A stretch of 42,187 nt of DNA from a virus. Each line of letters begins with the position of its first letter. Position 1 is the first letter of the stretch. The notes beneath the pieces are model-generated. The model saw only the letters and a list, made by a program, of their open reading frames with translations. It searched no databases and was not told the DNA's origin. Of the stretch, positions 1 to 42,187 are shown piece after piece. A program made the translations under genes and the position numbers. The DNA is taken from the IMG/VR virus record IMGVR_UViG_3300027733_000089, positions 1 to 42,187 of that record; one strand, written 5' to 3'.

Positions 1-104
1 CTGCAGACGGCAAGCGCACCGCGCAATTTGAACACACCGTGTTGGTCACTGAAACTGGTGTTGATGTATTGACAGGTGGACCAATCACCAAAGGGAAAAA
101 ATGA
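1..104 (+). CDS. map: Methionine aminopeptidase type I, C-terminal end (5' end outside window)
   Basis: The frame beginning at base 3 is open from the window edge to a TGA at 102-104 and encodes 33 residues including TAQFEHTVLVTETGVDVLT. This matches the conserved C-terminal signature of type I methionine aminopeptidases (E. coli has QYEHTIVVT...LT), in which the Glu before His-Thr is a metal ligand. The enzyme removes the initiator Met from nascent proteins in the cytoplasm. Only the last strand region is present, so catalytic completeness cannot be judged. Its stop overlaps the ATG of a tiny frame at 101, and genes for a zinc-ribbon protein and an acidic protein follow. A phage copy could help process phage proteins such as the Ntn hydrolase at 4213, which needs a free N-terminal Thr. 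Confidence 0.72.
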   Translation, partial: ADGKRTAQFEHTVLVTETGVDVLTGGPITKGKK

Positions 105-154
105 GAGTATGGATTGACCAACACATTCGTGACCACGTAAAGGGAGATGCCTGA
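101..154 (+). CDS. Possible 17-residue coupled peptide
   Basis: ATG at 101 overlaps the TGA of the aminopeptidase gene (ATGA), and its own TGA at 152-154 overlaps the ATG of the next gene (TGATG). The frame encodes MRVWIDQHIRDHVKGDA. The double overlap suits translational coupling. At this length it could equally be a chance frame that only carries ribosomes to the next start. The AAGGGAGA inside it is the likely ribosome-binding site of the gene at 154. No function can be assigned. Confidence 0.25.
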   Translation: MRVWIDQHIRDHVKGDA

Positions 155-405
155 TGGCCGGTAAAAAACCAACAAAAGCTATTGCTACCCAAAACAAGCA
201 AAAAGCAGTACTTGACCCTGCAATCTACGGAATTAGCGTAAAATACATAGGTACCAAGTCATCCCCGTGCCCTTGTGGTGAATGTGGGAGAAACATGGTT
301 AGGGGAATGATAAGACTAAGAACGAATGATTATTTTTGTTCAGAAGTCTGCGCATTTAACTCGCATCTTAAAAACACCAAGACACAAGAAAGTACAATCT
401 CATGA
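154..405 (+). CDS. Small zinc-ribbon protein
   Basis: 83 residues with a Lys/Gln-rich N-terminus (residues 1-20) and a Cys cluster: CPCGECG around residue 40, then FCSEVC around residue 62. Two Cys pairs about 20 residues apart fit a single structural zinc site of the FCS/MYM-like type, used for nucleic-acid or protein binding. Its start is preceded by AAGGGAGA and overlaps the stop of the 17-codon frame. Its own stop overlaps the ATG of the next gene (ATGA at 402-405), so the series from the aminopeptidase onward looks like one operon. No specific function can be given. Confidence 0.8.
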   Translation: MAGKKPTKAIATQNKQKAVLDPAIYGISVKYIGTKSSPCPCGECGRNMVRGMIRLRTNDYFCSEVCAFNSHLKNTKTQESTIS

Positions 406-617
406 GAAAATTGTCACCAGAAGAGAGAGCGGCAAAGCGCGCTCTTACAGAAACAGCAGCACCAGTAGCGGAAGCAACTTCTAAAAAATCTAAGAAAAAA
501 GAAGTAGTCGAAGAAGCCGTACCTGCAGAAGAAGCCGTACCTGCAGAAGAAGCCGTAGCCGAAGTTGCTCCAGCAACAGAAGAAGAAGTATCAGTAAAAG
601 AAGAAGCTGCTGAATAA
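402..617 (+). CDS. Small acidic Ala/Glu-rich protein
   Basis: 71 residues: a short basic head (MRKLSPEERAAKRA), a Lys cluster near residues 28-33, then a highly acidic low-complexity tail. The tail contains the direct repeat AEEAVP, encoded by a near-perfect DNA repeat around 515-550. It is predicted to be disordered. The start overlaps the preceding stop by 4 nt, consistent with coupling. No enzymatic motif is present. Comparable acidic proteins occur at 34125 in this window and are common in phages; a role as scaffold, decoy or DNA mimic would be speculation. Confidence 0.75.
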   Translation: MRKLSPEERAAKRALTETAAPVAEATSKKSKKKEVVEEAVPAEEAVPAEEAVAEVAPATEEEVSVKEEAAE

Positions 618-677
618 AACTTCCTGTTAGGAAAGTTTCAGTAATCAATTTCTTTAAACAAACAGGACAACCATAAG

Positions 678-1010
678 GTGAAAAAAGAGCTTATATCCAG
701 CATTTTAATGCGAATACTAGCTACTTTTGCCGCATCTGGTCTTGGTGTCATAGGTGCCGGCACAATAGCTGGCGTGCCTGTTTGGAAGTCTGTATTTATG
801 GCTGGTCTTGCTGGCGTAGCAACTGTCATAGAAGGTCTTTCTCGAGCCTTCCTAGATGATGGAAAACTAACCGCATCAGAAATCAATGCTGTCTTCTCTC
901 GCTTCGATAAAAAAGATGTATCAGATAGTGAAGTTGCCAAAAAAGAAGAAGCAACTAACGCTCGTAAAAGAAAAGCAGCCGAGACAACTACTTCTACTGT
1001 AGAACAATAA
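678..1010 (+). CDS. Putative holin-like membrane protein
   Basis: 110 residues starting at GTG 678, with AGGA about 11 nt upstream. Two hydrophobic segments (about residues 9-30 and 37-55) are separated by a short polar turn. A charged cytoplasmic tail follows, with DDGKLTASEINAVF around 62-75 and a Lys/Ala/Thr-rich end. Two membrane spans plus a charged tail match actinophage holins and related small phage membrane proteins. No endolysin gene is visible nearby, so the holin assignment rests on architecture only. Confidence 0.6.
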   Translation: MKKELISSILMRILATFAASGLGVIGAGTIAGVPVWKSVFMAGLAGVATVIEGLSRAFLDDGKLTASEINAVFSRFDKKDVSDSEVAKKEEATNARKRKAAETTTSTVEQ

Positions 1011-1091
1011 AGAAATGGTACGTTGTTAGTAGCTGTTAGCGCGTGTAAAGAGACGTAGTACTTTTTATAGATTTATCTAAAGTTGGAACAG

Positions 1092-1436
1092 ATGGCTCCT
1101 AAAATCCAGGACACCGAACAGGTTTGGCATAACGATAAACACAAACTCAGCTTGCGCATAAACAAGTCCGAGTTAGAGATAATGCAAATTATCTGTCCAG
1201 AAGAAGGACTTCACGCCTGCACTAACAGAGATGGCGTGTGCGTGGTTCAGCACTTTATTGGACTGTATGGACTTGATTGTAATGGTGGAGTGTGTCCAGC
1301 CCAAGAACACTTAGAAATATGCTGGACACTCATCGGTGACGTTAATGATGTTGAGTCATCTCAGCTTTGGTTTATTCCTCTTGCTGACGAGGTGTTTCAA
1401 GCATGGATTGTTTCAAACCAGGAGCCACAACCCTAG
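1092..1436 (+). CDS. Cysteine-rich small protein, function unknown
   Basis: 114 residues from ATG 1092; an in-frame TTG at 1083 would add three residues. GGA lies close upstream of the ATG. Six Cys residues are spread through the middle (ICPEEG, HACTNRDGVCVV, LDCNGGVCPAQ, EICW), suggesting metal binding or a compact fold. A TAGATTTATC element lies just upstream at 1068-1077. The 3' end runs 65 nt into the convergent gene at 1372-1887, so the two transcripts overlap tail to tail. No recognised family. Confidence 0.7.
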   Translation: MAPKIQDTEQVWHNDKHKLSLRINKSELEIMQIICPEEGLHACTNRDGVCVVQHFIGLYGLDCNGGVCPAQEHLEICWTLIGDVNDVESSQLWFIPLADEVFQAWIVSNQEPQP

Positions 1437-1887
1437 ACCTACTGGGTCTATTGTTTTTACGCCTACAGGCTTCAATGTACTTCTGATTGGCTTCTTCAAG
1501 GATGGCATCCTCTCTGTCTATATTGTCAAGACTTAAAAGCGCCCCCCTCTCCGCGACATCAGCAAGCCTCTGCCTAAGAGTTGCTACATACATCTTCCCA
1601 AGCATTTTGTCTCTTGTTTCTCTGTAGTGATTTACGGATATGTATATCTCGTTTATGCCGGATGAAGTTATAAACCAGGTGTCTTCTCCAGACTTGTACA
1701 AAAGCTCATTTTTCTCCATTTTTCTAAGCAATGGACGTATATCACTGTAATGACGCTTACTGAACTTGCCAGACAAACACTCCTTTACTTCCATTGGAGT
1801 GAACGAACCTCTACGCATTCTTGCGAAACAAAGCGCATAATACGAAAGAGTGCCGTAACTAACTAGTGGGAATCTTTGTTCTGACAT
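1372..1887 (-). CDS. Probable winged-helix regulator
   Basis: 171 residues. The N-terminal 80 residues look like a winged helix: SYYALCFARM, then SFTPMEVKECL, a recognition-helix-like HYSDIRPLLRKMEKNELL, and a beta-wing DTWFITSSGI. The C-terminus is helical, then basic and disordered (RRKNNRPSRSR). The gene is convergent with the Cys-rich gene at 1092 and follows another minus-strand HTH gene. It likely acts as a phage transcription regulator; the family cannot be named from the sequence alone. Confidence 0.7.
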   Translation of the reverse strand: MSEQRFPLVSYGTLSYYALCFARMRRGSFTPMEVKECLSGKFSKRHYSDIRPLLRKMEKNELLYKSGEDTWFITSSGINEIYISVNHYRETRDKMLGKMYVATLRQRLADVAERGALLSLDNIDREDAILEEANQKYIEACRRKNNRPSRSRVVAPGLKQSMLETPRQQEE

Positions 1888-1901
1888 TGAATAACATTGT
1901 A

Positions 1902-2336
1902 TTAGAACGGTTCCTGTTCGCCAACTTCTTCTTGTTCAGAAAATTTAATAGTTTCAACAGCGCGTAGAACATGTTGTATATCAGGCTGTTCTTTAATTAA
2001 TTTATTATTTAATCGATAGACATTTTGTCGGTTAACTTTTGTCTTTGTAAGAAGCCCTGAAGATATAAGGCTTTTAACAGTTTTATCTATCATTGTTTCA
2101 CTGAGGTCAAGATAAACAGAAACAGCACGAACTGTCATTGTTGGGTCTTGAATTAAAGAAATTAAAACTCGACCACTTGTGGATAACAAATTAACATCCG
2201 TATCACGATGATACCTAAGTATTTTTTTATCATCCAGTGCTTCCATTATTTTCTGCACGGCTTCACTAGTTCCACCTTCTGAAGTGATGGCTTTTTCTAT
2301 CGCTTTTTTAATGTCATCGTTTTTTGCGTTCTTCAT
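1902..2336 (-). CDS. MarR-like/winged-helix DNA-binding protein
   Basis: 144 residues. Residues about 45-110 form a typical winged helix: STSGRVLISLIQ, TMTVRAVSVYLDLS, the recognition helix SETMIDKTVKSLISSGLL, and the wing TKTKVNRQNVYRLN. The flanking ends are helical or acidic. It is divergent from the gene at 2456. The shared upstream region carries three GGGGT repeats (2353-2380) that could be its operator. I infer a transcriptional regulator. Confidence 0.75.
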   Translation of the reverse strand: MKNAKNDDIKKAIEKAITSEGGTSEAVQKIMEALDDKKILRYHRDTDVNLLSTSGRVLISLIQDPTMTVRAVSVYLDLSETMIDKTVKSLISSGLLTKTKVNRQNVYRLNNKLIKEQPDIQHVLRAVETIKFSEQEEVGEQEPF

Positions 2337-2455
2337 AGATACCTGTACATGATGGGGTAGGGTGGGGTAACATCTGGGGTGTCATAGAGACCGACATTGA
2401 GAGCAACACTTGATGAGAAACACCACATAATTACAGACACTAGCAGGAGGGGCGA
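2337..2455. promoter_or_regulatory. Divergent regulatory region with GGGGT repeats
   Basis: This intergenic region separates the winged-helix gene (minus) from the gene at 2456 (plus). It contains the direct series GGGGTAGGGTGGGGT followed by CTGGGGTG, spaced 10-15 nt, a plausible operator array. AGGAGGGGCG at 2445-2454 is a strong ribosome-binding site for the plus-strand gene. No clear -35/-10 pair was identified. Confidence 0.45.
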
Positions 2456-2734
2456 ATGCTCAAAGATACTCTCAAAGAACTAATAGCAAAGCCGGACAAT
2501 ACGTTCGACAATTGCAAACTAGGTTCCATTATTAATAGCCAAGACAAAGAGACCCAAAAGGTACTTATAGACGCACTTAGTGGAGACATATCCACGATGT
2601 CACTTATAAGGGCACTTAACGCCGAAGGTATCAAACTCAGCAGAGAATACCTAGGTACAAAGAGGGCCGGATGCTTCAAGAACGAAAACGGTAGCAATTC
2701 CTGCTGCATTAACAACAAGTCAGAAAGTAAGTAA
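2456..2734 (+). CDS. Small protein, possible HTH, function unknown
   Basis: 92 residues from ATG 2456 behind an excellent AGGAGGGG site. Helical N-terminus (LKDTLKELIA), then DISTMSLIRALNAEGIKLSREYLGTKRAG, which reads like a helix-turn-helix with a basic recognition segment. The Cys-containing tail (CFKNENGSNSCC) could bind metal. It is followed after one base by the metallophosphoesterase gene, so the two are co-transcribed. A DNA-binding or packaging-associated role is possible, but I do not recognise the family with certainty. Confidence 0.75.
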   Translation: MLKDTLKELIAKPDNTFDNCKLGSIINSQDKETQKVLIDALSGDISTMSLIRALNAEGIKLSREYLGTKRAGCFKNENGSNSCCINNKSESK

Positions 2735-2735
2735 A

Positions 2736-3986
2736 ATGGTCCCCCCAAAGAAAAAACCAGCAGCAGCTCCAAATCTTGGTGAAAAATTAAGAAATTTGAA
2801 GAATACGGCCGAAACAGCCAAGGCCACTGTAGACGGTGAAAAAAACTCAAAAAAAACACTCAATGACATCGCGCAGATGCTTGCTCGTAAAGGTATCGAC
2901 CCATCCGAAGTTGGCTCAATCAAAAAAGTTTCGCTTTACCAGTCGGTAACAAAGAACCCAGATACTGGCGAAGCAATAGTTCACGACCTTCAAGCCATCC
3001 AGTTCAGCCCTTCGTGGGAGACCGGACCAGCTTGGCCTGTTATAGAACAAGGGCCTCAAATACAAATACAAAAGGTAAAGACAAAAACCGGCAAGCCCAA
3101 GCATTGGGAGACCGCAGTTATCGTACCTGATATACAAATAGGTTTTTACCGTAAATCGCTCGATTCTTTTGAATTAGAGCCAATTCATGACGAAAAAGCC
3201 ATAGCAGTTGCTCTTGAAGTAATAAAGAACATGAACCCTGACCAAGTGGTTCTCGTAGGAGACAACCTCGACTTTGCGGAATTCGGCAAGTTTCTTACCG
3301 CCGCACCATTTAAACAGATGGTTCAAGCCTCAATTGACCGAGCAACCATGCTTTGTGCACAATTGCGCGAAGCAGCGCCTACTGCCAAAATCACATGGAT
3401 TGCCGGAAACCACGAAGCAAGATTGGCGCGATACATCCAAACCAACGCAGAAGCAGCTTTTGGCATCACCCGAGGTAAAGCAGATAAATTTAGAGAGACC
3501 TGGCCTGTCCTTTCTGTGCCATTTCTTTGCAGAATGGATGAATTCGGCGTCGAATATCTTCCCGGTTACCCAGAATCAGCTCACTACATCAACTCAAACC
3601 TGATGATTGTTCATGGAGACAAGGTTGTTTCAAACAACTCAACCACCAAGAAGTATCTGGACAATGAGCGTATATCAGTTATTTATGGACATATCCACAG
3701 AAATGAGTACGCCTACAGAACTCGCCGTACAGACAAGGGTCCACGAACAATCATGGCCGCAAGTCCTGGATGTCTCTGCAGAGTAGACGGCGCTGTTCCA
3801 TCCACGAAATCAGGTATGGACGAATTTGGTAGACCACTCCTCCAAGGAGCCGAGAACTGGCAACAAGGACTAGGAATAGTTACTTACCAGCCTTACGGAG
3901 TAGGCGAAGAGTGGTTCAACTACGAACCAATGTGGATTTACAACGGCCGAGGCATCCTTCGCGGAGTGGAGTACGTTGCCCAATGA
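2736..3986 (+). CDS. Calcineurin-like metallophosphoesterase
   Basis: 416 residues. The N-terminal 120 residues are Lys-rich and not part of the catalytic fold. The phosphoesterase domain follows with the metal-binding blocks in order: PDIQ (about 131-134), GDNLD (175-179), GNHE (224-227), HGD (293-295) and GHIH (318-321). The first block has D-x-Q where most family members have D-x-H. The family hydrolyses phosphomonoesters or phosphodiesters using two metal ions; the substrate cannot be read from sequence. It sits one base after the gene at 2456, and its stop overlaps the ATG of the next gene (ATGA), so it belongs to a four-gene operon ending with the Ntn hydrolase. Confidence 0.9.
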   Translation: MVPPKKKPAAAPNLGEKLRNLKNTAETAKATVDGEKNSKKTLNDIAQMLARKGIDPSEVGSIKKVSLYQSVTKNPDTGEAIVHDLQAIQFSPSWETGPAWPVIEQGPQIQIQKVKTKTGKPKHWETAVIVPDIQIGFYRKSLDSFELEPIHDEKAIAVALEVIKNMNPDQVVLVGDNLDFAEFGKFLTAAPFKQMVQASIDRATMLCAQLREAAPTAKITWIAGNHEARLARYIQTNAEAAFGITRGKADKFRETWPVLSVPFLCRMDEFGVEYLPGYPESAHYINSNLMIVHGDKVVSNNSTTKKYLDNERISVIYGHIHRNEYAYRTRRTDKGPRTIMAASPGCLCRVDGAVPSTKSGMDEFGRPLLQGAENWQQGLGIVTYQPYGVGEEWFNYEPMWIYNGRGILRGVEYVAQ

Positions 3987-4216
3987 GCGGATACGACTTT
4001 GGCGAGAACATGCCAAACCTCAGAGAAGACCTAGAATCCTTAAGAGACAAGGGTCTCATCGATATTGTTGGGATAAATGACGAGGGAGAGTGGCTTTACA
4101 ACCTTTCCCCCACATCAAAACAACTTGTTGAAGAACTTCGCCATGAAACCGATGACATATGGGGTACTATCGCATTACTCATGGAAAACATGATGGAGGA
4201 AGAGCGTGACCTATGA
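3983..4216 (+). CDS. Small winged-helix-like protein
   Basis: 77 residues starting at ATG 3983, which overlaps the metallophosphoesterase stop. The sequence LREDLESLRDKGLIDIVGINDEGEWLYNLSP reads as a helix followed by the beta-hairpin wing of a winged helix. A long acidic helix (QLVEELRHETDDIW) follows. Its stop overlaps the ATG of the Ntn hydrolase gene at 4213. It may be an adaptor or regulator co-produced with that enzyme; this is inference from the tight coupling. Confidence 0.75.
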   Translation: MSGYDFGENMPNLREDLESLRDKGLIDIVGINDEGEWLYNLSPTSKQLVEELRHETDDIWGTIALLMENMMEEERDL

Positions 4217-4848
4217 CAACAATAATTGGCATACAGGGTGATGGCTTTTGTATAGCAACAACTGATTCTCGCATCTCAGAGCTTGAGGGCGGGTCTAATT
4301 TGATTTCGCAATTTGTCAGTCTAAAAGAGACGAATACGAAAATAGCCTTAAATGGTCGCTACTTGTTGGGCGCGGCAGGGGATTTGCGCGCCATAAACAT
4401 ACTGCATCACGCTTTCCAGCCTCCGCCGGCACCGCCAACACTTAAAGGCAAGAAGCTCGACCACTTCGTTACAGTTAAATTTATCCCAGCTTTAAGAGAA
4501 GTATTCGAGTCTTCCGGATACGCAATGCCTGATAAAGATGAAAAGACTCACATGGCGGAGCATGCCTCCACTGTATTCATGGCCATAAACGGCACTATCT
4601 ATATCATTGATGGAGATTACTCCTGGATATCTGACTCCTCTGGCTTGTTTGCCATAGGGAGCGGAGCCCAATACGCACTCGGTTCTCTCTATACACAGAT
4701 GCCAAAAGGCAAACTAACCCTGCCAATGGCAAAGAAAATAGCAATGCGCGCAATCAATGTGGCCGCAAAGTTTGACCCATATACGGGAGCGCCGTACCAC
4801 GCCTTCGTACAGGGAGCCGAAAAACCCCCTGCACCTAAGTCTCAATAG
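4213..4848 (+). CDS. Ntn-hydrolase related to 20S proteasome beta subunit/HslV
   Basis: 211 residues. The N-terminus MTTIIGIQGDGFCIATTDSRIS has the family hallmarks. After Met removal Thr2 becomes Thr1, Asp18 takes the place of catalytic Asp17, and Arg20 that of Arg19. The segment TKIALNGRYLLGAAGDL matches the KVxxI...GxxG region, making Lys43 the likely equivalent of Lys33 after an insertion of about nine residues. Length fits a mature beta subunit without propeptide. Family members are Thr peptidases acting in rings. No alpha-like subunit is visible, so it may form homo-oligomers or join host alpha rings. The TAG stop lies inside the first copy of the phage-wide motif (CAATAGATAAGT). Confidence 0.78.
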   Translation: MTTIIGIQGDGFCIATTDSRISELEGGSNLISQFVSLKETNTKIALNGRYLLGAAGDLRAINILHHAFQPPPAPPTLKGKKLDHFVTVKFIPALREVFESSGYAMPDKDEKTHMAEHASTVFMAINGTIYIIDGDYSWISDSSGLFAIGSGAQYALGSLYTQMPKGKLTLPMAKKIAMRAINVAAKFDPYTGAPYHAFVQGAEKPPAPKSQ

Positions 4849-4878
4849 ATAAGTCATCACAGGATATATAATTAACTC

Positions 4879-5016
4879 ATGCCAACAAAAAGCCAAAAAC
4901 TAGCCGCAACAGCATCCTTCATCATCTCCTTGCCTATCGTTATTGGCTTGATTGTCCTAATTCGCTCCATGCGTGAGCACTTCAGGAAAATACGAGAAGG
5001 ATACCGCTGGGAATAA
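4879..5016 (+). CDS. Small single-span membrane protein
   Basis: 45 residues: MPTKSQKLAATASFIISLP, then a hydrophobic span to about residue 29 (IVIGLIVLI), then a strongly basic tail (RSMREHFRKIREGYRW). It is shorter than common annotation cutoffs. A TATAAT-like sequence (ATATATAATTAA) lies just upstream at 4864-4875, and a regulatory-motif copy at 4845 precedes it, so it may have its own promoter. The charge pattern predicts an outside or periplasmic N-terminus with a cytoplasmic basic tail. Function unknown. Confidence 0.6.
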   Translation: MPTKSQKLAATASFIISLPIVIGLIVLIRSMREHFRKIREGYRWE

Positions 5017-5291
5017 TCCCACGACCTTTGACCCAACTATCTCCATATCTGGGTAGATAGATAAAGAAACGCCTTTTTAACCCATCCACGTGTAAGAAAA
5101 GTCCGTGTAATCACCATAGGTGTCTAACTCTTCTATGTAGGAGTAAACAAACTCTAGGGAGTAGTAGAAACACCTACCCTTTTTCTGCTCTGCGGGCATT
5201 GTCACAGAATCCACTTAACACCCCCCTGTGAGTACGAGTGTACTAATAATTGTGTAGTACTTAAAAATAAGCTTTTACACAAGGACACATA
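5017..5291. other. Intergenic leader of whiB
   Basis: No convincing gene. It holds a near-miss motif copy, TAGATAGATAAAG (5053-5065), and partly self-complementary GGTGTCTAA / AGAAACACC segments (about 5118-5176). AAGGA at 5281-5285 is the ribosome-binding site of whiB. Long leaders are common for whiB-type genes. Confidence 0.4.
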
Positions 5292-5642
5292 GTGGAATCA
5301 GACAACAAAAAGACCCAACAAAAATTACCCAATAAAAATACCTTACCTGTAGAAAGTCTAGCTATACCTAAAAAAGCTTGGTTTGGAATGGCAGCCTGTA
5401 AAGGAAAGACCGAACTAATGTTCCCCAAACAACATAAGGACATTACTTATATCGCTCAGGCGAGAGCATTGTGCAGAACATGCCCAGTGATAGATAACTG
5501 TTTGGAGTACGCACTAGAGTTCCCGCCAGCTGATATGCACGGAGTATGGGCAGGACTCACATCAAGACAACTAGCCGCAGAACAAAGAAGGCGCAAGATA
5601 AAACCAATACGCCCAACACTCGCACAAATGTGGGGTAACTAA
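5292..5642 (+). CDS. whiB: WhiB-family iron-sulfur transcription factor
   Basis: 116 residues from GTG 5292, seven bases after AAGGA. The four cluster-ligating Cys are at about 36 (AACKGK), 61, 64 and 70 (CRTCPVIDNC), with the standard C-x(n)-CxxC-x5-C spacing. The turn motif GVWAGLT (84-90) and a basic C-terminal helix (AAEQRRRKIK) complete the family. WhiB-like proteins bind [4Fe-4S], contact the sigma factor region 4 of the host RNA polymerase, and occur only in Actinobacteria and their phages. Phage copies can alter host division or superinfection (known for mycobacteriophage TM4 WhiB). This gene is the strongest host marker in the window. Confidence 0.93.
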   Translation: MESDNKKTQQKLPNKNTLPVESLAIPKKAWFGMAACKGKTELMFPKQHKDITYIAQARALCRTCPVIDNCLEYALEFPPADMHGVWAGLTSRQLAAEQRRRKIKPIRPTLAQMWGN

Positions 5643-5645
5643 CTT

Positions 5646-5708
5646 ATGGTCACTTTTATCATGCTGGGAATTATTTACGCTTTCATCCTATGGTGGAGTT
5701 CCTACTAG
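5646..5708 (+). CDS. Possible 20-residue membrane peptide
   Basis: ATG 5646 lies three bases after the whiB stop and encodes MVTFIMLGIIYAFILWWSSY, almost entirely hydrophobic with an aromatic end. The close spacing suits co-translation with whiB. A functional micro-protein is possible, but at 20 codons chance cannot be excluded. Confidence 0.35.
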   Translation: MVTFIMLGIIYAFILWWSSY

Positions 5709-5922
5709 AAGAGAAAGGGCTGGGCCGGAAGTCCGTTAGCAATCGCGCCTTTTTGTGTGGTTTGAGCATCCACCGACCCAGCAAGAGAAACTTTATCGCC
5801 GGCCATAAACAAAAGCAACACCCGTATAGCTTTCCACCCGCAAAAGGAATAAACGCAAAAAACCTCCGGAAGCTTGCGAATTTGCTCTTTTTTTCTTTTT
5901 TGAGAAAATTTGTCAGTATTAA

Positions 5923-6267
5923 CTACAAAATCCTCAAATTACAGGTCGTACAGTATTGCATTTCATTTAATAGTGTTAATTTTTGGACGCATTCTTTTTG
6001 TCCGCAGGGTTTTAGTATCTGTTCGCCCCTGATGTAGGCAAGAACTGTCTCTTCGACTGTTGGTATTGAGAACTGTGGGGTGCCGGCGTCCGGTATTCCC
6101 TTCTCGTTCTGAATGAATTGCCACACGGCATACAGCACTACTTCGTTTACCGAGTAGCCCTTTGCGCGCGCATAGTCAACTATCTCATTTTTTTGTTTGC
6201 CTTTTAGGCGTATTTGTATAGTGACGTACCTATCGGGGAATTTAGTCTTTTCAGACTTACGCCCCAT
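5923..6267 (-). CDS. Ribbon-helix-helix regulator with Cys tail
   Basis: 114 residues. Residues about 13-53 (RYVTIQIRLKGKQ, then NEIVDYARAKGYSVNEVVLYAVW) fit an Arc/MetJ ribbon-helix-helix fold: a beta strand followed by two helices. The C-terminus has CGQKEC and CTTC, a likely zinc site absent from minimal family members. It overlaps the next upstream RHH gene by 11 nt, so the two are co-transcribed. Such proteins dimerise and bind palindromic operators. It is a candidate reader of the repeats in this phage; the target is unknown. Confidence 0.7.
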   Translation of the reverse strand: MGRKSEKTKFPDRYVTIQIRLKGKQKNEIVDYARAKGYSVNEVVLYAVWQFIQNEKGIPDAGTPQFSIPTVEETVLAYIRGEQILKPCGQKECVQKLTLLNEMQYCTTCNLRIL

Positions 6268-6424
6268 CGCGTTCTACCAATGATTGCAAGTAAGCGGTGA
6301 GCGTCAGGTCTACAGCAGATGATTGGTTTATGAGCTTTTCTTTAAACTCTTTTGTAACGCGCAGCGTGAGTGTTACTACTGGTTTAGTAGGAATGGTTAC
6401 TGGACGGCCAGGATTTCTCTTCAT
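6257..6424 (-). CDS. Small ribbon-helix-helix protein
   Basis: 55 residues from ATG at 6424; a longer frame through a TTG start upstream seems less likely because its extra N-terminus is unlike the family. The sequence KPVVTLTLRVTKEFKEKL followed by SAVDLTLTAYLQSLVERDG is a clear strand-helix-helix pattern. It lies directly before a second RHH gene with an 11-nt overlap, possibly forming a pair of heteromeric or competing regulators. Confidence 0.65.
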   Translation of the reverse strand: MKRNPGRPVTIPTKPVVTLTLRVTKEFKEKLINQSSAVDLTLTAYLQSLVERDGA

Positions 6425-6602
6425 GCAAGAGAATTTACTGCAATACGAACGTCCTGATTGCAACAACGATAAGCAATACGGTTATTAGCTTTGTTGCGAA
6501 CTTCTGACTGGAGTACATTGTCGACCAGATGAGGGCACTAGAACAAAATAAAATTAGGACTTTTAAAAAGGGTAACATTAATAACCTCACTATTGTTGGG
6601 AA

Positions 6603-7082
6603 CTATTGTTCCTCTATTAGAGGGACCGCATATCTTGCGATATCCATCTCTGACACTATCCTAGTGTAGGTCCGGCAGAAGGCTTCCCTGTCTGAGTTGG
6701 TGTGCATGCCGATTGCAGCATCCCCTAATTGTTTGACAGTTTCTTTCAGTGCTTCTGATACCCCAATAGAAGGAGCCATACCTGAGTTGACGTCTTTTTG
6801 TATGGTAATCCAAGTACCCCAAGCAGAAAGGGGGTCTTCGAATTGGGTCATTTTTGTGACCCTATTTATTGCGGTGCGGCGTATCTCTCCTGGGCGGGGG
6901 AGGAACTGCGCTTCTACAGCCAGAGTAAGGAATGCTGCCTTCGCATCCTTGTAATCCAAATCGTGCAACAAGTCGAACCAAGATGCATAAAGCAACTTAG
7001 TTGGTGCGGGTCCTACAGGGAGAGGGACATTAAAGGTCATGTAGGCCTGGTCCACTAGTGAGCACAGCTCTTCTTTGGTCAT
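6603..7082 (-). CDS. Helicase-loader-like protein (G39P-type)
   Basis: 159 residues from ATG 7082, which overlaps the stop of the upstream gene (ATGA); ATG 7094 is an in-frame alternative. The N-terminal half has the pattern of phage helicase loaders: an initial helix, then LYASWFDLLHDLDYKDAKAAFLTLA and FLPRPGEIRR. The C-terminal half is helical and may hold the helicase-binding part. G39P-type proteins deliver the replicative helicase to the initiator-bound origin. The upstream partner (7079) looks like a replication-initiator domain, which supports this reading. Confidence 0.6.
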   Translation of the reverse strand: MTKEELCSLVDQAYMTFNVPLPVGPAPTKLLYASWFDLLHDLDYKDAKAAFLTLAVEAQFLPRPGEIRRTAINRVTKMTQFEDPLSAWGTWITIQKDVNSGMAPSIGVSEALKETVKQLGDAAIGMHTNSDREAFCRTYTRIVSEMDIARYAVPLIEEQ

Positions 7083-7462
7083 TCGTTTATCCATTCGTCT
7101 TTAGCTGAGGTTTCGCTCTGCTTGTCATGCAGCTCGAGGAACTTCTCTACATTGCCGGCGTTTCTGAATATGACTGACACATCGTTATAGGCCTGGCCCC
7201 TATTATTCTGGCCCATCCACCACGGGTCATTGGCACAGCCGTCTATGGCATCCCTACAGGCTTCTACTCCATATACAGCAATTGCCCACCCGATATCTCT
7301 GTGGCGGTTTACATCGAGAGCAGCGCGGCGTTTGGTCTTGCCCATAGCTACCTTCCAGTACTCAAAGATTTCTTCTATTAGAACATTGGAGACAGTTTTG
7401 GCTAGGTCTCCCTTACTCCTATTGTGAGCGCTGGGACCTCTTACTTTTTTATCATCTACCAT
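7079..7462 (-). CDS. Phage replication-initiation-like protein
   Basis: 127 residues. The block VLIEEIFEYWKVAMGKTKR, then LDVNRHRDIGWAIAVYG, EACRDAIDGCANDPWWMGQNN and YNDVSVIFRNAGNVEKFLEL is characteristic of the C-terminal domain of many phage replisome organisers, which pair with a helicase loader. Here the N-terminal DNA-binding part usually present is missing or is supplied by the frame just upstream (7456-7786). It is coupled by 4 nt to the loader-like gene downstream. I infer that it recruits the loader to the phage origin. Confidence 0.68.
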   Translation of the reverse strand: MVDDKKVRGPSAHNRSKGDLAKTVSNVLIEEIFEYWKVAMGKTKRRAALDVNRHRDIGWAIAVYGVEACRDAIDGCANDPWWMGQNNRGQAYNDVSVIFRNAGNVEKFLELHDKQSETSAKDEWINE

Positions 7463-7650
7463 TTTATGAATCTATCCCTTAATTTGTGATTACACACAGA
7501 GTTCTCCTTAAGCCTGATGGAGAAGGCTACGGTTTTGACGTTGGCTTCTTTTCCGTGGACGGAAGATGTTTCGCCTAGTGAAGGACGGTCGCTGCGCTCC
7601 CTTTTGGAGGGGGGTGTGGGGGGAACCTTTAGATTTGCTCCAGCGCCCAC
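7456..7650 (-). CDS. Possible fragment upstream of replication gene (frame uncertain)
   Basis: The frame ends in a TAG (7456-7458) that overlaps the start region of the replication gene and encodes EANVKTVAFSIRLKENSVCNHKLRDRFIKW at its C-terminus, which looks coding. The N-terminus is low-complexity. A second minus frame, 7508-7786, beginning TTG-ACG-GTG-GTG in a repeat, covers the neighbouring DNA. The two could be one gene split by a frameshift near 7640. Function unknown. Confidence 0.35.
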   Translation of the reverse strand: MGAGANLKVPPTPPSKRERSDRPSLGETSSVHGKEANVKTVAFSIRLKENSVCNHKLRDRFIKW

Positions 7651-7768
7651 GCATGCTAATGCCCACCGAGTTGATTGGGTGGTACAAAGATGCTAAGAAG
7701 TGACATATGCCTATGTCATGTGAATCACATTCAAGCTCTATTGAACTTGCGGAGGTGATGGTAGCAGC

Positions 7769-7799
7769 ATCATCCACCACCGTCAACCCCTAACGCGAG
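7769..7799 (-). repeat. 30-bp dispersed repeat, copy 1
   Basis: TCATCCACCACCGTCA followed by ACCC and CTAACGCGAG. It is one of seven copies of the same element. On the minus strand it places a TTG-ACG-GTG-GTG-GAT at the start of a reading frame. Confidence 0.7.
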
Positions 7800-8020
7800 G
7801 AATCTTTTAAAAGCCGGCGAAATATTTTTTGTTGACGTGTTCGTGTCACGGTTCGGATAAGTCTTGACGCGCGCTCGAGCCGTTATGCTGCTAAATTGGC
7901 CGGGGCTTCTACGGGAGGGTTTACCCCTTTCGACCTCCTATGGAAGTAGGACCCTGGAGTTGAGTTTTCTGGAACGTTGGTAGGTGGCTTACCGGAAAAC
8001 TCCTCCGGGGTTTCCCATCT
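7787..8020. other. Structured intergenic region
   Basis: There is no supported gene. It contains an inverted repeat GAGTTTTC/GAAAACTC (7962-8002, extended by GG/CC with one mismatch) and a GGAGG/CCTCC pair (7914-7938). Two TTGACG hexamers lie at about 7832 and 7864, and the CCGGGGCT half-stem is shared with the hairpin family. The repeat at 7962 lies just past the minus-strand stop at 8021 and may terminate that gene. A structured small RNA is possible but unproven. Confidence 0.4.
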
Positions 8021-8377
8021 CTACTCGTAGACGTCCCAGTCAGGCCAGAACGGTCTGTTCTTTTTGTCTTTTATTTCCTTGGCGCGGCGGAATGCTGCCT
8101 TGCCCATGGATTCTTTATCGAAGTACGACCAATTGGGGTTGCCCATCATTTGTACATTGAGGGTTGACCTGAGGTCTTTGTCCATATGCTTGTGACCGTA
8201 CTCATGATTCAACATCTCTTGAAGCTCTTCGTCTACCAGAGACGTCTGGGCCTCAACATATTTATTGAATTCTTTTGAGTACTTCTTCTGGGTCCTACGA
8301 CGTTCGACAGATTTTGAGTCAAAAAACCAAATAATTAGCGCAGCGATGGCCGCAGCTGTAATAGTGAATTGTTTCAT
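8021..8377 (-). CDS. Small membrane-anchored or secreted protein
   Basis: 118 residues. The N-terminal hydrophobic segment (about 5-19, ITAAAIAALIIWFF) after MKQF predicts a membrane anchor or uncleaved signal. The rest is charged and helical, with HEYGHKHMDKD near the middle and a Trp/Pro-rich end (RPFWPDWDVYE). HEYGH has the form HExxH, the zinc-metallopeptidase signature, but no third ligand is obvious, so this may be fortuitous. AGGAGAAAA precedes the start. Confidence 0.72.
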   Translation of the reverse strand: MKQFTITAAAIAALIIWFFDSKSVERRRTQKKYSKEFNKYVEAQTSLVDEELQEMLNHEYGHKHMDKDLRSTLNVQMMGNPNWSYFDKESMGKAAFRRAKEIKDKKNRPFWPDWDVYE

Positions 8378-8385
8378 TTTTTCTC

Positions 8386-8625
8386 CTAAAATTGAGAATC
8401 TTGAGGGAAGTGTACTTCATCCCCAGTTAGCGGGTCGGTAAACAGAATTAAAACGTCATTTTTTGCAATATCAATCTGGGCCCAACCCAGCATCTTGTCA
8501 ATAATCGCATTTTTTGTAATTTCTTCGCCGGCCGCAGCTAGCTCAGCTCGAGCTTCCGCCGCGGAATAATGCAAATTAAATGAAATTCCAACAATATCTG
8601 GGAGACCGTCGCGGTACGTGCTCAT
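8386..8625 (-). CDS. Small protein, function unknown
   Basis: 79 residues with an Ala-rich helix (SAAEARAELAAAGEEITKNAIIDKML) and a beta-rich end (DVLILFTDPLTGDEVHF). No Cys, no membrane span. It overlaps the upstream zinc-ribbon gene by 4 nt and is followed nine bases later by the membrane-protein gene at 8377, so the three form one unit. Not assigned to a family. Confidence 0.7.
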   Translation of the reverse strand: MSTYRDGLPDIVGISFNLHYSAAEARAELAAAGEEITKNAIIDKMLGWAQIDIAKNDVLILFTDPLTGDEVHFPQDSQF

Positions 8626-8861
8626 CGTTTGAAGAATTCTTCGTTTTTCTTCATGATTTCTGGAGCTGCGCGGCCAGCAATTTCGAAGGTTTCATAATGG
8701 ACGATGTCCCCGCATAGATAACATAGGTAGTAGTCGTCCCAGTCCTTGGGTGTTGGCTCTACTAGTTCTCCATCTTTTGTACATGGGTAGAACCCGTCAC
8801 TGTCTGGGCGGTTGCCGCATGTGCATTCCCACCAGTCTTCTGCTAATTGTTTAATAGTCAT
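8622..8861 (-). CDS. Small zinc-ribbon protein
   Basis: 79 residues with CTCG (about 13-16), a separate PCTKDG (about 27) and CYLCG (about 47-51). The two CxC/CxxC knuckles make a likely structural zinc ribbon. AAAGGGTCCGCT precedes the ATG. About 35-50 nt upstream the sequence TAGATAAATTTAA may hold the promoter. No function assigned. Confidence 0.72.
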   Translation of the reverse strand: MTIKQLAEDWWECTCGNRPDSDGFYPCTKDGELVEPTPKDWDDYYLCYLCGDIVHYETFEIAGRAAPEIMKKNEEFFKR

Positions 8862-8930
8862 AGCGGACCCTTTCTAATTGATGCACGTATAACGCGTGCG
8901 CGTTTAAATTTATCTAAAGTCTACAAGAAT

Positions 8931-9092
8931 TTAGTGAAGTTTCTTTTTCTTTTTTTTCTTAATTTTGTAGCCGGCGCGCTCGAGCTCTTCGATTACGTGC
9001 TGCGGGATTCCTTCCCAGATTGGGATTCCCTTTTGAGTTAAGGCACGAGCAATCGCTGCGCGCTTTGGTCCTAGTTGACTAATGTCTTGCAT
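8931..9092 (-). CDS. Small basic protein, function unknown
   Basis: 53 residues from ATG 9092: MQDISQLGPKRAAIARALTQ, then an IPIWEGIP segment, HVIEELERAGYKI and a poly-Lys tail of eight lysines in the last eleven residues. The helical content and basic tail suggest nucleic-acid binding. It begins directly after copy 2 of the 30-bp repeat. It is shorter than usual annotation limits; codon order and lack of internal stops support it moderately. Confidence 0.5.
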   Translation of the reverse strand: MQDISQLGPKRAAIARALTQKGIPIWEGIPQHVIEELERAGYKIKKKKKKKLH

Positions 9093-9121
9093 CATCCACC
9101 ACCGTCATTCGTTAACGTGAG
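9092..9121 (-). repeat. 30-bp dispersed repeat, copy 2
   Basis: TCATCCACCACCGTCA, TTCG, TTAACGTGAG. It abuts the start of the 53-residue gene. The minus-strand reading, GTTAACGAATGACGGTGG, contains an ATG not used by that gene. Confidence 0.75.
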
Positions 9122-9126
9122 AAAAC

Positions 9127-9804
9127 TCACTTGATATCCAATAAAAACCAGCCGCGCTCCCACATCATACCGATGGCTGAGTAACCAATGATATCGACAT
9201 ACGTGTCAGTAAGTGCTTCGTTCTGGGGGTTGTTGCTTGAGAGATGTAAATTCCTCAAGCGCGCTAGCTTGTCATGAGTCCTGATAATTAATCCGATTCT
9301 TCCAAAGCGTGCGATGTTGTTATGCCCGTAATCCATTTGCTTACGAATCAAGGTTTCTGTAATTTGCTCGCGAATCATCCAGGAGTCAAATTCGCCGGCC
9401 GCTGCGGGATTGTCAATTTTTTCAAATTCTGGATGATTATCCAGTGGCCCTGGAGCTCCCAGTAATGGCAATAATTCTCCATTTTTTATCCCCGCCGCTG
9501 CCGCGGTGATGCCAAGGATTTTCCACTCTTCTGTCCAATACATCTGGTCTGAGTCAAAACATTTAGAATTATTCACCATTCCTTCAAACTGAACATCCAG
9601 GCGATGAAGGCCTTCCAGAACAGCTTCCAGGCATGGGTCAATTTCTTGATTTTTTGAACTGTCAACTCGAGCTACGTGCGGTTGGGAGTTCATTTGGTCG
9701 AGGGACTTATCTATTAAGTCGAATATTTGAGAAACACAGATTTTGGCAGCATCTTGCCAACGTTCTGGCTGACCAGGATTCAGTTCATCCACCACCGTCA
9801 ACAT
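9127..9804 (-). CDS. Protein with C-terminal Nmad1/DUF1599-like domain
   Basis: 225 residues. Residues about 145-220 (ETLIRKQMDYGHNNIARFG, RTHDKLARLRNL, DTYVDIIGYSAIG) match the nucleotide-modification-associated domain 1 pattern: KxxDYG, a DKxxR motif and a D-x-D-x-GY helix. This domain is common in phages and is linked to nucleotide metabolism or modified-base systems. The N-terminal 140 residues are unlike that domain. The start lies in copy 3 of the 30-bp repeat (LTVVDE), and a full regulatory motif copy is embedded at 9705-9714, read as LIDKS. Confidence 0.68.
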   Translation of the reverse strand: MLTVVDELNPGQPERWQDAAKICVSQIFDLIDKSLDQMNSQPHVARVDSSKNQEIDPCLEAVLEGLHRLDVQFEGMVNNSKCFDSDQMYWTEEWKILGITAAAAGIKNGELLPLLGAPGPLDNHPEFEKIDNPAAAGEFDSWMIREQITETLIRKQMDYGHNNIARFGRIGLIIRTHDKLARLRNLHLSSNNPQNEALTDTYVDIIGYSAIGMMWERGWFLLDIK

Positions 9805-9808
9805 CTAA
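9785..9808 (-). repeat. 30-bp dispersed repeat, copy 3
   Basis: TCATCCACCACCGTCA, ACAT, CTAA. It overlaps the first codons of the Nmad1-like gene and the stop of the upstream gene. The right end diverges from the consensus. Confidence 0.6.
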
Positions 9809-10287
9809 TTACCCCCACTAAGTAAGTCTTCCCACTTTTCGGGCGGGTTCGTGTCCATCTCTACCTTAACGGCGAGTGCCATCTTTTCCAACTTCGCCAA
9901 CCATGCTGCGTCCGCGATACCAGTGAGCCCCGCTCCCTCTTCTATCGAATCGACATTTGATATCTCTGATTGTATATATTCTTTAGAAAAAGCTGCGATG
10001 ATGCTTTTGTCTGTTGCCCCTCGCAGCAGAACTGGTCCAGTTTCTCCATTTATTGATTTTTGGGGAACGTGTATGGCCGTCACGACGTAGTCCCCCTCCG
10101 TGAAAATAAAGATAATATTATGCTTTTCCCCAGAGGCCTCTCTGAGCTGGGAAATTACTTCATGAGCAACATCCACATCCATAGATGCATCTGTCAAAAT
10201 TTTCAATAATTCAGCATTATCGTCTCGAGCTCCAGGGACATTTAGTTTGTCGATGGCATTCCATTTACTATTTTGCTTTTCTTCCAT
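9805..10287 (-). CDS. Protein of unknown function
   Basis: 160 residues, soluble, acidic. A helical N-terminus (DDNAELLKILTDASMDVDVAHEVISQL) is followed by strands (NIIFIFTEGDYVVTAIHV) and a C-terminal helix rich in Ala. AGAAAGGTAACC precedes the ATG. The stop abuts the start of the Nmad1-like gene with no spacing, so the two are likely coupled. Not assigned to a family. Confidence 0.75.
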   Translation of the reverse strand: MEEKQNSKWNAIDKLNVPGARDDNAELLKILTDASMDVDVAHEVISQLREASGEKHNIIFIFTEGDYVVTAIHVPQKSINGETGPVLLRGATDKSIIAAFSKEYIQSEISNVDSIEEGAGLTGIADAAWLAKLEKMALAVKVEMDTNPPEKWEDLLSGGN

Positions 10288-10365
10288 GGTTACCTTTCTA
10301 AGGGCCCGATAGTTATGTTTAAAAAAACGATTTTTTTAGGCACGCAGCGGCTGCTACGTAGCGCG

Positions 10366-10632
10366 TTACTTTTTAAGATTTGAGATTTTTATAGCGTCTA
10401 CTGCAGCTTCATAAATGACTGACCAGTAAATTTCCCAAAGCCTTGGGTCGTTCATGCATAAATTTGTCACTAAATTCAAGGTCTCTTCTTCAGCTTCCAG
10501 GAGAAACTCTCGAATATTTGTCGAATTTTCAATATCAAGCTGCTCAAGAATAAGACTCTCACGAGCTTCTTCTACAAGAGACATTGGGTCAAAAGGAAGT
10601 GCGGTGAACACGTACGGGTCGAGGTCGCTCAT
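10366..10632 (-). CDS. Small acidic protein, function unknown
   Basis: 88 residues from the ATG at 10632 (MSDLDPYVFTALPFD). An upstream in-frame extension would overlap the preceding gene and is unlikely. The sequence is mostly helical and acidic (SLVEEARESLILEQLDIEN, FLLEAEEETLNLV). An AAGGATAAAT site precedes the ATG. It lies two bases after the gene at 10635, forming a pair. Function unknown. Confidence 0.7.
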   Translation of the reverse strand: MSDLDPYVFTALPFDPMSLVEEARESLILEQLDIENSTNIREFLLEAEEETLNLVTNLCMNDPRLWEIYWSVIYEAAVDAIKISNLKK

Positions 10633-10634
10633 AT

Positions 10635-10859
10635 TTATCCTTTTTCTTGCATGTTCTGGCTGAGCTCGTAAAGAGCCCCCCAATATTTAAACGTTTTTTC
10701 TTGCTCGGCAGCGGAGTCGAATTCCAGCCTGAGGTCTTCGTATTGTTGAGCCCCAGTTTCCACACTGACGGTTACGAAGTAGGAGGGGTCTCGACTAGAG
10801 GTACGTTCGGTGGATTTCTTGACACTACTGATTCTGCCAGCTTTCATGAGACTCCTCAT
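10635..10859 (-). CDS. Small protein, function unknown
   Basis: 74 residues from ATG 10859, preceded by GAGGAGTCTC. A later ATG at 10847 is possible. The N-terminal half is basic and Ser/Thr-rich. The middle is beta-like (SYFVTVSVETGAQQYEDLRLEF) and the end is helical. It is served by a good sigma70-type promoter at 10873-10901. Not assigned. Confidence 0.65.
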   Translation of the reverse strand: MRSLMKAGRISSVKKSTERTSSRDPSYFVTVSVETGAQQYEDLRLEFDSAAEQEKTFKYWGALYELSQNMQEKG

Positions 10860-10872
10860 TCGTTATGTAATA

Positions 10873-10901
10873 AATCTATCCGCCACCGCAGCTTTTGTCA
10901 A
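10873..10901 (-). promoter_or_regulatory. Sigma70-type promoter for the 10859 gene
   Basis: On the minus strand TTGACA (10896-10901) is followed by a 17-base spacer and TAGATT (10873-10878). The -10 is part of the GATAGATTTAT element seen near other starts. The leader to the ATG is about 8-10 nt. Confidence 0.6.
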
Positions 10902-10946
10902 CCCCACTAATAAATAACTTTGGATAAATGATTAAGGTGACATTTC

Positions 10947-10976
10947 TTTACAGCGAACATATGTTCGTACTAGGAT
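10947..10976 (+). promoter_or_regulatory. LexA-box promoter (SOS-type)
   Basis: The perfect palindrome CGAACATATGTTCG (10954-10967) matches the actinobacterial/Gram-positive SOS box CGAAC-N4-GTTCG. It fills the 18-base spacer between TTTACA (10947-10952) and TAGGAT (10971-10976), so LexA binding would block polymerase. The expected transcription start falls at about 10983, the A of the ATG. Confidence 0.75.
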
Positions 10977-10982
10977 GTGTTC

Positions 10983-11357
10983 ATGGATAACCTCACAAAA
11001 TTCAATATTTATACAGGAGCTCTCGAGCAGTACATTTCCCGAGAAGGGGATTCTCGAATTCCGGCAATTCATATCGAAAAATTTCAAGAAAATGATATTT
11101 CCCTAGGGGCATGGTCCGGATATATTCGTCAGAGATATCGTAAAAATCAACTCCATCCAGAACGTGTTTCAAAAATGCAAGAAATTGCTGGCTGGCAGTG
11201 GGGTCCATTTCAGCCGGGTCCTGCGACGGACATCAAAAGAAATGAAATTATTAAAGAAATGCGTATCGAGGGAAAGTCCCTTCGGGAAATCGCCGATGAG
11301 TTTGATTTGTCTCGGCAGCGGGTTCATCAAATAGTTAAGAAACTTAAAATCGATTAA
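10983..11357 (+). CDS. Helicase-associated-domain protein with C-terminal HTH
   Basis: 124 residues from ATG 10983. Residues about 5-75 match the helicase-associated (HA) domain: LEQYISREG, RIPAIH, SLGAWSGYIRQRY, LHPERVSKMQEIAGWQW. Residues about 85-122 form a sigma-region-4/HTH fold: IIKEMRIEGKSLREIADEF then LSRQRVHQIVKKLK. HA domains are small helical DNA-binding modules found beside helicases and in phage regulators. A LexA box overlaps its promoter, so DNA damage should induce it. The transcript may be leaderless. I infer a DNA-binding regulator, possibly tied to induction. Confidence 0.8.
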   Translation: MDNLTKFNIYTGALEQYISREGDSRIPAIHIEKFQENDISLGAWSGYIRQRYRKNQLHPERVSKMQEIAGWQWGPFQPGPATDIKRNEIIKEMRIEGKSLREIADEFDLSRQRVHQIVKKLKID

Positions 11358-11366
11358 TAATAAAAG

Positions 11367-11396
11367 TCATCCACCACCGTCATTCACTAACGTGAG
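11367..11396 (+). repeat. 30-bp dispersed repeat, copy 4
   Basis: TCATCCACCACCGTCA, TTCA, CTAACGTGAG. This is the fullest copy and the only one lying in front of a plus-strand gene; its GTGAGGGAGAG end doubles as the ribosome-binding region for the gene at 11406. Confidence 0.75.
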
Positions 11397-11405
11397 GGAG
11401 AGAAC

Positions 11406-11690
11406 ATGAATCTCAGAAAAAACGAAAAATTAAACGGGGGCGCAGCGTACCCGAGAGTAATCCGAGACGATTTTCGCGGGGCTCCTATCAAGCCGAAGGA
11501 GTCAGAATCAAGCGGGGCTCTCTTGGGATTTTTGGTGGCGAGCGCAATCAACACTTTGGTCATTGACGGTGCGCTACACATCTTGCGCTCTGCTGGCGTG
11601 ACAGAGGTGAGCCTGTCACTGTGGCAGACGCTCGGCTTGTCATCACTTCTCATGGTGTGGCGTGGCGTAGAGAGAGCCATGCGCCAGTAG
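11406..11690 (+). CDS. Small membrane protein
   Basis: 94 residues. The N-terminal 35 residues are polar and basic. Hydrophobic segments occur at about 38-55 (ALLGFLVASAINTLVIDGAL) and 70-85 (LWQTLGLSSLLMVW), followed by a basic end. GAGGGAGA precedes the ATG. It follows the LexA-controlled HTH gene and may be co-transcribed with it. Two short spans and a small size would fit a membrane toxin or holin-like role, but nothing specific supports that. Confidence 0.65.
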   Translation: MNLRKNEKLNGGAAYPRVIRDDFRGAPIKPKESESSGALLGFLVASAINTLVIDGALHILRSAGVTEVSLSLWQTLGLSSLLMVWRGVERAMRQ

Positions 11691-11835
11691 CGATAGCGAG
11701 CGATTGACTTATCTATCACTGTACGGCTCTGTGTGAGCGTCACGGTAACGAGTTGAGTGAGAATGAGTAGTAGTGACAGAGCGAGCGTGTACGGCTCTGT
11801 GAGTAGCGCAAGAATGAATAGCAGAATCTCCATGA
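11691..11835. other. Convergent intergenic region
   Basis: It holds a motif copy (11707-11716, minus) and a direct repeat TGTACGGCTCTGTG (at about 11719 and 11789). No gene is supported. Confidence 0.4.
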
Positions 11836-12039
11836 CTACTGTCTATCAGCAAGTTCAGCAAGAACGGACATAATGTTATTGCCTTCATTCCACATCAGAT
11901 TATCGTAGTCCTCGTACGCTTTCTGTGGCGTGTATGTGCCTGCGATTATCTCGTCTTGTATTGCAGAGTAGTATCTAATTGCGCTCGTAAGACTCGCCTG
12001 CAAGTCTGTTAGTAATTCTGATTCAGATGGCTCGGTCAT
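11836..12039 (-). CDS. Small acidic helical protein
   Basis: 67 residues, acidic, predicted helical throughout (SESELLTDLQASLTSAIRYYSAIQDEI, then YEDYDNLMWNEGNNIMSVLAELADRQ). AAAAGGATTTTTT precedes the ATG. It lies downstream of the VWA gene, separated by two hairpins and by two motif copies in the opposite orientation. Function unknown. Confidence 0.65.
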   Translation of the reverse strand: MTEPSESELLTDLQASLTSAIRYYSAIQDEIIAGTYTPQKAYEDYDNLMWNEGNNIMSVLAELADRQ

Positions 12040-12112
12040 AAAAAATCCTTTTTTTGATTAGTAATAGATAAGTGTCAGATGTGGTACATGAATAGATAAG
12101 TGAAACGCCAAT

Positions 12113-12166
12113 GTCTCTCGGCAATGTGTAGTACCCACCAAAGGAGAAACACGATTACCGAGAGAC
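12113..12166. other. Inverted repeat between transcription units
   Basis: GTCTCTCGG (12113-12121) pairs with CCGAGAGAC (12158-12166) around a 36-base loop containing AAAGGAGAAAC. Two motif copies pointing + (12064, 12092) lie beside it. It may be a terminator or leader structure. Confidence 0.45.
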
Positions 12167-12178
12167 ACTAGCACCAGT

Positions 12179-12214
12179 GCCTCTGTTGGGAACAACCAAG
12201 AAACCAACAGAGGC
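12179..12214 (-). terminator. Terminator hairpin after the VWA gene
   Basis: An 11-bp perfect stem, GCCTCTGTTGG / CCAACAGAGGC, lies 14 bases past the VWA stop codon. It has no long U-tract. A motif copy lies between stop codon and hairpin. Confidence 0.6.
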
Positions 12215-12227
12215 AGGGACTTATCTA

Positions 12228-13775
12228 TTACTGAATGTTCACGCCCATGTGCTGACGATAAGTGTGAACGAACATTGACGGATACACGCTCTTTGGCTTT
12301 ATGCCTTTGTTCATGTTGGACAGTTGCTCAATCGCTTCCTCAATGTGTGGCACAACAATGTAGTTGTGTTTCATTGCGTAAGTTAGGCACTGCATAGCGA
12401 GCAGGTCTGTGTAACCATCACCTTCGCCACACACTCCACCGTCTGTAATCCAAACGAGAGGAGTGTTGCGATACTGGCGATTCTCTACGCCCCACACGAT
12501 TGCAGGATAATCAACACCGTTTCCGTGTCCGTAAGGAATGTTCTCCAATGTCTCAATCATTCGTCCCTTATCAGCGATAATCCACATGTTCGCACCGTTC
12601 TTTTTGTGACGGTCTGAATAGATTGCCACCGTTGCGCCTTTTGCCAAATCTGTAATCTGCCAAATCTGCTCTTTGGTGAATGACATAGAACCACTTGCGT
12701 CAATGATGACCATGCCACCACTGCCACGAACGGTCTTGTCAAATACTCGCTTTGCAGGGTCAGTCATGTAACGGTGCATACGGCGTGGTCTGCGCCCCAT
12801 GTTCGTAGCAACACGCTTCTTGCCGATTGTGCCAGCGTGTAAGCGTGGCATAGGAACACGCTCAATGCGTAGTTCTGCCCACTTGCCAGTGCCACTGTGT
12901 GATGTTGGGGTAATGCTCTGATGAGGAATACCTTTCTTGTCACCTTCCTCTGAATCGCCTTCGTTGGAATGGACTGCCGTAGCAGGGTCTTTCTCGCCTT
13001 CTTCGCCTTCGCCTGACTTATCTATTCCCTTTGCACCTGCACCAGCCTTGCCTTCTTTCTCACGCTCTTTTGGTGGTGGGAATGAAGCGAGCCTGTCCAC
13101 CCATTCTGCGATTCTTTCTGTGTGAACGAATCCGTATGGCGCAATGCCGTGATGTTCTGTTGTGTTGGCGAGAGAGCGTGTCTTGTGCGCTTTCTTCATC
13201 TCACGGACTGCTCGCTTGCTGATGTCAAGCAGAGCGTCACCCCATGCACGATTGTGCCTGCGAATACCGTTCAGGAATTGCTTGTGTCCAGCAGTGCCAG
13301 CAGTTGCGATTGCACCTGTTACTGCACCAGCCCAATCTCCAGTTTTCGCTAGGCGTTCTCCGTCATTGAGTTCTCCACCGTCAGCGAGATTCTTCTTCAC
13401 ATCAAATCCTGCCTCTTGGCAAAGAATGTTTATGCGTAATTCCTCTACAACGGTCAGTGCAGTAGCAGAAGCCATTTCACGAGCAACCCACATCTCAAAT
13501 TGTTCAGAGTTTGGTGAAACTTTTGAGTGCATGAGTTCATGCCCACGAATACAGCGAGCGAGTTCGTCCGTCTGTGACGGTGTGAACATTGTGCGAGTAT
13601 TCAGGTCAGTGCTTGGCTCGCCTCTGACTGCTTGACATTCTTCTACTGTCCATCGTCCATGCGCTAAGTCTTTGCGCCCGATGAAGTTTGGCTCGGCTTT
13701 CGCCGTTCCCCCTGACTTATCTATTGACGAGGGGAACGGCTTACCAACGCTCTTTCGTGCTGGCTTGATACTCAT
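12228..13775 (-). CDS. VWA-domain protein with metallopeptidase-like N-terminus (DUF2201/CobT-like)
   Basis: 515 residues. An HExxH motif (HELMH, 79-83) followed by EELRIN (about 111-116) resembles the putative metallopeptidase domain that precedes VWA-like domains in DUF2201 proteins. An acidic, low-complexity linker (about 235-295) resembles that of CobT-type proteins. The C-terminal VWA domain has the MIDAS sequence DASGSMS (359-365) and a later TDGG. Partners are MoxR-type ATPases, and one lies immediately upstream with a 2-base gap. Such pairs remodel or metallate protein targets; the target here is unknown. Two regulatory motif copies are translated in frame as IDKSG (13016, 13715). Confidence 0.85.
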   Translation of the reverse strand: MSIKPARKSVGKPFPSSIDKSGGTAKAEPNFIGRKDLAHGRWTVEECQAVRGEPSTDLNTRTMFTPSQTDELARCIRGHELMHSKVSPNSEQFEMWVAREMASATALTVVEELRINILCQEAGFDVKKNLADGGELNDGERLAKTGDWAGAVTGAIATAGTAGHKQFLNGIRRHNRAWGDALLDISKRAVREMKKAHKTRSLANTTEHHGIAPYGFVHTERIAEWVDRLASFPPPKEREKEGKAGAGAKGIDKSGEGEEGEKDPATAVHSNEGDSEEGDKKGIPHQSITPTSHSGTGKWAELRIERVPMPRLHAGTIGKKRVATNMGRRPRRMHRYMTDPAKRVFDKTVRGSGGMVIIDASGSMSFTKEQIWQITDLAKGATVAIYSDRHKKNGANMWIIADKGRMIETLENIPYGHGNGVDYPAIVWGVENRQYRNTPLVWITDGGVCGEGDGYTDLLAMQCLTYAMKHNYIVVPHIEEAIEQLSNMNKGIKPKSVYPSMFVHTYRQHMGVNIQ

Positions 13776-13777
13776 GG

Positions 13778-14503
13778 TTAGACCACCGAATCAACTGCGA
13801 TAGCGTCAAGAATCTGCTTTGCTCGCTTGCCGAATGTGAGTTGGCATGCTCGTTCCATGCCTACGCTCTTACGCAACTTGTCAAGAGCCATAAATGCTCG
13901 CAACGAGATACGGTCATCGCCAGCGTCAGCCATACGGATTGCGTATCCACGCAAATCCTTTGACAATGCGAGCAGAGCGTGTGGGTGTGGTTCGTTGATA
14001 CGAATACGGATTGGGAAACGGTCAGCGAGTGCTGTTGGCAATTCGCCCATGTTCTCAATGTTCGTGGTCATAATTGCAGAGAAGCCTTCTTTGGGTCGGA
14101 CTACCGAGCCAGTTTCAGGATGCTCAAATGAAGCAGATTCAGGTGAATCAAGCATGGCGAGAAGTGTTGCGAACACATCGCCACCAGCCTTGTCAATTTC
14201 GTCCACGATAAGTCGTGCGCCAACTGTGCCGTTGCCGTTCCATGCTTTGAGGGCAGAACCGTCAAGCCATTGGAAGCCACCGTTATTACTTGGCATGAAG
14301 CCACCAGTTACATCCATGTTTGTCATGTCCTCTGTGCAAACAAGACGGTATGCGCCTGCTTCCACATTGCCCATTGTCATACCTGCGTAGGTCTTGCCGA
14401 TTCCAGCAGGTCCAAACAGGATTACTCGGTCAATGCCTGCATTGAGAGCGTCATTGAGGTCAGTCCAGCACTGAGGCAGGCTTTCCGTTGTTGTTGATTC
14501 CAT
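13778..14503 (-). CDS. MoxR/CobS-type AAA+ ATPase
   Basis: 241 residues. Walker A is FGPAGIGKTYAG (about 31-42), Walker B is RLIVDEIDKAG (about 98-108), and sensor-1 is MTTNIENMG. LADRFPIRIRI supplies the arginine-finger region. The length equals a single AAA+ module. The adjoining VWA/HExxH protein and the common promoter (14539-14565) make the two a co-expressed ATPase-effector pair. In cobalt and magnesium chelatases and in MoxR-VWA systems, the ATPase ring drives the VWA partner. AAGGAGAATAGAG precedes the start. Confidence 0.9.
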   Translation of the reverse strand: MESTTTESLPQCWTDLNDALNAGIDRVILFGPAGIGKTYAGMTMGNVEAGAYRLVCTEDMTNMDVTGGFMPSNNGGFQWLDGSALKAWNGNGTVGARLIVDEIDKAGGDVFATLLAMLDSPESASFEHPETGSVVRPKEGFSAIMTTNIENMGELPTALADRFPIRIRINEPHPHALLALSKDLRGYAIRMADAGDDRISLRAFMALDKLRKSVGMERACQLTFGKRAKQILDAIAVDSVV

Positions 14504-14538
14504 CTCTATTCTCCTTGTTGTTGGTGAGTGGTGAACAC

Positions 14539-14565
14539 ACCATACCAGCGTAGGTACAGACCTAC
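14539..14565 (-). promoter_or_regulatory. Family promoter for the MoxR-VWA operon
   Basis: On the minus strand: GTAGGTCTGTACCTAC (perfect GTAGGT/ACCTAC inverted repeat), then TATGGT as -10 (14539-14544). Three motif copies lie upstream (14573, 14592, 14621). Confidence 0.8.
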
Positions 14566-14723
14566 AAACCTGACTTATCTATTCAGTAGAGACTTATCTA
14601 TTCAGTATCAGAAGCGCACCACTTATCTATTCACTCTCCACTTGTGGGCAAGCGAGCGAGCGAGTGCGCCAGCGCAAACTTTTTTATCTCTACCCCCATG
14701 CTCGCCACACGCCCTTCTGCGTT

Positions 14724-14758
14724 GGAGCCCCGATGTTGCCGAGCAGTGCCGGGGCTCC
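14724..14758 (-). terminator. AGCCCCG-family hairpin 1
   Basis: GGAGCCCCG / CGGGGCTCC, a 9-bp perfect stem with a 17-base loop. It lies past the stop at 14793 and before the MoxR promoter, with the G-rich GATAAAAAAGT element on the promoter side. Confidence 0.75.
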
Positions 14759-14792
14759 TATGGGAAAGGGGACTTATCTATTACAGATAGTT

Positions 14793-15275
14793 TTATTTTT
14801 CTCGTTTGGGAACCATAAGAACTTCCCATAGTCCATTTTTGATTTTGCGAAATAATGGAGATTCTTTGAGGTAGGTCAAAGTTGTCTGGTAAGAGAATCC
14901 TGATTGTTCTGTGAGTTGGTCAGATGTAAATTGCTCTGCCTGATGTTCGCTTGACCACTGCTCAAATGCTGACCACTTATCTTTGCGCTTCTCTGTGCGT
15001 TCTACTTCTACCTGTGCGTCAGATAGTCCGATGAATGTTGATAGAAGGTACTTTGATACTTCTGCCTGCACCGAGTATGTACTTAGGTACGATTGTGGTA
15101 CACGCTGTCCACCTTCTCGTTGCCAAATCTGCAATACATAAAGTCCTCTGTTTATTTCAGAAACATAAGAAACTTCCGAGAACGGAACTGCTGTTGCGTT
15201 TTTGTATTTTTTGAGAAGCACTGCCCAATGTTCTTTGTGTACTTCTTTGATTAGGTCATCTGTAATAGTTTGCAT
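14793..15275 (-). CDS. Protein of unknown function, HTH-like C-terminus
   Basis: 160 residues, basic. The C-terminal half (HQAEQFTSDQLTEQSGFSYQ, then TTLTYLKESPLFRKIKNGLWEVLM) has the shape of a winged helix: helix, turn, recognition helix, and a strand pair ending in GLWEV. The N-terminus is helical. AGGAAAAAATG marks the start. A + oriented motif copy lies about 60 bases upstream. A regulator is plausible. Confidence 0.7.
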   Translation of the reverse strand: MQTITDDLIKEVHKEHWAVLLKKYKNATAVPFSEVSYVSEINRGLYVLQIWQREGGQRVPQSYLSTYSVQAEVSKYLLSTFIGLSDAQVEVERTEKRKDKWSAFEQWSSEHQAEQFTSDQLTEQSGFSYQTTLTYLKESPLFRKIKNGLWEVLMVPKREK

Positions 15276-15355
15276 TTTTTCCTTTTTTTTGCAGTTTCTA
15301 CCGTTTAGTTTTTTTCTAAAAAATCGTTTTTTTGATAGATAAGTAAGTTGGGCTG

Positions 15356-15565
15356 TTAGTCAATAACAACCCAACTGTCCTCTCCCTTGATTAGTCCGAG
15401 ACTAGACCCACTATCCCACTGCACAAACATTGTTCCTAGTGAATCAAAGTCGGTAATGACCCCTTCATCTCCTTTGGATAGTTTGGTGTGAATGTCAGAT
15501 GTGTAAATCAGCCTGATTCTCCTGCCAATAAGTGCTTCTAGTCCTGCTGACAACTTATCTATCAT
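15356..15565 (-). CDS. DUF4314-like small protein
   Basis: 69 residues. IGRRIRLIYTSD, KGDEGVITDFDSLGTMFVQWDSGSSLGLIKGEDSW matches DUF4314 (GxRVRL...GxxGxV..iDd.G.i.v.WD.G..L...pGxD), a small SH3-like fold common in phages. The first codons are ATG-ATA-GAT-AAG, so a regulatory motif copy forms the N-terminus (MIDKL). The start overlaps the stop of the next upstream frame (ATGA). Confidence 0.75.
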   Translation of the reverse strand: MIDKLSAGLEALIGRRIRLIYTSDIHTKLSKGDEGVITDFDSLGTMFVQWDSGSSLGLIKGEDSWVVID

Positions 15566-15720
15566 GCTGGCTCTTTCTCTTGTAACGCGATGATTCGCAT
15601 GTCTAATAGAAAATCTGTCATTTCTAATGACGAAACAATGTCTCTGCCTGAACAGTGGGAGATTGCTTTGTCAATCAACAAGACGATTGGTGACTTATCT
15701 ATTACAGATTCTTCACTCAT
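15562..15720 (-). CDS. Small protein, function unknown
   Basis: 52 residues: MSEESVIDKSPIVLLIDKAI then HCSGRDIVSSLEMTDFLLDM and a charged end. Both ends overlap neighbouring genes by 4 nt (ATGA), strong evidence of a real coupled gene despite its length. The motif copy at 15693 is translated as VIDKS within the first ten codons. No family is recognised. Confidence 0.7.
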   Translation of the reverse strand: MSEESVIDKSPIVLLIDKAISHCSGRDIVSSLEMTDFLLDMRIIALQEKEPA

Positions 15721-15956
15721 TCTGCGTACCCGTAAATAACCATGTCAAGTTCGTTGCCTTCTTCATCGGTGTACTTCTTCTTTCCCTCTCCTGCACAGTC
15801 GTCAAAGTATTCATCGGCTTCCAACATAATCATTTCCATGATGTCATCAAAGTCGGGCTTCTCATCGTTGTCCTCTCTGAATCGCTTTGCCGTTTCTGCC
15901 ACATCAAATGTGACAGTATTGGTGCGAGTTACTGTGATTGTTTTTGGCTCAGACAC
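15717..15956 (-). CDS. Small acidic protein, function unknown
   Basis: 79 residues. N-terminal strand (KTITVTRTNTVTFDVAETAKRF), a very acidic middle (DNDEKPDFDDIMEMIMLEADEYFDD) and a final strand (LDMVIYGYAE). It is coupled by 4 nt to the 52-residue gene downstream, and four bases separate it from the gene at 15961. Not assigned. Confidence 0.72.
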   Translation of the reverse strand: MSEPKTITVTRTNTVTFDVAETAKRFREDNDEKPDFDDIMEMIMLEADEYFDDCAGEGKKKYTDEEGNELDMVIYGYAE

Positions 15957-15960
15957 TTAT

Positions 15961-16629
15961 CTATTCCTCATCTTTCTTTTTCTTAGCGTTACCAAGTAGG
16001 TCGTGGTAACGGTGAGCAACTACGGCGAGTTTCATGTAGGCAGTGGTAGCACCCATAGCCTCAACCATGCGTCCGTACTCCTGACCTTCTTTTACTTCGC
16101 TTACATCTGCCATGTAATCTTCTTCCGAATACACAGGAACTCCAAAGTCATCGTAGCGATACATTTGAGTAGCACTACCAATCAACGAACCATCCCAGTC
16201 CATGCCAGTAACAACGATTGCTTCACGGACTTCTGAAAAAGGATTCTCTGAAAAGTCTTTCTGCATTTCGCCACGCTCAAAGTCAATTTCTTCTGATGTG
16301 TCTGCACTACGGCAGAAACCCTCTACACAGAGAAAGAGGAAAGAGAACTCACGGATAGGCATAGCCTTGACTACATCTTCGTACGCCTCTAATACATCTT
16401 CACGGTGAATGAGTGGAATCATTGCAATCTTGTATGGAGAAGATAATTCGTTTTCTTCCTGATACTCAACTGCATCTTCGTCATCGCTCTTGTAAGCAAC
16501 GAGCATGAGTGGGGGAGTGTCTGTCATCCCCTCGTCTTTGCACATTTGCTCTTTGGCGTACTTAGTACGGTCAAGAACATCCAGCATTATTTTTGACATT
16601 TCTTCTGAAATGGTTTCGTTGATAGCCAT
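15961..16629 (-). CDS. Protein of unknown function
   Basis: 222 residues from ATG 16629, preceded by AAGGAGAAAGCC; an upstream in-frame extension lies in the leader and lacks support. Mostly helical and acidic with a beta core (REFSFLFLCVEGFCR, EAIVVTGMDWDGSLIG). It starts a four-gene unit running to 15356. The stop TAG lies within a motif copy. Its promoter is at 16661-16687. No family is recognised. Confidence 0.78.
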   Translation of the reverse strand: MAINETISEEMSKIMLDVLDRTKYAKEQMCKDEGMTDTPPLMLVAYKSDDEDAVEYQEENELSSPYKIAMIPLIHREDVLEAYEDVVKAMPIREFSFLFLCVEGFCRSADTSEEIDFERGEMQKDFSENPFSEVREAIVVTGMDWDGSLIGSATQMYRYDDFGVPVYSEEDYMADVSEVKEGQEYGRMVEAMGATTAYMKLAVVAHRYHDLLGNAKKKKDEE

Positions 16630-16660
16630 TGGCTTTCTCCTTGTTGGTAGGTGTGCAGTC

Positions 16661-16687
16661 ATCGTACCAGTACAGGTACAGAACTAC
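16661..16687 (-). promoter_or_regulatory. Family promoter for the 16629 unit
   Basis: Minus strand: GTAGTTCTGTACCT, seven bases, TACGAT (-10). It directly follows the stop of the XRE gene, with no motif copy in between. Confidence 0.75.
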
Positions 16688-16689
16688 AA

Positions 16690-16896
16690 CTATCCAAGCA
16701 ACCCCTGAATGGGGAGACTTAGTGCGTCACTTAGCGAGACAAGAGTGTCCACGCTCGGCGAATAATGTTGGTTCTCAATACGGTTCACCGTTTTTCGTTC
16801 CAGCCCTGCTCGCTTTGCTAGTTCCTCTTGTGACCAGCCTCTTTCTTTTCTTTCAGTTTTTAGCCGTGTGGCAATTACTTCTGTTGCGTTTCCCAT
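16690..16896 (-). CDS. XRE/Cro-family HTH regulator
   Basis: 68 residues, essentially one lambda-repressor-like domain: VIATRLKTERKERGWSQEEL, AKRAGLERKTVNRIENQHYS, PSVDTLVSLSDALSLPIQGLL. The five-helix pattern with WSQEELA and the recognition helix ERKTVNRIE is unmistakable. There is no oligomerisation domain, as in Cro. It is preceded by AGGAAACAAC and a motif copy (16916), and followed at once by a family promoter. It is a prime candidate for binding one of the repeated operators. Confidence 0.88.
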   Translation of the reverse strand: MGNATEVIATRLKTERKERGWSQEELAKRAGLERKTVNRIENQHYSPSVDTLVSLSDALSLPIQGLLG

Positions 16897-16930
16897 GTTG
16901 TTTCCTCTCTTGGGGACTTATCTATTTAGT

Positions 16931-17587
16931 TCAGAATGACGGAATGAAACTCTGAAACACCTTTCTCCTTTTATTTCCCCTTCTCCATGCCACATACTCC
17001 CTGATAGTGGCATCCAAATCTATGTCATGCTGGTCAGTGATGAGATTGCGCCATTCACTTTGTGCTTCGTAGAACTCGTCATACAACTCGTCAAGCCCTG
17101 ATTCTGACGCTTTTTCGTACATCTGTATCAGTTCAGGTGGTTGCGTCATGTCACACATGTCCTCTGCAATCTTTTCGCCGTCACAGTAAAGTTCCCAACC
17201 AGCGTAGAAATCTGCTTCTTCTGTGCAACTGTACCCAAATACCAATTTAGGGAACTGCTTGCTGATGTTCTCAATCAACTTGTCACATGGACTCCATGCG
17301 CTCGTGTAGCGCAGATGTAGTGGGTACGAATCTTTATCGTCAATCTCTATGTCACAAGCACCCCACTTGCTTCCCCACACGCCAAGTGCGCCACCAAAGA
17401 AAGAATCAAGTTTGTCCACCCATTCACTCTCGTCAGGGATAGGTACTAGATGGTTCATGTCATAGTGAGCGTTTATCTTGCGCCCTAGTTCATCATAATC
17501 TTCGGGCATTGAGATTGCTTTGAGAAACTTACGAGTTTCTGTTTTGTTCCCTGCAACAACAAGGTTTGAGAAGCACCAGTTTGGCAT
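16931..17587 (-). CDS. YubB/Api92-like protein with ferredoxin-like domain
   Basis: 218 residues. It starts MPNWCFSNLVVAG, the hallmark MPNWCxNxLxVxG of DUF1281/YubB-type proteins, and continues with HYDMNHLVPIP, GVWGSKWGACDIE and TSAWSPCDKLI, all typical of that family. The C-terminus is helical and basic. These proteins are frequent on plasmids and phages; the function is not established. AAAGGACTACC precedes the ATG, and a family promoter lies at 17622. Confidence 0.82.
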   Translation of the reverse strand: MPNWCFSNLVVAGNKTETRKFLKAISMPEDYDELGRKINAHYDMNHLVPIPDESEWVDKLDSFFGGALGVWGSKWGACDIEIDDKDSYPLHLRYTSAWSPCDKLIENISKQFPKLVFGYSCTEEADFYAGWELYCDGEKIAEDMCDMTQPPELIQMYEKASESGLDELYDEFYEAQSEWRNLITDQHDIDLDATIREYVAWRRGNKRRKVFQSFIPSF

Positions 17588-17621
17588 GGTAGTCCTTTCG
17601 GGTTAGTGGTGGTATGCAATG

Positions 17622-17648
17622 AGCGTACCAGCACAGGTTCAGAACTAC
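17622..17648 (-). promoter_or_regulatory. Family promoter for the YubB-like gene
   Basis: Minus strand: GTAGTTCTGAACCT, seven bases, TACGCT. A motif copy (17657) and a 30-bp repeat (17670) lie directly upstream. Confidence 0.78.
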
Positions 17649-17669
17649 TCGGGGGGACTTATCTATTAC

Positions 17670-17697
17670 TCATCCACCACCGTCATTGACTAACGAG
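17670..17697 (-). repeat. 30-bp dispersed repeat, copy 5
   Basis: TCATCCACCACCGTCA, TTGA, CTAACGAG. It lies between the G-rich element and the motif-promoter pair of the YubB-like gene. Confidence 0.75.
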
Positions 17698-17789
17698 CAA
17701 AAGTTTTCTATCTCATCCCCCAAGATTTTTGACTTTTCTATCTCTACCCCCCATGCGCCGATTTTTTCTCTTTTTCGCCGTGTTCCGAA

Positions 17790-17823
17790 GGAGCCCCGAC
17801 CAGTTTGGTTCGCCCCGGGGCTC
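17790..17823 (-). terminator. AGCCCCG-family hairpin 2
   Basis: GGAGCCCCG / CGGGGCTCT, a stem of about 8 bp followed by TTTTGGG on the + strand. It lies past the 17846 stop. Confidence 0.7.
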
Positions 17824-17845
17824 TTTTGGGAAAAGGACTTATCTA

Positions 17846-18169
17846 TTACATAGGGAGAGTTACGAGTTGTGCCGAGTGGATGTACCAGCCGTAAGCGTGA
17901 CGGTGTGTCATGTAGTGCAGTAGTTCCTTGACATCGGTAAGGTGCGTGAACACATCTTCCAACGGAACGCCGTGGCTATCAAAGAATCCACGCTCGGGCT
18001 TGGGTGAGAACGAGATGTACATGTTCTCGTATCCCTCATAAGAGCCATAAGACCTCTGTGGCTTTATCTGGCACTGCGCTCCAATAAACTTTTTTTTTGT
18101 CATCATCAGAAAGAGAGTCTTTATCAAAGACCAAATGTGGGCGAATGACTTATCTATTACCATTCTCAT
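17846..18169 (-). CDS. Protein of unknown function
   Basis: 107 residues from ATG 18169, which overlaps the upstream stop (ATGA); an internal start at MTKKKFIGAQ is possible. The motif copy at 18148 is translated as VIDKS at residues 4-8. The rest includes SYGSYEGYENMYISFSPKPE and HLTDVKELLHYMTHRHAYG. A slightly hydrophobic early segment (IWSLIKTLFLMM) may be a false N-terminus. Not assigned. Confidence 0.62.
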   Translation of the reverse strand: MRMVIDKSFAHIWSLIKTLFLMMTKKKFIGAQCQIKPQRSYGSYEGYENMYISFSPKPERGFFDSHGVPLEDVFTHLTDVKELLHYMTHRHAYGWYIHSAQLVTLPM

Positions 18170-18411
18170 GCCCTTCGCCAAACGCTGAACTGTTCGGTCA
18201 GGTCGGTACCAATCAGGGCAATAGTCAATCGTGCAATGGATTCCAGCAGTTCTTTTTCGGTAATGCCCCATTCCTCGTTAGCCCACGGGAACATCATTCC
18301 GTTCTCGTAGTCACACCAAATGTTCGCCATTGCGCCAGCACGACTAACGCCAATGCTGTAATAGTTTTCCCATAGGATTTCATCAACTGCGTATTTGCTA
18401 GTTTTCGTCAT
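18166..18411 (-). CDS. Small protein, function unknown
   Basis: 81 residues, aromatic-rich (EILWENYYSIG, NIWCDYENGMMFPWANEEWG), with a C-terminal helix (LESIARLTIALIG). It overlaps its upstream neighbour by 14 nt and its downstream neighbour by 4 nt, part of a tightly packed run of five genes (19057 to 17846). No family is recognised. Confidence 0.7.
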   Translation of the reverse strand: MTKTSKYAVDEILWENYYSIGVSRAGAMANIWCDYENGMMFPWANEEWGITEKELLESIARLTIALIGTDLTEQFSVWRRA

Positions 18412-18613
18412 TTTGTACTTCCTCTGCTACGTGCGATGAAATCGTGTCTGCAATTTTTGAGAAATCTACACCAAACGATGCTTTCCATCTGTCCAGTACA
18501 ACTTCCATCGCAAGGTTCGCAACTTCTTCCGTAGAAAGATTTGCCGAGTCAATGCTCAGCACTTCCCTTACTGTTGCTGGTCCAACTATTGCTGTTACTT
18601 CGTAAAGAGCCAC
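18398..18613 (-). CDS. Small protein, function unknown
   Basis: 71 residues: strand start (ALYEVTAIVGPATVREVLSI), then helices (STEEVANLAMEVVLDRWKAS, FSKIADTISSHVAEEV). Two-layer alpha/beta character. It begins four bases after the stop of the gene at 18618; a motif copy (18612-18621) spans that junction. Not assigned. Confidence 0.7.
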   Translation of the reverse strand: MALYEVTAIVGPATVREVLSIDSANLSTEEVANLAMEVVLDRWKASFGVDFSKIADTISSHVAEEVQNDEN

Positions 18614-18617
18614 TTAT

Positions 18618-18845
18618 CTATTCCTCATCTTCATAGTCGCTGTCCACGGAGAACCAGCGCATCACTGTTAGAAGCAGGTTATCGTAATCGCCCGATGTTG
18701 CTTCGGCACGAAACGCCTCTATCTCATCGGCAGTCAATCCTGCTCGCCGAGCAATTCTCTGCACACGCCCAAGTATGGAGAAGGCGTTGCCGTCCTCTCC
18801 TACTAGTGGAATGTTGATGTGTGGGTATTTTGTATCTGTACTCAT
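18618..18845 (-). CDS. Conserved actinophage small protein
   Basis: 75 residues. INIPLVGEDGNAFSILGRVQ, RIARRAGLTADEIEAFRAEA, TSGDYDNLLLTVMRWFSV is a pattern I recognise from many actinophage and actinobacterial small proteins, of unknown role. The end is acidic (DYEDEE). It overlaps the upstream gene by 4 nt (ATGA), and its TAG stop lies in a motif copy. Confidence 0.75.
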   Translation of the reverse strand: MSTDTKYPHINIPLVGEDGNAFSILGRVQRIARRAGLTADEIEAFRAEATSGDYDNLLLTVMRWFSVDSDYEDEE

Positions 18846-19057
18846 TCTGAGTGTTCTCCTGTTTCCATGTCAATAGCGTAAGCATCTTCCAACTTGGCTC
18901 CTGCCAAGCCTGCAACATTCCTGCCGAATGTTCTAGCCATTTTGCCTGCTTCTTTTAGGCTCTTGGCTTCTACGGTGGTATCTTCTGTCCACTCGGCAAG
19001 ACCAATCTTTTCCTGCTTTGTCAGCAGAGCGATTATTTCGTATTCTTTTGTTGCCAT
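18842..19057 (-). CDS. Small protein, function unknown
   Basis: 71 residues from ATG 19057, behind AAAGGGGAAAGTA; a longer frame would run into the promoter. YEIIALLTKQEKIG, TVEAKSLKEAGKMARTFG suggests an alpha/beta fold like small phage modulators. It heads the five-gene run under the promoter at 19089-19115. Not assigned. Confidence 0.72.
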   Translation of the reverse strand: MATKEYEIIALLTKQEKIGLAEWTEDTTVEAKSLKEAGKMARTFGRNVAGLAGAKLEDAYAIDMETGEHSE

Positions 19058-19088
19058 TACTTTCCCCTTTGTGGTTGGCTTCGCCTTC

Positions 19089-19115
19089 ACTGTACCACAA
19101 GAGGTACGGAACTAC
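19089..19115 (-). promoter_or_regulatory. Family promoter for the 19057 run
   Basis: Minus strand: GTAGTTCCGTACCT, seven bases, TACAGT. A motif copy (19123) lies eight bases upstream. Confidence 0.78.
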
Positions 19116-19132
19116 AAGGGGGACTTATCTAT

Positions 19133-19444
19133 TCATGAACAGAGGTAGTCAAGCCACAGTACGAGAATGTCCAACGGCTCTGACATTGACGGAAATGCGT
19201 CCGAGGCTAGGAACTGGAAGTCCGAGAACATCAACTCGTTCGTCTCCGTGTAACGGTTGCACCCACCTTCTCCCATGTTGTACACGGTCAGGAACTCCAC
19301 ACCATTGCGTGAGACAACTGCCTTCCAGTAAATCCCTCGGTCATGTTCGCTCTCCTCTTGTAGAGCAAACCTGTACCCCATCTTGTCAGGGCGCAGTTCG
19401 TCAGGAACGCTGTCAAAGATTTCTTCTATGTTTAGGTCAGTCAT
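19133..19444 (-). CDS. Protein of unknown function
   Basis: 103 residues from ATG 19444 (MTDLNIEEIFDSVPDEL). The pattern RFALQEESEHDRGIYWKAVV, FLTVYNMGEGGCNRY suggests a beta-rich fold. The start sits 7 bases past a -10 (TACACT), so the message is probably leaderless; there is no Shine-Dalgarno. A motif copy follows the stop. Confidence 0.7.
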   Translation of the reverse strand: MTDLNIEEIFDSVPDELRPDKMGYRFALQEESEHDRGIYWKAVVSRNGVEFLTVYNMGEGGCNRYTETNELMFSDFQFLASDAFPSMSEPLDILVLWLDYLCS

Positions 19445-19451
19445 GTTTTTT

Positions 19452-19480
19452 AGTGTAGATAGATTTATCCGAAAAGTCAA
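19452..19480 (-). promoter_or_regulatory. Promoter with GATAAATCTATC in the spacer
   Basis: Minus strand: TTGACT (19475-19480), a 17-base spacer containing GATAAATCTATC, then TACACT (19452-19457). The ATG follows within 7 bases, giving a likely leaderless mRNA. It differs from the GTAGGT promoter family. Confidence 0.62.
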
Positions 19481-19489
19481 TCAGCAGAC

Positions 19490-19516
19490 TCATCCACCAC
19501 CGTCAATTGCTAACGG
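19490..19516 (-). repeat. 30-bp dispersed repeat, copy 6
   Basis: TCATCCACCACCGTCA, ATTG, CTAACGG. It lies just upstream of the TTGACT promoter. Two G-rich GATAAAAAAGT elements follow (19520-19590). Confidence 0.75.
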
Positions 19517-19610
19517 CGACTTTTTTATCGCGACCCCCAGCTCGACCGACGAATTCGCAAAAAATCAACTTTTTTATCCCGACCCCCCAGATTTTTGCCC
19601 TGTTCCGAAA

Positions 19611-19642
19611 GAGCCCCGGACGGACCAGCGCAGGCGGGGCTC
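19611..19642 (-). terminator. AGCCCCG-family hairpin 3
   Basis: GAGCCCCG / CGGGGCTC, an 8-bp perfect stem with a 16-base loop, flanked by motif copies at 19659 (minus) and 19713 (plus). Confidence 0.72.
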
Positions 19643-19724
19643 CAATGGAGAAGATGGGACTTATCTATTACATAGAGCAATCTCCCCTGCCGAGCGCAAG
19701 GGAGACTACTGAATAGATAAGTGG

Positions 19725-20042
19725 TCACTCGGTCAGGAGATAATGCCCACCACGCCTCTCGTATTGAGCAGTAGCCTCAGTAACGGTTTCACGGTAATCA
19801 CCATTCTCCATGTGCCAACCTTCGGGACGGTCTACGGCGTTCCACACTGCGAACGGGTGAAGCGTGTTGTGTGGCAAGAGACAGAGAACAACCCACACGG
19901 CGTAAGCGTCAATGTCAGACGGGCGAGAGAGCCAGCAAGCGAGAATGGTGACAGGATTACTGCCACTGCTAGGAGTGAATGTGTCACCCACTTTCAGCAA
20001 TCGCATTGGGTATGTCTCGGTAGGGGACTTATCTATTGACAT
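19725..20042 (-). CDS. Protein of unknown function
   Basis: 105 residues from ATG 20042, overlapping the upstream stop by one base (TAATG). It begins MSIDKSPTETYP, the motif copy at 20027 being translated as IDKS. The core MRLLKVGDTFTPSSGSNPVTIL, then AYAVWVVLCLLPHNTLHPFAV looks like a small beta-barrel. The end is Tyr/Glu-rich. Co-expressed with the DUF3846 gene. Not assigned. Confidence 0.7.
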   Translation of the reverse strand: MSIDKSPTETYPMRLLKVGDTFTPSSGSNPVTILACWLSRPSDIDAYAVWVVLCLLPHNTLHPFAVWNAVDRPEGWHMENGDYRETVTEATAQYERRGGHYLLTE

Positions 20043-20485
20043 TACTCGCCACCCAACCAAGCGTTCATCTGCTCATCTGTCATCTCGGTAATGGTTGGTC
20101 TGAAATCCATTTCAGCGATTTCTTTGGTCAGCATTTCTTTGATGACTTCCATCTCTGCGATTTCTTTCGCAAAGTCAAAAAAGCGTCCTGATGTGTAGGT
20201 TGCTGGAATGTCGTGGTTCTCTCCGTCATACTCGCCACGCTCGTTGAGAGAGCCGATTACAACGCAGTCACCCACAAGTGGACGCTGGAACAACATAGAC
20301 GCTACGGCGTTCACTGGTAGCCCGATAAGCAATCCTTCGTCATGGACATAGCCCACGATTTCTTCGCCTCGTACACAGTCAAACCAGCCACCCACGATTT
20401 CGTGAATGAGTGTGTGACCGTTCTCGCTTGGTATGTCCTGCGTGAATACTTCACCTGTGGACTTGATGATTATTGCTGTTGCCAT
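20042..20485 (-). CDS. DUF3846-like protein
   Basis: 147 residues. LIHEIVGGWFDCV, GYVHDEGLLIGLPVNAVAS and GDCVVIGSLNERGEYDGE match the DUF3846 pattern (iGG.ie.v ... nEeG...gLp.N..A ... Gd.vi.G). The C-terminus (AKEIAEMEVIKEMLTKEIAEM) is coiled-coil-like. A second DUF3846 gene lies at 32280 on the other strand. AGGAGAGCCATC precedes the ATG. The function is unknown. Confidence 0.78.
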   Translation of the reverse strand: MATAIIIKSTGEVFTQDIPSENGHTLIHEIVGGWFDCVRGEEIVGYVHDEGLLIGLPVNAVASMLFQRPLVGDCVVIGSLNERGEYDGENHDIPATYTSGRFFDFAKEIAEMEVIKEMLTKEIAEMDFRPTITEMTDEQMNAWLGGE

Positions 20486-20515
20486 GATGGCTCTCCTTGT
20501 TTGGTAGGTGTTGAT

Positions 20516-20542
20516 AGCGTACCACTGTGGGTACAGAACTAC
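20516..20542 (-). promoter_or_regulatory. Family promoter for the DUF3846 gene
   Basis: Minus strand: GTAGTTCTGTACCC, seven bases, TACGCT. A motif copy (20549) is directly upstream. Confidence 0.78.
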
Positions 20543-20561
20543 TGGTGGACTTATCTATTGA

Positions 20562-20585
20562 GTAGTGGGGACTTCTCCCCACTAC
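20562..20585 (-). terminator. Terminator after the 20601 gene
   Basis: A perfect 10-bp stem, GTAGTGGGGA / TCCCCACTAC, with a CTTC tetraloop, 15 bases past the stop of the 20601 gene. The motif and promoter of the next unit follow directly. Confidence 0.75.
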
Positions 20586-20600
20586 TCGCAGATGAATTGG

Positions 20601-21005
20601 TTAGACGGCTTCTGCTTTGCTCGCAGGCTTGACTGAACCTTTGGCAGGCTTCACGAGAACTCGCACACTGTTCGTGATTTCCACGCAGGACTTGATGACC
20701 TTCTTGGTGATTTCGCCCTTGCCTACTGCGCTGTCCCACGCCTTAGTGTCAATCGCTGGCTTGGTGACCTTGCGAAACAATGCTGGCGAAAGTTGCTCAC
20801 GCAATTTCTCAACAGAGAACGAACGGCGTTCTGCTGGCGAGACTTTGACATTCAGTTCTGCGAACTCGGCTTCGCTCACGCCTGCGATTGCGAATGTTGC
20901 GATAAGCAACTCTCTCGCTTCGTCATGCGCCTGCTCGGCTTGCTCTTTGGCTGTTAGAGCAGTGAGAAAAGCCTCTACTGCTTGGTTGATTGTTTCTGCT
21001 TCCAT
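20601..21005 (-). CDS. Protein of unknown function, Ala-rich helical N-terminus
   Basis: 134 residues from ATG 21005, preceded by AAAGGGGTACATC. A long N-terminal helix (INQAVEAFLTALTAKEQAEQ, AHDEARELLIATFAIAG) is followed by a Lys-rich part with FSVEKLREQLSPALFRKV and a basic Ala/Pro/Lys tail (VKPAKGSVKPASKAEAV). It could bind nucleic acid. Its leader carries a 21-bp palindrome overlapping the promoter. Not assigned. Confidence 0.72.
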   Translation of the reverse strand: MEAETINQAVEAFLTALTAKEQAEQAHDEARELLIATFAIAGVSEAEFAELNVKVSPAERRSFSVEKLREQLSPALFRKVTKPAIDTKAWDSAVGKGEITKKVIKSCVEITNSVRVLVKPAKGSVKPASKAEAV

Positions 21006-21031
21006 GATGTACCCCTTTCGTGGGTGTGTAT

Positions 21032-21052
21032 CGCTTGTGGTACCCACAAGCG
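21032..21052. promoter_or_regulatory. 21-bp perfect palindrome at a promoter start
   Basis: CGCTTGTGG-TAC-CCACAAGCG overlaps the -10 of the promoter at 21049-21075 and covers the probable transcription start. It could be an operator or a 5'-end RNA hairpin. Confidence 0.65.
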
Positions 21053-21075
21053 TACACGGTCAGGTACAGAACTAC
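21049..21075 (-). promoter_or_regulatory. Family promoter for the 21005 gene
   Basis: Minus strand: GTAGTTCTGTACCT, seven bases, TACGCT. A motif copy (21085) lies ten bases upstream. Confidence 0.78.
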
Positions 21076-21181
21076 AACCTTTTGACTTATCTATTTACAA
21101 CTCCCCTCGCACCCTCACAGTTAGTCTCTTATTTATCACGACCCCCCATGCCTCGCCTCTCCTTTTCGCCCCTTCTCGGTT

Positions 21182-21216
21182 GGAGCCCCGTTCTAGTCGG
21201 GCATCATCGGGGCTCC
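21182..21216. terminator. AGCCCCG-family hairpin 4
   Basis: GGAGCCCCG / CGGGGCTCC. The flanking sequences, TTTATCACGACCCCCCATG on the left and CATGGGGAGTAGAGATA on the right, form an outer inverted repeat (about 21128-21269). Confidence 0.72.
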
Positions 21217-21268
21217 CTTCGGCAAACCCCCCGATAGGCAAGTTCGCATGGGGAGTAGAGATAGAAAA

Positions 21269-21457
21269 GTGAACGATTTGGATAAGCGCAGACTGGCTCG
21301 GATTTATGCTCGGCTCACAGAAGTAGAACGGCTAGTGAGTGCCGTGCGTCTGCTCAACAGTCAGACACGGGCAAGGTTAGAGCGAAGCAAGTTCGTACTC
21401 GTGGAGAACGACTTATCTATTCAGGTAGAAAACCAAAAAAGGGAGACTCATCTGTAA
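21269..21457 (+). CDS. Possible small helical protein on the opposite strand
   Basis: 62 residues from GTG 21269 (or 69 from ATG 21248). DKRRLARIYARLTEVERLVS, AVRLLNSQTRARLERS is a convincing amphipathic, basic helix. It ends at the TAA of a TAATAGATAAGT copy, as genuine plus-strand genes here do. Against it: it is isolated within a minus-strand block, lacks a GTAGGT-type promoter, and one motif copy (minus) is read antisense within it. Confidence 0.4.
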   Translation: MNDLDKRRLARIYARLTEVERLVSAVRLLNSQTRARLERSKFVLVENDLSIQVENQKRETHL

Positions 21458-21471
21458 TAGATAAGTCTCCC
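21441..21471. terminator. Bidirectional terminator with motif in the loop
   Basis: GGGAGACT / AGTCTCCC, an 8-bp stem whose loop and right arm contain the + oriented motif (21457-21466). On the minus strand the hairpin is followed by TTTTTTGG, a good U-tract, ending the 21539 gene. Confidence 0.68.
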
Positions 21472-21538
21472 TCTTTGTTGGTGTGGGCGTTTCCCTTCTG
21501 AAAGGAAGGGGGGACAGAGGTACTAAGCCCTCGCTCAA

Positions 21539-21958
21539 CTACTTTATGTAGCGAGCGACCCCTGCGTAGGTGTTGGTGCTTACTGTTTCCTCGTCTGTCA
21601 TACGAAGGATACTGATAGCGTTCTCCAACTCCTCAATCTCTGATTTGATAGCCCAATGAACGAAGTCTTGTTCAGGCTCTTTTGGTGCTTTCACCGAAGC
21701 AGGAAACTCAATCGTGAGTTCGTACTTGTTGCCTTCCTCGTTACGGTAGTTGTTGTACTTGCTGACATTTGTGACCTTGCCCTTGCCTGAACGAAACAAC
21801 TCCGAAAGACTGTCTTGGAAGTCTTTGACTTCTTTTTCGTATTCTTTTTTTGCTTTTTCGTAATCGGACATTTGCTTATTGCGAAAGTCAAGAGCCTTCT
21901 GTAATGCGTCAATCACTTTCTTAGTGCTGACCTTTACATTTATGGATTTCTGTTTCAT
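21539..21958 (-). CDS. Coiled-coil small protein
   Basis: 139 residues from ATG 21958, preceded by AGGAGAAACCAA. Residues about 15-65 form a charged coiled coil (VIDALQKALDFRNKQMSDYE, KAKKEYEKEVKDFQDSLSEL). A beta-like segment follows (YELTIEFPASVKAP), then a helix (EIEELENAISILRM). The promoter is at 22002. No family is recognised; a structural or DNA-associated role is possible. Confidence 0.72.
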   Translation of the reverse strand: MKQKSINVKVSTKKVIDALQKALDFRNKQMSDYEKAKKEYEKEVKDFQDSLSELFRSGKGKVTNVSKYNNYRNEEGNKYELTIEFPASVKAPKEPEQDFVHWAIKSEIEELENAISILRMTDEETVSTNTYAGVARYIK

Positions 21959-22001
21959 TTGGTTTCTCCTGCCAGCCTTGTAGGTGGGTGCTGACTCGCA
22001 T

Positions 22002-22028
22002 ACCGTACCACTCAAGGTACAGACCTAC
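22002..22028 (-). promoter_or_regulatory. Family promoter for the 21958 gene
   Basis: Minus strand: GTAGGTCTGTACCT, seven bases, TACGGT. A motif copy (22035) lies upstream, joined to a GGGCGAGATAAAAATG element. Confidence 0.78.
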
Positions 22029-22044
22029 ACGCCCACTTATCTAT

Positions 22045-22278
22045 TACATTTTTATCTCGCCCCCCCGTCCCTCGCCATGTGTTCGCAAGAAAGCCCCGAC
22101 CTAGTTCGTTATCAACGGGGCTCATTCCGAAACGAGAGAACAAGAGCGCACTTGGGGGTTGAGATAGAAAAGTTGAGTTCGGGGTTGCGTAACTTATCTA
22201 TTTGGAATAATCAAAAAACCGTAACGCTCGCACAACCGTAATAGATAAGTCAGGTCACCTTGGTAATAGATAAGTCAA
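22045..22278. other. Non-coding cassette: hairpin 5 with flanking inverted elements and motifs
   Basis: It contains hairpin AGCCCCG / CGGGGCT (22092-22122), flanked by TTTTATCTCGCCCCCCC on the left and GGGGGTTGAGATAGAAAAGT on the right, then motif copies at 22192 (minus), 22241 and 22266 (plus). No supported gene. Confidence 0.65.
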
Positions 22279-22312
22279 AGCCCCTGTCAGCATGGGGTGG
22301 CTGACAGGGGCT
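22279..22312 (-). terminator. Strong terminator after the 22328 gene
   Basis: A perfect 13-bp stem, AGCCCCTGTCAGC / GCTGACAGGGGCT, 15 bases past the stop at 22328, followed on the minus strand by TTTGACTT. Confidence 0.8.
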
Positions 22313-22327
22313 AAGGCTTGCTAAGTG

Positions 22328-22792
22328 TTAGCGCATGAAGTTGCGAATAGCGTCATTGAGACTGCCAGTTGCGCCACCTTCATCAGTAATCGTGTCATCA
22401 GGCTCGTCTTGGAAACGGAGAACGCTTACAACATCTTCACGAGTAGCAACCACAACGAGACGAACACGACGCTTTTCAGGGTGCTGACTTGGTGGAGTGT
22501 CAAGACCAACTTCTGCGTCAAAGTCCTTGGGAAGTGGCGCAGCCCAACCCGTTGTAACTACTGCCGTGAACTCGTATGACTTAGCAACCTTACGGTCTGC
22601 CTTGTCCAGTAGGTCATAAACATCATCATGTGACGAGAGGTGAGTGAGTTTCGCTTCGTTGTTGGTGATAGTGACACCGTAGAGGCGAGATGAGGACAGT
22701 TGGAACTGGTCATCAGGATTAGTCGGGTGACTGAGTAGGTGGTGGAGTTTGGCTTCTGCCAACTCTGCCGTAGCGAGTAATGAAAGTGTCAT
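22328..22792 (-). CDS. Protein of unknown function
   Basis: 154 residues from ATG 22792, preceded by AAGGGAAACGC. Helical start (LATAELAEAKLHHLLS), a mixed core (RLYGVTITNNEAKLTHLSSH, DVYDLLDKADRKVAKSYEFT) and strands (RRVRLVVVATREDVVSVLRF). The end is acidic then basic. Single-gene unit with its own promoter (22827) and terminator (22279). Not assigned. Confidence 0.75.
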   Translation of the reverse strand: MTLSLLATAELAEAKLHHLLSHPTNPDDQFQLSSSRLYGVTITNNEAKLTHLSSHDDVYDLLDKADRKVAKSYEFTAVVTTGWAAPLPKDFDAEVGLDTPPSQHPEKRRVRLVVVATREDVVSVLRFQDEPDDTITDEGGATGSLNDAIRNFMR

Positions 22793-22826
22793 AGCGTTTC
22801 CCTTCGTGGTTTGTTGTGACAAGGAC

Positions 22827-22853
22827 AGCGTACACGATTAGGTACAGAACTAC
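22827..22853 (-). promoter_or_regulatory. Family promoter for the 22792 gene
   Basis: Minus strand: GTAGTTCTGTACCT, seven bases, TACGCT. Motif copy (22860) and 30-bp repeat (22883) lie upstream. Confidence 0.78.
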
Positions 22854-22882
22854 AATGGCACTTATCTATTCAGAAAAAAGAC

Positions 22883-22908
22883 TTCCACCACCGTCATTCA
22901 CTAACAGG
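22883..22908 (-). repeat. 30-bp dispersed repeat, copy 7
   Basis: TTCCACCACCGTCA, TTCA, CTAACAGG. The left end is one base off the consensus. It lies upstream of the motif-promoter pair. Confidence 0.7.
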
Positions 22909-22996
22909 ACAACCCACAACCCTTCTCGCTATTTTTTGACTTTTTTATCACGACCCCCAAGCCCCTCGTTCGCCCTCGCCTTGGCGTGTTCGGAAA

Positions 22997-23028
22997 GAGC
23001 CCCGGGCATTTCGCCAACGGCGGGGCTC
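22997..23028 (-). terminator. AGCCCCG-family hairpin 6
   Basis: GAGCCCCG / CGGGGCTC, an 8-bp perfect stem with a 16-base loop. A motif copy at 23074 lies on the gene-end side, and a variant (ATAGACAAGT) at 23150. Confidence 0.72.
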
Positions 23029-23121
23029 CAATGGGAAAGGAAGCCGAGCCGAGTGAATTGGTTGGGTTGGGTGACTTATCTATTGCTGATACCGAGACAG
23101 CCGAGAGATAGAGCGAGCGTG

Positions 23122-23235
23122 TCACTCTCTGCCCTCGTGCCTATCCTCAATAGACAAGTGCCACGCCACAACGCCTGCCATGAGAGCAACACCGAGCAAC
23201 GGTGAACAGAGGGCGAGTATCACGAGCGTTCTCAT
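23122..23235 (-). CDS. Small secreted or membrane peptide
   Basis: 37 residues from ATG 23235, overlapping the LysM gene stop (ATGA). MRTLVILALCSPLLGVALMA then GVVAWHLSIEDRHEGRE: a single hydrophobic segment with a charged tail. LALCS has some resemblance to a lipobox. Tight coupling and hydrophobicity support it despite its size. It may act with the LysM membrane protein upstream. Confidence 0.55.
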   Translation of the reverse strand: MRTLVILALCSPLLGVALMAGVVAWHLSIEDRHEGRE

Positions 23236-23522
23236 CTGTCATGTGGCATGGTCAGCACTTGCCAAGTGTCTAGGCTAGTTCCGTAGAAATCCACGAGCCG
23301 TGAGATGACAGCCCCCGTGTCTCCGTGACAATTTGTGCGAGCGATACTCCACACCGTGTCACCCTTCTCAACATTCACCGTAGGCGTGTCACAAGTGAAG
23401 TGGGTACGGTCAGCCGTAATCCACCCCACAACAGCACCAGCGAGAGGGAGAGAGAACAGCAGAACAATAAGCGAGGTAGTGCCGAAAGCGAAACGCCTAC
23501 GCTTGTACTTATCTATTACCAT
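23232..23522 (-). CDS. Membrane-anchored LysM-domain protein
   Basis: 96 residues from ATG 23522; a GTG at 23531 overlapping the upstream stop is an alternative. The basic N-terminus MVIDKYKRRR contains a translated motif copy. A transmembrane segment spans about 11-33 (TTSLIVLLFSLPLAGAVVGW). The LysM-like domain spans about 48-93 (NVEKGDTVWSIARTNCHG, LVDFYGTSLDTWQVL), a peptidoglycan-binding fold. TM-plus-LysM small proteins include the SOS-linked division inhibitors YneA and ChiZ. A cell-wall or division role is inferred, not shown. Confidence 0.75.
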   Translation of the reverse strand: MVIDKYKRRRFAFGTTSLIVLLFSLPLAGAVVGWITADRTHFTCDTPTVNVEKGDTVWSIARTNCHGDTGAVISRLVDFYGTSLDTWQVLTMPHDR

Positions 23523-23523
23523 T

Positions 23524-23955
23524 TCACGCACTCACTTTCATAGCGTCTGCCCACGAATAATTTGCAATTTCTGCCAATGTTTGATTTTCGTCTAATCCCT
23601 CTACGGCATAAACGGTGACACCATCTTTACGCATTACATACACATAGTCAGCCCATGAGAACGATTTGTCCTCTGGCGCATACCACGCATACTCGTCATC
23701 AGGCGTATCGGTGTGAAAAATACCGTAGCCCTCGCAGTAGTTATCGCTTGCAGTTTCCTCACGAGGTTCGGTGGTGATTACTGACCAAGAGTTGTGGTCG
23801 TGCAAAAGCGTCTGAACCACTTTCGCTAATCCGTCACGCTCTCGCAGTTCAGCCAAGAGAGGCACGATACGAGATGGGTAGTTGTCCCAATGAGCGTAAC
23901 GCCCATGCCACCTGCCCCCTGCTAGTTCGCTTGCGATTATTGCTCGTGTACTCAT
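23524..23955 (-). CDS. Conserved phage protein of unknown function
   Basis: 143 residues. MSTRAIIASELAGGRWHGRY, AHWDNYPSRIVPLLAEL is the N-terminal pattern of a family widespread in actinophages and their hosts (MSTRAxI...WxGRYxHWDGYP). Later GIFHTDTPDDEYAWYAPED and YVYVMRKDGVTVYAVEG are beta-rich. The function is not established. One base separates it from the upstream gene, and it overlaps or abuts the LysM gene. Confidence 0.78.
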   Translation of the reverse strand: MSTRAIIASELAGGRWHGRYAHWDNYPSRIVPLLAELRERDGLAKVVQTLLHDHNSWSVITTEPREETASDNYCEGYGIFHTDTPDDEYAWYAPEDKSFSWADYVYVMRKDGVTVYAVEGLDENQTLAEIANYSWADAMKVSA

Positions 23956-23956
23956 G

Positions 23957-24262
23957 TTATTTACCCACCGTGATTACAGGGCGAGTGCCGAACATTGAGA
24001 AGTGCGCTTCCAATGGGTACGCCTCTAACAAACTCTTGTAGTGAGATGGATAGTTCGCATACGCCAAGAAATAATCGCTTGCGTCAATGATGGTAGTGAT
24101 GGTGACATTCTCAATGTCTGAAAGGTCAATAATCAGCAATACCGAATTATCTCGGCTTGCTCGCACATACGCTTGTGCGCCGTTGTAGTGGTACACGAGG
24201 TGTTTGCTCGCCTGCTGGTCAATAAACCTCGCAGTTGTCATGTGGTCATTGTTCATAGTCAT
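23957..24262 (-). CDS. Protein of unknown function
   Basis: 101 residues from ATG 24262, behind AAGGAAACGAA; a later start at MTTARFID is possible. Beta-rich (KHLVYHYNGAQAYVRAS, NSVLLIIDLSDIENVTITTI) with an aromatic segment (YFLAYANYPSHYKSLLEAYP). First gene of a four-gene unit ending with the 37-residue peptide. Not assigned. Confidence 0.72.
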   Translation of the reverse strand: MTMNNDHMTTARFIDQQASKHLVYHYNGAQAYVRASRDNSVLLIIDLSDIENVTITTIIDASDYFLAYANYPSHYKSLLEAYPLEAHFSMFGTRPVITVGK

Positions 24263-24290
24263 TTCGTTTCCTTCCGTTTGACTTGCTTGC

Positions 24291-24317
24291 AGAATACCAG
24301 TAGAGGTACAAACCTAC
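24291..24317 (-). promoter_or_regulatory. Family promoter for the 24262 unit
   Basis: Minus strand: GTAGGTTTGTACCT, seven bases, TATTCT. A motif copy (24328) lies upstream. Confidence 0.78.
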
Positions 24318-24337
24318 AACCCTGCCCACTTATCTAT

Positions 24338-24671
24338 TACCAACACGCCCGACCCACTCACAATCTGACTTTTTTATCACGACCCCCCATGCTCACAAAA
24401 GCGTCAAAAAAGACGCTTTCTGTTGGAGCCCCGACCTCGCTCGTTTCCATCGGGGCTCCCCTCGTGCGTGACGCTTTGCTCGCATGACGGGGGTAGAGAT
24501 AGAAATGTGGAGTTCTATCGGGTTGCGAACTTTATCGCACGGCTTGTATCGGTGGAGTGAGTTCGCTCACGCACGGGCGCACGGCTCGTATCTGTAATAG
24601 ATAAGTCCACGCACACAGCAAAGCCCTGACCTATCCGTAATAGATAAGTCAGGGCAAAGGCTGTTAGAGGG
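24338..24671. other. Non-coding cassette: hairpin 7, inverted G-rich elements, terminator
   Basis: Left to right: ACTTTTTTATCACGACCCCC (24368-24387), a small hairpin AAAGCGTC/GACGCTTT (about 24399-24420), AGCCCCG-family hairpin GGAGCCCCG/CGGGGCTCC (24425-24459), GGGGGTAGAGATAGAAATGT (about 24489-24508), a motif copy (24597), and a terminator GCCCTGAC/GTCAGGGC (24623-24655) enclosing another motif (24640). The last serves the 24672 gene. No supported gene. Confidence 0.7.
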
Positions 24672-24980
24672 CTACTCGGACTCGCACCTGCCACACAGGT
24701 AGTCAGCACCCCAAGCGTCACCCACATAATTACCGTGCTTACAGTAGAGGCTCGCCTGATACTCACGCTCACGGTTCTCACGGGCTTCACATTCCTCGTA
24801 GTACGCCTCGTAATGCTTCTCACAGCGTGGGAAGGTAACGAACGCACCCGAACGGTAGTAGCGCACGGGGATAGTCACCTCGTAGTTCACGGAGCCTTCG
24901 CACGGGGAGTCAGGATTATCGTAATCAAGACAATCCTCATGCGTCAGTTCGGGCGTATCGGACTTATCTATGTCAGTCAT
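24672..24980 (-). CDS. Small zinc-binding protein
   Basis: 102 residues from ATG 24980, starting MTDIDKSDTPEL (a translated motif copy). Cys pattern: HEDCLDYDNPDSPCEG, FPRCEKHYE, CKHG, YLCGRCE. The segment SVNYEVTIPVRYYRSGAFVTFPRC matches zinc-binding phage proteins that end in FPRCxxHxE. The tail CxxC completes a second possible site. One base separates it from the DUF6011-like gene. Function unknown. Confidence 0.75.
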   Translation of the reverse strand: MTDIDKSDTPELTHEDCLDYDNPDSPCEGSVNYEVTIPVRYYRSGAFVTFPRCEKHYEAYYEECEARENREREYQASLYCKHGNYVGDAWGADYLCGRCESE

Positions 24981-24981
24981 G

Positions 24982-25470
24982 TCAGACCTTTCCAGCACAG
25001 GTGCTACCCATGCCCCTAGCAACGCTCTTAGGGTCAGTTAGGTCTGCCCCACAGATAACGCACATTGAGTACAGCAAGCCAAGTTCAGCGCACTCGGCAA
25101 TAGTCATACGCATACTCGCAGTAAGGCGATAGAACGCCCCACGCTCAAAGACAATGCGCTCGGACTTCGTTGTGCCTTCGGGAACGAAACGCATGGCGTA
25201 CATTCCTGATTTATCCTTGTTGTACTTCACACGATAAACAACGCCGTCAGCATTGCGATACATACCGATTTCGGTAACAGGGTCAAGGTTCGCAGGCGCA
25301 CTCGCCTTAGCCTTCGCCATGCTCGCCTCTACGGCTTCTATCTGCTTGATAGTGAGAGAGCCGAAACGGTCTAGCGAACTAAGTACGCTCGCATAGAACG
25401 AATTACTCTTAGCGTTCTCACGCAAGAAATTAGCGATTATTTCTAATCGGTCTAGTGGTGGTGTGGTCAT
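24982..25470 (-). CDS. DUF6011-like zinc protein
   Basis: 162 residues. The C-terminus YSMCVICGADLTDPKSVARG, MGSTCAGK matches the DUF6011 signature (C-x2-CGxxLTDPxSxxRGxGxxC), a small zinc ribbon typical of phages and actinobacteria. The middle (GMYRNADGVVYRVKYNKDKSG) is beta-rich and the N-terminus helical. AAGGGGTAAGAC precedes the start. The function is unknown; DNA binding is plausible. Confidence 0.8.
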   Translation of the reverse strand: MTTPPLDRLEIIANFLRENAKSNSFYASVLSSLDRFGSLTIKQIEAVEASMAKAKASAPANLDPVTEIGMYRNADGVVYRVKYNKDKSGMYAMRFVPEGTTKSERIVFERGAFYRLTASMRMTIAECAELGLLYSMCVICGADLTDPKSVARGMGSTCAGKV

Positions 25471-25503
25471 GTCTTACCCCTTCTAAGTAGTTTGACTACT
25501 CGT

Positions 25504-25530
25504 ACAATACCAGCAAAGGTACGGAACTAC
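25504..25530 (-). promoter_or_regulatory. Family promoter for the 25470 unit
   Basis: Minus strand: GTAGTTCCGTACCT, seven bases, TATTGT. Motif copies at 25537 and 25609 lie upstream. Confidence 0.78.
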
Positions 25531-25546
25531 TAGGGGACTTATCTAT

Positions 25547-25811
25547 TCAGTATCGGCTCGCAGTATCCACTCGGATACGCTCGCAGTTGGCTCGCATACT
25601 TCGCTCGGACTTATCTATTCAGTAATCACCCACGCCTCGCACCTACCAGCACCAGCACTCTTTTTTATCTCTACCCCCGTTGCGCCCCCACCCGTCACTT
25701 CTCGGTGGGGGCCCCGTTCGCGCTGAGTCATGCCGGGGCTCCCATCGGGCGCAAGGTCAAGCCTTGACCTACCCGTGAGAGTAAGTCAAGGCGAGACTAT
25801 CTAGCACTTAT
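25547..25811. other. Non-coding cassette: hairpin 8 and terminator
   Basis: It holds CTTTTTTATCTCTACCCCC (about 25660-25678), an AGCCCCG-type hairpin GGGGCCCCG/CGGGGCTCC with one wobble (25708-25742), and a terminator GCCTTGAC/GTCAAGGC (25761-25792) whose loop GAGAGTAAGTC is a decayed motif. A motif copy at 25806 overlaps the end of the 25812 gene. No gene. Confidence 0.65.
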
Positions 25812-26246
25812 CTATTCAGGAAAGGCGCTAGCCCTTGCGAGTAATCCCGTAAGTATGCCGTCAGCGTAGTAGTCAGGCGCTGTGCCGTCTAGGTACTTGC
25901 CCAATGAGGCTAGGACTGTGCGCTCAAACTCGGCGAAGGACTTATCGCCGTAGCGCCCCACCGCTTGCGTGGCAAACTTGGTAGCAGGGTAGGTAGCGAA
26001 GTCAAAGACGGTAAATGATGTCACGCTCATGGTGGCGTGTGGTTGCCAGTGAACTAGACGGATAGTTGCCTCATACTGCTTGCGCTTAGCGTCATGGCTG
26101 AACTCAAGTTCTATTTGCTCACCCCACAAGTCATTGCTGTGGACATGCGGAATGTCTACCTTTGAGGACTGCCAACGGTAGGTGACCTCACGGTCACGCT
26201 CACGGCGCTTGGCTTGCGCTAGTAGGTTGGTGGTTGCTGTGGTCAT
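25812..26246 (-). CDS. Protein of unknown function
   Basis: 144 residues. Basic helical N-terminus (AQAKRRERDREVTYRWQSSK), then strands (EQIELEFSHDAKRKQYEATI, RLVHWQPHATMSVTSFTVFDF) and a helical end (FAEFERTVLASLGKYLDG, LTGLLARASAFPE). Single-gene unit with its own promoter (26279). AAGGGGTAACC precedes the ATG. Not assigned. Confidence 0.75.
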   Translation of the reverse strand: MTTATTNLLAQAKRRERDREVTYRWQSSKVDIPHVHSNDLWGEQIELEFSHDAKRKQYEATIRLVHWQPHATMSVTSFTVFDFATYPATKFATQAVGRYGDKSFAEFERTVLASLGKYLDGTAPDYYADGILTGLLARASAFPE

Positions 26247-26278
26247 GGTTACCCCTTCATGGTTGTTTGACTACTCGC

Positions 26279-26305
26279 ATAGTACCATCGTAGGTACGGA
26301 ACTAC
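26279..26305 (-). promoter_or_regulatory. Family promoter for the 26246 gene
   Basis: Minus strand: GTAGTTCCGTACCT, seven bases, TACTAT. Motif copy at 26312 upstream. Confidence 0.78.
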
Positions 26306-26364
26306 TGTGGGACTTATCTATTACCGATACGCTCACGCCTCGCCACTCGGCAACCCCCGATAGT

Positions 26365-26502
26365 TGGGCTTATCTATCTCAACCCCCGTCACAGCCTCGG
26401 AGTCTCTCGGACTCTTACGGTTGGAGCCCCGTTCGCGCTCGGTTCCCTCGGGGCTCCCATCGGGAAGGGCGCTTCCCTACTCTTGGGGGTCGTGATAAAA
26501 AA
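26365..26502. other. Divergent cassette with hairpin 9
   Basis: AGCCCCG-family hairpin GGAGCCCCG/CGGGGCTCC (26423-26457), flanked by CTTATCTATCTCAACCCCC on the left and GGGGGTCGTGATAAAAAAGT on the right. This is where transcription switches from minus to plus, and each flanking element faces its own promoter. Confidence 0.72.
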
Positions 26503-26550
26503 GTTTCATCTAATCGGTCAGGGTCTTTCTTTCATAGATAAGTCTCGGTG

Positions 26551-26576
26551 GAGGTTTGTACCTCACCATGTACTCT
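26551..26576 (+). promoter_or_regulatory. Family promoter for the 26618 gene
   Basis: GAGGTTTGTACCTC (inverted repeat GAGGT/ACCTC), then TACTCT at 26571-26576. A motif copy (26534) lies upstream. Confidence 0.75.
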
Positions 26577-26617
26577 GTGTCCAGTTGGGGGATGGTCTCC
26601 CAGCAGGAAGGGATGCC

Positions 26618-27139
26618 ATGTTCGGTGTTGTTCAGCAGTTGGAGGACGAAGAGGTGCAGGCTCGCACTGTGCTTTTCGTTTACGAAGTCAAAGAGGAAGG
26701 CGATGCACTCGCTGTGGTTGGAACATTCCACCCCAACTTCTTTGACCAAGACATTGTCAATCTCATCAAGGAAGAGCGCCAGTGCTCTTACAACCAAGCA
26801 GAGGACGACGAGCAGGGTTCAGCGATGGAAGCCTGTGGTTGCATTTGGTGCCTCACCGAAGGCACGGGCTATCTCAATTGGGGAAGCAACGGATGGGATG
26901 ACATTCCGAGAGGGTTCGCATTTGTGCAGTTTCCAAAAAGCGCTGCAATCGCCGAAGGCTCGCTCATTCTTGTTGAAGGCAAGTGGCTCTCCGAGGACAT
27001 CCACGGCGTTTCGGAAACCAAGTCCGTTATCAACTACGAGACCACAATGGTGGAGACCTCGCATGGCACCTACCCCGAAGCCGAGTGCCTTGCAGTTGAG
27101 CATTGGGAGTTGCTACCAGCACTCCCAGCCAATCGGTAA
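26618..27139 (+). CDS. Protein of unknown function
   Basis: 173 residues from ATG 26618, behind GGAAGGG; upstream extension would include the promoter. Acidic. VQARTVLFVYEVKEEGDALA, GCIWCLTEGTGYLNWGSNGW and AEGSLILVEGKWLSEDI are beta-rich. CGCIWC could bind metal. A longer frame in another register covers the same DNA but ignores the promoter and ribosome-binding site. The stop TAA starts a motif copy. Confidence 0.75.
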   Translation: MFGVVQQLEDEEVQARTVLFVYEVKEEGDALAVVGTFHPNFFDQDIVNLIKEERQCSYNQAEDDEQGSAMEACGCIWCLTEGTGYLNWGSNGWDDIPRGFAFVQFPKSAAIAEGSLILVEGKWLSEDIHGVSETKSVINYETTMVETSHGTYPEAECLAVEHWELLPALPANR

Positions 27140-27155
27140 TAGATAAGTCATCAAC

Positions 27156-27188
27156 CACTCTGAGTGAAAGAAGAACTCGCTCAGAGTG
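27156..27188 (+). terminator. Terminator after the 26618 gene
   Basis: CACTCTGAG / CTCAGAGTG, a 9-bp perfect stem with a 15-base loop, eight bases past the motif at the stop codon. Confidence 0.65.
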
Positions 27189-27199
27189 ATGACCAAGGA

Positions 27200-27229
27200 A
27201 GCCCCGGCTCGCTCGTTCCCAACGGGGCT
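27200..27229 (+). terminator. AGCCCCG-family hairpin 10
   Basis: AGCCCCG / CGGGGCT, followed by GGGGGTCGTGATAAAAAAGT (27257-27276) and a motif copy (27316) in front of the next promoter. Confidence 0.72.
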
Positions 27230-27332
27230 CCCTTGCGCTTCGCTTGCTTCGGTGGTGGGGGTCGTGATAAAAAAGTCTGCTCCTCGTTGCGAGGGAGAAG
27301 CTCGGGTTATCTGTAATAGATAAGTACCCCTA

Positions 27333-27359
27333 GCAGTTCTGTACCTATTGGGTTACTAT
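27333..27359 (+). promoter_or_regulatory. Family promoter for the 27398 unit
   Basis: GCAGTTCTGTACCT, seven bases, TACTAT (27354-27359). Motif eight bases upstream. Confidence 0.75.
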
Positions 27360-27397
27360 TGAGTGACCACATAACACTTTCCTGAAGGGGGAACTAA

Positions 27398-27811
27398 ATG
27401 TCAAAAATAGATTATGACGGAATACAACTTTCGTACGAGGCTCAAGTTATTGAGTCAGATAAAAAGTTGCTTGATGCTTTACTTGATGCCGTGAAAGATG
27501 AAGAACTTGCACCTTTCACATTCCACATGGAGTGGGTCATCTGTGATTACTGCCGTGGCAACGGTGGACACTCTCGCCGTTTCGGTGCAATGAGTTCAGA
27601 AGAGTTTGCAGAGTGGAGCGATGAGTCTCGTGAAGCGTACTTGCGTGGTGCTTACGATGACCGTTGTGAAGCGTGTGATGGAAGTGGAAAGGTCTATGAG
27701 ATGAACGAAGGCGCATTGCCTGAAGAAGTTATTGAGTTCATTGACAACTACCGTCAGTACGCATTTGATAGCGCATCTGAAAGTCGTGCTGAACGAATGG
27801 CAGGTTGCTGA
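27398..27811 (+). CDS. Protein with DnaJ-type zinc-finger half
   Basis: 137 residues. Two CxxCxGxG motifs, CDYCRGNG (49-56) and CEACDGSG (90-97), form one zinc site as in half of the DnaJ central domain. The J-domain and substrate region are absent. The segment between is acidic and helical. Such stand-alone CxxCxGxG proteins are common in phages. AAGGGGGAACTAA precedes the ATG. The stop overlaps the next start (TGATG). Confidence 0.8.
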   Translation: MSKIDYDGIQLSYEAQVIESDKKLLDALLDAVKDEELAPFTFHMEWVICDYCRGNGGHSRRFGAMSSEEFAEWSDESREAYLRGAYDDRCEACDGSGKVYEMNEGALPEEVIEFIDNYRQYAFDSASESRAERMAGC

Positions 27812-28050
27812 TGTTTACTTACCGTGTAACTGTTCAGGTCACGCTTGATGTTGAGGCAGAAGATGACGATGGAGCAATGGCAGTAGCAATGCAGAATGTC
27901 AGTGCTCGCATAGGCGATGACCGTACAACACCTCTCCACGAAAGAACTGATGCAATGTGGGTGACAGGCATTGCTGAAAGAGATTACGAATACTTTTGTT
28001 ACAAGCAACCATTCCCACTATGGGTAATAGATAAGTCAGAGGACTACTAA
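27811..28050 (+). CDS. Small protein, function unknown
   Basis: 79 residues from ATG 27811, overlapping the preceding stop. Strand-helix pattern: TYRVTVQVTLDVEAEDDDGA, MAVAMQNVSARIGDD. The C-terminus WVIDKSEDY is a translated regulatory motif (28027-28036). An ACT-like or ferredoxin-like small fold is possible. Not assigned. Confidence 0.72.
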   Translation: MFTYRVTVQVTLDVEAEDDDGAMAVAMQNVSARIGDDRTTPLHERTDAMWVTGIAERDYEYFCYKQPFPLWVIDKSEDY

Positions 28051-28052
28051 TC

Positions 28053-28343
28053 ATGAATAACAAAAGCGATAGTTATTACACACTTAGGTCTGTCATTCGT
28101 TTTATCTTTTGGGGAACGATACTCGCAGTAATCATGTGGATTGTTACAACATCTATTGCAGTTTTTGCATCTGATGAAACACCCGATTGTGATGTGACAT
28201 TAGAGCGTGACTTCACATGGAACGCTCGTGAGTTCGCAGTGCTCAATCCAACCAAGACGCTTGCAGATTGCCGTCATTACCAAAGCGTTGTTCTCAATGA
28301 GAACGGCACATGGGAATGGTACGACCCATACATGGACTCATAG
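28053..28343 (+). CDS. Single-span membrane protein
   Basis: 96 residues, two bases after the previous stop. Hydrophobic span at about 15-40 (FIFWGTILAVIMWIVTTSIA). The exported part has two Cys (PDCDVTL, ADCRHYQ) about 34 apart that may form a disulfide, plus Trp/Tyr-rich stretches. Third gene of a four-gene unit. A role at the cell surface is inferred. Confidence 0.7.
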   Translation: MNNKSDSYYTLRSVIRFIFWGTILAVIMWIVTTSIAVFASDETPDCDVTLERDFTWNAREFAVLNPTKTLADCRHYQSVVLNENGTWEWYDPYMDS

Positions 28344-28355
28344 AAAGGATTGATT

Positions 28356-28430
28356 ATGGTTTTTTTATTTGTTATTGCAGTAACGCTTGCAGTTCTAATA
28401 GCAATAGTTCGTGACGATAGATGGTGGTGA
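28356..28430 (+). CDS. 24-residue membrane peptide
   Basis: ATG 28356, behind AAAGGATTGATT, encodes a hydrophobic span (VFLFVIAVTLAVLIAIV) and the charged end RDDRWW. The good ribosome-binding site and position at the end of the unit support it. The stop is separated from the convergent gene by one motif copy. Confidence 0.5.
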   Translation: MVFLFVIAVTLAVLIAIVRDDRWW

Positions 28431-28444
28431 ACACTTATCTATTA

Positions 28445-28756
28445 CTAATCAAACGAACGAGACACTGGTAAGTCGCATTGCAAACAATCGTAATGTGCAA
28501 GTGTCTTTTTTGTTTTTCTCTTGACGATGTACGCAGATGAAAGATGACCACCACCTTCGTACTCACTCAACAATGCTTGATGCGTTTTTATCTCTTCGCT
28601 GTTGAGACCTAAGTCCTCGGCGCAGTACGCACAGATGTAGCCATCGGCAATCTCGTCATAGATGACAGATGTAGTCATGTCATCTTGCTCGTACTCATCA
28701 GAGAACTGGTTGGTGCTAGTTGCAAAGTACGGTTGGAGTGCTTTTGTTTTTTTCAT
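28445..28756 (-). CDS. Small zinc-ribbon protein
   Basis: 103 residues. CAYCAEDL (about 41-48) and CLQCDL (about 91-96) form two CxxC knuckles spaced for a zinc ribbon. The acidic middle is TSVIYDEIADGY. GAGGAAAAAATG marks the start. It is the only minus-strand gene between 26300 and 34120. Function unknown. Confidence 0.72.
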   Translation of the reverse strand: MKKTKALQPYFATSTNQFSDEYEQDDMTTSVIYDEIADGYICAYCAEDLGLNSEEIKTHQALLSEYEGGGHLSSAYIVKRKTKKTLAHYDCLQCDLPVSRSFD

Positions 28757-29278
28757 TTTTTCCTCTCACCTCTTATGAGGTTGCTTGTGTTTTACAATCG
28801 GACATTTTTTCTTACATCTTTTACAAGAGTCCTTGCATCTCTTTATGTCAAAAGTTTTTGTCCGTTACCTATTAGACGTGTCATCGTCTCCGTTTCTGAA
28901 AACGATGCTCGCAGTTGATAGAAGCGTCATCTTGATACGAAAACGAAACGACTTATCTATTCAGTAATAGAAAGCAGGCTTCGCTCGGAGAAAGTAAGCG
29001 AGTCAGCAACTTTTCTATCTCTACCCCCGTTGCAAGGCAGTTATGCCAGCGCATGGGAGCCCCGATGCTGTTCGCTCCTAACGGGGCTTCTACCTCGCGC
29101 GCGTGACGCCGAGAGCAGCAAGCTTGGGGGGTCGCGATAAATAAGCAAGATTTCAGCTGGGAGCTGGGAGCTGGGAGCTGGCGAAATAAGGGATAGATAA
29201 GTGGTTTAAATCTTTTACAAAACTGACCGATTGCAAAACGCAACTCCTTGCAAATAAAGGGTTTGCGGTCGTAAAAAT
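28757..29278. other. Divergent non-coding region with hairpin 11
   Basis: 593 bases separate the genes on either side. It contains a motif copy (28951, minus) and ACTTTTCTATCTCTACCCCC (about 29009-29028). Next come the hairpin GGAGCCCCG/CGGGGCTTC (29056-29090), GGGGGGTCGCGATAAATAAGC, four 7-bp tandem repeats of GAGCTGG type (29154-29181) and a motif copy (29193, plus). Part of it (28757-28950) shows nothing recognisable. Confidence 0.6.
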
Positions 29279-29305
29279 GTAGGTTTGTACCTACTTTTGT
29301 ATAAT
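29279..29305 (+). promoter_or_regulatory. Best-matching family promoter
   Basis: GTAGGTTTGTACCTAC, a perfect inverted repeat, then TATAAT (29300-29305), the consensus -10. Probably the strongest promoter of the family. A motif copy (29193) is unusually far upstream. Confidence 0.85.
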
Positions 29306-29349
29306 CCGCGCACGCCCACAACCACCACAACAACCCACAAGGAGCCCAC

Positions 29350-29451
29350 ATGAAGCCACACGATAAGAACAGCCGCCCACCTACCTCATTCGTAGGCGGC
29401 GCAGGTCATTGGAATAAGCGCGGCAAATCAAAGCCAAAAGATAAAAAGTAA
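29350..29451 (+). CDS. Small basic protein
   Basis: 33 residues from ATG 29350, behind AAGGAGCCCAC. MKPHDKNSRPPTSFVGGAGH, WNKRGKSKPKDKK: Gly/Pro/Lys-rich, predicted disordered and strongly basic. It lies directly under the strongest family promoter, so it should be abundant. RNA or ribosome binding is conceivable. Confidence 0.65.
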   Translation: MKPHDKNSRPPTSFVGGAGHWNKRGKSKPKDKK

Positions 29452-29478
29452 TTCGGACAAAGGAAGGAACCACACCCG

Positions 29479-30087
29479 ATGAACACACACCCACACCACG
29501 CAGCAGTAGTAGACGCAATCAAGGCGCTACCTGCTTACACAGACCCGCAGACATTCTTTGAGTCAGAACTAGCCGAGTGCTACTCAGACGAGGAGCTTGT
29601 AGAAACATTCGGCTGGGACGGAGACAAGGCGCTCACAATCAAGCAGGCGCTCAAAGCAGTCAAGGAGCTTTGCGAGCTTCGTCAAGATGTTTACGGCTGG
29701 ATTATTGAGGAAGGCGACCGAGAGCGCGAAGCAGAGCAAGAGGCGTACAAGCGCTGGCGCGAAGAACAAGAGGCAGCTAGCCGTTGTGGTTGGCTCGTAG
29801 AGCGCTCATGGGAAGCAGCTTTCCCATTCGTGCCGAACCCCGAATACACAGATGAGGAGAACGCCGAACACAGGCAGTGGCACGGTGAAAGCCTCGGTGA
29901 ACGAGCAGCAGAGTCAGGCAACCGCTACGCAATCGTTGATTGTGGTGCGAAGCTCGCAGATGTCATTCGCAACGGCGTGCGAGTTGGTTGGGAGTGCGAA
30001 GCAGGTCACCGTTCCATCAGCATGGAACACATGACGCAAGAGGAGCAGGACGAGCAATACCGCTTGGATTACGAGGACAGCTACTAG
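29479..30087 (+). CDS. Protein of unknown function, acidic helical
   Basis: 202 residues. The N-terminus is helical (VVDAIKALPAYTDPQTFFES). A charged coiled-coil-like segment lies at about 75-100 (GDREREAEQEAYKRWREEQE). The C-terminal part has CGAKLADVIRNGVRVGWECE and CEAGHRS. AAGGAAGGAACC precedes the ATG. A motif copy follows the stop. Second gene under the 29279 promoter. No family is recognised. Confidence 0.75.
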   Translation: MNTHPHHAAVVDAIKALPAYTDPQTFFESELAECYSDEELVETFGWDGDKALTIKQALKAVKELCELRQDVYGWIIEEGDREREAEQEAYKRWREEQEAASRCGWLVERSWEAAFPFVPNPEYTDEENAEHRQWHGESLGERAAESGNRYAIVDCGAKLADVIRNGVRVGWECEAGHRSISMEHMTQEEQDEQYRLDYEDSY

Positions 30088-30166
30088 CCACCTCTTGGAA
30101 TAGATAAGTTCTCCCCACGCCCCCACCCCCCCTTCCATCAGGGGCGTGGGGTTTATCGCAGGGACA

Positions 30167-30197
30167 AGCCCCGTTCGGGTTCGTTTCCGTCGGGGCT
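30167..30197 (+). terminator. AGCCCCG-family hairpin 12
   Basis: AGCCCCG / CGGGGCT, with the adjoining loop bases also partly complementary. It lies between the stop at 30087 and the promoter at 30221. The usual G-rich element is missing here. Confidence 0.7.
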
Positions 30198-30220
30198 CTC
30201 ATCGTTAGCGCGAAATGTCC

Positions 30221-30247
30221 GTAGGTCTGTACCTCCCCGGGTACTCT
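30221..30247 (+). promoter_or_regulatory. Family promoter giving a leaderless message
   Basis: GTAGGTCTGTACCT, seven bases, TACTCT (30242-30247). The ATG at 30254 is seven bases from the end of the -10, where transcription should start, and there is no Shine-Dalgarno. Confidence 0.75.
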
Positions 30248-30253
30248 GTGGCC

Positions 30254-30583
30254 ATGACAAAAAAACACTTCACCGATTACACCAAAGCCGAAGCATGGGC
30301 CGAGAAAAACAACCTCGCCCTAGAACCCATCGGAACCTGCTGGGAGGAGCACACAGTGGCCTCATGGAAGAGCGATACCACCCGTATCGAAATATGGATT
30401 CAGGAGATGGAATACGCAGCAGAGCACGAGCGTGGCGGATACATCCCTTGCCTTGTGGATTGCCCTGTAGTCCTCGTGTGGGACGGCCTAGAGGCCAATG
30501 CGCCCTACACGCTCCACCCTGACTTCTGCACGCTCACAGAGGCTCGCAAGGGCTTCGATGAGTTGGTCAGGCAAGCGAGTTAG
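30254..30583 (+). CDS. Protein of unknown function
   Basis: 109 residues from ATG 30254; no ribosome-binding site, consistent with leaderless translation, which actinobacteria do well. Helical start (TKAEAWAEKNNLALEPIG), then strands (HTVASWKSDTTRIEIWIQEM) and a hydrophobic core (CLVDCPVVLVWDGL). The end is helical. Not assigned. Confidence 0.72.
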   Translation: MTKKHFTDYTKAEAWAEKNNLALEPIGTCWEEHTVASWKSDTTRIEIWIQEMEYAAEHERGGYIPCLVDCPVVLVWDGLEANAPYTLHPDFCTLTEARKGFDELVRQAS

Positions 30584-30597
30584 ACACCCGGTGAACT

Positions 30598-30655
30598 TTT
30601 TCTCCCCGGCACGAAATTCCCTGCCGGGGAGAAATTCCGGCGGGTTTTTTCTTCA
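30598..30655 (+). terminator. Terminator after the 30254 gene
   Basis: CTCCCCGGC / GCCGGGGAG stem with a 12-base loop, nested in CCGGTGAA/TTCACCGG arms, with GGGTTTTTTC inside the outer arm. Confidence 0.75.
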
Positions 30656-30701
30656 CCGGAATTTCTTGCCGGAATCGGAAAGATTTTGCGCTAATGGTAG
30701 A

Positions 30702-30742
30702 AGCCCCGTTCTCGTTCGTTCTCTATTGTTTCGAACGGGGCT
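30702..30742 (+). terminator. AGCCCCG-family hairpin 13
   Basis: AGCCCCGTTC / GAACGGGGCT, a 10-bp perfect stem. GGGGGTTGTGATAGATAAGT follows at 30781, a form in which the G-rich element and the regulatory motif are fused. Confidence 0.75.
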
Positions 30743-30800
30743 CTCATCGGCTCGGGTGTTCGGCGCGAACAACACGCGATGGGGGTTGTGATAGATAAGT

Positions 30801-30827
30801 GTAGGTCTGTACCTGACCAGGTACGAT
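30801..30827 (+). promoter_or_regulatory. Family promoter for the 30868 gene
   Basis: GTAGGTCTGTACCT, seven bases, TACGAT (30822-30827), directly after a motif copy. Confidence 0.8.
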
Positions 30828-30867
30828 GCTTGTACGGCGGGAAGTACCCGCCCATGAAGGGAAAGTC

Positions 30868-31149
30868 ATGAAGCAAGTAACAATCACATGGAAAGCGTTC
30901 GGCGAACCAACATCGGCTGCACTCGCGCTTGACACGAGCGCAAGCGCGTTGGAGATATGCGATGCAATATTCCACCAAACGAATGTTTACGCTGGTCCGA
31001 TATGGGACGAACTGGAACCGCTCCTGCCAGCCACACGCACACACACTGCGCTTTCAGTTGGAGACGAAGTCACAGTTGATGGCGAAGTGATTCGGTGCGA
31101 GCCAATGGGTTGGGCTACCAGGTTCATCGCTGACGCTCTTACTGAATAG
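30868..31149 (+). CDS. Small protein, function unknown
   Basis: 93 residues from ATG 30868, behind GAAGGGAAAGTC. Strands (QVTITWKAFGEPTSAALALD), a helix (SALEICDAIFHQTNVYAG), and a beta-rich end (ALSVGDEVTVDGEVIRCE). The stop codon is in a motif copy. Single-gene unit with promoter and terminator. Not assigned. Confidence 0.72.
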   Translation: MKQVTITWKAFGEPTSAALALDTSASALEICDAIFHQTNVYAGPIWDELEPLLPATRTHTALSVGDEVTVDGEVIRCEPMGWATRFIADALTE

Positions 31150-31166
31150 ATAAGTCCCCCCAGCGG

Positions 31167-31195
31167 AGAACCCCACCTCACTCGGGTGGGGTTCT
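31167..31195 (+). terminator. Terminator after the 30868 gene
   Basis: AGAACCCCACC / GGTGGGGTTCT, an 11-bp perfect stem with a 7-base loop, followed by TTCCCG. Confidence 0.8.
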
Positions 31196-31210
31196 TCCCG
31201 TTCTCAAGAC

Positions 31211-31241
31211 AGCCCCGTGGCTGTTCGGCACGAACGGGGCT
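31211..31241 (+). terminator. AGCCCCG-family hairpin 14
   Basis: AGCCCCG / CGGGGCT, directly after the gene terminator. GGGGGTCGCGATAGAAAAGT follows (about 31270-31288). Confidence 0.72.
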
Positions 31242-31303
31242 CTCATCGGCGAGCGAGCGAGAATGATTGGGGGTCGCGATAGAAAAGTTTCCAAAAGAAA
31301 AGG

Positions 31304-31332
31304 TTGCAATCCTGTACCTGCTGTGGTACGAT
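31304..31332 (+). promoter_or_regulatory. Family promoter (divergent left half) for the 31362 gene
   Basis: TTGCAATCCTGTACCT, seven bases, TACGAT (31327-31332). The left half-site GTAGGT is replaced by GCAATC, so the inverted repeat is broken. Confidence 0.7.
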
Positions 31333-31361
31333 TTCATCAGACCAGTAGAAGGGGTTGACCA

Positions 31362-31661
31362 ATGAGGAAAGAGACACGCTCTCTCAAAAAGAAAGCCGAA
31401 GGCCTAGGCATTTCGGTAGATGAATTAGTTGAGGAAATGGAAGTCGGGAATCCCGACAAATCGTTCGTCATAACTGTGGCCTTTGACCGATACAAAGATT
31501 TGCGTTCGTTCGCAGACGAAATCGCTCAGAGAATGGGTCTCGCAATTTATCAGGCCGATTCACTTGACCACGAATACAACGGCAGTGTGCGAGACGGAAT
31601 GTTCGTCCTGCGAGACCCGAACGGTTTCCACGGCAAACCAGACCATTGGAGGGTTGACTAG
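31362..31661 (+). CDS. Small protein, function unknown
   Basis: 99 residues from ATG 31362, behind AGAAGGGGTTGACC. Lys-rich helical start (RSLKKKAEGLGISVDELVEE), then KSFVITVAFDRYKDLRSFAD and RMGLAIYQADSLDHEYNG. The C-terminus DGMFVLRDPNGFHG ends in HWRVD. Single-gene unit; a motif copy follows the stop. Not assigned. Confidence 0.72.
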   Translation: MRKETRSLKKKAEGLGISVDELVEEMEVGNPDKSFVITVAFDRYKDLRSFADEIAQRMGLAIYQADSLDHEYNGSVRDGMFVLRDPNGFHGKPDHWRVD

Positions 31662-31682
31662 TGGTGATAGATAAGTCCCCTT

Positions 31683-31709
31683 GTAGTTCTGTACCTTATG
31701 TAGTACGCT
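31683..31709 (+). promoter_or_regulatory. Family promoter for the 31736 gene
   Basis: GTAGTTCTGTACCT, seven bases, TACGCT (31704-31709). Motif copy at 31667. The two units are separated by only 75 bases, with no hairpin. Confidence 0.78.
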
Positions 31710-31735
31710 CTGTTCAGACCACGGAAGGGGTTTCC

Positions 31736-32038
31736 ATGATAACAACGGAAAAATTCGAGATGCTCAAAGAGCAACTGGAAGCATCAACAGACCAGATGAA
31801 GAAAATGGTAGAGGCGCTAAGAACGCCAACACCATGCGATTGCTGCTTCTCAGACGAGGAGAACGCTGAGAATTATCGCGATTTTGAGAACGCAGTTCGC
31901 GACCTCTCTAACGAATGTCAAGAGATTGCGATGAAGGCCTACGATTGCTACATGGCCATCACCCGCGCTCCACTGGAAATTGCGCTCGCACAACTGGATG
32001 CGATGCAAGAGGGCTACCGCCTCCTCGCCGAACAATAG
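31736..32038 (+). CDS. Helical small protein, function unknown
   Basis: 100 residues from ATG 31736, behind GGAAGGGG. Helical throughout (EMLKEQLEASTDQMKKMVEA, NYRDFENAVRDLSNECQEIA, LEIALAQLDAMQEGYRLLAE), with a CDCC group near residue 40 that could bind metal. Stop TAG followed by a motif copy and terminator. Not assigned. Confidence 0.72.
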   Translation: MITTEKFEMLKEQLEASTDQMKKMVEALRTPTPCDCCFSDEENAENYRDFENAVRDLSNECQEIAMKAYDCYMAITRAPLEIALAQLDAMQEGYRLLAEQ

Positions 32039-32051
32039 GTAATAGATAAGT

Positions 32052-32076
32052 CCCCCGAGCACCCCCCGCTCGGGGG
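32052..32076 (+). terminator. Terminator after the 31736 gene
   Basis: CCCCCGAGC / GCTCGGGGG, 9-bp perfect stem with a 7-base loop, followed by ATTTTCTTT. Directly joined to the motif at 32042. Confidence 0.82.
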
Positions 32077-32135
32077 ATTTTCTTTGCCCGTGACCCAGCC
32101 CGTACTTGTAATAGATAAGTCCCCTGTTGTGATGA

Positions 32136-32176
32136 AGCCCCGTCTTCGGCGGAGTCCGTTCGTCTCCGACGGGGCT
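32136..32176 (+). terminator. AGCCCCG-family hairpin 15
   Basis: AGCCCCGTC / GACGGGGCT, a 9-bp stem with a 23-base loop, between a motif copy (32111) and GGGGGTCGTGATAAAAAAGT (32205-32224). Confidence 0.75.
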
Positions 32177-32224
32177 CTCATCGGCGAGCGAGCGAGAGTG
32201 CATTGGGGGTCGTGATAAAAAAGT

Positions 32225-32251
32225 GTAGGTCTGTACCTAGTGCAGTACAGT
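32225..32251 (+). promoter_or_regulatory. Family promoter for the second DUF3846 gene
   Basis: GTAGGTCTGTACCT, seven bases, TACAGT (32246-32251). The G-rich GATAAAAAAGT element abuts it directly, in place of a full motif. Confidence 0.8.
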
Positions 32252-32279
32252 GTGGTCATACCAACGGAAGGGGTACGAG

Positions 32280-32786
32280 ATGCCAAAGACGGCTCTACAA
32301 GTAAAGACCACAGGTGAAGTAGTAATGCTTGACCTAGAGGGTGACGAACTAGCAACACTGCAGAGTGCAGTGGGCGGATACATTGAAGCAATAAACTTCA
32401 CCAACTCGCTGACTATGTGGTGCAACGAAGAAGGCAAACTAGACGGTCTCTCGCAGAACATCATTGCTCAACACTTCTATGACAATGCATACGGTGCAGG
32501 GCGTGACATTATCGTGGGTGATGTTGTATTCACTGGCGGTGCTGATGATGAAGGTGACACAATGGGTCTCCGTGAAGAATTGGTCAAAGACATTCACGAA
32601 GTAGCCGAGCGTCTTGCTCGCTCCGCAGTGTTCATCACCAAGGCAGAGACGAAGAAGGTCATGAGCTGGCAAGACCATCTCGGTGACGCTCCTATGACAG
32701 AGGAGAATGTGTGGCAGGCAATTGCTGATGCGAATGACCTTGACTACGACGAAATTGCTGACGGCGATTTATTTGAGTGGCTCTAG
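32280..32786 (+). CDS. DUF3846-like protein, second copy
   Basis: 168 residues from ATG 32280, behind GGAAGGGG. LQSAVGGYIEAINFTNSLTM, WCNEEGKLDGLSQNIIAQHF and GRDIIVGDVVFTGG match DUF3846, as in the gene at 20042. A further C-terminal part (VFITKAETKKVMSWQDHLGD, NDLDYDEIADGDLFEWL) is absent from the first copy. The two share a family but are strongly diverged. The function is unknown. Confidence 0.78.
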   Translation: MPKTALQVKTTGEVVMLDLEGDELATLQSAVGGYIEAINFTNSLTMWCNEEGKLDGLSQNIIAQHFYDNAYGAGRDIIVGDVVFTGGADDEGDTMGLREELVKDIHEVAERLARSAVFITKAETKKVMSWQDHLGDAPMTEENVWQAIADANDLDYDEIADGDLFEWL

Positions 32787-32819
32787 CGCTCAATTATTGG
32801 TAATAGATAAGTGCCAATT

Positions 32820-32846
32820 GTAGGTCTGAACCTACGGTGGTACTGT
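32820..32846 (+). promoter_or_regulatory. Family promoter for the 32874 gene
   Basis: GTAGGTCTGAACCTAC (perfect inverted repeat with centre CTGA), then TACTGT (32841-32846). Motif copy at 32803. Confidence 0.8.
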
Positions 32847-32873
32847 GTGGTCACCTAAGGAAAGGGGTACGCA

Positions 32874-33215
32874 ATGTCATCAGACATTACATTCATCAAC
32901 AGAGTGCAGGAAGCACTCACGGCAGGCAAGGTTATCGGGGACGGGCACACTCTGTTCGCTCCCGAGTTCTACGAGCCGTACTTCACGGCAGAGGAACTCT
33001 CTAGCCTTATTCGTAAGCACGAATCTCACGGCTCGTGGAAATCCACCATCTTTGACGAGGACGGCAATGTCATTCCTGAATTAGAGGCTATCTACAATCT
33101 AGATTTTCTCTACTGGCTCGCAGGGCAACTCGGAGTGACGGAGCGCACCACAGCGAACGGCAGAGGCTCGCAGGCTCAGCAACTCGTAGGGTACATCAGA
33201 GAAATACTGGTCTAA
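32874..33215 (+). CDS. Protein of unknown function
   Basis: 113 residues from ATG 32874, behind GGAAAGGGGTACGC. TFINRVQEALTAGKVIGDGH, APEFYEPYFTAEELSSLIRK, YWLAGQLGVTERTTANGRGS: mixed helix and strand, soluble. The ending SQAQQLVGYIREIL is helical. Single-gene unit closed by a motif and terminator. Not assigned. Confidence 0.72.
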   Translation: MSSDITFINRVQEALTAGKVIGDGHTLFAPEFYEPYFTAEELSSLIRKHESHGSWKSTIFDEDGNVIPELEAIYNLDFLYWLAGQLGVTERTTANGRGSQAQQLVGYIREILV

Positions 33216-33251
33216 CCAACAGAGCCACAACGGCTCCCTACTGAATAGATA

Positions 33252-33283
33252 AGTCCCCCGAGTGTCATTGCTCGGGGGACTTG
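33252..33283 (+). terminator. Terminator after the 32874 gene
   Basis: AGTCCCCCGAG / CTCGGGGGACT, an 11-bp perfect stem with an 8-base loop, whose left arm starts inside a motif copy (33245). Confidence 0.8.
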
Positions 33284-33342
33284 TCGTGTCCATGCACATT
33301 CGAGTCTTGTATCTGTAATAGATAAGTACCCCGCGCCAAGGA

Positions 33343-33373
33343 AGCCCCGGGTGACTCCGTTTCACACGGGGCT
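33343..33373 (+). terminator. AGCCCCG-family hairpin 16
   Basis: AGCCCCG / CGGGGCT, the last copy on the + side. No G-rich element or GTAGGT promoter follows, so the next genes are controlled differently. Confidence 0.72.
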
Positions 33374-33429
33374 CTCTTGTGAGATTGTTTAAAGATGTGT
33401 AGGATTGCTTAACTATTCAGGAGGACATC

Positions 33430-33633
33430 ATGGGAGAACCAAAGAAGAAAGCCACATCGCGTAAATCGCCGGCTAAGAAAAAAGCCGAGCCAGTAGTGCG
33501 TACGGTGACAGTGGGTAACGTGACCAGCACGCAGCCTCTTACGTACGTCACGAGCTTCCCGAAGGTAATTACAAAGTCGACAGATACCCGTATTAAGTCA
33601 GTCAACGTAACAATCGTATTTGGAGAAGGCTGA
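33430..33633 (+). CDS. Small basic protein, Lys-rich head
   Basis: 67 residues from ATG 33430, behind AGGAGGACATC. Basic N-terminus (EPKKKATSRKSPAKKKAEP), then strands (VVRTVTVGNVTSTQPLTYVT, STDTRIKSVNVTIVFGEG). The basic head resembles DNA- or RNA-binding tails, and the rest may be a small beta domain. It overlaps or abuts the next gene. Not assigned. Confidence 0.7.
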   Translation: MGEPKKKATSRKSPAKKKAEPVVRTVTVGNVTSTQPLTYVTSFPKVITKSTDTRIKSVNVTIVFGEG

Positions 33634-33637
33634 ACCG

Positions 33638-33931
33638 GTGGTGGGGAAAGATGCATGGGGATTCGACCCTTCCGATATGATGGCCCGTATGAAAGAGGAG
33701 AAAAAGATGACGTTCGATGAATGGATTAAAGTAGGACTTGAGTCCGGATGGTGTGGTCCACCGGTCTGTTATACCCATGATGGGCTGCCAATGTCCGAAG
33801 AAGAAGAGTCAGAATTCGAAGAGGGAGACCCATGCATTCACGTGATTCGTATGTACGAGAGCGAAGAGCACAAGCAATCAATAGAGGACGCACACTCGCC
33901 GAGCCAGTGGCGCAATCACTACTCGAAGTAG
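33638..33931 (+). CDS. Conserved actinophage small protein
   Basis: 97 residues from GTG 33638, with GGAGAAGG upstream; TTG 33620 is an alternative that overlaps the previous gene. AWGFDPSDMMARMKEEKKMT, FDEWIKVGLESGWCGPPVCY and THDGLPMSEEEESEFEEGDP form a pattern I recognise from many actinophages (GWCGPPVCxTHDG). It is acidic. No function is established. Confidence 0.75.
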   Translation: MVGKDAWGFDPSDMMARMKEEKKMTFDEWIKVGLESGWCGPPVCYTHDGLPMSEEEESEFEEGDPCIHVIRMYESEEHKQSIEDAHSPSQWRNHYSK

Positions 33932-34116
33932 TTGATGAATTCGTAGCTTTCTTAAGGAACAGCGCAATATTCCACTTGCTAATGAGTCTGCTTGCTGGGT
34001 TCATGGGGCTGATGAACACATCAGACTTCATAGCAACGCTACTGATTATATCTGCTGCAGCAAATTCACTTTACGCACTCCATTTGGGTGACGTGAATGG
34101 GGTTCTAGATAGATAA
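33832..34116 (+). CDS. Membrane protein overlapping the previous gene
   Basis: 94 residues from ATG 33832, behind GAGGGAGACCC. The first 30 residues (basic) overlap the preceding gene by 100 nt in another frame. Hydrophobic spans lie at about 45-62 (SAIFHLLMSLLAGFMGLM) and 65-85 (SDFIATLLIISAAANSLYAL). The stop TAA lies in a motif copy, as with real genes here. A later start is possible. Function unknown. Confidence 0.55.
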   Translation: MHSRDSYVRERRAQAINRGRTLAEPVAQSLLEVVDEFVAFLRNSAIFHLLMSLLAGFMGLMNTSDFIATLLIISAAANSLYALHLGDVNGVLDR

Positions 34117-34124
34117 GTCGCTGA

Positions 34125-34442
34125 TTAGCAGCAGCGAGTGCGCCCGATGCGCGTTGGACGATGTGCTTTCACAATGTCGCCGGCAAGCTTTACTGCGCTT
34201 GATACAGGGGTTGACTTCTTTGCTATTTCCTCAACAACCGGAGCAGTCTCTACTACTGGCTCAACGATTGCCTCGACTACCGGCTCTGGCTCAACTGGAG
34301 CAGGCTCAATGATTGGCTCTGGCTCGACTACTGTCTCTTCTTGGACAGGCTCAACTACTTGCTCTTCTGTGGCTTCCGTAACTATTTCGTCTACTTCGAC
34401 GGTCTCGTTGCCAAATTCATCTGTTTTCTTGCGTGTTGCCAT
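34125..34442 (-). CDS. Acidic repeat protein
   Basis: 105 residues from ATG 34442. Head MATRKKTDEFGNETVEVDE, then a long Glu/Pro/Val repeat (EPEPIIEPAPVEPEP, VEPVVETAPVVEE), then a basic tail (KSTPVSSAVKLAGDIVKAHR, PTRIGRTRCC). Predicted disordered; low-complexity DNA underlies it. It is convergent with the plus-strand unit. Analogous to the acidic protein at 402. Function unknown. Confidence 0.7.
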   Translation of the reverse strand: MATRKKTDEFGNETVEVDEIVTEATEEQVVEPVQEETVVEPEPIIEPAPVEPEPVVEAIVEPVVETAPVVEEIAKKSTPVSSAVKLAGDIVKAHRPTRIGRTRCC

Positions 34443-34483
34443 ACGTATATTGTAGATGATGGTCACCTGCACTGGTACAACTC

Positions 34484-34690
34484 CTAGAAAAGGGCATCCT
34501 GAATAGACACATTGAGGTTTTTATGGTCACATACATCATGTTTGTATCGATGAAGGTCCTCAACTACGCCGGCAACAGTATTGGTCTTGCCTCTAAGCCA
34601 GACGATAGCCAATCTGCTGCACCCATTGTCTTGAGGCCGAAGAGCAAACCCGCACACCTCGCATGTGTAAAGAGGCGGAATTCCACTCAC
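34484..34690 (-). CDS. Small zinc-ribbon protein
   Basis: 68 residues. CEVCGFALRPQDNGCSRLAI then WLRGKTNTVAGVVEDL and HRYKHDVCDHK: a CxxC pair followed by further Cys/His. Coupled by 4 nt (ATGA) to the next upstream zinc-ribbon gene. I have seen similar pairs in phages, but their role is unknown. Confidence 0.72.
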   Translation of the reverse strand: MSGIPPLYTCEVCGFALRPQDNGCSRLAIVWLRGKTNTVAGVVEDLHRYKHDVCDHKNLNVSIQDALF

Positions 34691-34896
34691 TTGTTAGCCA
34701 TCCAATCAACCACGTAACCAAAGGAATAATCCTCAAGGGCTTCGTCAGTTCCGCATCCGGAGCAGATTTCTGTTTTGTTGTCCAAACGGGAGAGAGCCCC
34801 CGGATATGCGCCCGGATATATATTGTTCGGAATCTGTCCACCACAACGGGGACACTCGTACTTGTTTTCAGTTGCTGTTTCAGTATTTGTATTCAT
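34687..34896 (-). CDS. Small zinc-ribbon protein
   Basis: 69 residues. CPRCGGQIPNNIYPGAYPGA, LSRLDNKTEICSGCGTDEAL carries two CxxCG knuckles about 29 apart, a classical zinc ribbon that is widespread in actinophages (PNN-x-YPGAxPGALSRxD). AGGAGAAACTA precedes the ATG. Function unknown. Confidence 0.78.
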   Translation of the reverse strand: MNTNTETATENKYECPRCGGQIPNNIYPGAYPGALSRLDNKTEICSGCGTDEALEDYSFGYVVDWMANK

Positions 34897-34905
34897 TAGT
34901 TTCTC

Positions 34906-35451
34906 CTAACGTAGGGATGAGTCAAGGTTGTAGTAATCATCAGATAGCCATGAGCGGAAAGATTTAATGTCTTTCTTTTTTACTAACACGGCTATTCCTG
35001 TTGAGAATACGTTTGATGTTGGGTCGGCCACTATAGCGACCGGGCATGGTGAATAGATTTCCCCTGCAAGCATAGCGTCTGCCCATTCATTAAAGTTCGC
35101 TTTGCGTTCACCGATTGGGTCGCCTCCCCAATTCGCTGTAGTCCACCCAGTGAGTACATTGTCCCACCCTTCGATTGTGGTGTCGTAGTGACCACGCCAT
35201 CCATCGCTCGATACCCATTCGCGTTTGATGTTGAGTTTGTGGGGGTCCACAGGGTTTCCGAATTCGTTAAAGATGTCAAGGTCGCCGACGTAGATTTTCA
35301 CTACCTTATCCTCGATTAGGTTGATAGTTGACGCTGACTGGCTGTCACTTTCCCAGCAACTCCAGCAGACATAGTCCTCCTTGACAGAGGCATAGCGACT
35401 GTCATCACCACCTTCAGGGTCTATTGGTTCCCTGCACTCTGCGCATACCAT
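34906..35451 (-). CDS. Protein with N-terminal zinc ribbon, function unknown
   Basis: 181 residues. MVCAECREPIDPEGG and YVCWSCWESD give two CxxC pairs near the N-terminus. The remainder includes VVKIYVGDLDIFNEFGNPVD, SDGWRGHYDTTIEGWDNVLT and WLSDDYYNLDSSLR. The Trp-rich central block may be a binding domain. AGGAGAAACCA precedes the ATG. It is divergent from the SNF2 gene. Not assigned. Confidence 0.72.
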   Translation of the reverse strand: MVCAECREPIDPEGGDDSRYASVKEDYVCWSCWESDSQSASTINLIEDKVVKIYVGDLDIFNEFGNPVDPHKLNIKREWVSSDGWRGHYDTTIEGWDNVLTGWTTANWGGDPIGERKANFNEWADAMLAGEIYSPCPVAIVADPTSNVFSTGIAVLVKKKDIKSFRSWLSDDYYNLDSSLR

Positions 35452-35499
35452 TGGTTTCTCCTCCTTGGCTTAATGACTGAATGATACCCATAGGTGCAC

Positions 35500-35600
35500 A
35501 TTTACGCAAACGCAGTGTAGGATAAATTATGGCTAGTGGGACATGTGCTTCCGTTTCTCCTTTCGGTACCCCCTTCACGTGCATGTCTCGCTAGCCTTTT
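35500..35600 (+). promoter_or_regulatory. Promoter and hairpin leader of the SNF2 gene
   Basis: TTTACG (about 35502) and TAAATT (35524-35529) form a possible promoter with a 16-base spacer. The RNA would begin near GGCTAG. GGCTAGTGGGACATG (35531-35545) pairs, with two mismatches, with CATGTCTCGCTAGCC (35582-35596). TTTTATC follows, so this looks like an attenuator-like or terminator hairpin before the ribosome-binding site. Confidence 0.5.
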
Positions 35601-35627
35601 ATCTTGTAAGGGGTGAGGGCTCACAGT

Positions 35628-37547
35628 ATGCGACTTTATTTAGACAACGACGAGATAGTTCTTGACTTTCCGTTCGATAAAGAGCAAGTGAATGAACTCA
35701 AAGCAATCTCCGGTGCTCGCTGGGACAAGCTTACGAAATTGTGGCGACTACCTATCACCTCTGTAACCGAAGGAAGAGACTTCGCACTCAAGCACGGGTT
35801 TGATGTAACCGTTGATGTAATGAAGTTCACTGTTCCTCAAGACAAGAAGCCATCTGCTGCTCGTGTATGGATAAACGCCGGCAGTATCAGTATTCGTTAC
35901 CCGTACGAGCGCGTGGCCATTAAAGCAATCAAGCAAATACCCGCAGTGTCTTGGGATGGGGAACAACGAGCGTGGACTGCACCCATGTCATCAGTCAAGA
36001 ACGTAATTGCGTGGGCTGGAATGTTTAACGTTACGGTTGATAACGAAATCATGGTCGAAGCAACCCATGTAGAAGAAAAGACTAATCAACTCATCGAAGC
36101 ATCTCGCTCTACTGATGCAGTCATAGCAATAGATAAGTTGCAGGGTGATTTGCTTCCGTATCAAAGAGCCGGTGTGCAGTATGCAGCCAACGCTCGTAGA
36201 ACATTCATCGCAGACGAGATGGGTCTTGGAAAGACAATTCAGGCAATATGCACTGTTGAGTACGTAATGGATTCGTATCCGGTAGTAGTTGTATGCCCAC
36301 CGAGCCTTGTACTTAACTGGGCTAAGGAGTGGAATAAGTGGTTACCCGAGAGACGAGTAACTACCGTAACGAATAGGAAAGTGTTTCCAGATGAAGAAAC
36401 ATATGACGTTGTCATCGTTGGTTACAGCAACATCCCTCACTGGGAGAAGAGGCTCACCGGACATCGCTCGTACATTTTCGACGAGAGTCACTATTGTAAG
36501 ACGCCTACTGCACAACGAACCAAGGCAGCAGTCAAGATAGCCCGTAGTGCTCCGAAGGAAGGTCTTGTTCTCTGTCTTACCGGAACACCCGTGACCAACC
36601 GGCCAAACGAATACGCTTCACAACTCGAGATACTCGGAAGACTCAAAGAGTTCGGTGGGTTGTGGGGTTTCTACCGGCGTTATTGTGCTGCGTATCAAGA
36701 CTCGTTTGGTCAATGGAACATCAGTGGGAACTCTCACTTAGATGAACTCAACGACAGACTACGTGGAGCGTGTTACATACGCCGAACAAAAGACCAAGTT
36801 CTTTCCGAGTTGCCACCCGTAGTCCATAGCCGGCTTGTCGTCGAAGGAAGCTCGGCCGGAATGAAGGAGTATGTCAAGGCAGAAAAGGACATCTTGTTCT
36901 ACATCGCTGAACGCGCACGGCAACTTGCTATAGAACGAGGCGAGCCGTCTCACAAAGCAGCGATGGCTGCAATGATTAGAGCCGAAGCCAATGAACACCT
37001 CGTTCGGTTGTCCATACTTAGAAGACTTGCTGCCAAAGCGAAGATGGATTCCGTACACGAATGGGTTGATGCGCACCTAGAGGACGGCAAGAAGGTAGTG
37101 ATTGCTGCTCACCACAGAGAGATAGTCGACGAGTTGTCTAATAAGTACGGCAATCTACGTATCCAAGGAGGGATGTCCGTAGAGGAAGTCGAACTAAACA
37201 AGAAGAAGTTCCAAGAGTTAGGCGTCGACAAGGCACCCGTAATCGTTTTGTCGATGCAGGCAGCAAAGACCGGACACACGTTGACTGCTTCGGAGAACTG
37301 TCTGTTCGTGGAACTCCCGTGGACACCCGCGGACGTAGACCAAACTTACAGCAGATTGCACAGACTGGGACAAAAGGGCAGCGTGACGGCGACTTATCTA
37401 TTAGCAGCCGGAACAATCGATGAAGATATTTACGATTTAATAGATAAAAAGCGTTCCGTAGTCGATGCAGCCGTAGAAGGTGGCGAAGTATCTAGCGTAA
37501 ATGGCACCGTACAGATGATTATGGGCCTATTTGATAGGGCTCGCTAG
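35628..37547 (+). CDS. SNF2-family helicase with HARP-like N-terminus
   Basis: 639 residues from ATG 35628, behind GTGAGGGCTCACAG; GTG 35613 would add five. The N-terminus has two similar HARP-like units, ISGARWDKLTKLWRLPITSV (about 25-45) and IPAVSWDGEQRAWTAPMSSV (about 103-122), as in SMARCAL1-type annealing helicases. Then come Walker A DEMGLGKTIQ (about 195), DESHY (about 285), LTGTPVTNRP, and motif VI QTYSRLHRLGQKG (about 571). ATP-driven remodelling or annealing of branched DNA is the family role, fitting replication or recombination. A motif copy is translated at 36129 (AIDKL). Confidence 0.92.
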   Translation: MRLYLDNDEIVLDFPFDKEQVNELKAISGARWDKLTKLWRLPITSVTEGRDFALKHGFDVTVDVMKFTVPQDKKPSAARVWINAGSISIRYPYERVAIKAIKQIPAVSWDGEQRAWTAPMSSVKNVIAWAGMFNVTVDNEIMVEATHVEEKTNQLIEASRSTDAVIAIDKLQGDLLPYQRAGVQYAANARRTFIADEMGLGKTIQAICTVEYVMDSYPVVVVCPPSLVLNWAKEWNKWLPERRVTTVTNRKVFPDEETYDVVIVGYSNIPHWEKRLTGHRSYIFDESHYCKTPTAQRTKAAVKIARSAPKEGLVLCLTGTPVTNRPNEYASQLEILGRLKEFGGLWGFYRRYCAAYQDSFGQWNISGNSHLDELNDRLRGACYIRRTKDQVLSELPPVVHSRLVVEGSSAGMKEYVKAEKDILFYIAERARQLAIERGEPSHKAAMAAMIRAEANEHLVRLSILRRLAAKAKMDSVHEWVDAHLEDGKKVVIAAHHREIVDELSNKYGNLRIQGGMSVEEVELNKKKFQELGVDKAPVIVLSMQAAKTGHTLTASENCLFVELPWTPADVDQTYSRLHRLGQKGSVTATYLLAAGTIDEDIYDLIDKKRSVVDAAVEGGEVSSVNGTVQMIMGLFDRAR

Positions 37548-37999
37548 GGCTTTGGAGCGTCTTCTGACTCGTTAGTATCGACGCCATTGACGATTTCTGC
37601 GGCTATTAGCTTGGAGTATTTTCTCCGTAAGCGCCAAATCTTCTTGTTCATCTCCATTAGGCGGTTACTCATACGTGCCTTTATGACAGCATCGTCGTCG
37701 AACACCCCGTGGTTATCAAAGAGGGCATCATGAAGGTCAGCATCCTCAAGGATTATGTCTGAAATCCACCCAGCACGCTTATCGATAGCGAGCATCAATT
37801 CACACATGCCTTCAACGCCGAACTCTTTCCAGAGACGATTGACAACGATAGAGCAGAAGTGTGACCGGTACATCTTTTCTGCCTTACTTGATTGAGACAT
37901 GAAGTCCGATAGCCATACCGCTAACTCTTCAGTGGTTGGGGCATCGTCGTCTTCTGAGTCGAAGTCATAGAAACGTTCATTATCACTATTGTTGTCCAT
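37544..37999 (-). CDS. Protein of unknown function
   Basis: 151 residues, acidic at both ends (NERFYDFDSEDDDAPTTEEL; DTNESEDAPKP) with a helical core (MYRSHFCSIVVNRLWKEFG, MCELMLAIDKRAGWISDI) and a basic C-terminal helix (NKKIWRLRRKYSKLIA). It overlaps the end of the SNF2 gene by 4 nt, convergently. No family is recognised. Confidence 0.75.
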   Translation of the reverse strand: MDNNSDNERFYDFDSEDDDAPTTEELAVWLSDFMSQSSKAEKMYRSHFCSIVVNRLWKEFGVEGMCELMLAIDKRAGWISDIILEDADLHDALFDNHGVFDDDAVIKARMSNRLMEMNKKIWRLRRKYSKLIAAEIVNGVDTNESEDAPKP

Positions 38000-38046
38000 G
38001 ATGCCTCACTTAATCTCGTGATACACAATGATACAGCGTAATGATG

Positions 38047-39072
38047 TTAGATAGACGACAAGAGGAAATGTTGCGACTTCAGCTTAGCTCTTGTCACCCA
38101 TGAGTTCGAATCCATTGATGCGAGCGCGCGTTCACGTATGGACGCGTCACGGTAATGGTCAAGGTATTCACCGATTGCGTTAACAGCAGACCACCCGTTG
38201 TACCCGTAGCCTTTTGCGTTGTTCTGGTTTTCGTAGACTCCACGAACAAGTGACATTACGTTGTCATGGTTCTTCTTCTGTCTCTCCGTGGCCCCTGAAT
38301 CAATAGGAAATGTAGCGATAAGTAAGTCATTGAGAAGCTTAGAGCGTGGTGCTACCGGAATGGCCAACAAACGTTCTGCCGTCTGCGTGAATTGGCGTGC
38401 CCATTCGTTAGAGATGTTGAGTACTTCGTTAGCCTCTTCCATTACTCTGTCAGCGTTGCGTGTGTGGCGAGCAGTAAACACCCGTTTGGCACCCGTGATG
38501 CCTGCGGTCACTGTGTTCTTGCAAACGGCTCTAATTGATGTATTCGCAAAGGTGATAGCGGTCTTGCCATCGTGACCATTGTGTACAAGTAGGTAACGAG
38601 CAATCTCATCATTAATACCCTTTGGGTCAATAACGAGAGCGCCTAGGTCTATGGATGAGAAGAACTCTCTGCCACCATTAAGCACTCCACAAGTATCAAC
38701 AACGGCATCACCAGATGAAGCGCCGGCTATGGCAAGGGCGTAATCAAGACATTCACGGTTCTGCTGCACCACATACCGTGTGCCTACCGTAGCCAATCCA
38801 TCAAAGGTTCCATTCGGGTTGACTCTTACCGTGGCTCTACTGTCAGGAACTAGGACAGGCGTACCATCGGAGTTGCGAATAGGTTCACCATTGTCATCGC
38901 ACACAGCAACACGCGTGGTCACTACATCAAAATCTGCCTGAGCAGCGGTAAGCATTGCTTCGGCGGTTTGGAGTCCCTTCATAGGGGTTCCGAGTCTGTG
39001 CCAAGGGATTTCTCTATCAGCAAAAGCCATTCGTGCTGTGCCGTCTGATTCGATTTCTAGTTGATGAGCCAT
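38047..39072 (-). CDS. DUF932 phage/plasmid-like protein
   Basis: 341 residues, usual length for the family. The N-terminus IPWHRLGTPM (22-31) is the signature. VGTRYVVQQNRECLDYALAI, NGGREFFSSIDLG, YLLVHNGHDGKTAITFANTS and VCKNTVTAGI follow in the expected order. DUF932 proteins occur on phages and plasmids, commonly in replication or early regions; the biochemical role is not established. A TAGATTTATC element lies upstream of the start (39097-39110). Confidence 0.88.
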   Translation of the reverse strand: MAHQLEIESDGTARMAFADREIPWHRLGTPMKGLQTAEAMLTAAQADFDVVTTRVAVCDDNGEPIRNSDGTPVLVPDSRATVRVNPNGTFDGLATVGTRYVVQQNRECLDYALAIAGASSGDAVVDTCGVLNGGREFFSSIDLGALVIDPKGINDEIARYLLVHNGHDGKTAITFANTSIRAVCKNTVTAGITGAKRVFTARHTRNADRVMEEANEVLNISNEWARQFTQTAERLLAIPVAPRSKLLNDLLIATFPIDSGATERQKKNHDNVMSLVRGVYENQNNAKGYGYNGWSAVNAIGEYLDHYRDASIRERALASMDSNSWVTRAKLKSQHFLLSSI

Positions 39073-39144
39073 AACGTGTCCGTCTCTCTATATGTTTAGA
39101 TAAATCTATCTGAATGAAGTTTACACAACAGGGACGTCTGTGGT

Positions 39145-39210
39145 GTTTAATCCTCGAGTTTAGAAATGTTTAGTCCTCGAGTTTAGAAATGTTTAGTCCT
39201 CGGATTTAGA
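39145..39210. repeat. 23-bp tandem repeat at a gene end
   Basis: Two full units of 23 bp (GTTTANTCCTCGAG + TTTAGAAAT) at 39145-39167 and 39168-39190, and a partial third at 39191-39210. The third unit contains the stop codon and last codons of the 39193 gene, so the array looks like duplication of that gene end. Confidence 0.8.
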
Positions 39211-39537
39211 AGAGGAACGCCTGTATGGGTAGGCGGGGTGATTGCGCTTGGCTGATTGCTTAGCATCCTCAACTTCGTTATAGATAACAAGGCCTCCTAG
39301 CGTTGCGCCTATGGTGCCTACTAGCAACAACACTATACCCGTGGCTACTTTCATGAAGTCAGCCATTGCGTAACCAAGCACTATCGAGAAGATACCAAGT
39401 GCAGGCAATGCGATAAGCATTATCCCTACTATGTGAAACACGGTGTATGGGTCGATGCCGTTCTTTACTGACGAGTTCATATCGTCAATCCAATCGATAA
39501 ACCTATCGAACGAATGGCGTGTGTCAATGTCTTTCAT
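39193..39537 (-). CDS. Two-span membrane protein
   Basis: 114 residues from ATG 39537, behind AAGGAGAATC. Hydrophobic spans at about 32-56 (VFHIVGIMLIALPALGIFSI) and 62-86 (VATGIVLLLVGTIGATLGGL). The N-terminus is charged and the C-terminal tail basic (KQSAKRNHPAYPYRRSSSKS). The gene end is part of a tandem DNA repeat. Function unknown. Confidence 0.7.
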   Translation of the reverse strand: MKDIDTRHSFDRFIDWIDDMNSSVKNGIDPYTVFHIVGIMLIALPALGIFSIVLGYAMADFMKVATGIVLLLVGTIGATLGGLVIYNEVEDAKQSAKRNHPAYPYRRSSSKSED

Positions 39538-39597
39538 GATTCTCCTTATTTTCATCATCACTGTACAGCATCCTAATAGATAAGCTATGCTTTCACT

Positions 39598-39885
39598 ATG
39601 CCAGTACTTTACGGTCACCCAGAAAAAAGCGAGAGAACTATGAGTTCATATGTAGAGCAATACGCTAAATGGTTTGACATGCATGATATGGACTTCGAAG
39701 CAACCAATCGCTCAGGGGTATGGGTAGTGAGTGCATGGAGTAGAGGCATGGCATCATCACTAGACGATGTGCCATGGGGGCAGAGCGGTCAATGTGACTC
39801 CCTTAATGAAGCACTACTGTATTGCTACATGGACACCAAAGAGTGGATGCGTAAGTACAGAGGTACTACGTCACCCGTGGCATAA
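39598..39885 (+). CDS. Protein of unknown function
   Basis: 95 residues from ATG 39598; ATG 39640 (MSSYVEQYAKWFD) is an alternative. TATGCT (39586-39591) lies six bases before the ATG, so a leaderless message is likely. A near-motif AATAGATAAGC lies just upstream. SSYVEQYAKWFDMHDMDFEA, GVWVVSAWSRGMASSLDDVP and SLNEALLYCYMDTKEWMRK are mixed alpha/beta. Not assigned. Confidence 0.68.
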   Translation: MPVLYGHPEKSERTMSSYVEQYAKWFDMHDMDFEATNRSGVWVVSAWSRGMASSLDDVPWGQSGQCDSLNEALLYCYMDTKEWMRKYRGTTSPVA

Positions 39886-39894
39886 GAAATCGGA

Positions 39895-40296
39895 CTAACC
39901 GTTCGCCTCAGGCTGGTCGTCATGCCACACGCCATCAGGCCACGATGACTGGGTATGGACGCCATACTCAAATCGACCGAACAGTTCAGTGCCTCGCCAA
40001 GCGTGCCTACAGCACGGCTCTTCACCATCTTCTCTTGACACCACATGACACGATGGTCCTACCGTCTCTCCCAATAGAGGGAATACGGCAAGGAACTTCG
40101 CAACACAGTCATGACACATAATCCACTGACGAGGACGTCTATCGCCTAGTAGTACAGGCATGTTGTCATCGAAGCCACCATAGTAACCAAAGGTGTCGAA
40201 GGGTAAGACCCAACCATTATCAGGGTACAACTCCTGTTGAGTGCATGGTACTGATGTATGGCATGCTGAACAGAGCACTGTGTTTGTTGTGGTCAT
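39895..40296 (-). CDS. Zinc-binding protein, function unknown
   Basis: 133 residues. CSACHTSVPC (about 9-18), then FGYYGGFDDNMPVL, IMCHDCVAKFL (about 58-68) and CCRHAWRG. The CxxC pairs about 50 apart suggest a zinc fold around YGGFDDN, a pattern familiar from actinophage proteins. It is convergent with the 39598 gene. Function unknown. Confidence 0.75.
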   Translation of the reverse strand: MTTTNTVLCSACHTSVPCTQQELYPDNGWVLPFDTFGYYGGFDDNMPVLLGDRRPRQWIMCHDCVAKFLAVFPLLGETVGPSCHVVSREDGEEPCCRHAWRGTELFGRFEYGVHTQSSWPDGVWHDDQPEANG

Positions 40297-40315
40297 GATG
40301 TGGGTACTTATCTAT

Positions 40316-40567
40316 CTAGTGTCTATGCACGGGGGTTGATGAATCTTTGCGCCACTTCATCATGTTGTAGGCATGTGTTATCCACCACATGAGGGACATG
40401 GCTATGAAGCCGGGCTTATCATGACTGATGCTGTACACAAACCATGGCACGCTATGTAGTAGGACAATCAACCATCCCCACCAATGCAGGCGTCCAACGG
40501 CGAACATGCCACATACACCTACTATCTCCATTGCGAAGAGGAACCAAGTCCATCCTGTATCACCCAT
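40316..40567 (-). CDS. Polytopic small membrane protein
   Basis: 83 residues with three hydrophobic segments (about 5-25, 27-47, 52-68) rich in Trp: TWFLFAMEIVGVCGMFAVG, WWGWLIVLLHSVPWFVYSI, GFIAMSLMWWITHAY. Basic tail (MMKWRKDSSTPVHRH). It overlaps the upstream gene by 8 nt. A motif copy (40306) follows the stop. Function unknown. Confidence 0.7.
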   Translation of the reverse strand: MGDTGWTWFLFAMEIVGVCGMFAVGRLHWWGWLIVLLHSVPWFVYSISHDKPGFIAMSLMWWITHAYNMMKWRKDSSTPVHRH

Positions 40568-40760
40568 GGCTACCCGTGGCTGTTGCGTCGATGTTTGAGC
40601 GAGAGGGTCTAAGGGCTTCGACCACCTGAATGAGCAACGTCATTAGGTGTTGGTCGGCATAAGGGTGAGGGGGATTAGTACCTAACGTCCTCTTGTGTTC
40701 ATTGATGAAGGTGTCAAGAGCGTCGTGTTGACTACCTGATGAGGCATGTGTGGTATTCAT
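40560..40760 (-). CDS. Small protein, function unknown
   Basis: 66 residues. Polar N-terminus, then ALDTFINEHKRTLGTNPPHP, YADQHLMTLLIQVVEALRPS, a pattern met in other small phage proteins. Its promoter (40769) is nine bases upstream, leaving a very short leader. First gene of a pair with the membrane protein. Not assigned. Confidence 0.68.
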   Translation of the reverse strand: MNTTHASSGSQHDALDTFINEHKRTLGTNPPHPYADQHLMTLLIQVVEALRPSRSNIDATATGSHG

Positions 40761-40768
40761 TGACTGTG

Positions 40769-40795
40769 ATACTACACCAATAGGTACAGACCTAC
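40769..40795 (-). promoter_or_regulatory. Family promoter for the 40760 unit
   Basis: Minus strand: GTAGGTCTGTACCT, seven bases, TAGTAT. It is the most distal member of the family and lacks an adjacent motif copy. Confidence 0.75.
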
Positions 40796-40818
40796 ACGGG
40801 GGTCGTCAAGAAAGGCGA

Positions 40819-41199
40819 TTACTTGATGAAGCCATTAGACGTCATCCTTATCAGTGATGAGTAAGCGAACTGCCTTCGCTCGGTCACTTCTCTCAACGCC
40901 CTCTCTCTGTATGCCTTATCCATTAGGGCGAAGGACGTTTCAGAGATGTGTATGTCGAGCTCTCTCTCTGCGTCAAGCATGAGCGAGTTGAGGCTGAACT
41001 GTCCATCGGCTGTCATAGGGGTGACGTTGTGTTCAGCACAGGCATCAAAGACCTTAGTCATAAAGAGAGAGGCGAGATGCCAACGAGTCAACTCCTCGTG
41101 CTTAGAGGGGTGCTTCTTCTGTTTACCACGTCCTACTAAGTAGGAAGCGATGGTCTTAGAGAGAGACGATGTGTCAACGTAGAAGGCGATAGGTGTCAT
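40819..41199 (-). CDS. Protein of unknown function
   Basis: 126 residues. FYVDTSSLSKTIASYLVGRG, then a basic KQKKHPSKHEE segment, then helices (LASLFMTKVFDACAEHNVTP, LNSLMLDAERELDIHISETS, KAYRERALREVTERRQFAYS). An Asp near the N-terminus after a strand (FYVD) recalls PIN domains, but the other acidic residues are not arranged convincingly. Not assigned. Confidence 0.7.
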   Translation of the reverse strand: MTPIAFYVDTSSLSKTIASYLVGRGKQKKHPSKHEELTRWHLASLFMTKVFDACAEHNVTPMTADGQFSLNSLMLDAERELDIHISETSFALMDKAYRERALREVTERRQFAYSSLIRMTSNGFIK

Positions 41200-41521
41200 G
41201 AGATAGGCACTCTATCACTACTAGGGGTATCGGTCCCTGTTATCGCATCGGGTCATCGTGTATGTGGATGAGGTGATGTGTGTGCAAAAGCGTACCTATT
41301 AGGCACGCTTCTACACGATGTGAGGGTATGGAGGTGAAGGATGAGGGAGGGGAGGGTGAGATGGGGTTGAGGTACGGGGGTACATAGAGGGGGACTTATC
41401 TATCTCAACACCCGTAGCCACCCGTAGCCTTGCGAAACGTGTTGGGTCAAGGTGACGAGGGCGAGGGGGTAAGCGATGAAGGGGTGTGATGGTTACCTCA
41501 TTAGACAAGGGGTACGTACCC
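41200..41521. other. Intergenic region with hairpin and motif
   Basis: It contains AAGCGT-ACC-TATTA-GGC-ACGCTT (41287-41309), a hairpin or operator, and a motif copy continued by CTCAACACCCG (41394). Purine-rich stretch at 41330-41380. No supported gene. Confidence 0.45.
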
Positions 41522-41701
41522 CTATCTCCATACGGTGTCATCCTTCGTTGCCCCTGCCTCGGGCGTTACTGATAGCACATCAACGAACGAACCATGTGAC
41601 AACAAGTCGTGCACCAACATGATTGCTTCAGCTTCTGACGTTGGTCTCTCAAGGTCATTGCGTTTACGTATTGCGATAGTCAATCGGTATGTATCACTCA
41701 T
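41522..41701 (-). CDS. Small protein, function unknown
   Basis: 59 residues from ATG 41701, overlapping the upstream stop (ATGA). MSDTYRLTIAIRKRNDLERP, TSEAEAIMLVHDLLSHGSFV, DVLSVTPEAGATKDDTVWR: strand, helix, strand pattern of a compact alpha/beta fold. Falls just under common length cutoffs, but the coupling supports it. Not assigned. Confidence 0.62.
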   Translation of the reverse strand: MSDTYRLTIAIRKRNDLERPTSEAEAIMLVHDLLSHGSFVDVLSVTPEAGATKDDTVWR

Positions 41702-41925
41702 GCGTTACACCATACACTCTTAAGCATTGCGGATACGGCATGCGCTTGGGCGTGTGTAACACAAGGTATGTGACGAATGATGTGTGTGCCTGAGGGGTGC
41801 GATAACCACACCTCTACTGATGTGTCTATTACATTGATGAGCATTACGTTGTGTGTCATCACGAGTGTTGTGAGGTCATCATCACTATCAATCATGCTGT
41901 CAATCGTTGGAGTATTTATTGTCAT
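41698..41925 (-). CDS. Small protein, function unknown
   Basis: 75 residues. Acidic N-terminus (TINTPTIDSMIDSDDDLTTL), strands (VMLINVIDTSVEVWLSHP) and a C-terminal helix (HAQAHAVSAMLKSVW). Two palindromes lie directly upstream (41927-41963). No strong ribosome-binding site, so the start is uncertain. Not assigned. Confidence 0.58.
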   Translation of the reverse strand: MTINTPTIDSMIDSDDDLTTLVMTHNVMLINVIDTSVEVWLSHPSGTHIIRHIPCVTHAQAHAVSAMLKSVWCNA

Positions 41926-41926
41926 A

Positions 41927-41963
41927 AGAGTAAAGTACTCTAAGGGTGTATCACGGGTGATAC
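41927..41963. promoter_or_regulatory. Paired palindromes upstream of the 41925 gene
   Basis: AGAGTA-AAG-TACTCT (41927-41941) and GTATCAC-GG-GTGATAC (41948-41963), both with perfect arms, six bases apart. Their position fits operators controlling the minus-strand gene. Confidence 0.55.
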
Positions 41964-42187
41964 AACACGAAGTGACGAATGATTGTCATGAGGTGATGTG
42001 GTTGGTATCGTCTCTCACCATGCTTGACACAACCATCGTCTCATTCGTCCTCGTCACGGCGTGCGCTGTAGCCATGGTGGTGGGGCTGAGGTCACTCAAA
42101 TAAAAAATGTGTATAGGGTGCACTCCCTGTGGTGGGAGGCCCTAGTGAGCCCCGCAAACTTTATCGGTATCCCGTACCCGGGTGGGT

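Follow-up and report, generated by a model that had tools for sequence, protein, structure and literature searches.

A lineage-private repeated word at gene ends and promoters in one region of a large phage genome

Main finding

The window analysed here, a 42,187-nt stretch of viral DNA (IMG/VR record IMGVR_UViG_3300027733_000089), carries 65 exact copies of the 10-mer ATAGATAAGT, located mainly at gene ends and in front of genes. Related phages keep the places of these copies while the word itself is replaced in concert. With moderate confidence, we interpret the copies as an asymmetric operator array for one trans-acting DNA-binding protein, probably phage-encoded and private to the lineage. 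Initiation would be gated by the promoter-side copies, which lie immediately 5′ of the inferred -35 region. Copies at gene ends, most of which run along transcription, would stop elongation or insulate small gene units from each other in a stoperator-like manner. The effect of the sites would then be mainly silencing.

A sharp core word confined to one region

The copies (26 on the + strand and 39 on the - strand) span positions 4845 to 41403. In 100 dinucleotide shuffles of the window, a mean of 0.02 and a maximum of 1 copy were observed, in agreement with an earlier note on this DNA which had reported more than 60 exact 10-mers against less than one expected. The core is sharp since one-mismatch variants number only 10 in the window, five of them being ATAGAAAAGT, which belongs to a different repeated element. 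The same note had described a 12-bp motif; the repeat stands, but the 12-mer TAATAGATAAGT is exact in only 27 copies and the 10-mer is therefore the better core. A control pattern read backward, TGAATAGATA, gave 14 copies in the window, accounted for by the longer form TGAATAGATAAGT (TGAATAGATAA, 14 copies). Scanning viral contigs for GTAATAGATAAGTC returned at least 120 stretches, with a single copy in nearly all of the 80 listed.

Features of the window (coordinates, strand, context). Each copy of ATAGATAAGT was located by exact-match count.

Copies of ATAGATAAGT
4845..4854, +, overlapping stop of 4213-4848
9705..9714, -
11707..11716, -, within ORF 11387-11833
12064..12073, +, antisense relative to flanking genes
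12092..12101, +, antisense relative to flanking genes
12219..12228, -, shares last stop-codon base of 12228-13775
13016..13025, -, within gene 12228-13775; reads Ile-Asp-Lys; amino acids track motif in several relatives
13715..13724, -, within gene 12228-13775; 54 nt past end of gene 13778-14503
14573..14582, -, 5′ of 13778-14503 promoter
14592..14601, -
14621..14630, -
14772..14781, -, 12 nt past stop of 14793-15275
15335..15344, +, antisense; 60 nt 5′ of 14793-15275 start
15553..15562, -, on stop of 15562-15720
15693..15702, -
15955..15964, -, on stop of 15961-16629
16916..16925, -, 6 nt past stop of 16931-17587
17657..17666, -, promoter-side, upstream
17837..17846, -, on stop of 17846-18271
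18148..18157, -, within ORF 17846-18271
18612..18621, -, on stop of 18618-18845
19123..19132, -, promoter-side, upstream
19659..19668, -, followed by GAGCCCCG hairpin
19713..19722, +, antisense
20027..20036, -, 6 nt past stop of 20042-20485
20549..20558, -, promoter-side, upstream
21085..21094, -, promoter-side, upstream
21411..21420, -
21457..21466, +, antisense
22035..22044, -, promoter-side, upstream
22192..22201, -
22241..22250, +, antisense
22266..22275, +, antisense
22860..22869, -, promoter-side, upstream
23074..23083, -
23507..23516, -, 8 nt past stop of 23524-23955
24328..24337, -, promoter-side, upstream
24597..24606, +, antisense
24640..24649, +, antisense
24962..24971, -, 11 nt past stop of 24982-25320
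25537..25546, -, upstream of promoter-like element
25609..25618, -
25806..25815, -, on stop of 25812-26246
26312..26321, -, promoter-side, upstream
26534..26543, +, promoter-side, upstream
27139..27148, +, on stop of 26669-27139
27316..27325, +, promoter-side, upstream
28027..28036, +, in final codons of 27811-28050
28433..28442, -, 3 nt past stop of 28445-28756
28951..28960, -, on stop of ORF 28953-29351
29193..29202, +
30100..30109, +, 13 nt past stop of 29479-30087
30791..30800, +, joined to GGGGGT element; adjoins promoter
31146..31155, +, on stop of 30868-31149
31667..31676, +, promoter-side, upstream
32042..32051, +, 4 nt past stop of 31736-32038
32111..32120, +
32803..32812, +, promoter-side, upstream
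33245..33254, +, 30 nt past stop of 32874-33215
33318..33327, +
34109..34118, +, on stop of ORF 34012-34116
36129..36138, +, within helicase gene
37392..37401, -, within helicase gene, antisense
40306..40315, -, 1 nt past stop of 40316-40567
41394..41403, -

Proteins
14793..15275, -, candidate reader, 160 aa; N-terminal part helical, C-terminal winged helix, as modelled
16690..16896, -, XRE-type HTH protein, disfavoured reader
10977..11357, +, sigma-region-4-like HTH protein, disfavoured reader
5292..5642, +, WhiB-like protein, hinting at an actinobacterial host

The motif had been called phage-wide, which is incorrect. In a near-identical record of 158.7 kb, 65 of the 66 copies lie inside one 37-kb stretch (best 42-kb stretch scored), and thus occupy about a quarter of the genome. 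Six long related records each carry 33-94 copies of their own variant, again in one stretch (G003, 94/94; G005, 33/33; G017, 70/70; G016, 73/74; G013, 62/63; G019, 43/43). A near-identity search with positions 12000-30000 of the window against a phage collection returned zero matches.

Location relative to genes, promoters and hairpins

Gene models were obtained with a home-made gene finder and completed with ORFs added by hand. Orientation agrees with the nearest gene for 54 of the 65 copies and is opposed for 11. Of 63 genes called in the copy-bearing zone of the 158.7-kb record, 27 have a sense copy between -25 and +60 of the stop, compared to 5.4% for random positions, and 5 have an antisense copy there. 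Sense copies were found 20-140 nt 5′ of the start of 16 of the 63 genes. Counted per copy (n=65), 27 belong to the gene-end class and 20 to the class before starts, with 6 in both and 24 in neither. Twelve copies run over the stop codon of a predicted gene (distances -7, -3, 0).

In the window phage (G002), 13 of 20 promoter-like sites have a copy at most 60 bp upstream. The promoter pattern was derived from the sequences analysed here, which makes all counts resting on it partly circular. The gap between copy and promoter core is 11-12 nt in 10 of these 13 cases, 7-8 nt in 10/17 in G003 and 7 nt in 4/6 in G013, while gaps are scattered in G016. A nearly fixed gap fits an activator equally well as a repressor.

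Several gene-end copies are followed on their 3′ side by GAGCCCCG...CGGGGCTC hairpins. Folding of the 70 nt 3′ of copies gave medians of -19.4 for promoter-side and -21.0 for gene-end copies, and -14.2 for random zone DNA. The layout proposed earlier, with copies mostly along transcription, at gene ends and before promoters, is thus recovered. Its placement of copies in terminators holds in part: hairpins do follow several gene-end copies, but the DNA 3′ of promoter-side copies is equally stable.

Related phages keep the places and replace the word

In relatives with about 55-62% identical proteins, sites are retained and the word is altered. The words compared across records were ATAGATAAGT, GTAGATAA(G/C)T, GTAGGTAAGT, ATAGATAACT and CTAGATAAGT. 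The resulting table is block-diagonal: the exact word of a foreign record is usually absent (0-8 copies), except between lineages sharing the same core. When the window-phage gene carries a gene-end site, so does its ortholog in 12/17 cases in G003, 10/13 in G013, 9/16 in G016, 11/15 in G017 and 6/7 in G019; the corresponding values for window-phage genes without a site are 6/19, 4/14, 3/19, 4/19 and 2/15. One intragenic site, in the same gene across relatives, follows the motif of each genome, with GIDKS, GVDKS, GVGKS and SLDKS at the codons ATA-GAT-AAG, GTA-GAT-AAG, GTA-GGT-AAG and CTA-GAT-AAG, respectively.

The G003 word is wholly unlike that of G005 and G017 despite about 80% identical proteins, and the private motifs of more distant relatives are unrelated. 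By the author's reading of the stretch available for each locus, no private motif was clear in 31 of 86 relative loci, nor was one clearly seen in the 132-kb record G023. Of the conservation in related phages on which the earlier note had staked its proposal, that of positions was found, whereas the motif is not conserved but replaced in concert. Kept sites with changing words point to a lineage-specific, probably phage-encoded, reader.

Search for the reader protein

The sites are dispersed and asymmetric, and a phage-encoded factor, as already suggested by the earlier note, is judged most likely to bind them. The specific readers put forward in that note are disfavoured, since none has a DNA-reading segment that tracks the motif. 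The recognition helix of the XRE protein (16690), like that of the sigma-region-4-like HTH protein (10977), is unchanged across phages with quite different motifs. The recognition segment of the winged-helix protein (1902) is constant across motif-divergent phages, and the DNA-reading segment of the RHH protein at 6257 is nearly constant despite motif divergence. In the RHH protein at 5923, the DNA-contacting strand is variable but out of step with the motif, being identical within the pairs G005/G027 and G021/G031 whose motifs differ. Near-constant recognition segments in all regulator-like proteins examined, RHH 5923 excepted, count against our best explanation.

A small acidic paralogue family was rejected, its second member being absent in the ATAGATAACT and CTAGATAAGT groups, as were proteins 21539, 22328 and 24982, in which no HTH was detected. 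ORFs 5′ of the helicase gene yielded no reader candidate. No convincing case was found of a regulator for which G005 and G017, which share the same word, are closer together than to G003; about 13 kb of the zone is missing from G005.

We retained as candidate reader the protein encoded at 14793-15275, which was recovered from 100 of the 109 sets of loci and records. Its AlphaFold model (mean pLDDT 88) is helical in the N-terminal part, and a guess of an AP2-like domain there was dropped. Structure comparison gave winged-helix matches with Z of 6-8, among them the Rok DNA-binding domain with Z of 6.5, all in the tool's ‘common’ range; zero PDB or viral matches were obtained at E <= 0.001, and zero in a profile search of PDB sequences. 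The protein was not singled out by a column-by-column covariation test against the motif, with 0 separating columns at position 1 and 9 at position 9, compared to up to 37 for other families.

A wider view, which we put forward tentatively, is that of a family of large actinobacterial phages with a private code, its words repeated by the dozen at conserved places that include coding sequences, and a fast-changing reader of a new kind (possibly 14793-15275), serving self-recognition instead of classical integrated lysogeny. A phage might time its own early genes and shut off close competitors in the same cell, and this could drive words apart. The host of the window phage is probably actinobacterial, as suggested by the WhiB-like protein (5292-5642). 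About twenty private words at conserved positions among relatives of one phage family would provide a natural series of motif-reader pairs. The co-change of a DNA-binding protein and dozens of sites, long an issue for the study of regulatory evolution and of superinfection immunity, becomes testable in such a series. Silencing in the absence of lysogeny genes, if true, would extend stoperator-like sites beyond the uses known so far.

Alternative explanations

A phage-encoded activator could bind just 5′ of the -35 region and turn on many small genes jointly. The nearly fixed promoter gap within a genome (G002, G003 and G013) agrees with this, as does the failure to recognise a repressor or an integrase. 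Gene-end copies would then be remnants of duplicated modules or part of the next promoter. However, the 27 copies at gene ends, some over stop codons, are kept at orthologous gene ends, promoter-distant intragenic copies are also retained in relatives, and G016 gaps are scattered. We consider an activator rather unlikely, while giving it some weight. Improbable in our view is a role of AUAGAUAAGU in the mRNA, as a processing, termination or antitermination signal for a phage protein or small RNA. Such a signal would account for the 54 copies aligned with transcription and for gene-end copies within 3′ untranslated RNA with hairpins after several of them. Yet stable folding is not confined to gene-end copies, 11 copies are antisense, and promoter-side copies, being 5′ of the -35, fall outside the RNA of that promoter, which favours a DNA-level site. 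We infer that a protein reads ATAGATAAGT as DNA.

This protein could belong to the host, words differing between phage lineages as hosts differ. The probably actinobacterial host may indeed have changed, but host regulators seldom change specificity to the extent seen between G003 and G005/G017, and the unrelated words of distant relatives add to the difficulty; this explanation seems very improbable. We give scarcely any credit to recombination boundary repeats for the exchange of small gene cassettes. Many small genes are bordered by direct repeats and the gene content of the region varies between relatives, but exchange would favour a common word over a private one, and copies at conserved places within coding sequences fit poorly. 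Against the operator array that we favour stand the 11 copies opposed to the nearest gene, the 24 in neither location class, the relatives with no clear private motif, the covariation result for 14793-15275 and the negative searches for lysogeny genes.

Comparison with known systems

In Cluster A mycobacteriophages (L5, Bxb1, Peaches, TipsytheTRex), the repressor bound at a stoperator blocks transcription elongation. Two reports describe stoperators as short asymmetric sites along transcription at promoters and short intergenic spaces, 20-30 per genome, with a consensus varying between related phages (PMC9283540, PMC6550527). The present copies resemble them in being many and asymmetric, and in their alignment with transcription, promoter and intergenic placement (with the reservation of the 24 copies in neither class) and variation among relatives. 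They differ by their density (65 exact copies in 37 kb), their confinement to one 42-kb stretch (65/66) instead of a genome-wide distribution, and a much further divergence of words between relatives. As the earlier note had stated, the sequence is unrelated to that of stoperators: the same k-mer scan applied to the Cluster A control genome Peaches recovered its stoperators as CGATGTCAAG (14 copies).

Cluster A phages are temperate, with integrase or parABS. Here, the Peaches repressor gp68 gave one weak match in 9 records (10.6 bits, in a stop-interrupted frame), a search that a very distant homologue could escape. The tyrosine-recombinase integrase family PF00589 was found in 0/4 records (remote folds may escape) and PF00239 in 0/9. 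ParA-like (AAA_31) matches occurred in 3/9 records, none in G002. The records behind these counts may be incomplete.

The SPbeta element SPBRE, likewise a repeated element of a large phage genome, had been detected computationally many years ahead of its repressor, MrpR. It comprises some ten 15-bp sites at promoters, none at gene ends, and MrpR has a tyrosine-recombinase fold (PMC10516654). The present word differs by its gene-end copies and by the absence of PF00589 matches in 4 records. No prior description of it was recognised in the open-licence literature, subscription journals being outside that search. Finally, the start-associated sequences (SAS/ESAS) of Cluster K mycobacteriophages are dispersed, asymmetric, mostly in a single orientation and conserved in position at orthologous genes, features shared by the present sites. 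SAS stand immediately 5′ of the start codon, with a possible role in initiating translation (PMC3203893), in contrast to ATAGATAAGT, which is found at gene ends or 5′ of the -35 region.

Copies of the motif and their arrangement

Exact copies of ATAGATAAGT number 65 in the window (26 on the + strand and 39 on the - strand) against a mean of 0.02 in 100 dinucleotide shuffles, which bears out an earlier note's claim of more than 60 core copies. One-mismatch copies, also counted over the window, amount to just 10, indicating a sharp core. Flank preferences are weaker (approximately T at -6, G/T at -3, T/G at -2, A at -1 and C after the core), and the longer 12-mer form is present in 27 copies.

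This 42-kb virus record is contained, with 9 mismatches, in G002, a near-identical record of 158.7 kb. Since 65 of the 66 copies in G002 fall within ~37 kb, the motif marks a single region rich in small genes (the zone) and not the entire phage, and the earlier description of it as phage-wide has to be abandoned. A proteasome/HslV-like peptidase gene (window 4213-4848) borders this zone.

A sense copy lies near the stop codon of 27 of the 63 called zone genes, compared to 5.4% for random positions, and an antisense copy near that of 5; in 16 genes a sense copy is located 20-140 nt ahead of the start. Relative to the nearest gene, 54 of the 65 copies are oriented with it and 11 against (binomial p ~6e-8), as had been claimed for orientation with transcription. 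The accompanying claim, that copies sit at gene ends and before promoters, stands in part: 27 copies are at gene ends and 20 before starts, with 6 in both classes, and 13 of 20 promoter-like sites have a copy upstream, but 24 copies are in neither class. Twelve copies overlap a predicted stop codon. The core carries stop codons in two of the three sense frames, so that a sense intragenic copy can be read solely as Ile-Asp-Lys.

Association with promoter-like elements

One element recurs: GTAGTTCTGTACCT or GTAGGTCTGTACCT, then, ~7 nt on, TAnnnT (frequently TGGTAnnnT). It resembles a host-type promoter. The pattern was derived from the same sequences, and the following counts and density are therefore partly circular: in G002 the 13 copies upstream of promoter-like sites preceding genes lie within 60 bp, separated from the site by 5-14 nt (11-12 nt in 10 cases); sites with an upstream motif number 17/22 in G003, 6/9 in G013, 8/18 in G016 and 13/19 in G017, while in G019 the pattern matched no site (0/0); and pattern density in G002 is 7.1 per 10 kb within the zone versus 2.3 outside, a three-fold difference. 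Copies on the promoter side precede the -35 and so fall outside the RNA of that promoter, which favours a site acting at the DNA level.

Replacement of the word between relatives

Relatives were collected via a DUF932 protein and an AAA ATPase (for the latter, the best 80 of 132 confirmed, plus another 6 from metagenome-assembled genomes). Six long relatives (G003, G005, G013, G016, G017 and G019) show median protein identities to G002 of 55-62%, with ~80% among G003, G005 and G017. Each contains at most 3 copies of ATAGATAAGT and has a word of its own, whose copies all, or all but one, lie inside one 42-kb stretch. In more distant records (G020, G021, G028-G030) the words are unrelated; some are palindromic in appearance (CCAAATTTGG), so the binding mode may differ there.

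Private words of related records (word; copies)
G003: GTAGATAAGT; 69, and GTAGATAACT; 25
G005 and G017: GTAGGTAA(G/C)T; 33 and 70
G016: GTAGATAA(G/C)T; 74
G013: ATAGATAACT; 63
G019: CTAGATAAGT; 43
G020: AAATTTGGTA; 30
G028: GTAAATCTGA; 27
G029: CTGGAGTTTC; 34
G030: CAGACAGAAT; 30
G021: GATTTGTCGG; 18

Among 86 loci scanned, which overlap in part with the records and are not independent samples, a private word could be assigned in 55, and 31 had no clear one within the stretch scanned; none was clearly apparent in the long record G023. Phage-family contigs L267-L272 come from bins labelled Actinomycetota, Gammaproteobacteria, Planctomycetaceae, Poseidoniaceae and Verrucomicrobia, and most are probably stray phage contigs in their bins.

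The earlier note had looked to related phages for conservation of both motif and positions. Gene-end positions are kept, while the word itself is replaced.

Orthologs with a gene-end site (window-phage gene with such a site; without)
G003: 12/17; 6/19
G013: 10/13; 4/14
G016: 9/16; 3/19
G017: 11/15; 4/19
G019: 6/7; 2/15

The clearest case of a word changing at a kept position is an intragenic site in gene 12228-13775, where the alignment crosses a variable linker:
Window: GGA-ATA-GAT-AAG (G-I-D-K)
G003: GGA-GTA-GAT-AAG
G017: GGT-GTA-GGT-AAG
G019: TCA-CTA-GAT-AAG
L208, L209 and G013-like records: ATA-GAT(-AAC)
Many of the 56 distinct rows, including G016 and distant groups, have no copy there within the 42 nt compared.

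Taken together, the array is real, strongly selected and lineage-private, and is made of regulatory sites, which most likely serve as operators of a DNA-binding protein encoded by the phage. That dozens of sites were replaced in concert between close relatives implies a change in a trans-acting factor as well, and this reader is thus probably phage-encoded. Such a protein would silence or gate many small transcription units through the array; silencing and activation are both compatible with the sequence, which does not decide between them.

Candidate readers

The readers proposed earlier are constant in the relevant segments or do not track the motif. The XRE protein keeps (D/E)RKT(V/I)NR(I/V)E in nearly all rows despite very different words, the winged helix at 1902 keeps (I/L)SETM(I/V)(D/E)KT, the RHH protein at 6257 is nearly constant, and that at 5923 varies, though not in step with the motif. 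The HTH protein at 10977 was likewise rejected (SRQR(V/I)HQI kept in nearly all rows despite very different words).

Protein 14793-15275 (160 aa) occurs in 100 of the 109 sets of loci and records. Its predicted model, of good confidence (mean pLDDT 88.1, pTM 0.54), combines a helical N-terminal part with a C-terminal winged helix. The middle of the predicted recognition helix varies (TTL then T, E, G, N, K or R) between groups differing in the first base of the word, but with overlaps. In a column test of 25 protein families it gave 0 separating columns at word position 1 and 9 at position 9, a score exceeded by several families that could not be the reader, and the protein is accordingly no more than a lead. 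Structural matches were weak: the best had Z 7.9 and the DNA-binding domain of Rok had Z 6.5, and Foldseek gave no match at E <= 0.001.

Comparison with stoperators

According to PMC9283540 and PMC6550527, Cluster A mycobacteriophages carry 20-30 asymmetric sites that follow the direction of transcription; a monomeric two-domain repressor binds these sites, whose consensus varies among related phages. The same k-mer scan on the Cluster A phage Peaches recovered its site CGATGTCAAG (14 copies versus 0.06 expected). The earlier likening to stoperators is right for layout; the sites here, however, differ in sequence and are confined to one region. No credible match to the Peaches repressor was found in 9 records, nor integrase families PF00589 (0/4 records) or PF00239 (0/9), and ParA-like matches occurred in 3/9 records, G002 not among them. 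The array is thus stoperator-like in layout, yet is not classed here as a member of the Cluster A system. SPBRE/MrpR and the Cluster K SAS are further systems for comparison.

The ParA-like ATPases (G003 117302, G017 33060, G016 42674) may serve extrachromosomal maintenance in those three relatives.

Other repeated elements and genes

A second repeated element, (T/A)TGACGGTGGTGGATGA, occurs at window 7770, 9092, 9785, 11367, 17670 and 19490, all on the - strand, and is invariant between relatives. ACGGTGGTGGA was present in 18/18 records searched (2-9 copies each), its bias to a single strand being total except in one record. The TTGACG in this second element could be a -35.

A further element, GGGGGTCGTGATAAAAAAGT or GGGGGTAGAGATAGAAAAGT, is placed between hairpin and promoter:
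Window positions: 14678, 17732, 19519, 19568, 21260, 22163, 22939, 24368, 26494, 27266, 29009, 31278, 32214
At 30790 and 32214 it substitutes for the motif beside the promoter; its G013 counterpart is ACGGGGGGCTTCCGATAA (18 copies). GAGCCCCG occurs 27 times in the window (e.g. 14725-14757), often as paired hairpin arms after gene ends; these hairpins are candidate terminators that lack a U tract.

Upstream of the SNF2 helicase, G003 (120036-120398), G016, G017 and G019 encode histone-like proteins rich in lysine and alanine; in the window, 33430-33633 encodes a small basic protein (pI 10.4). Two similar window proteins, 20042-20485 and 32280-32786, one per transcription direction, share a PHROG, and the latter matches DUF3846.
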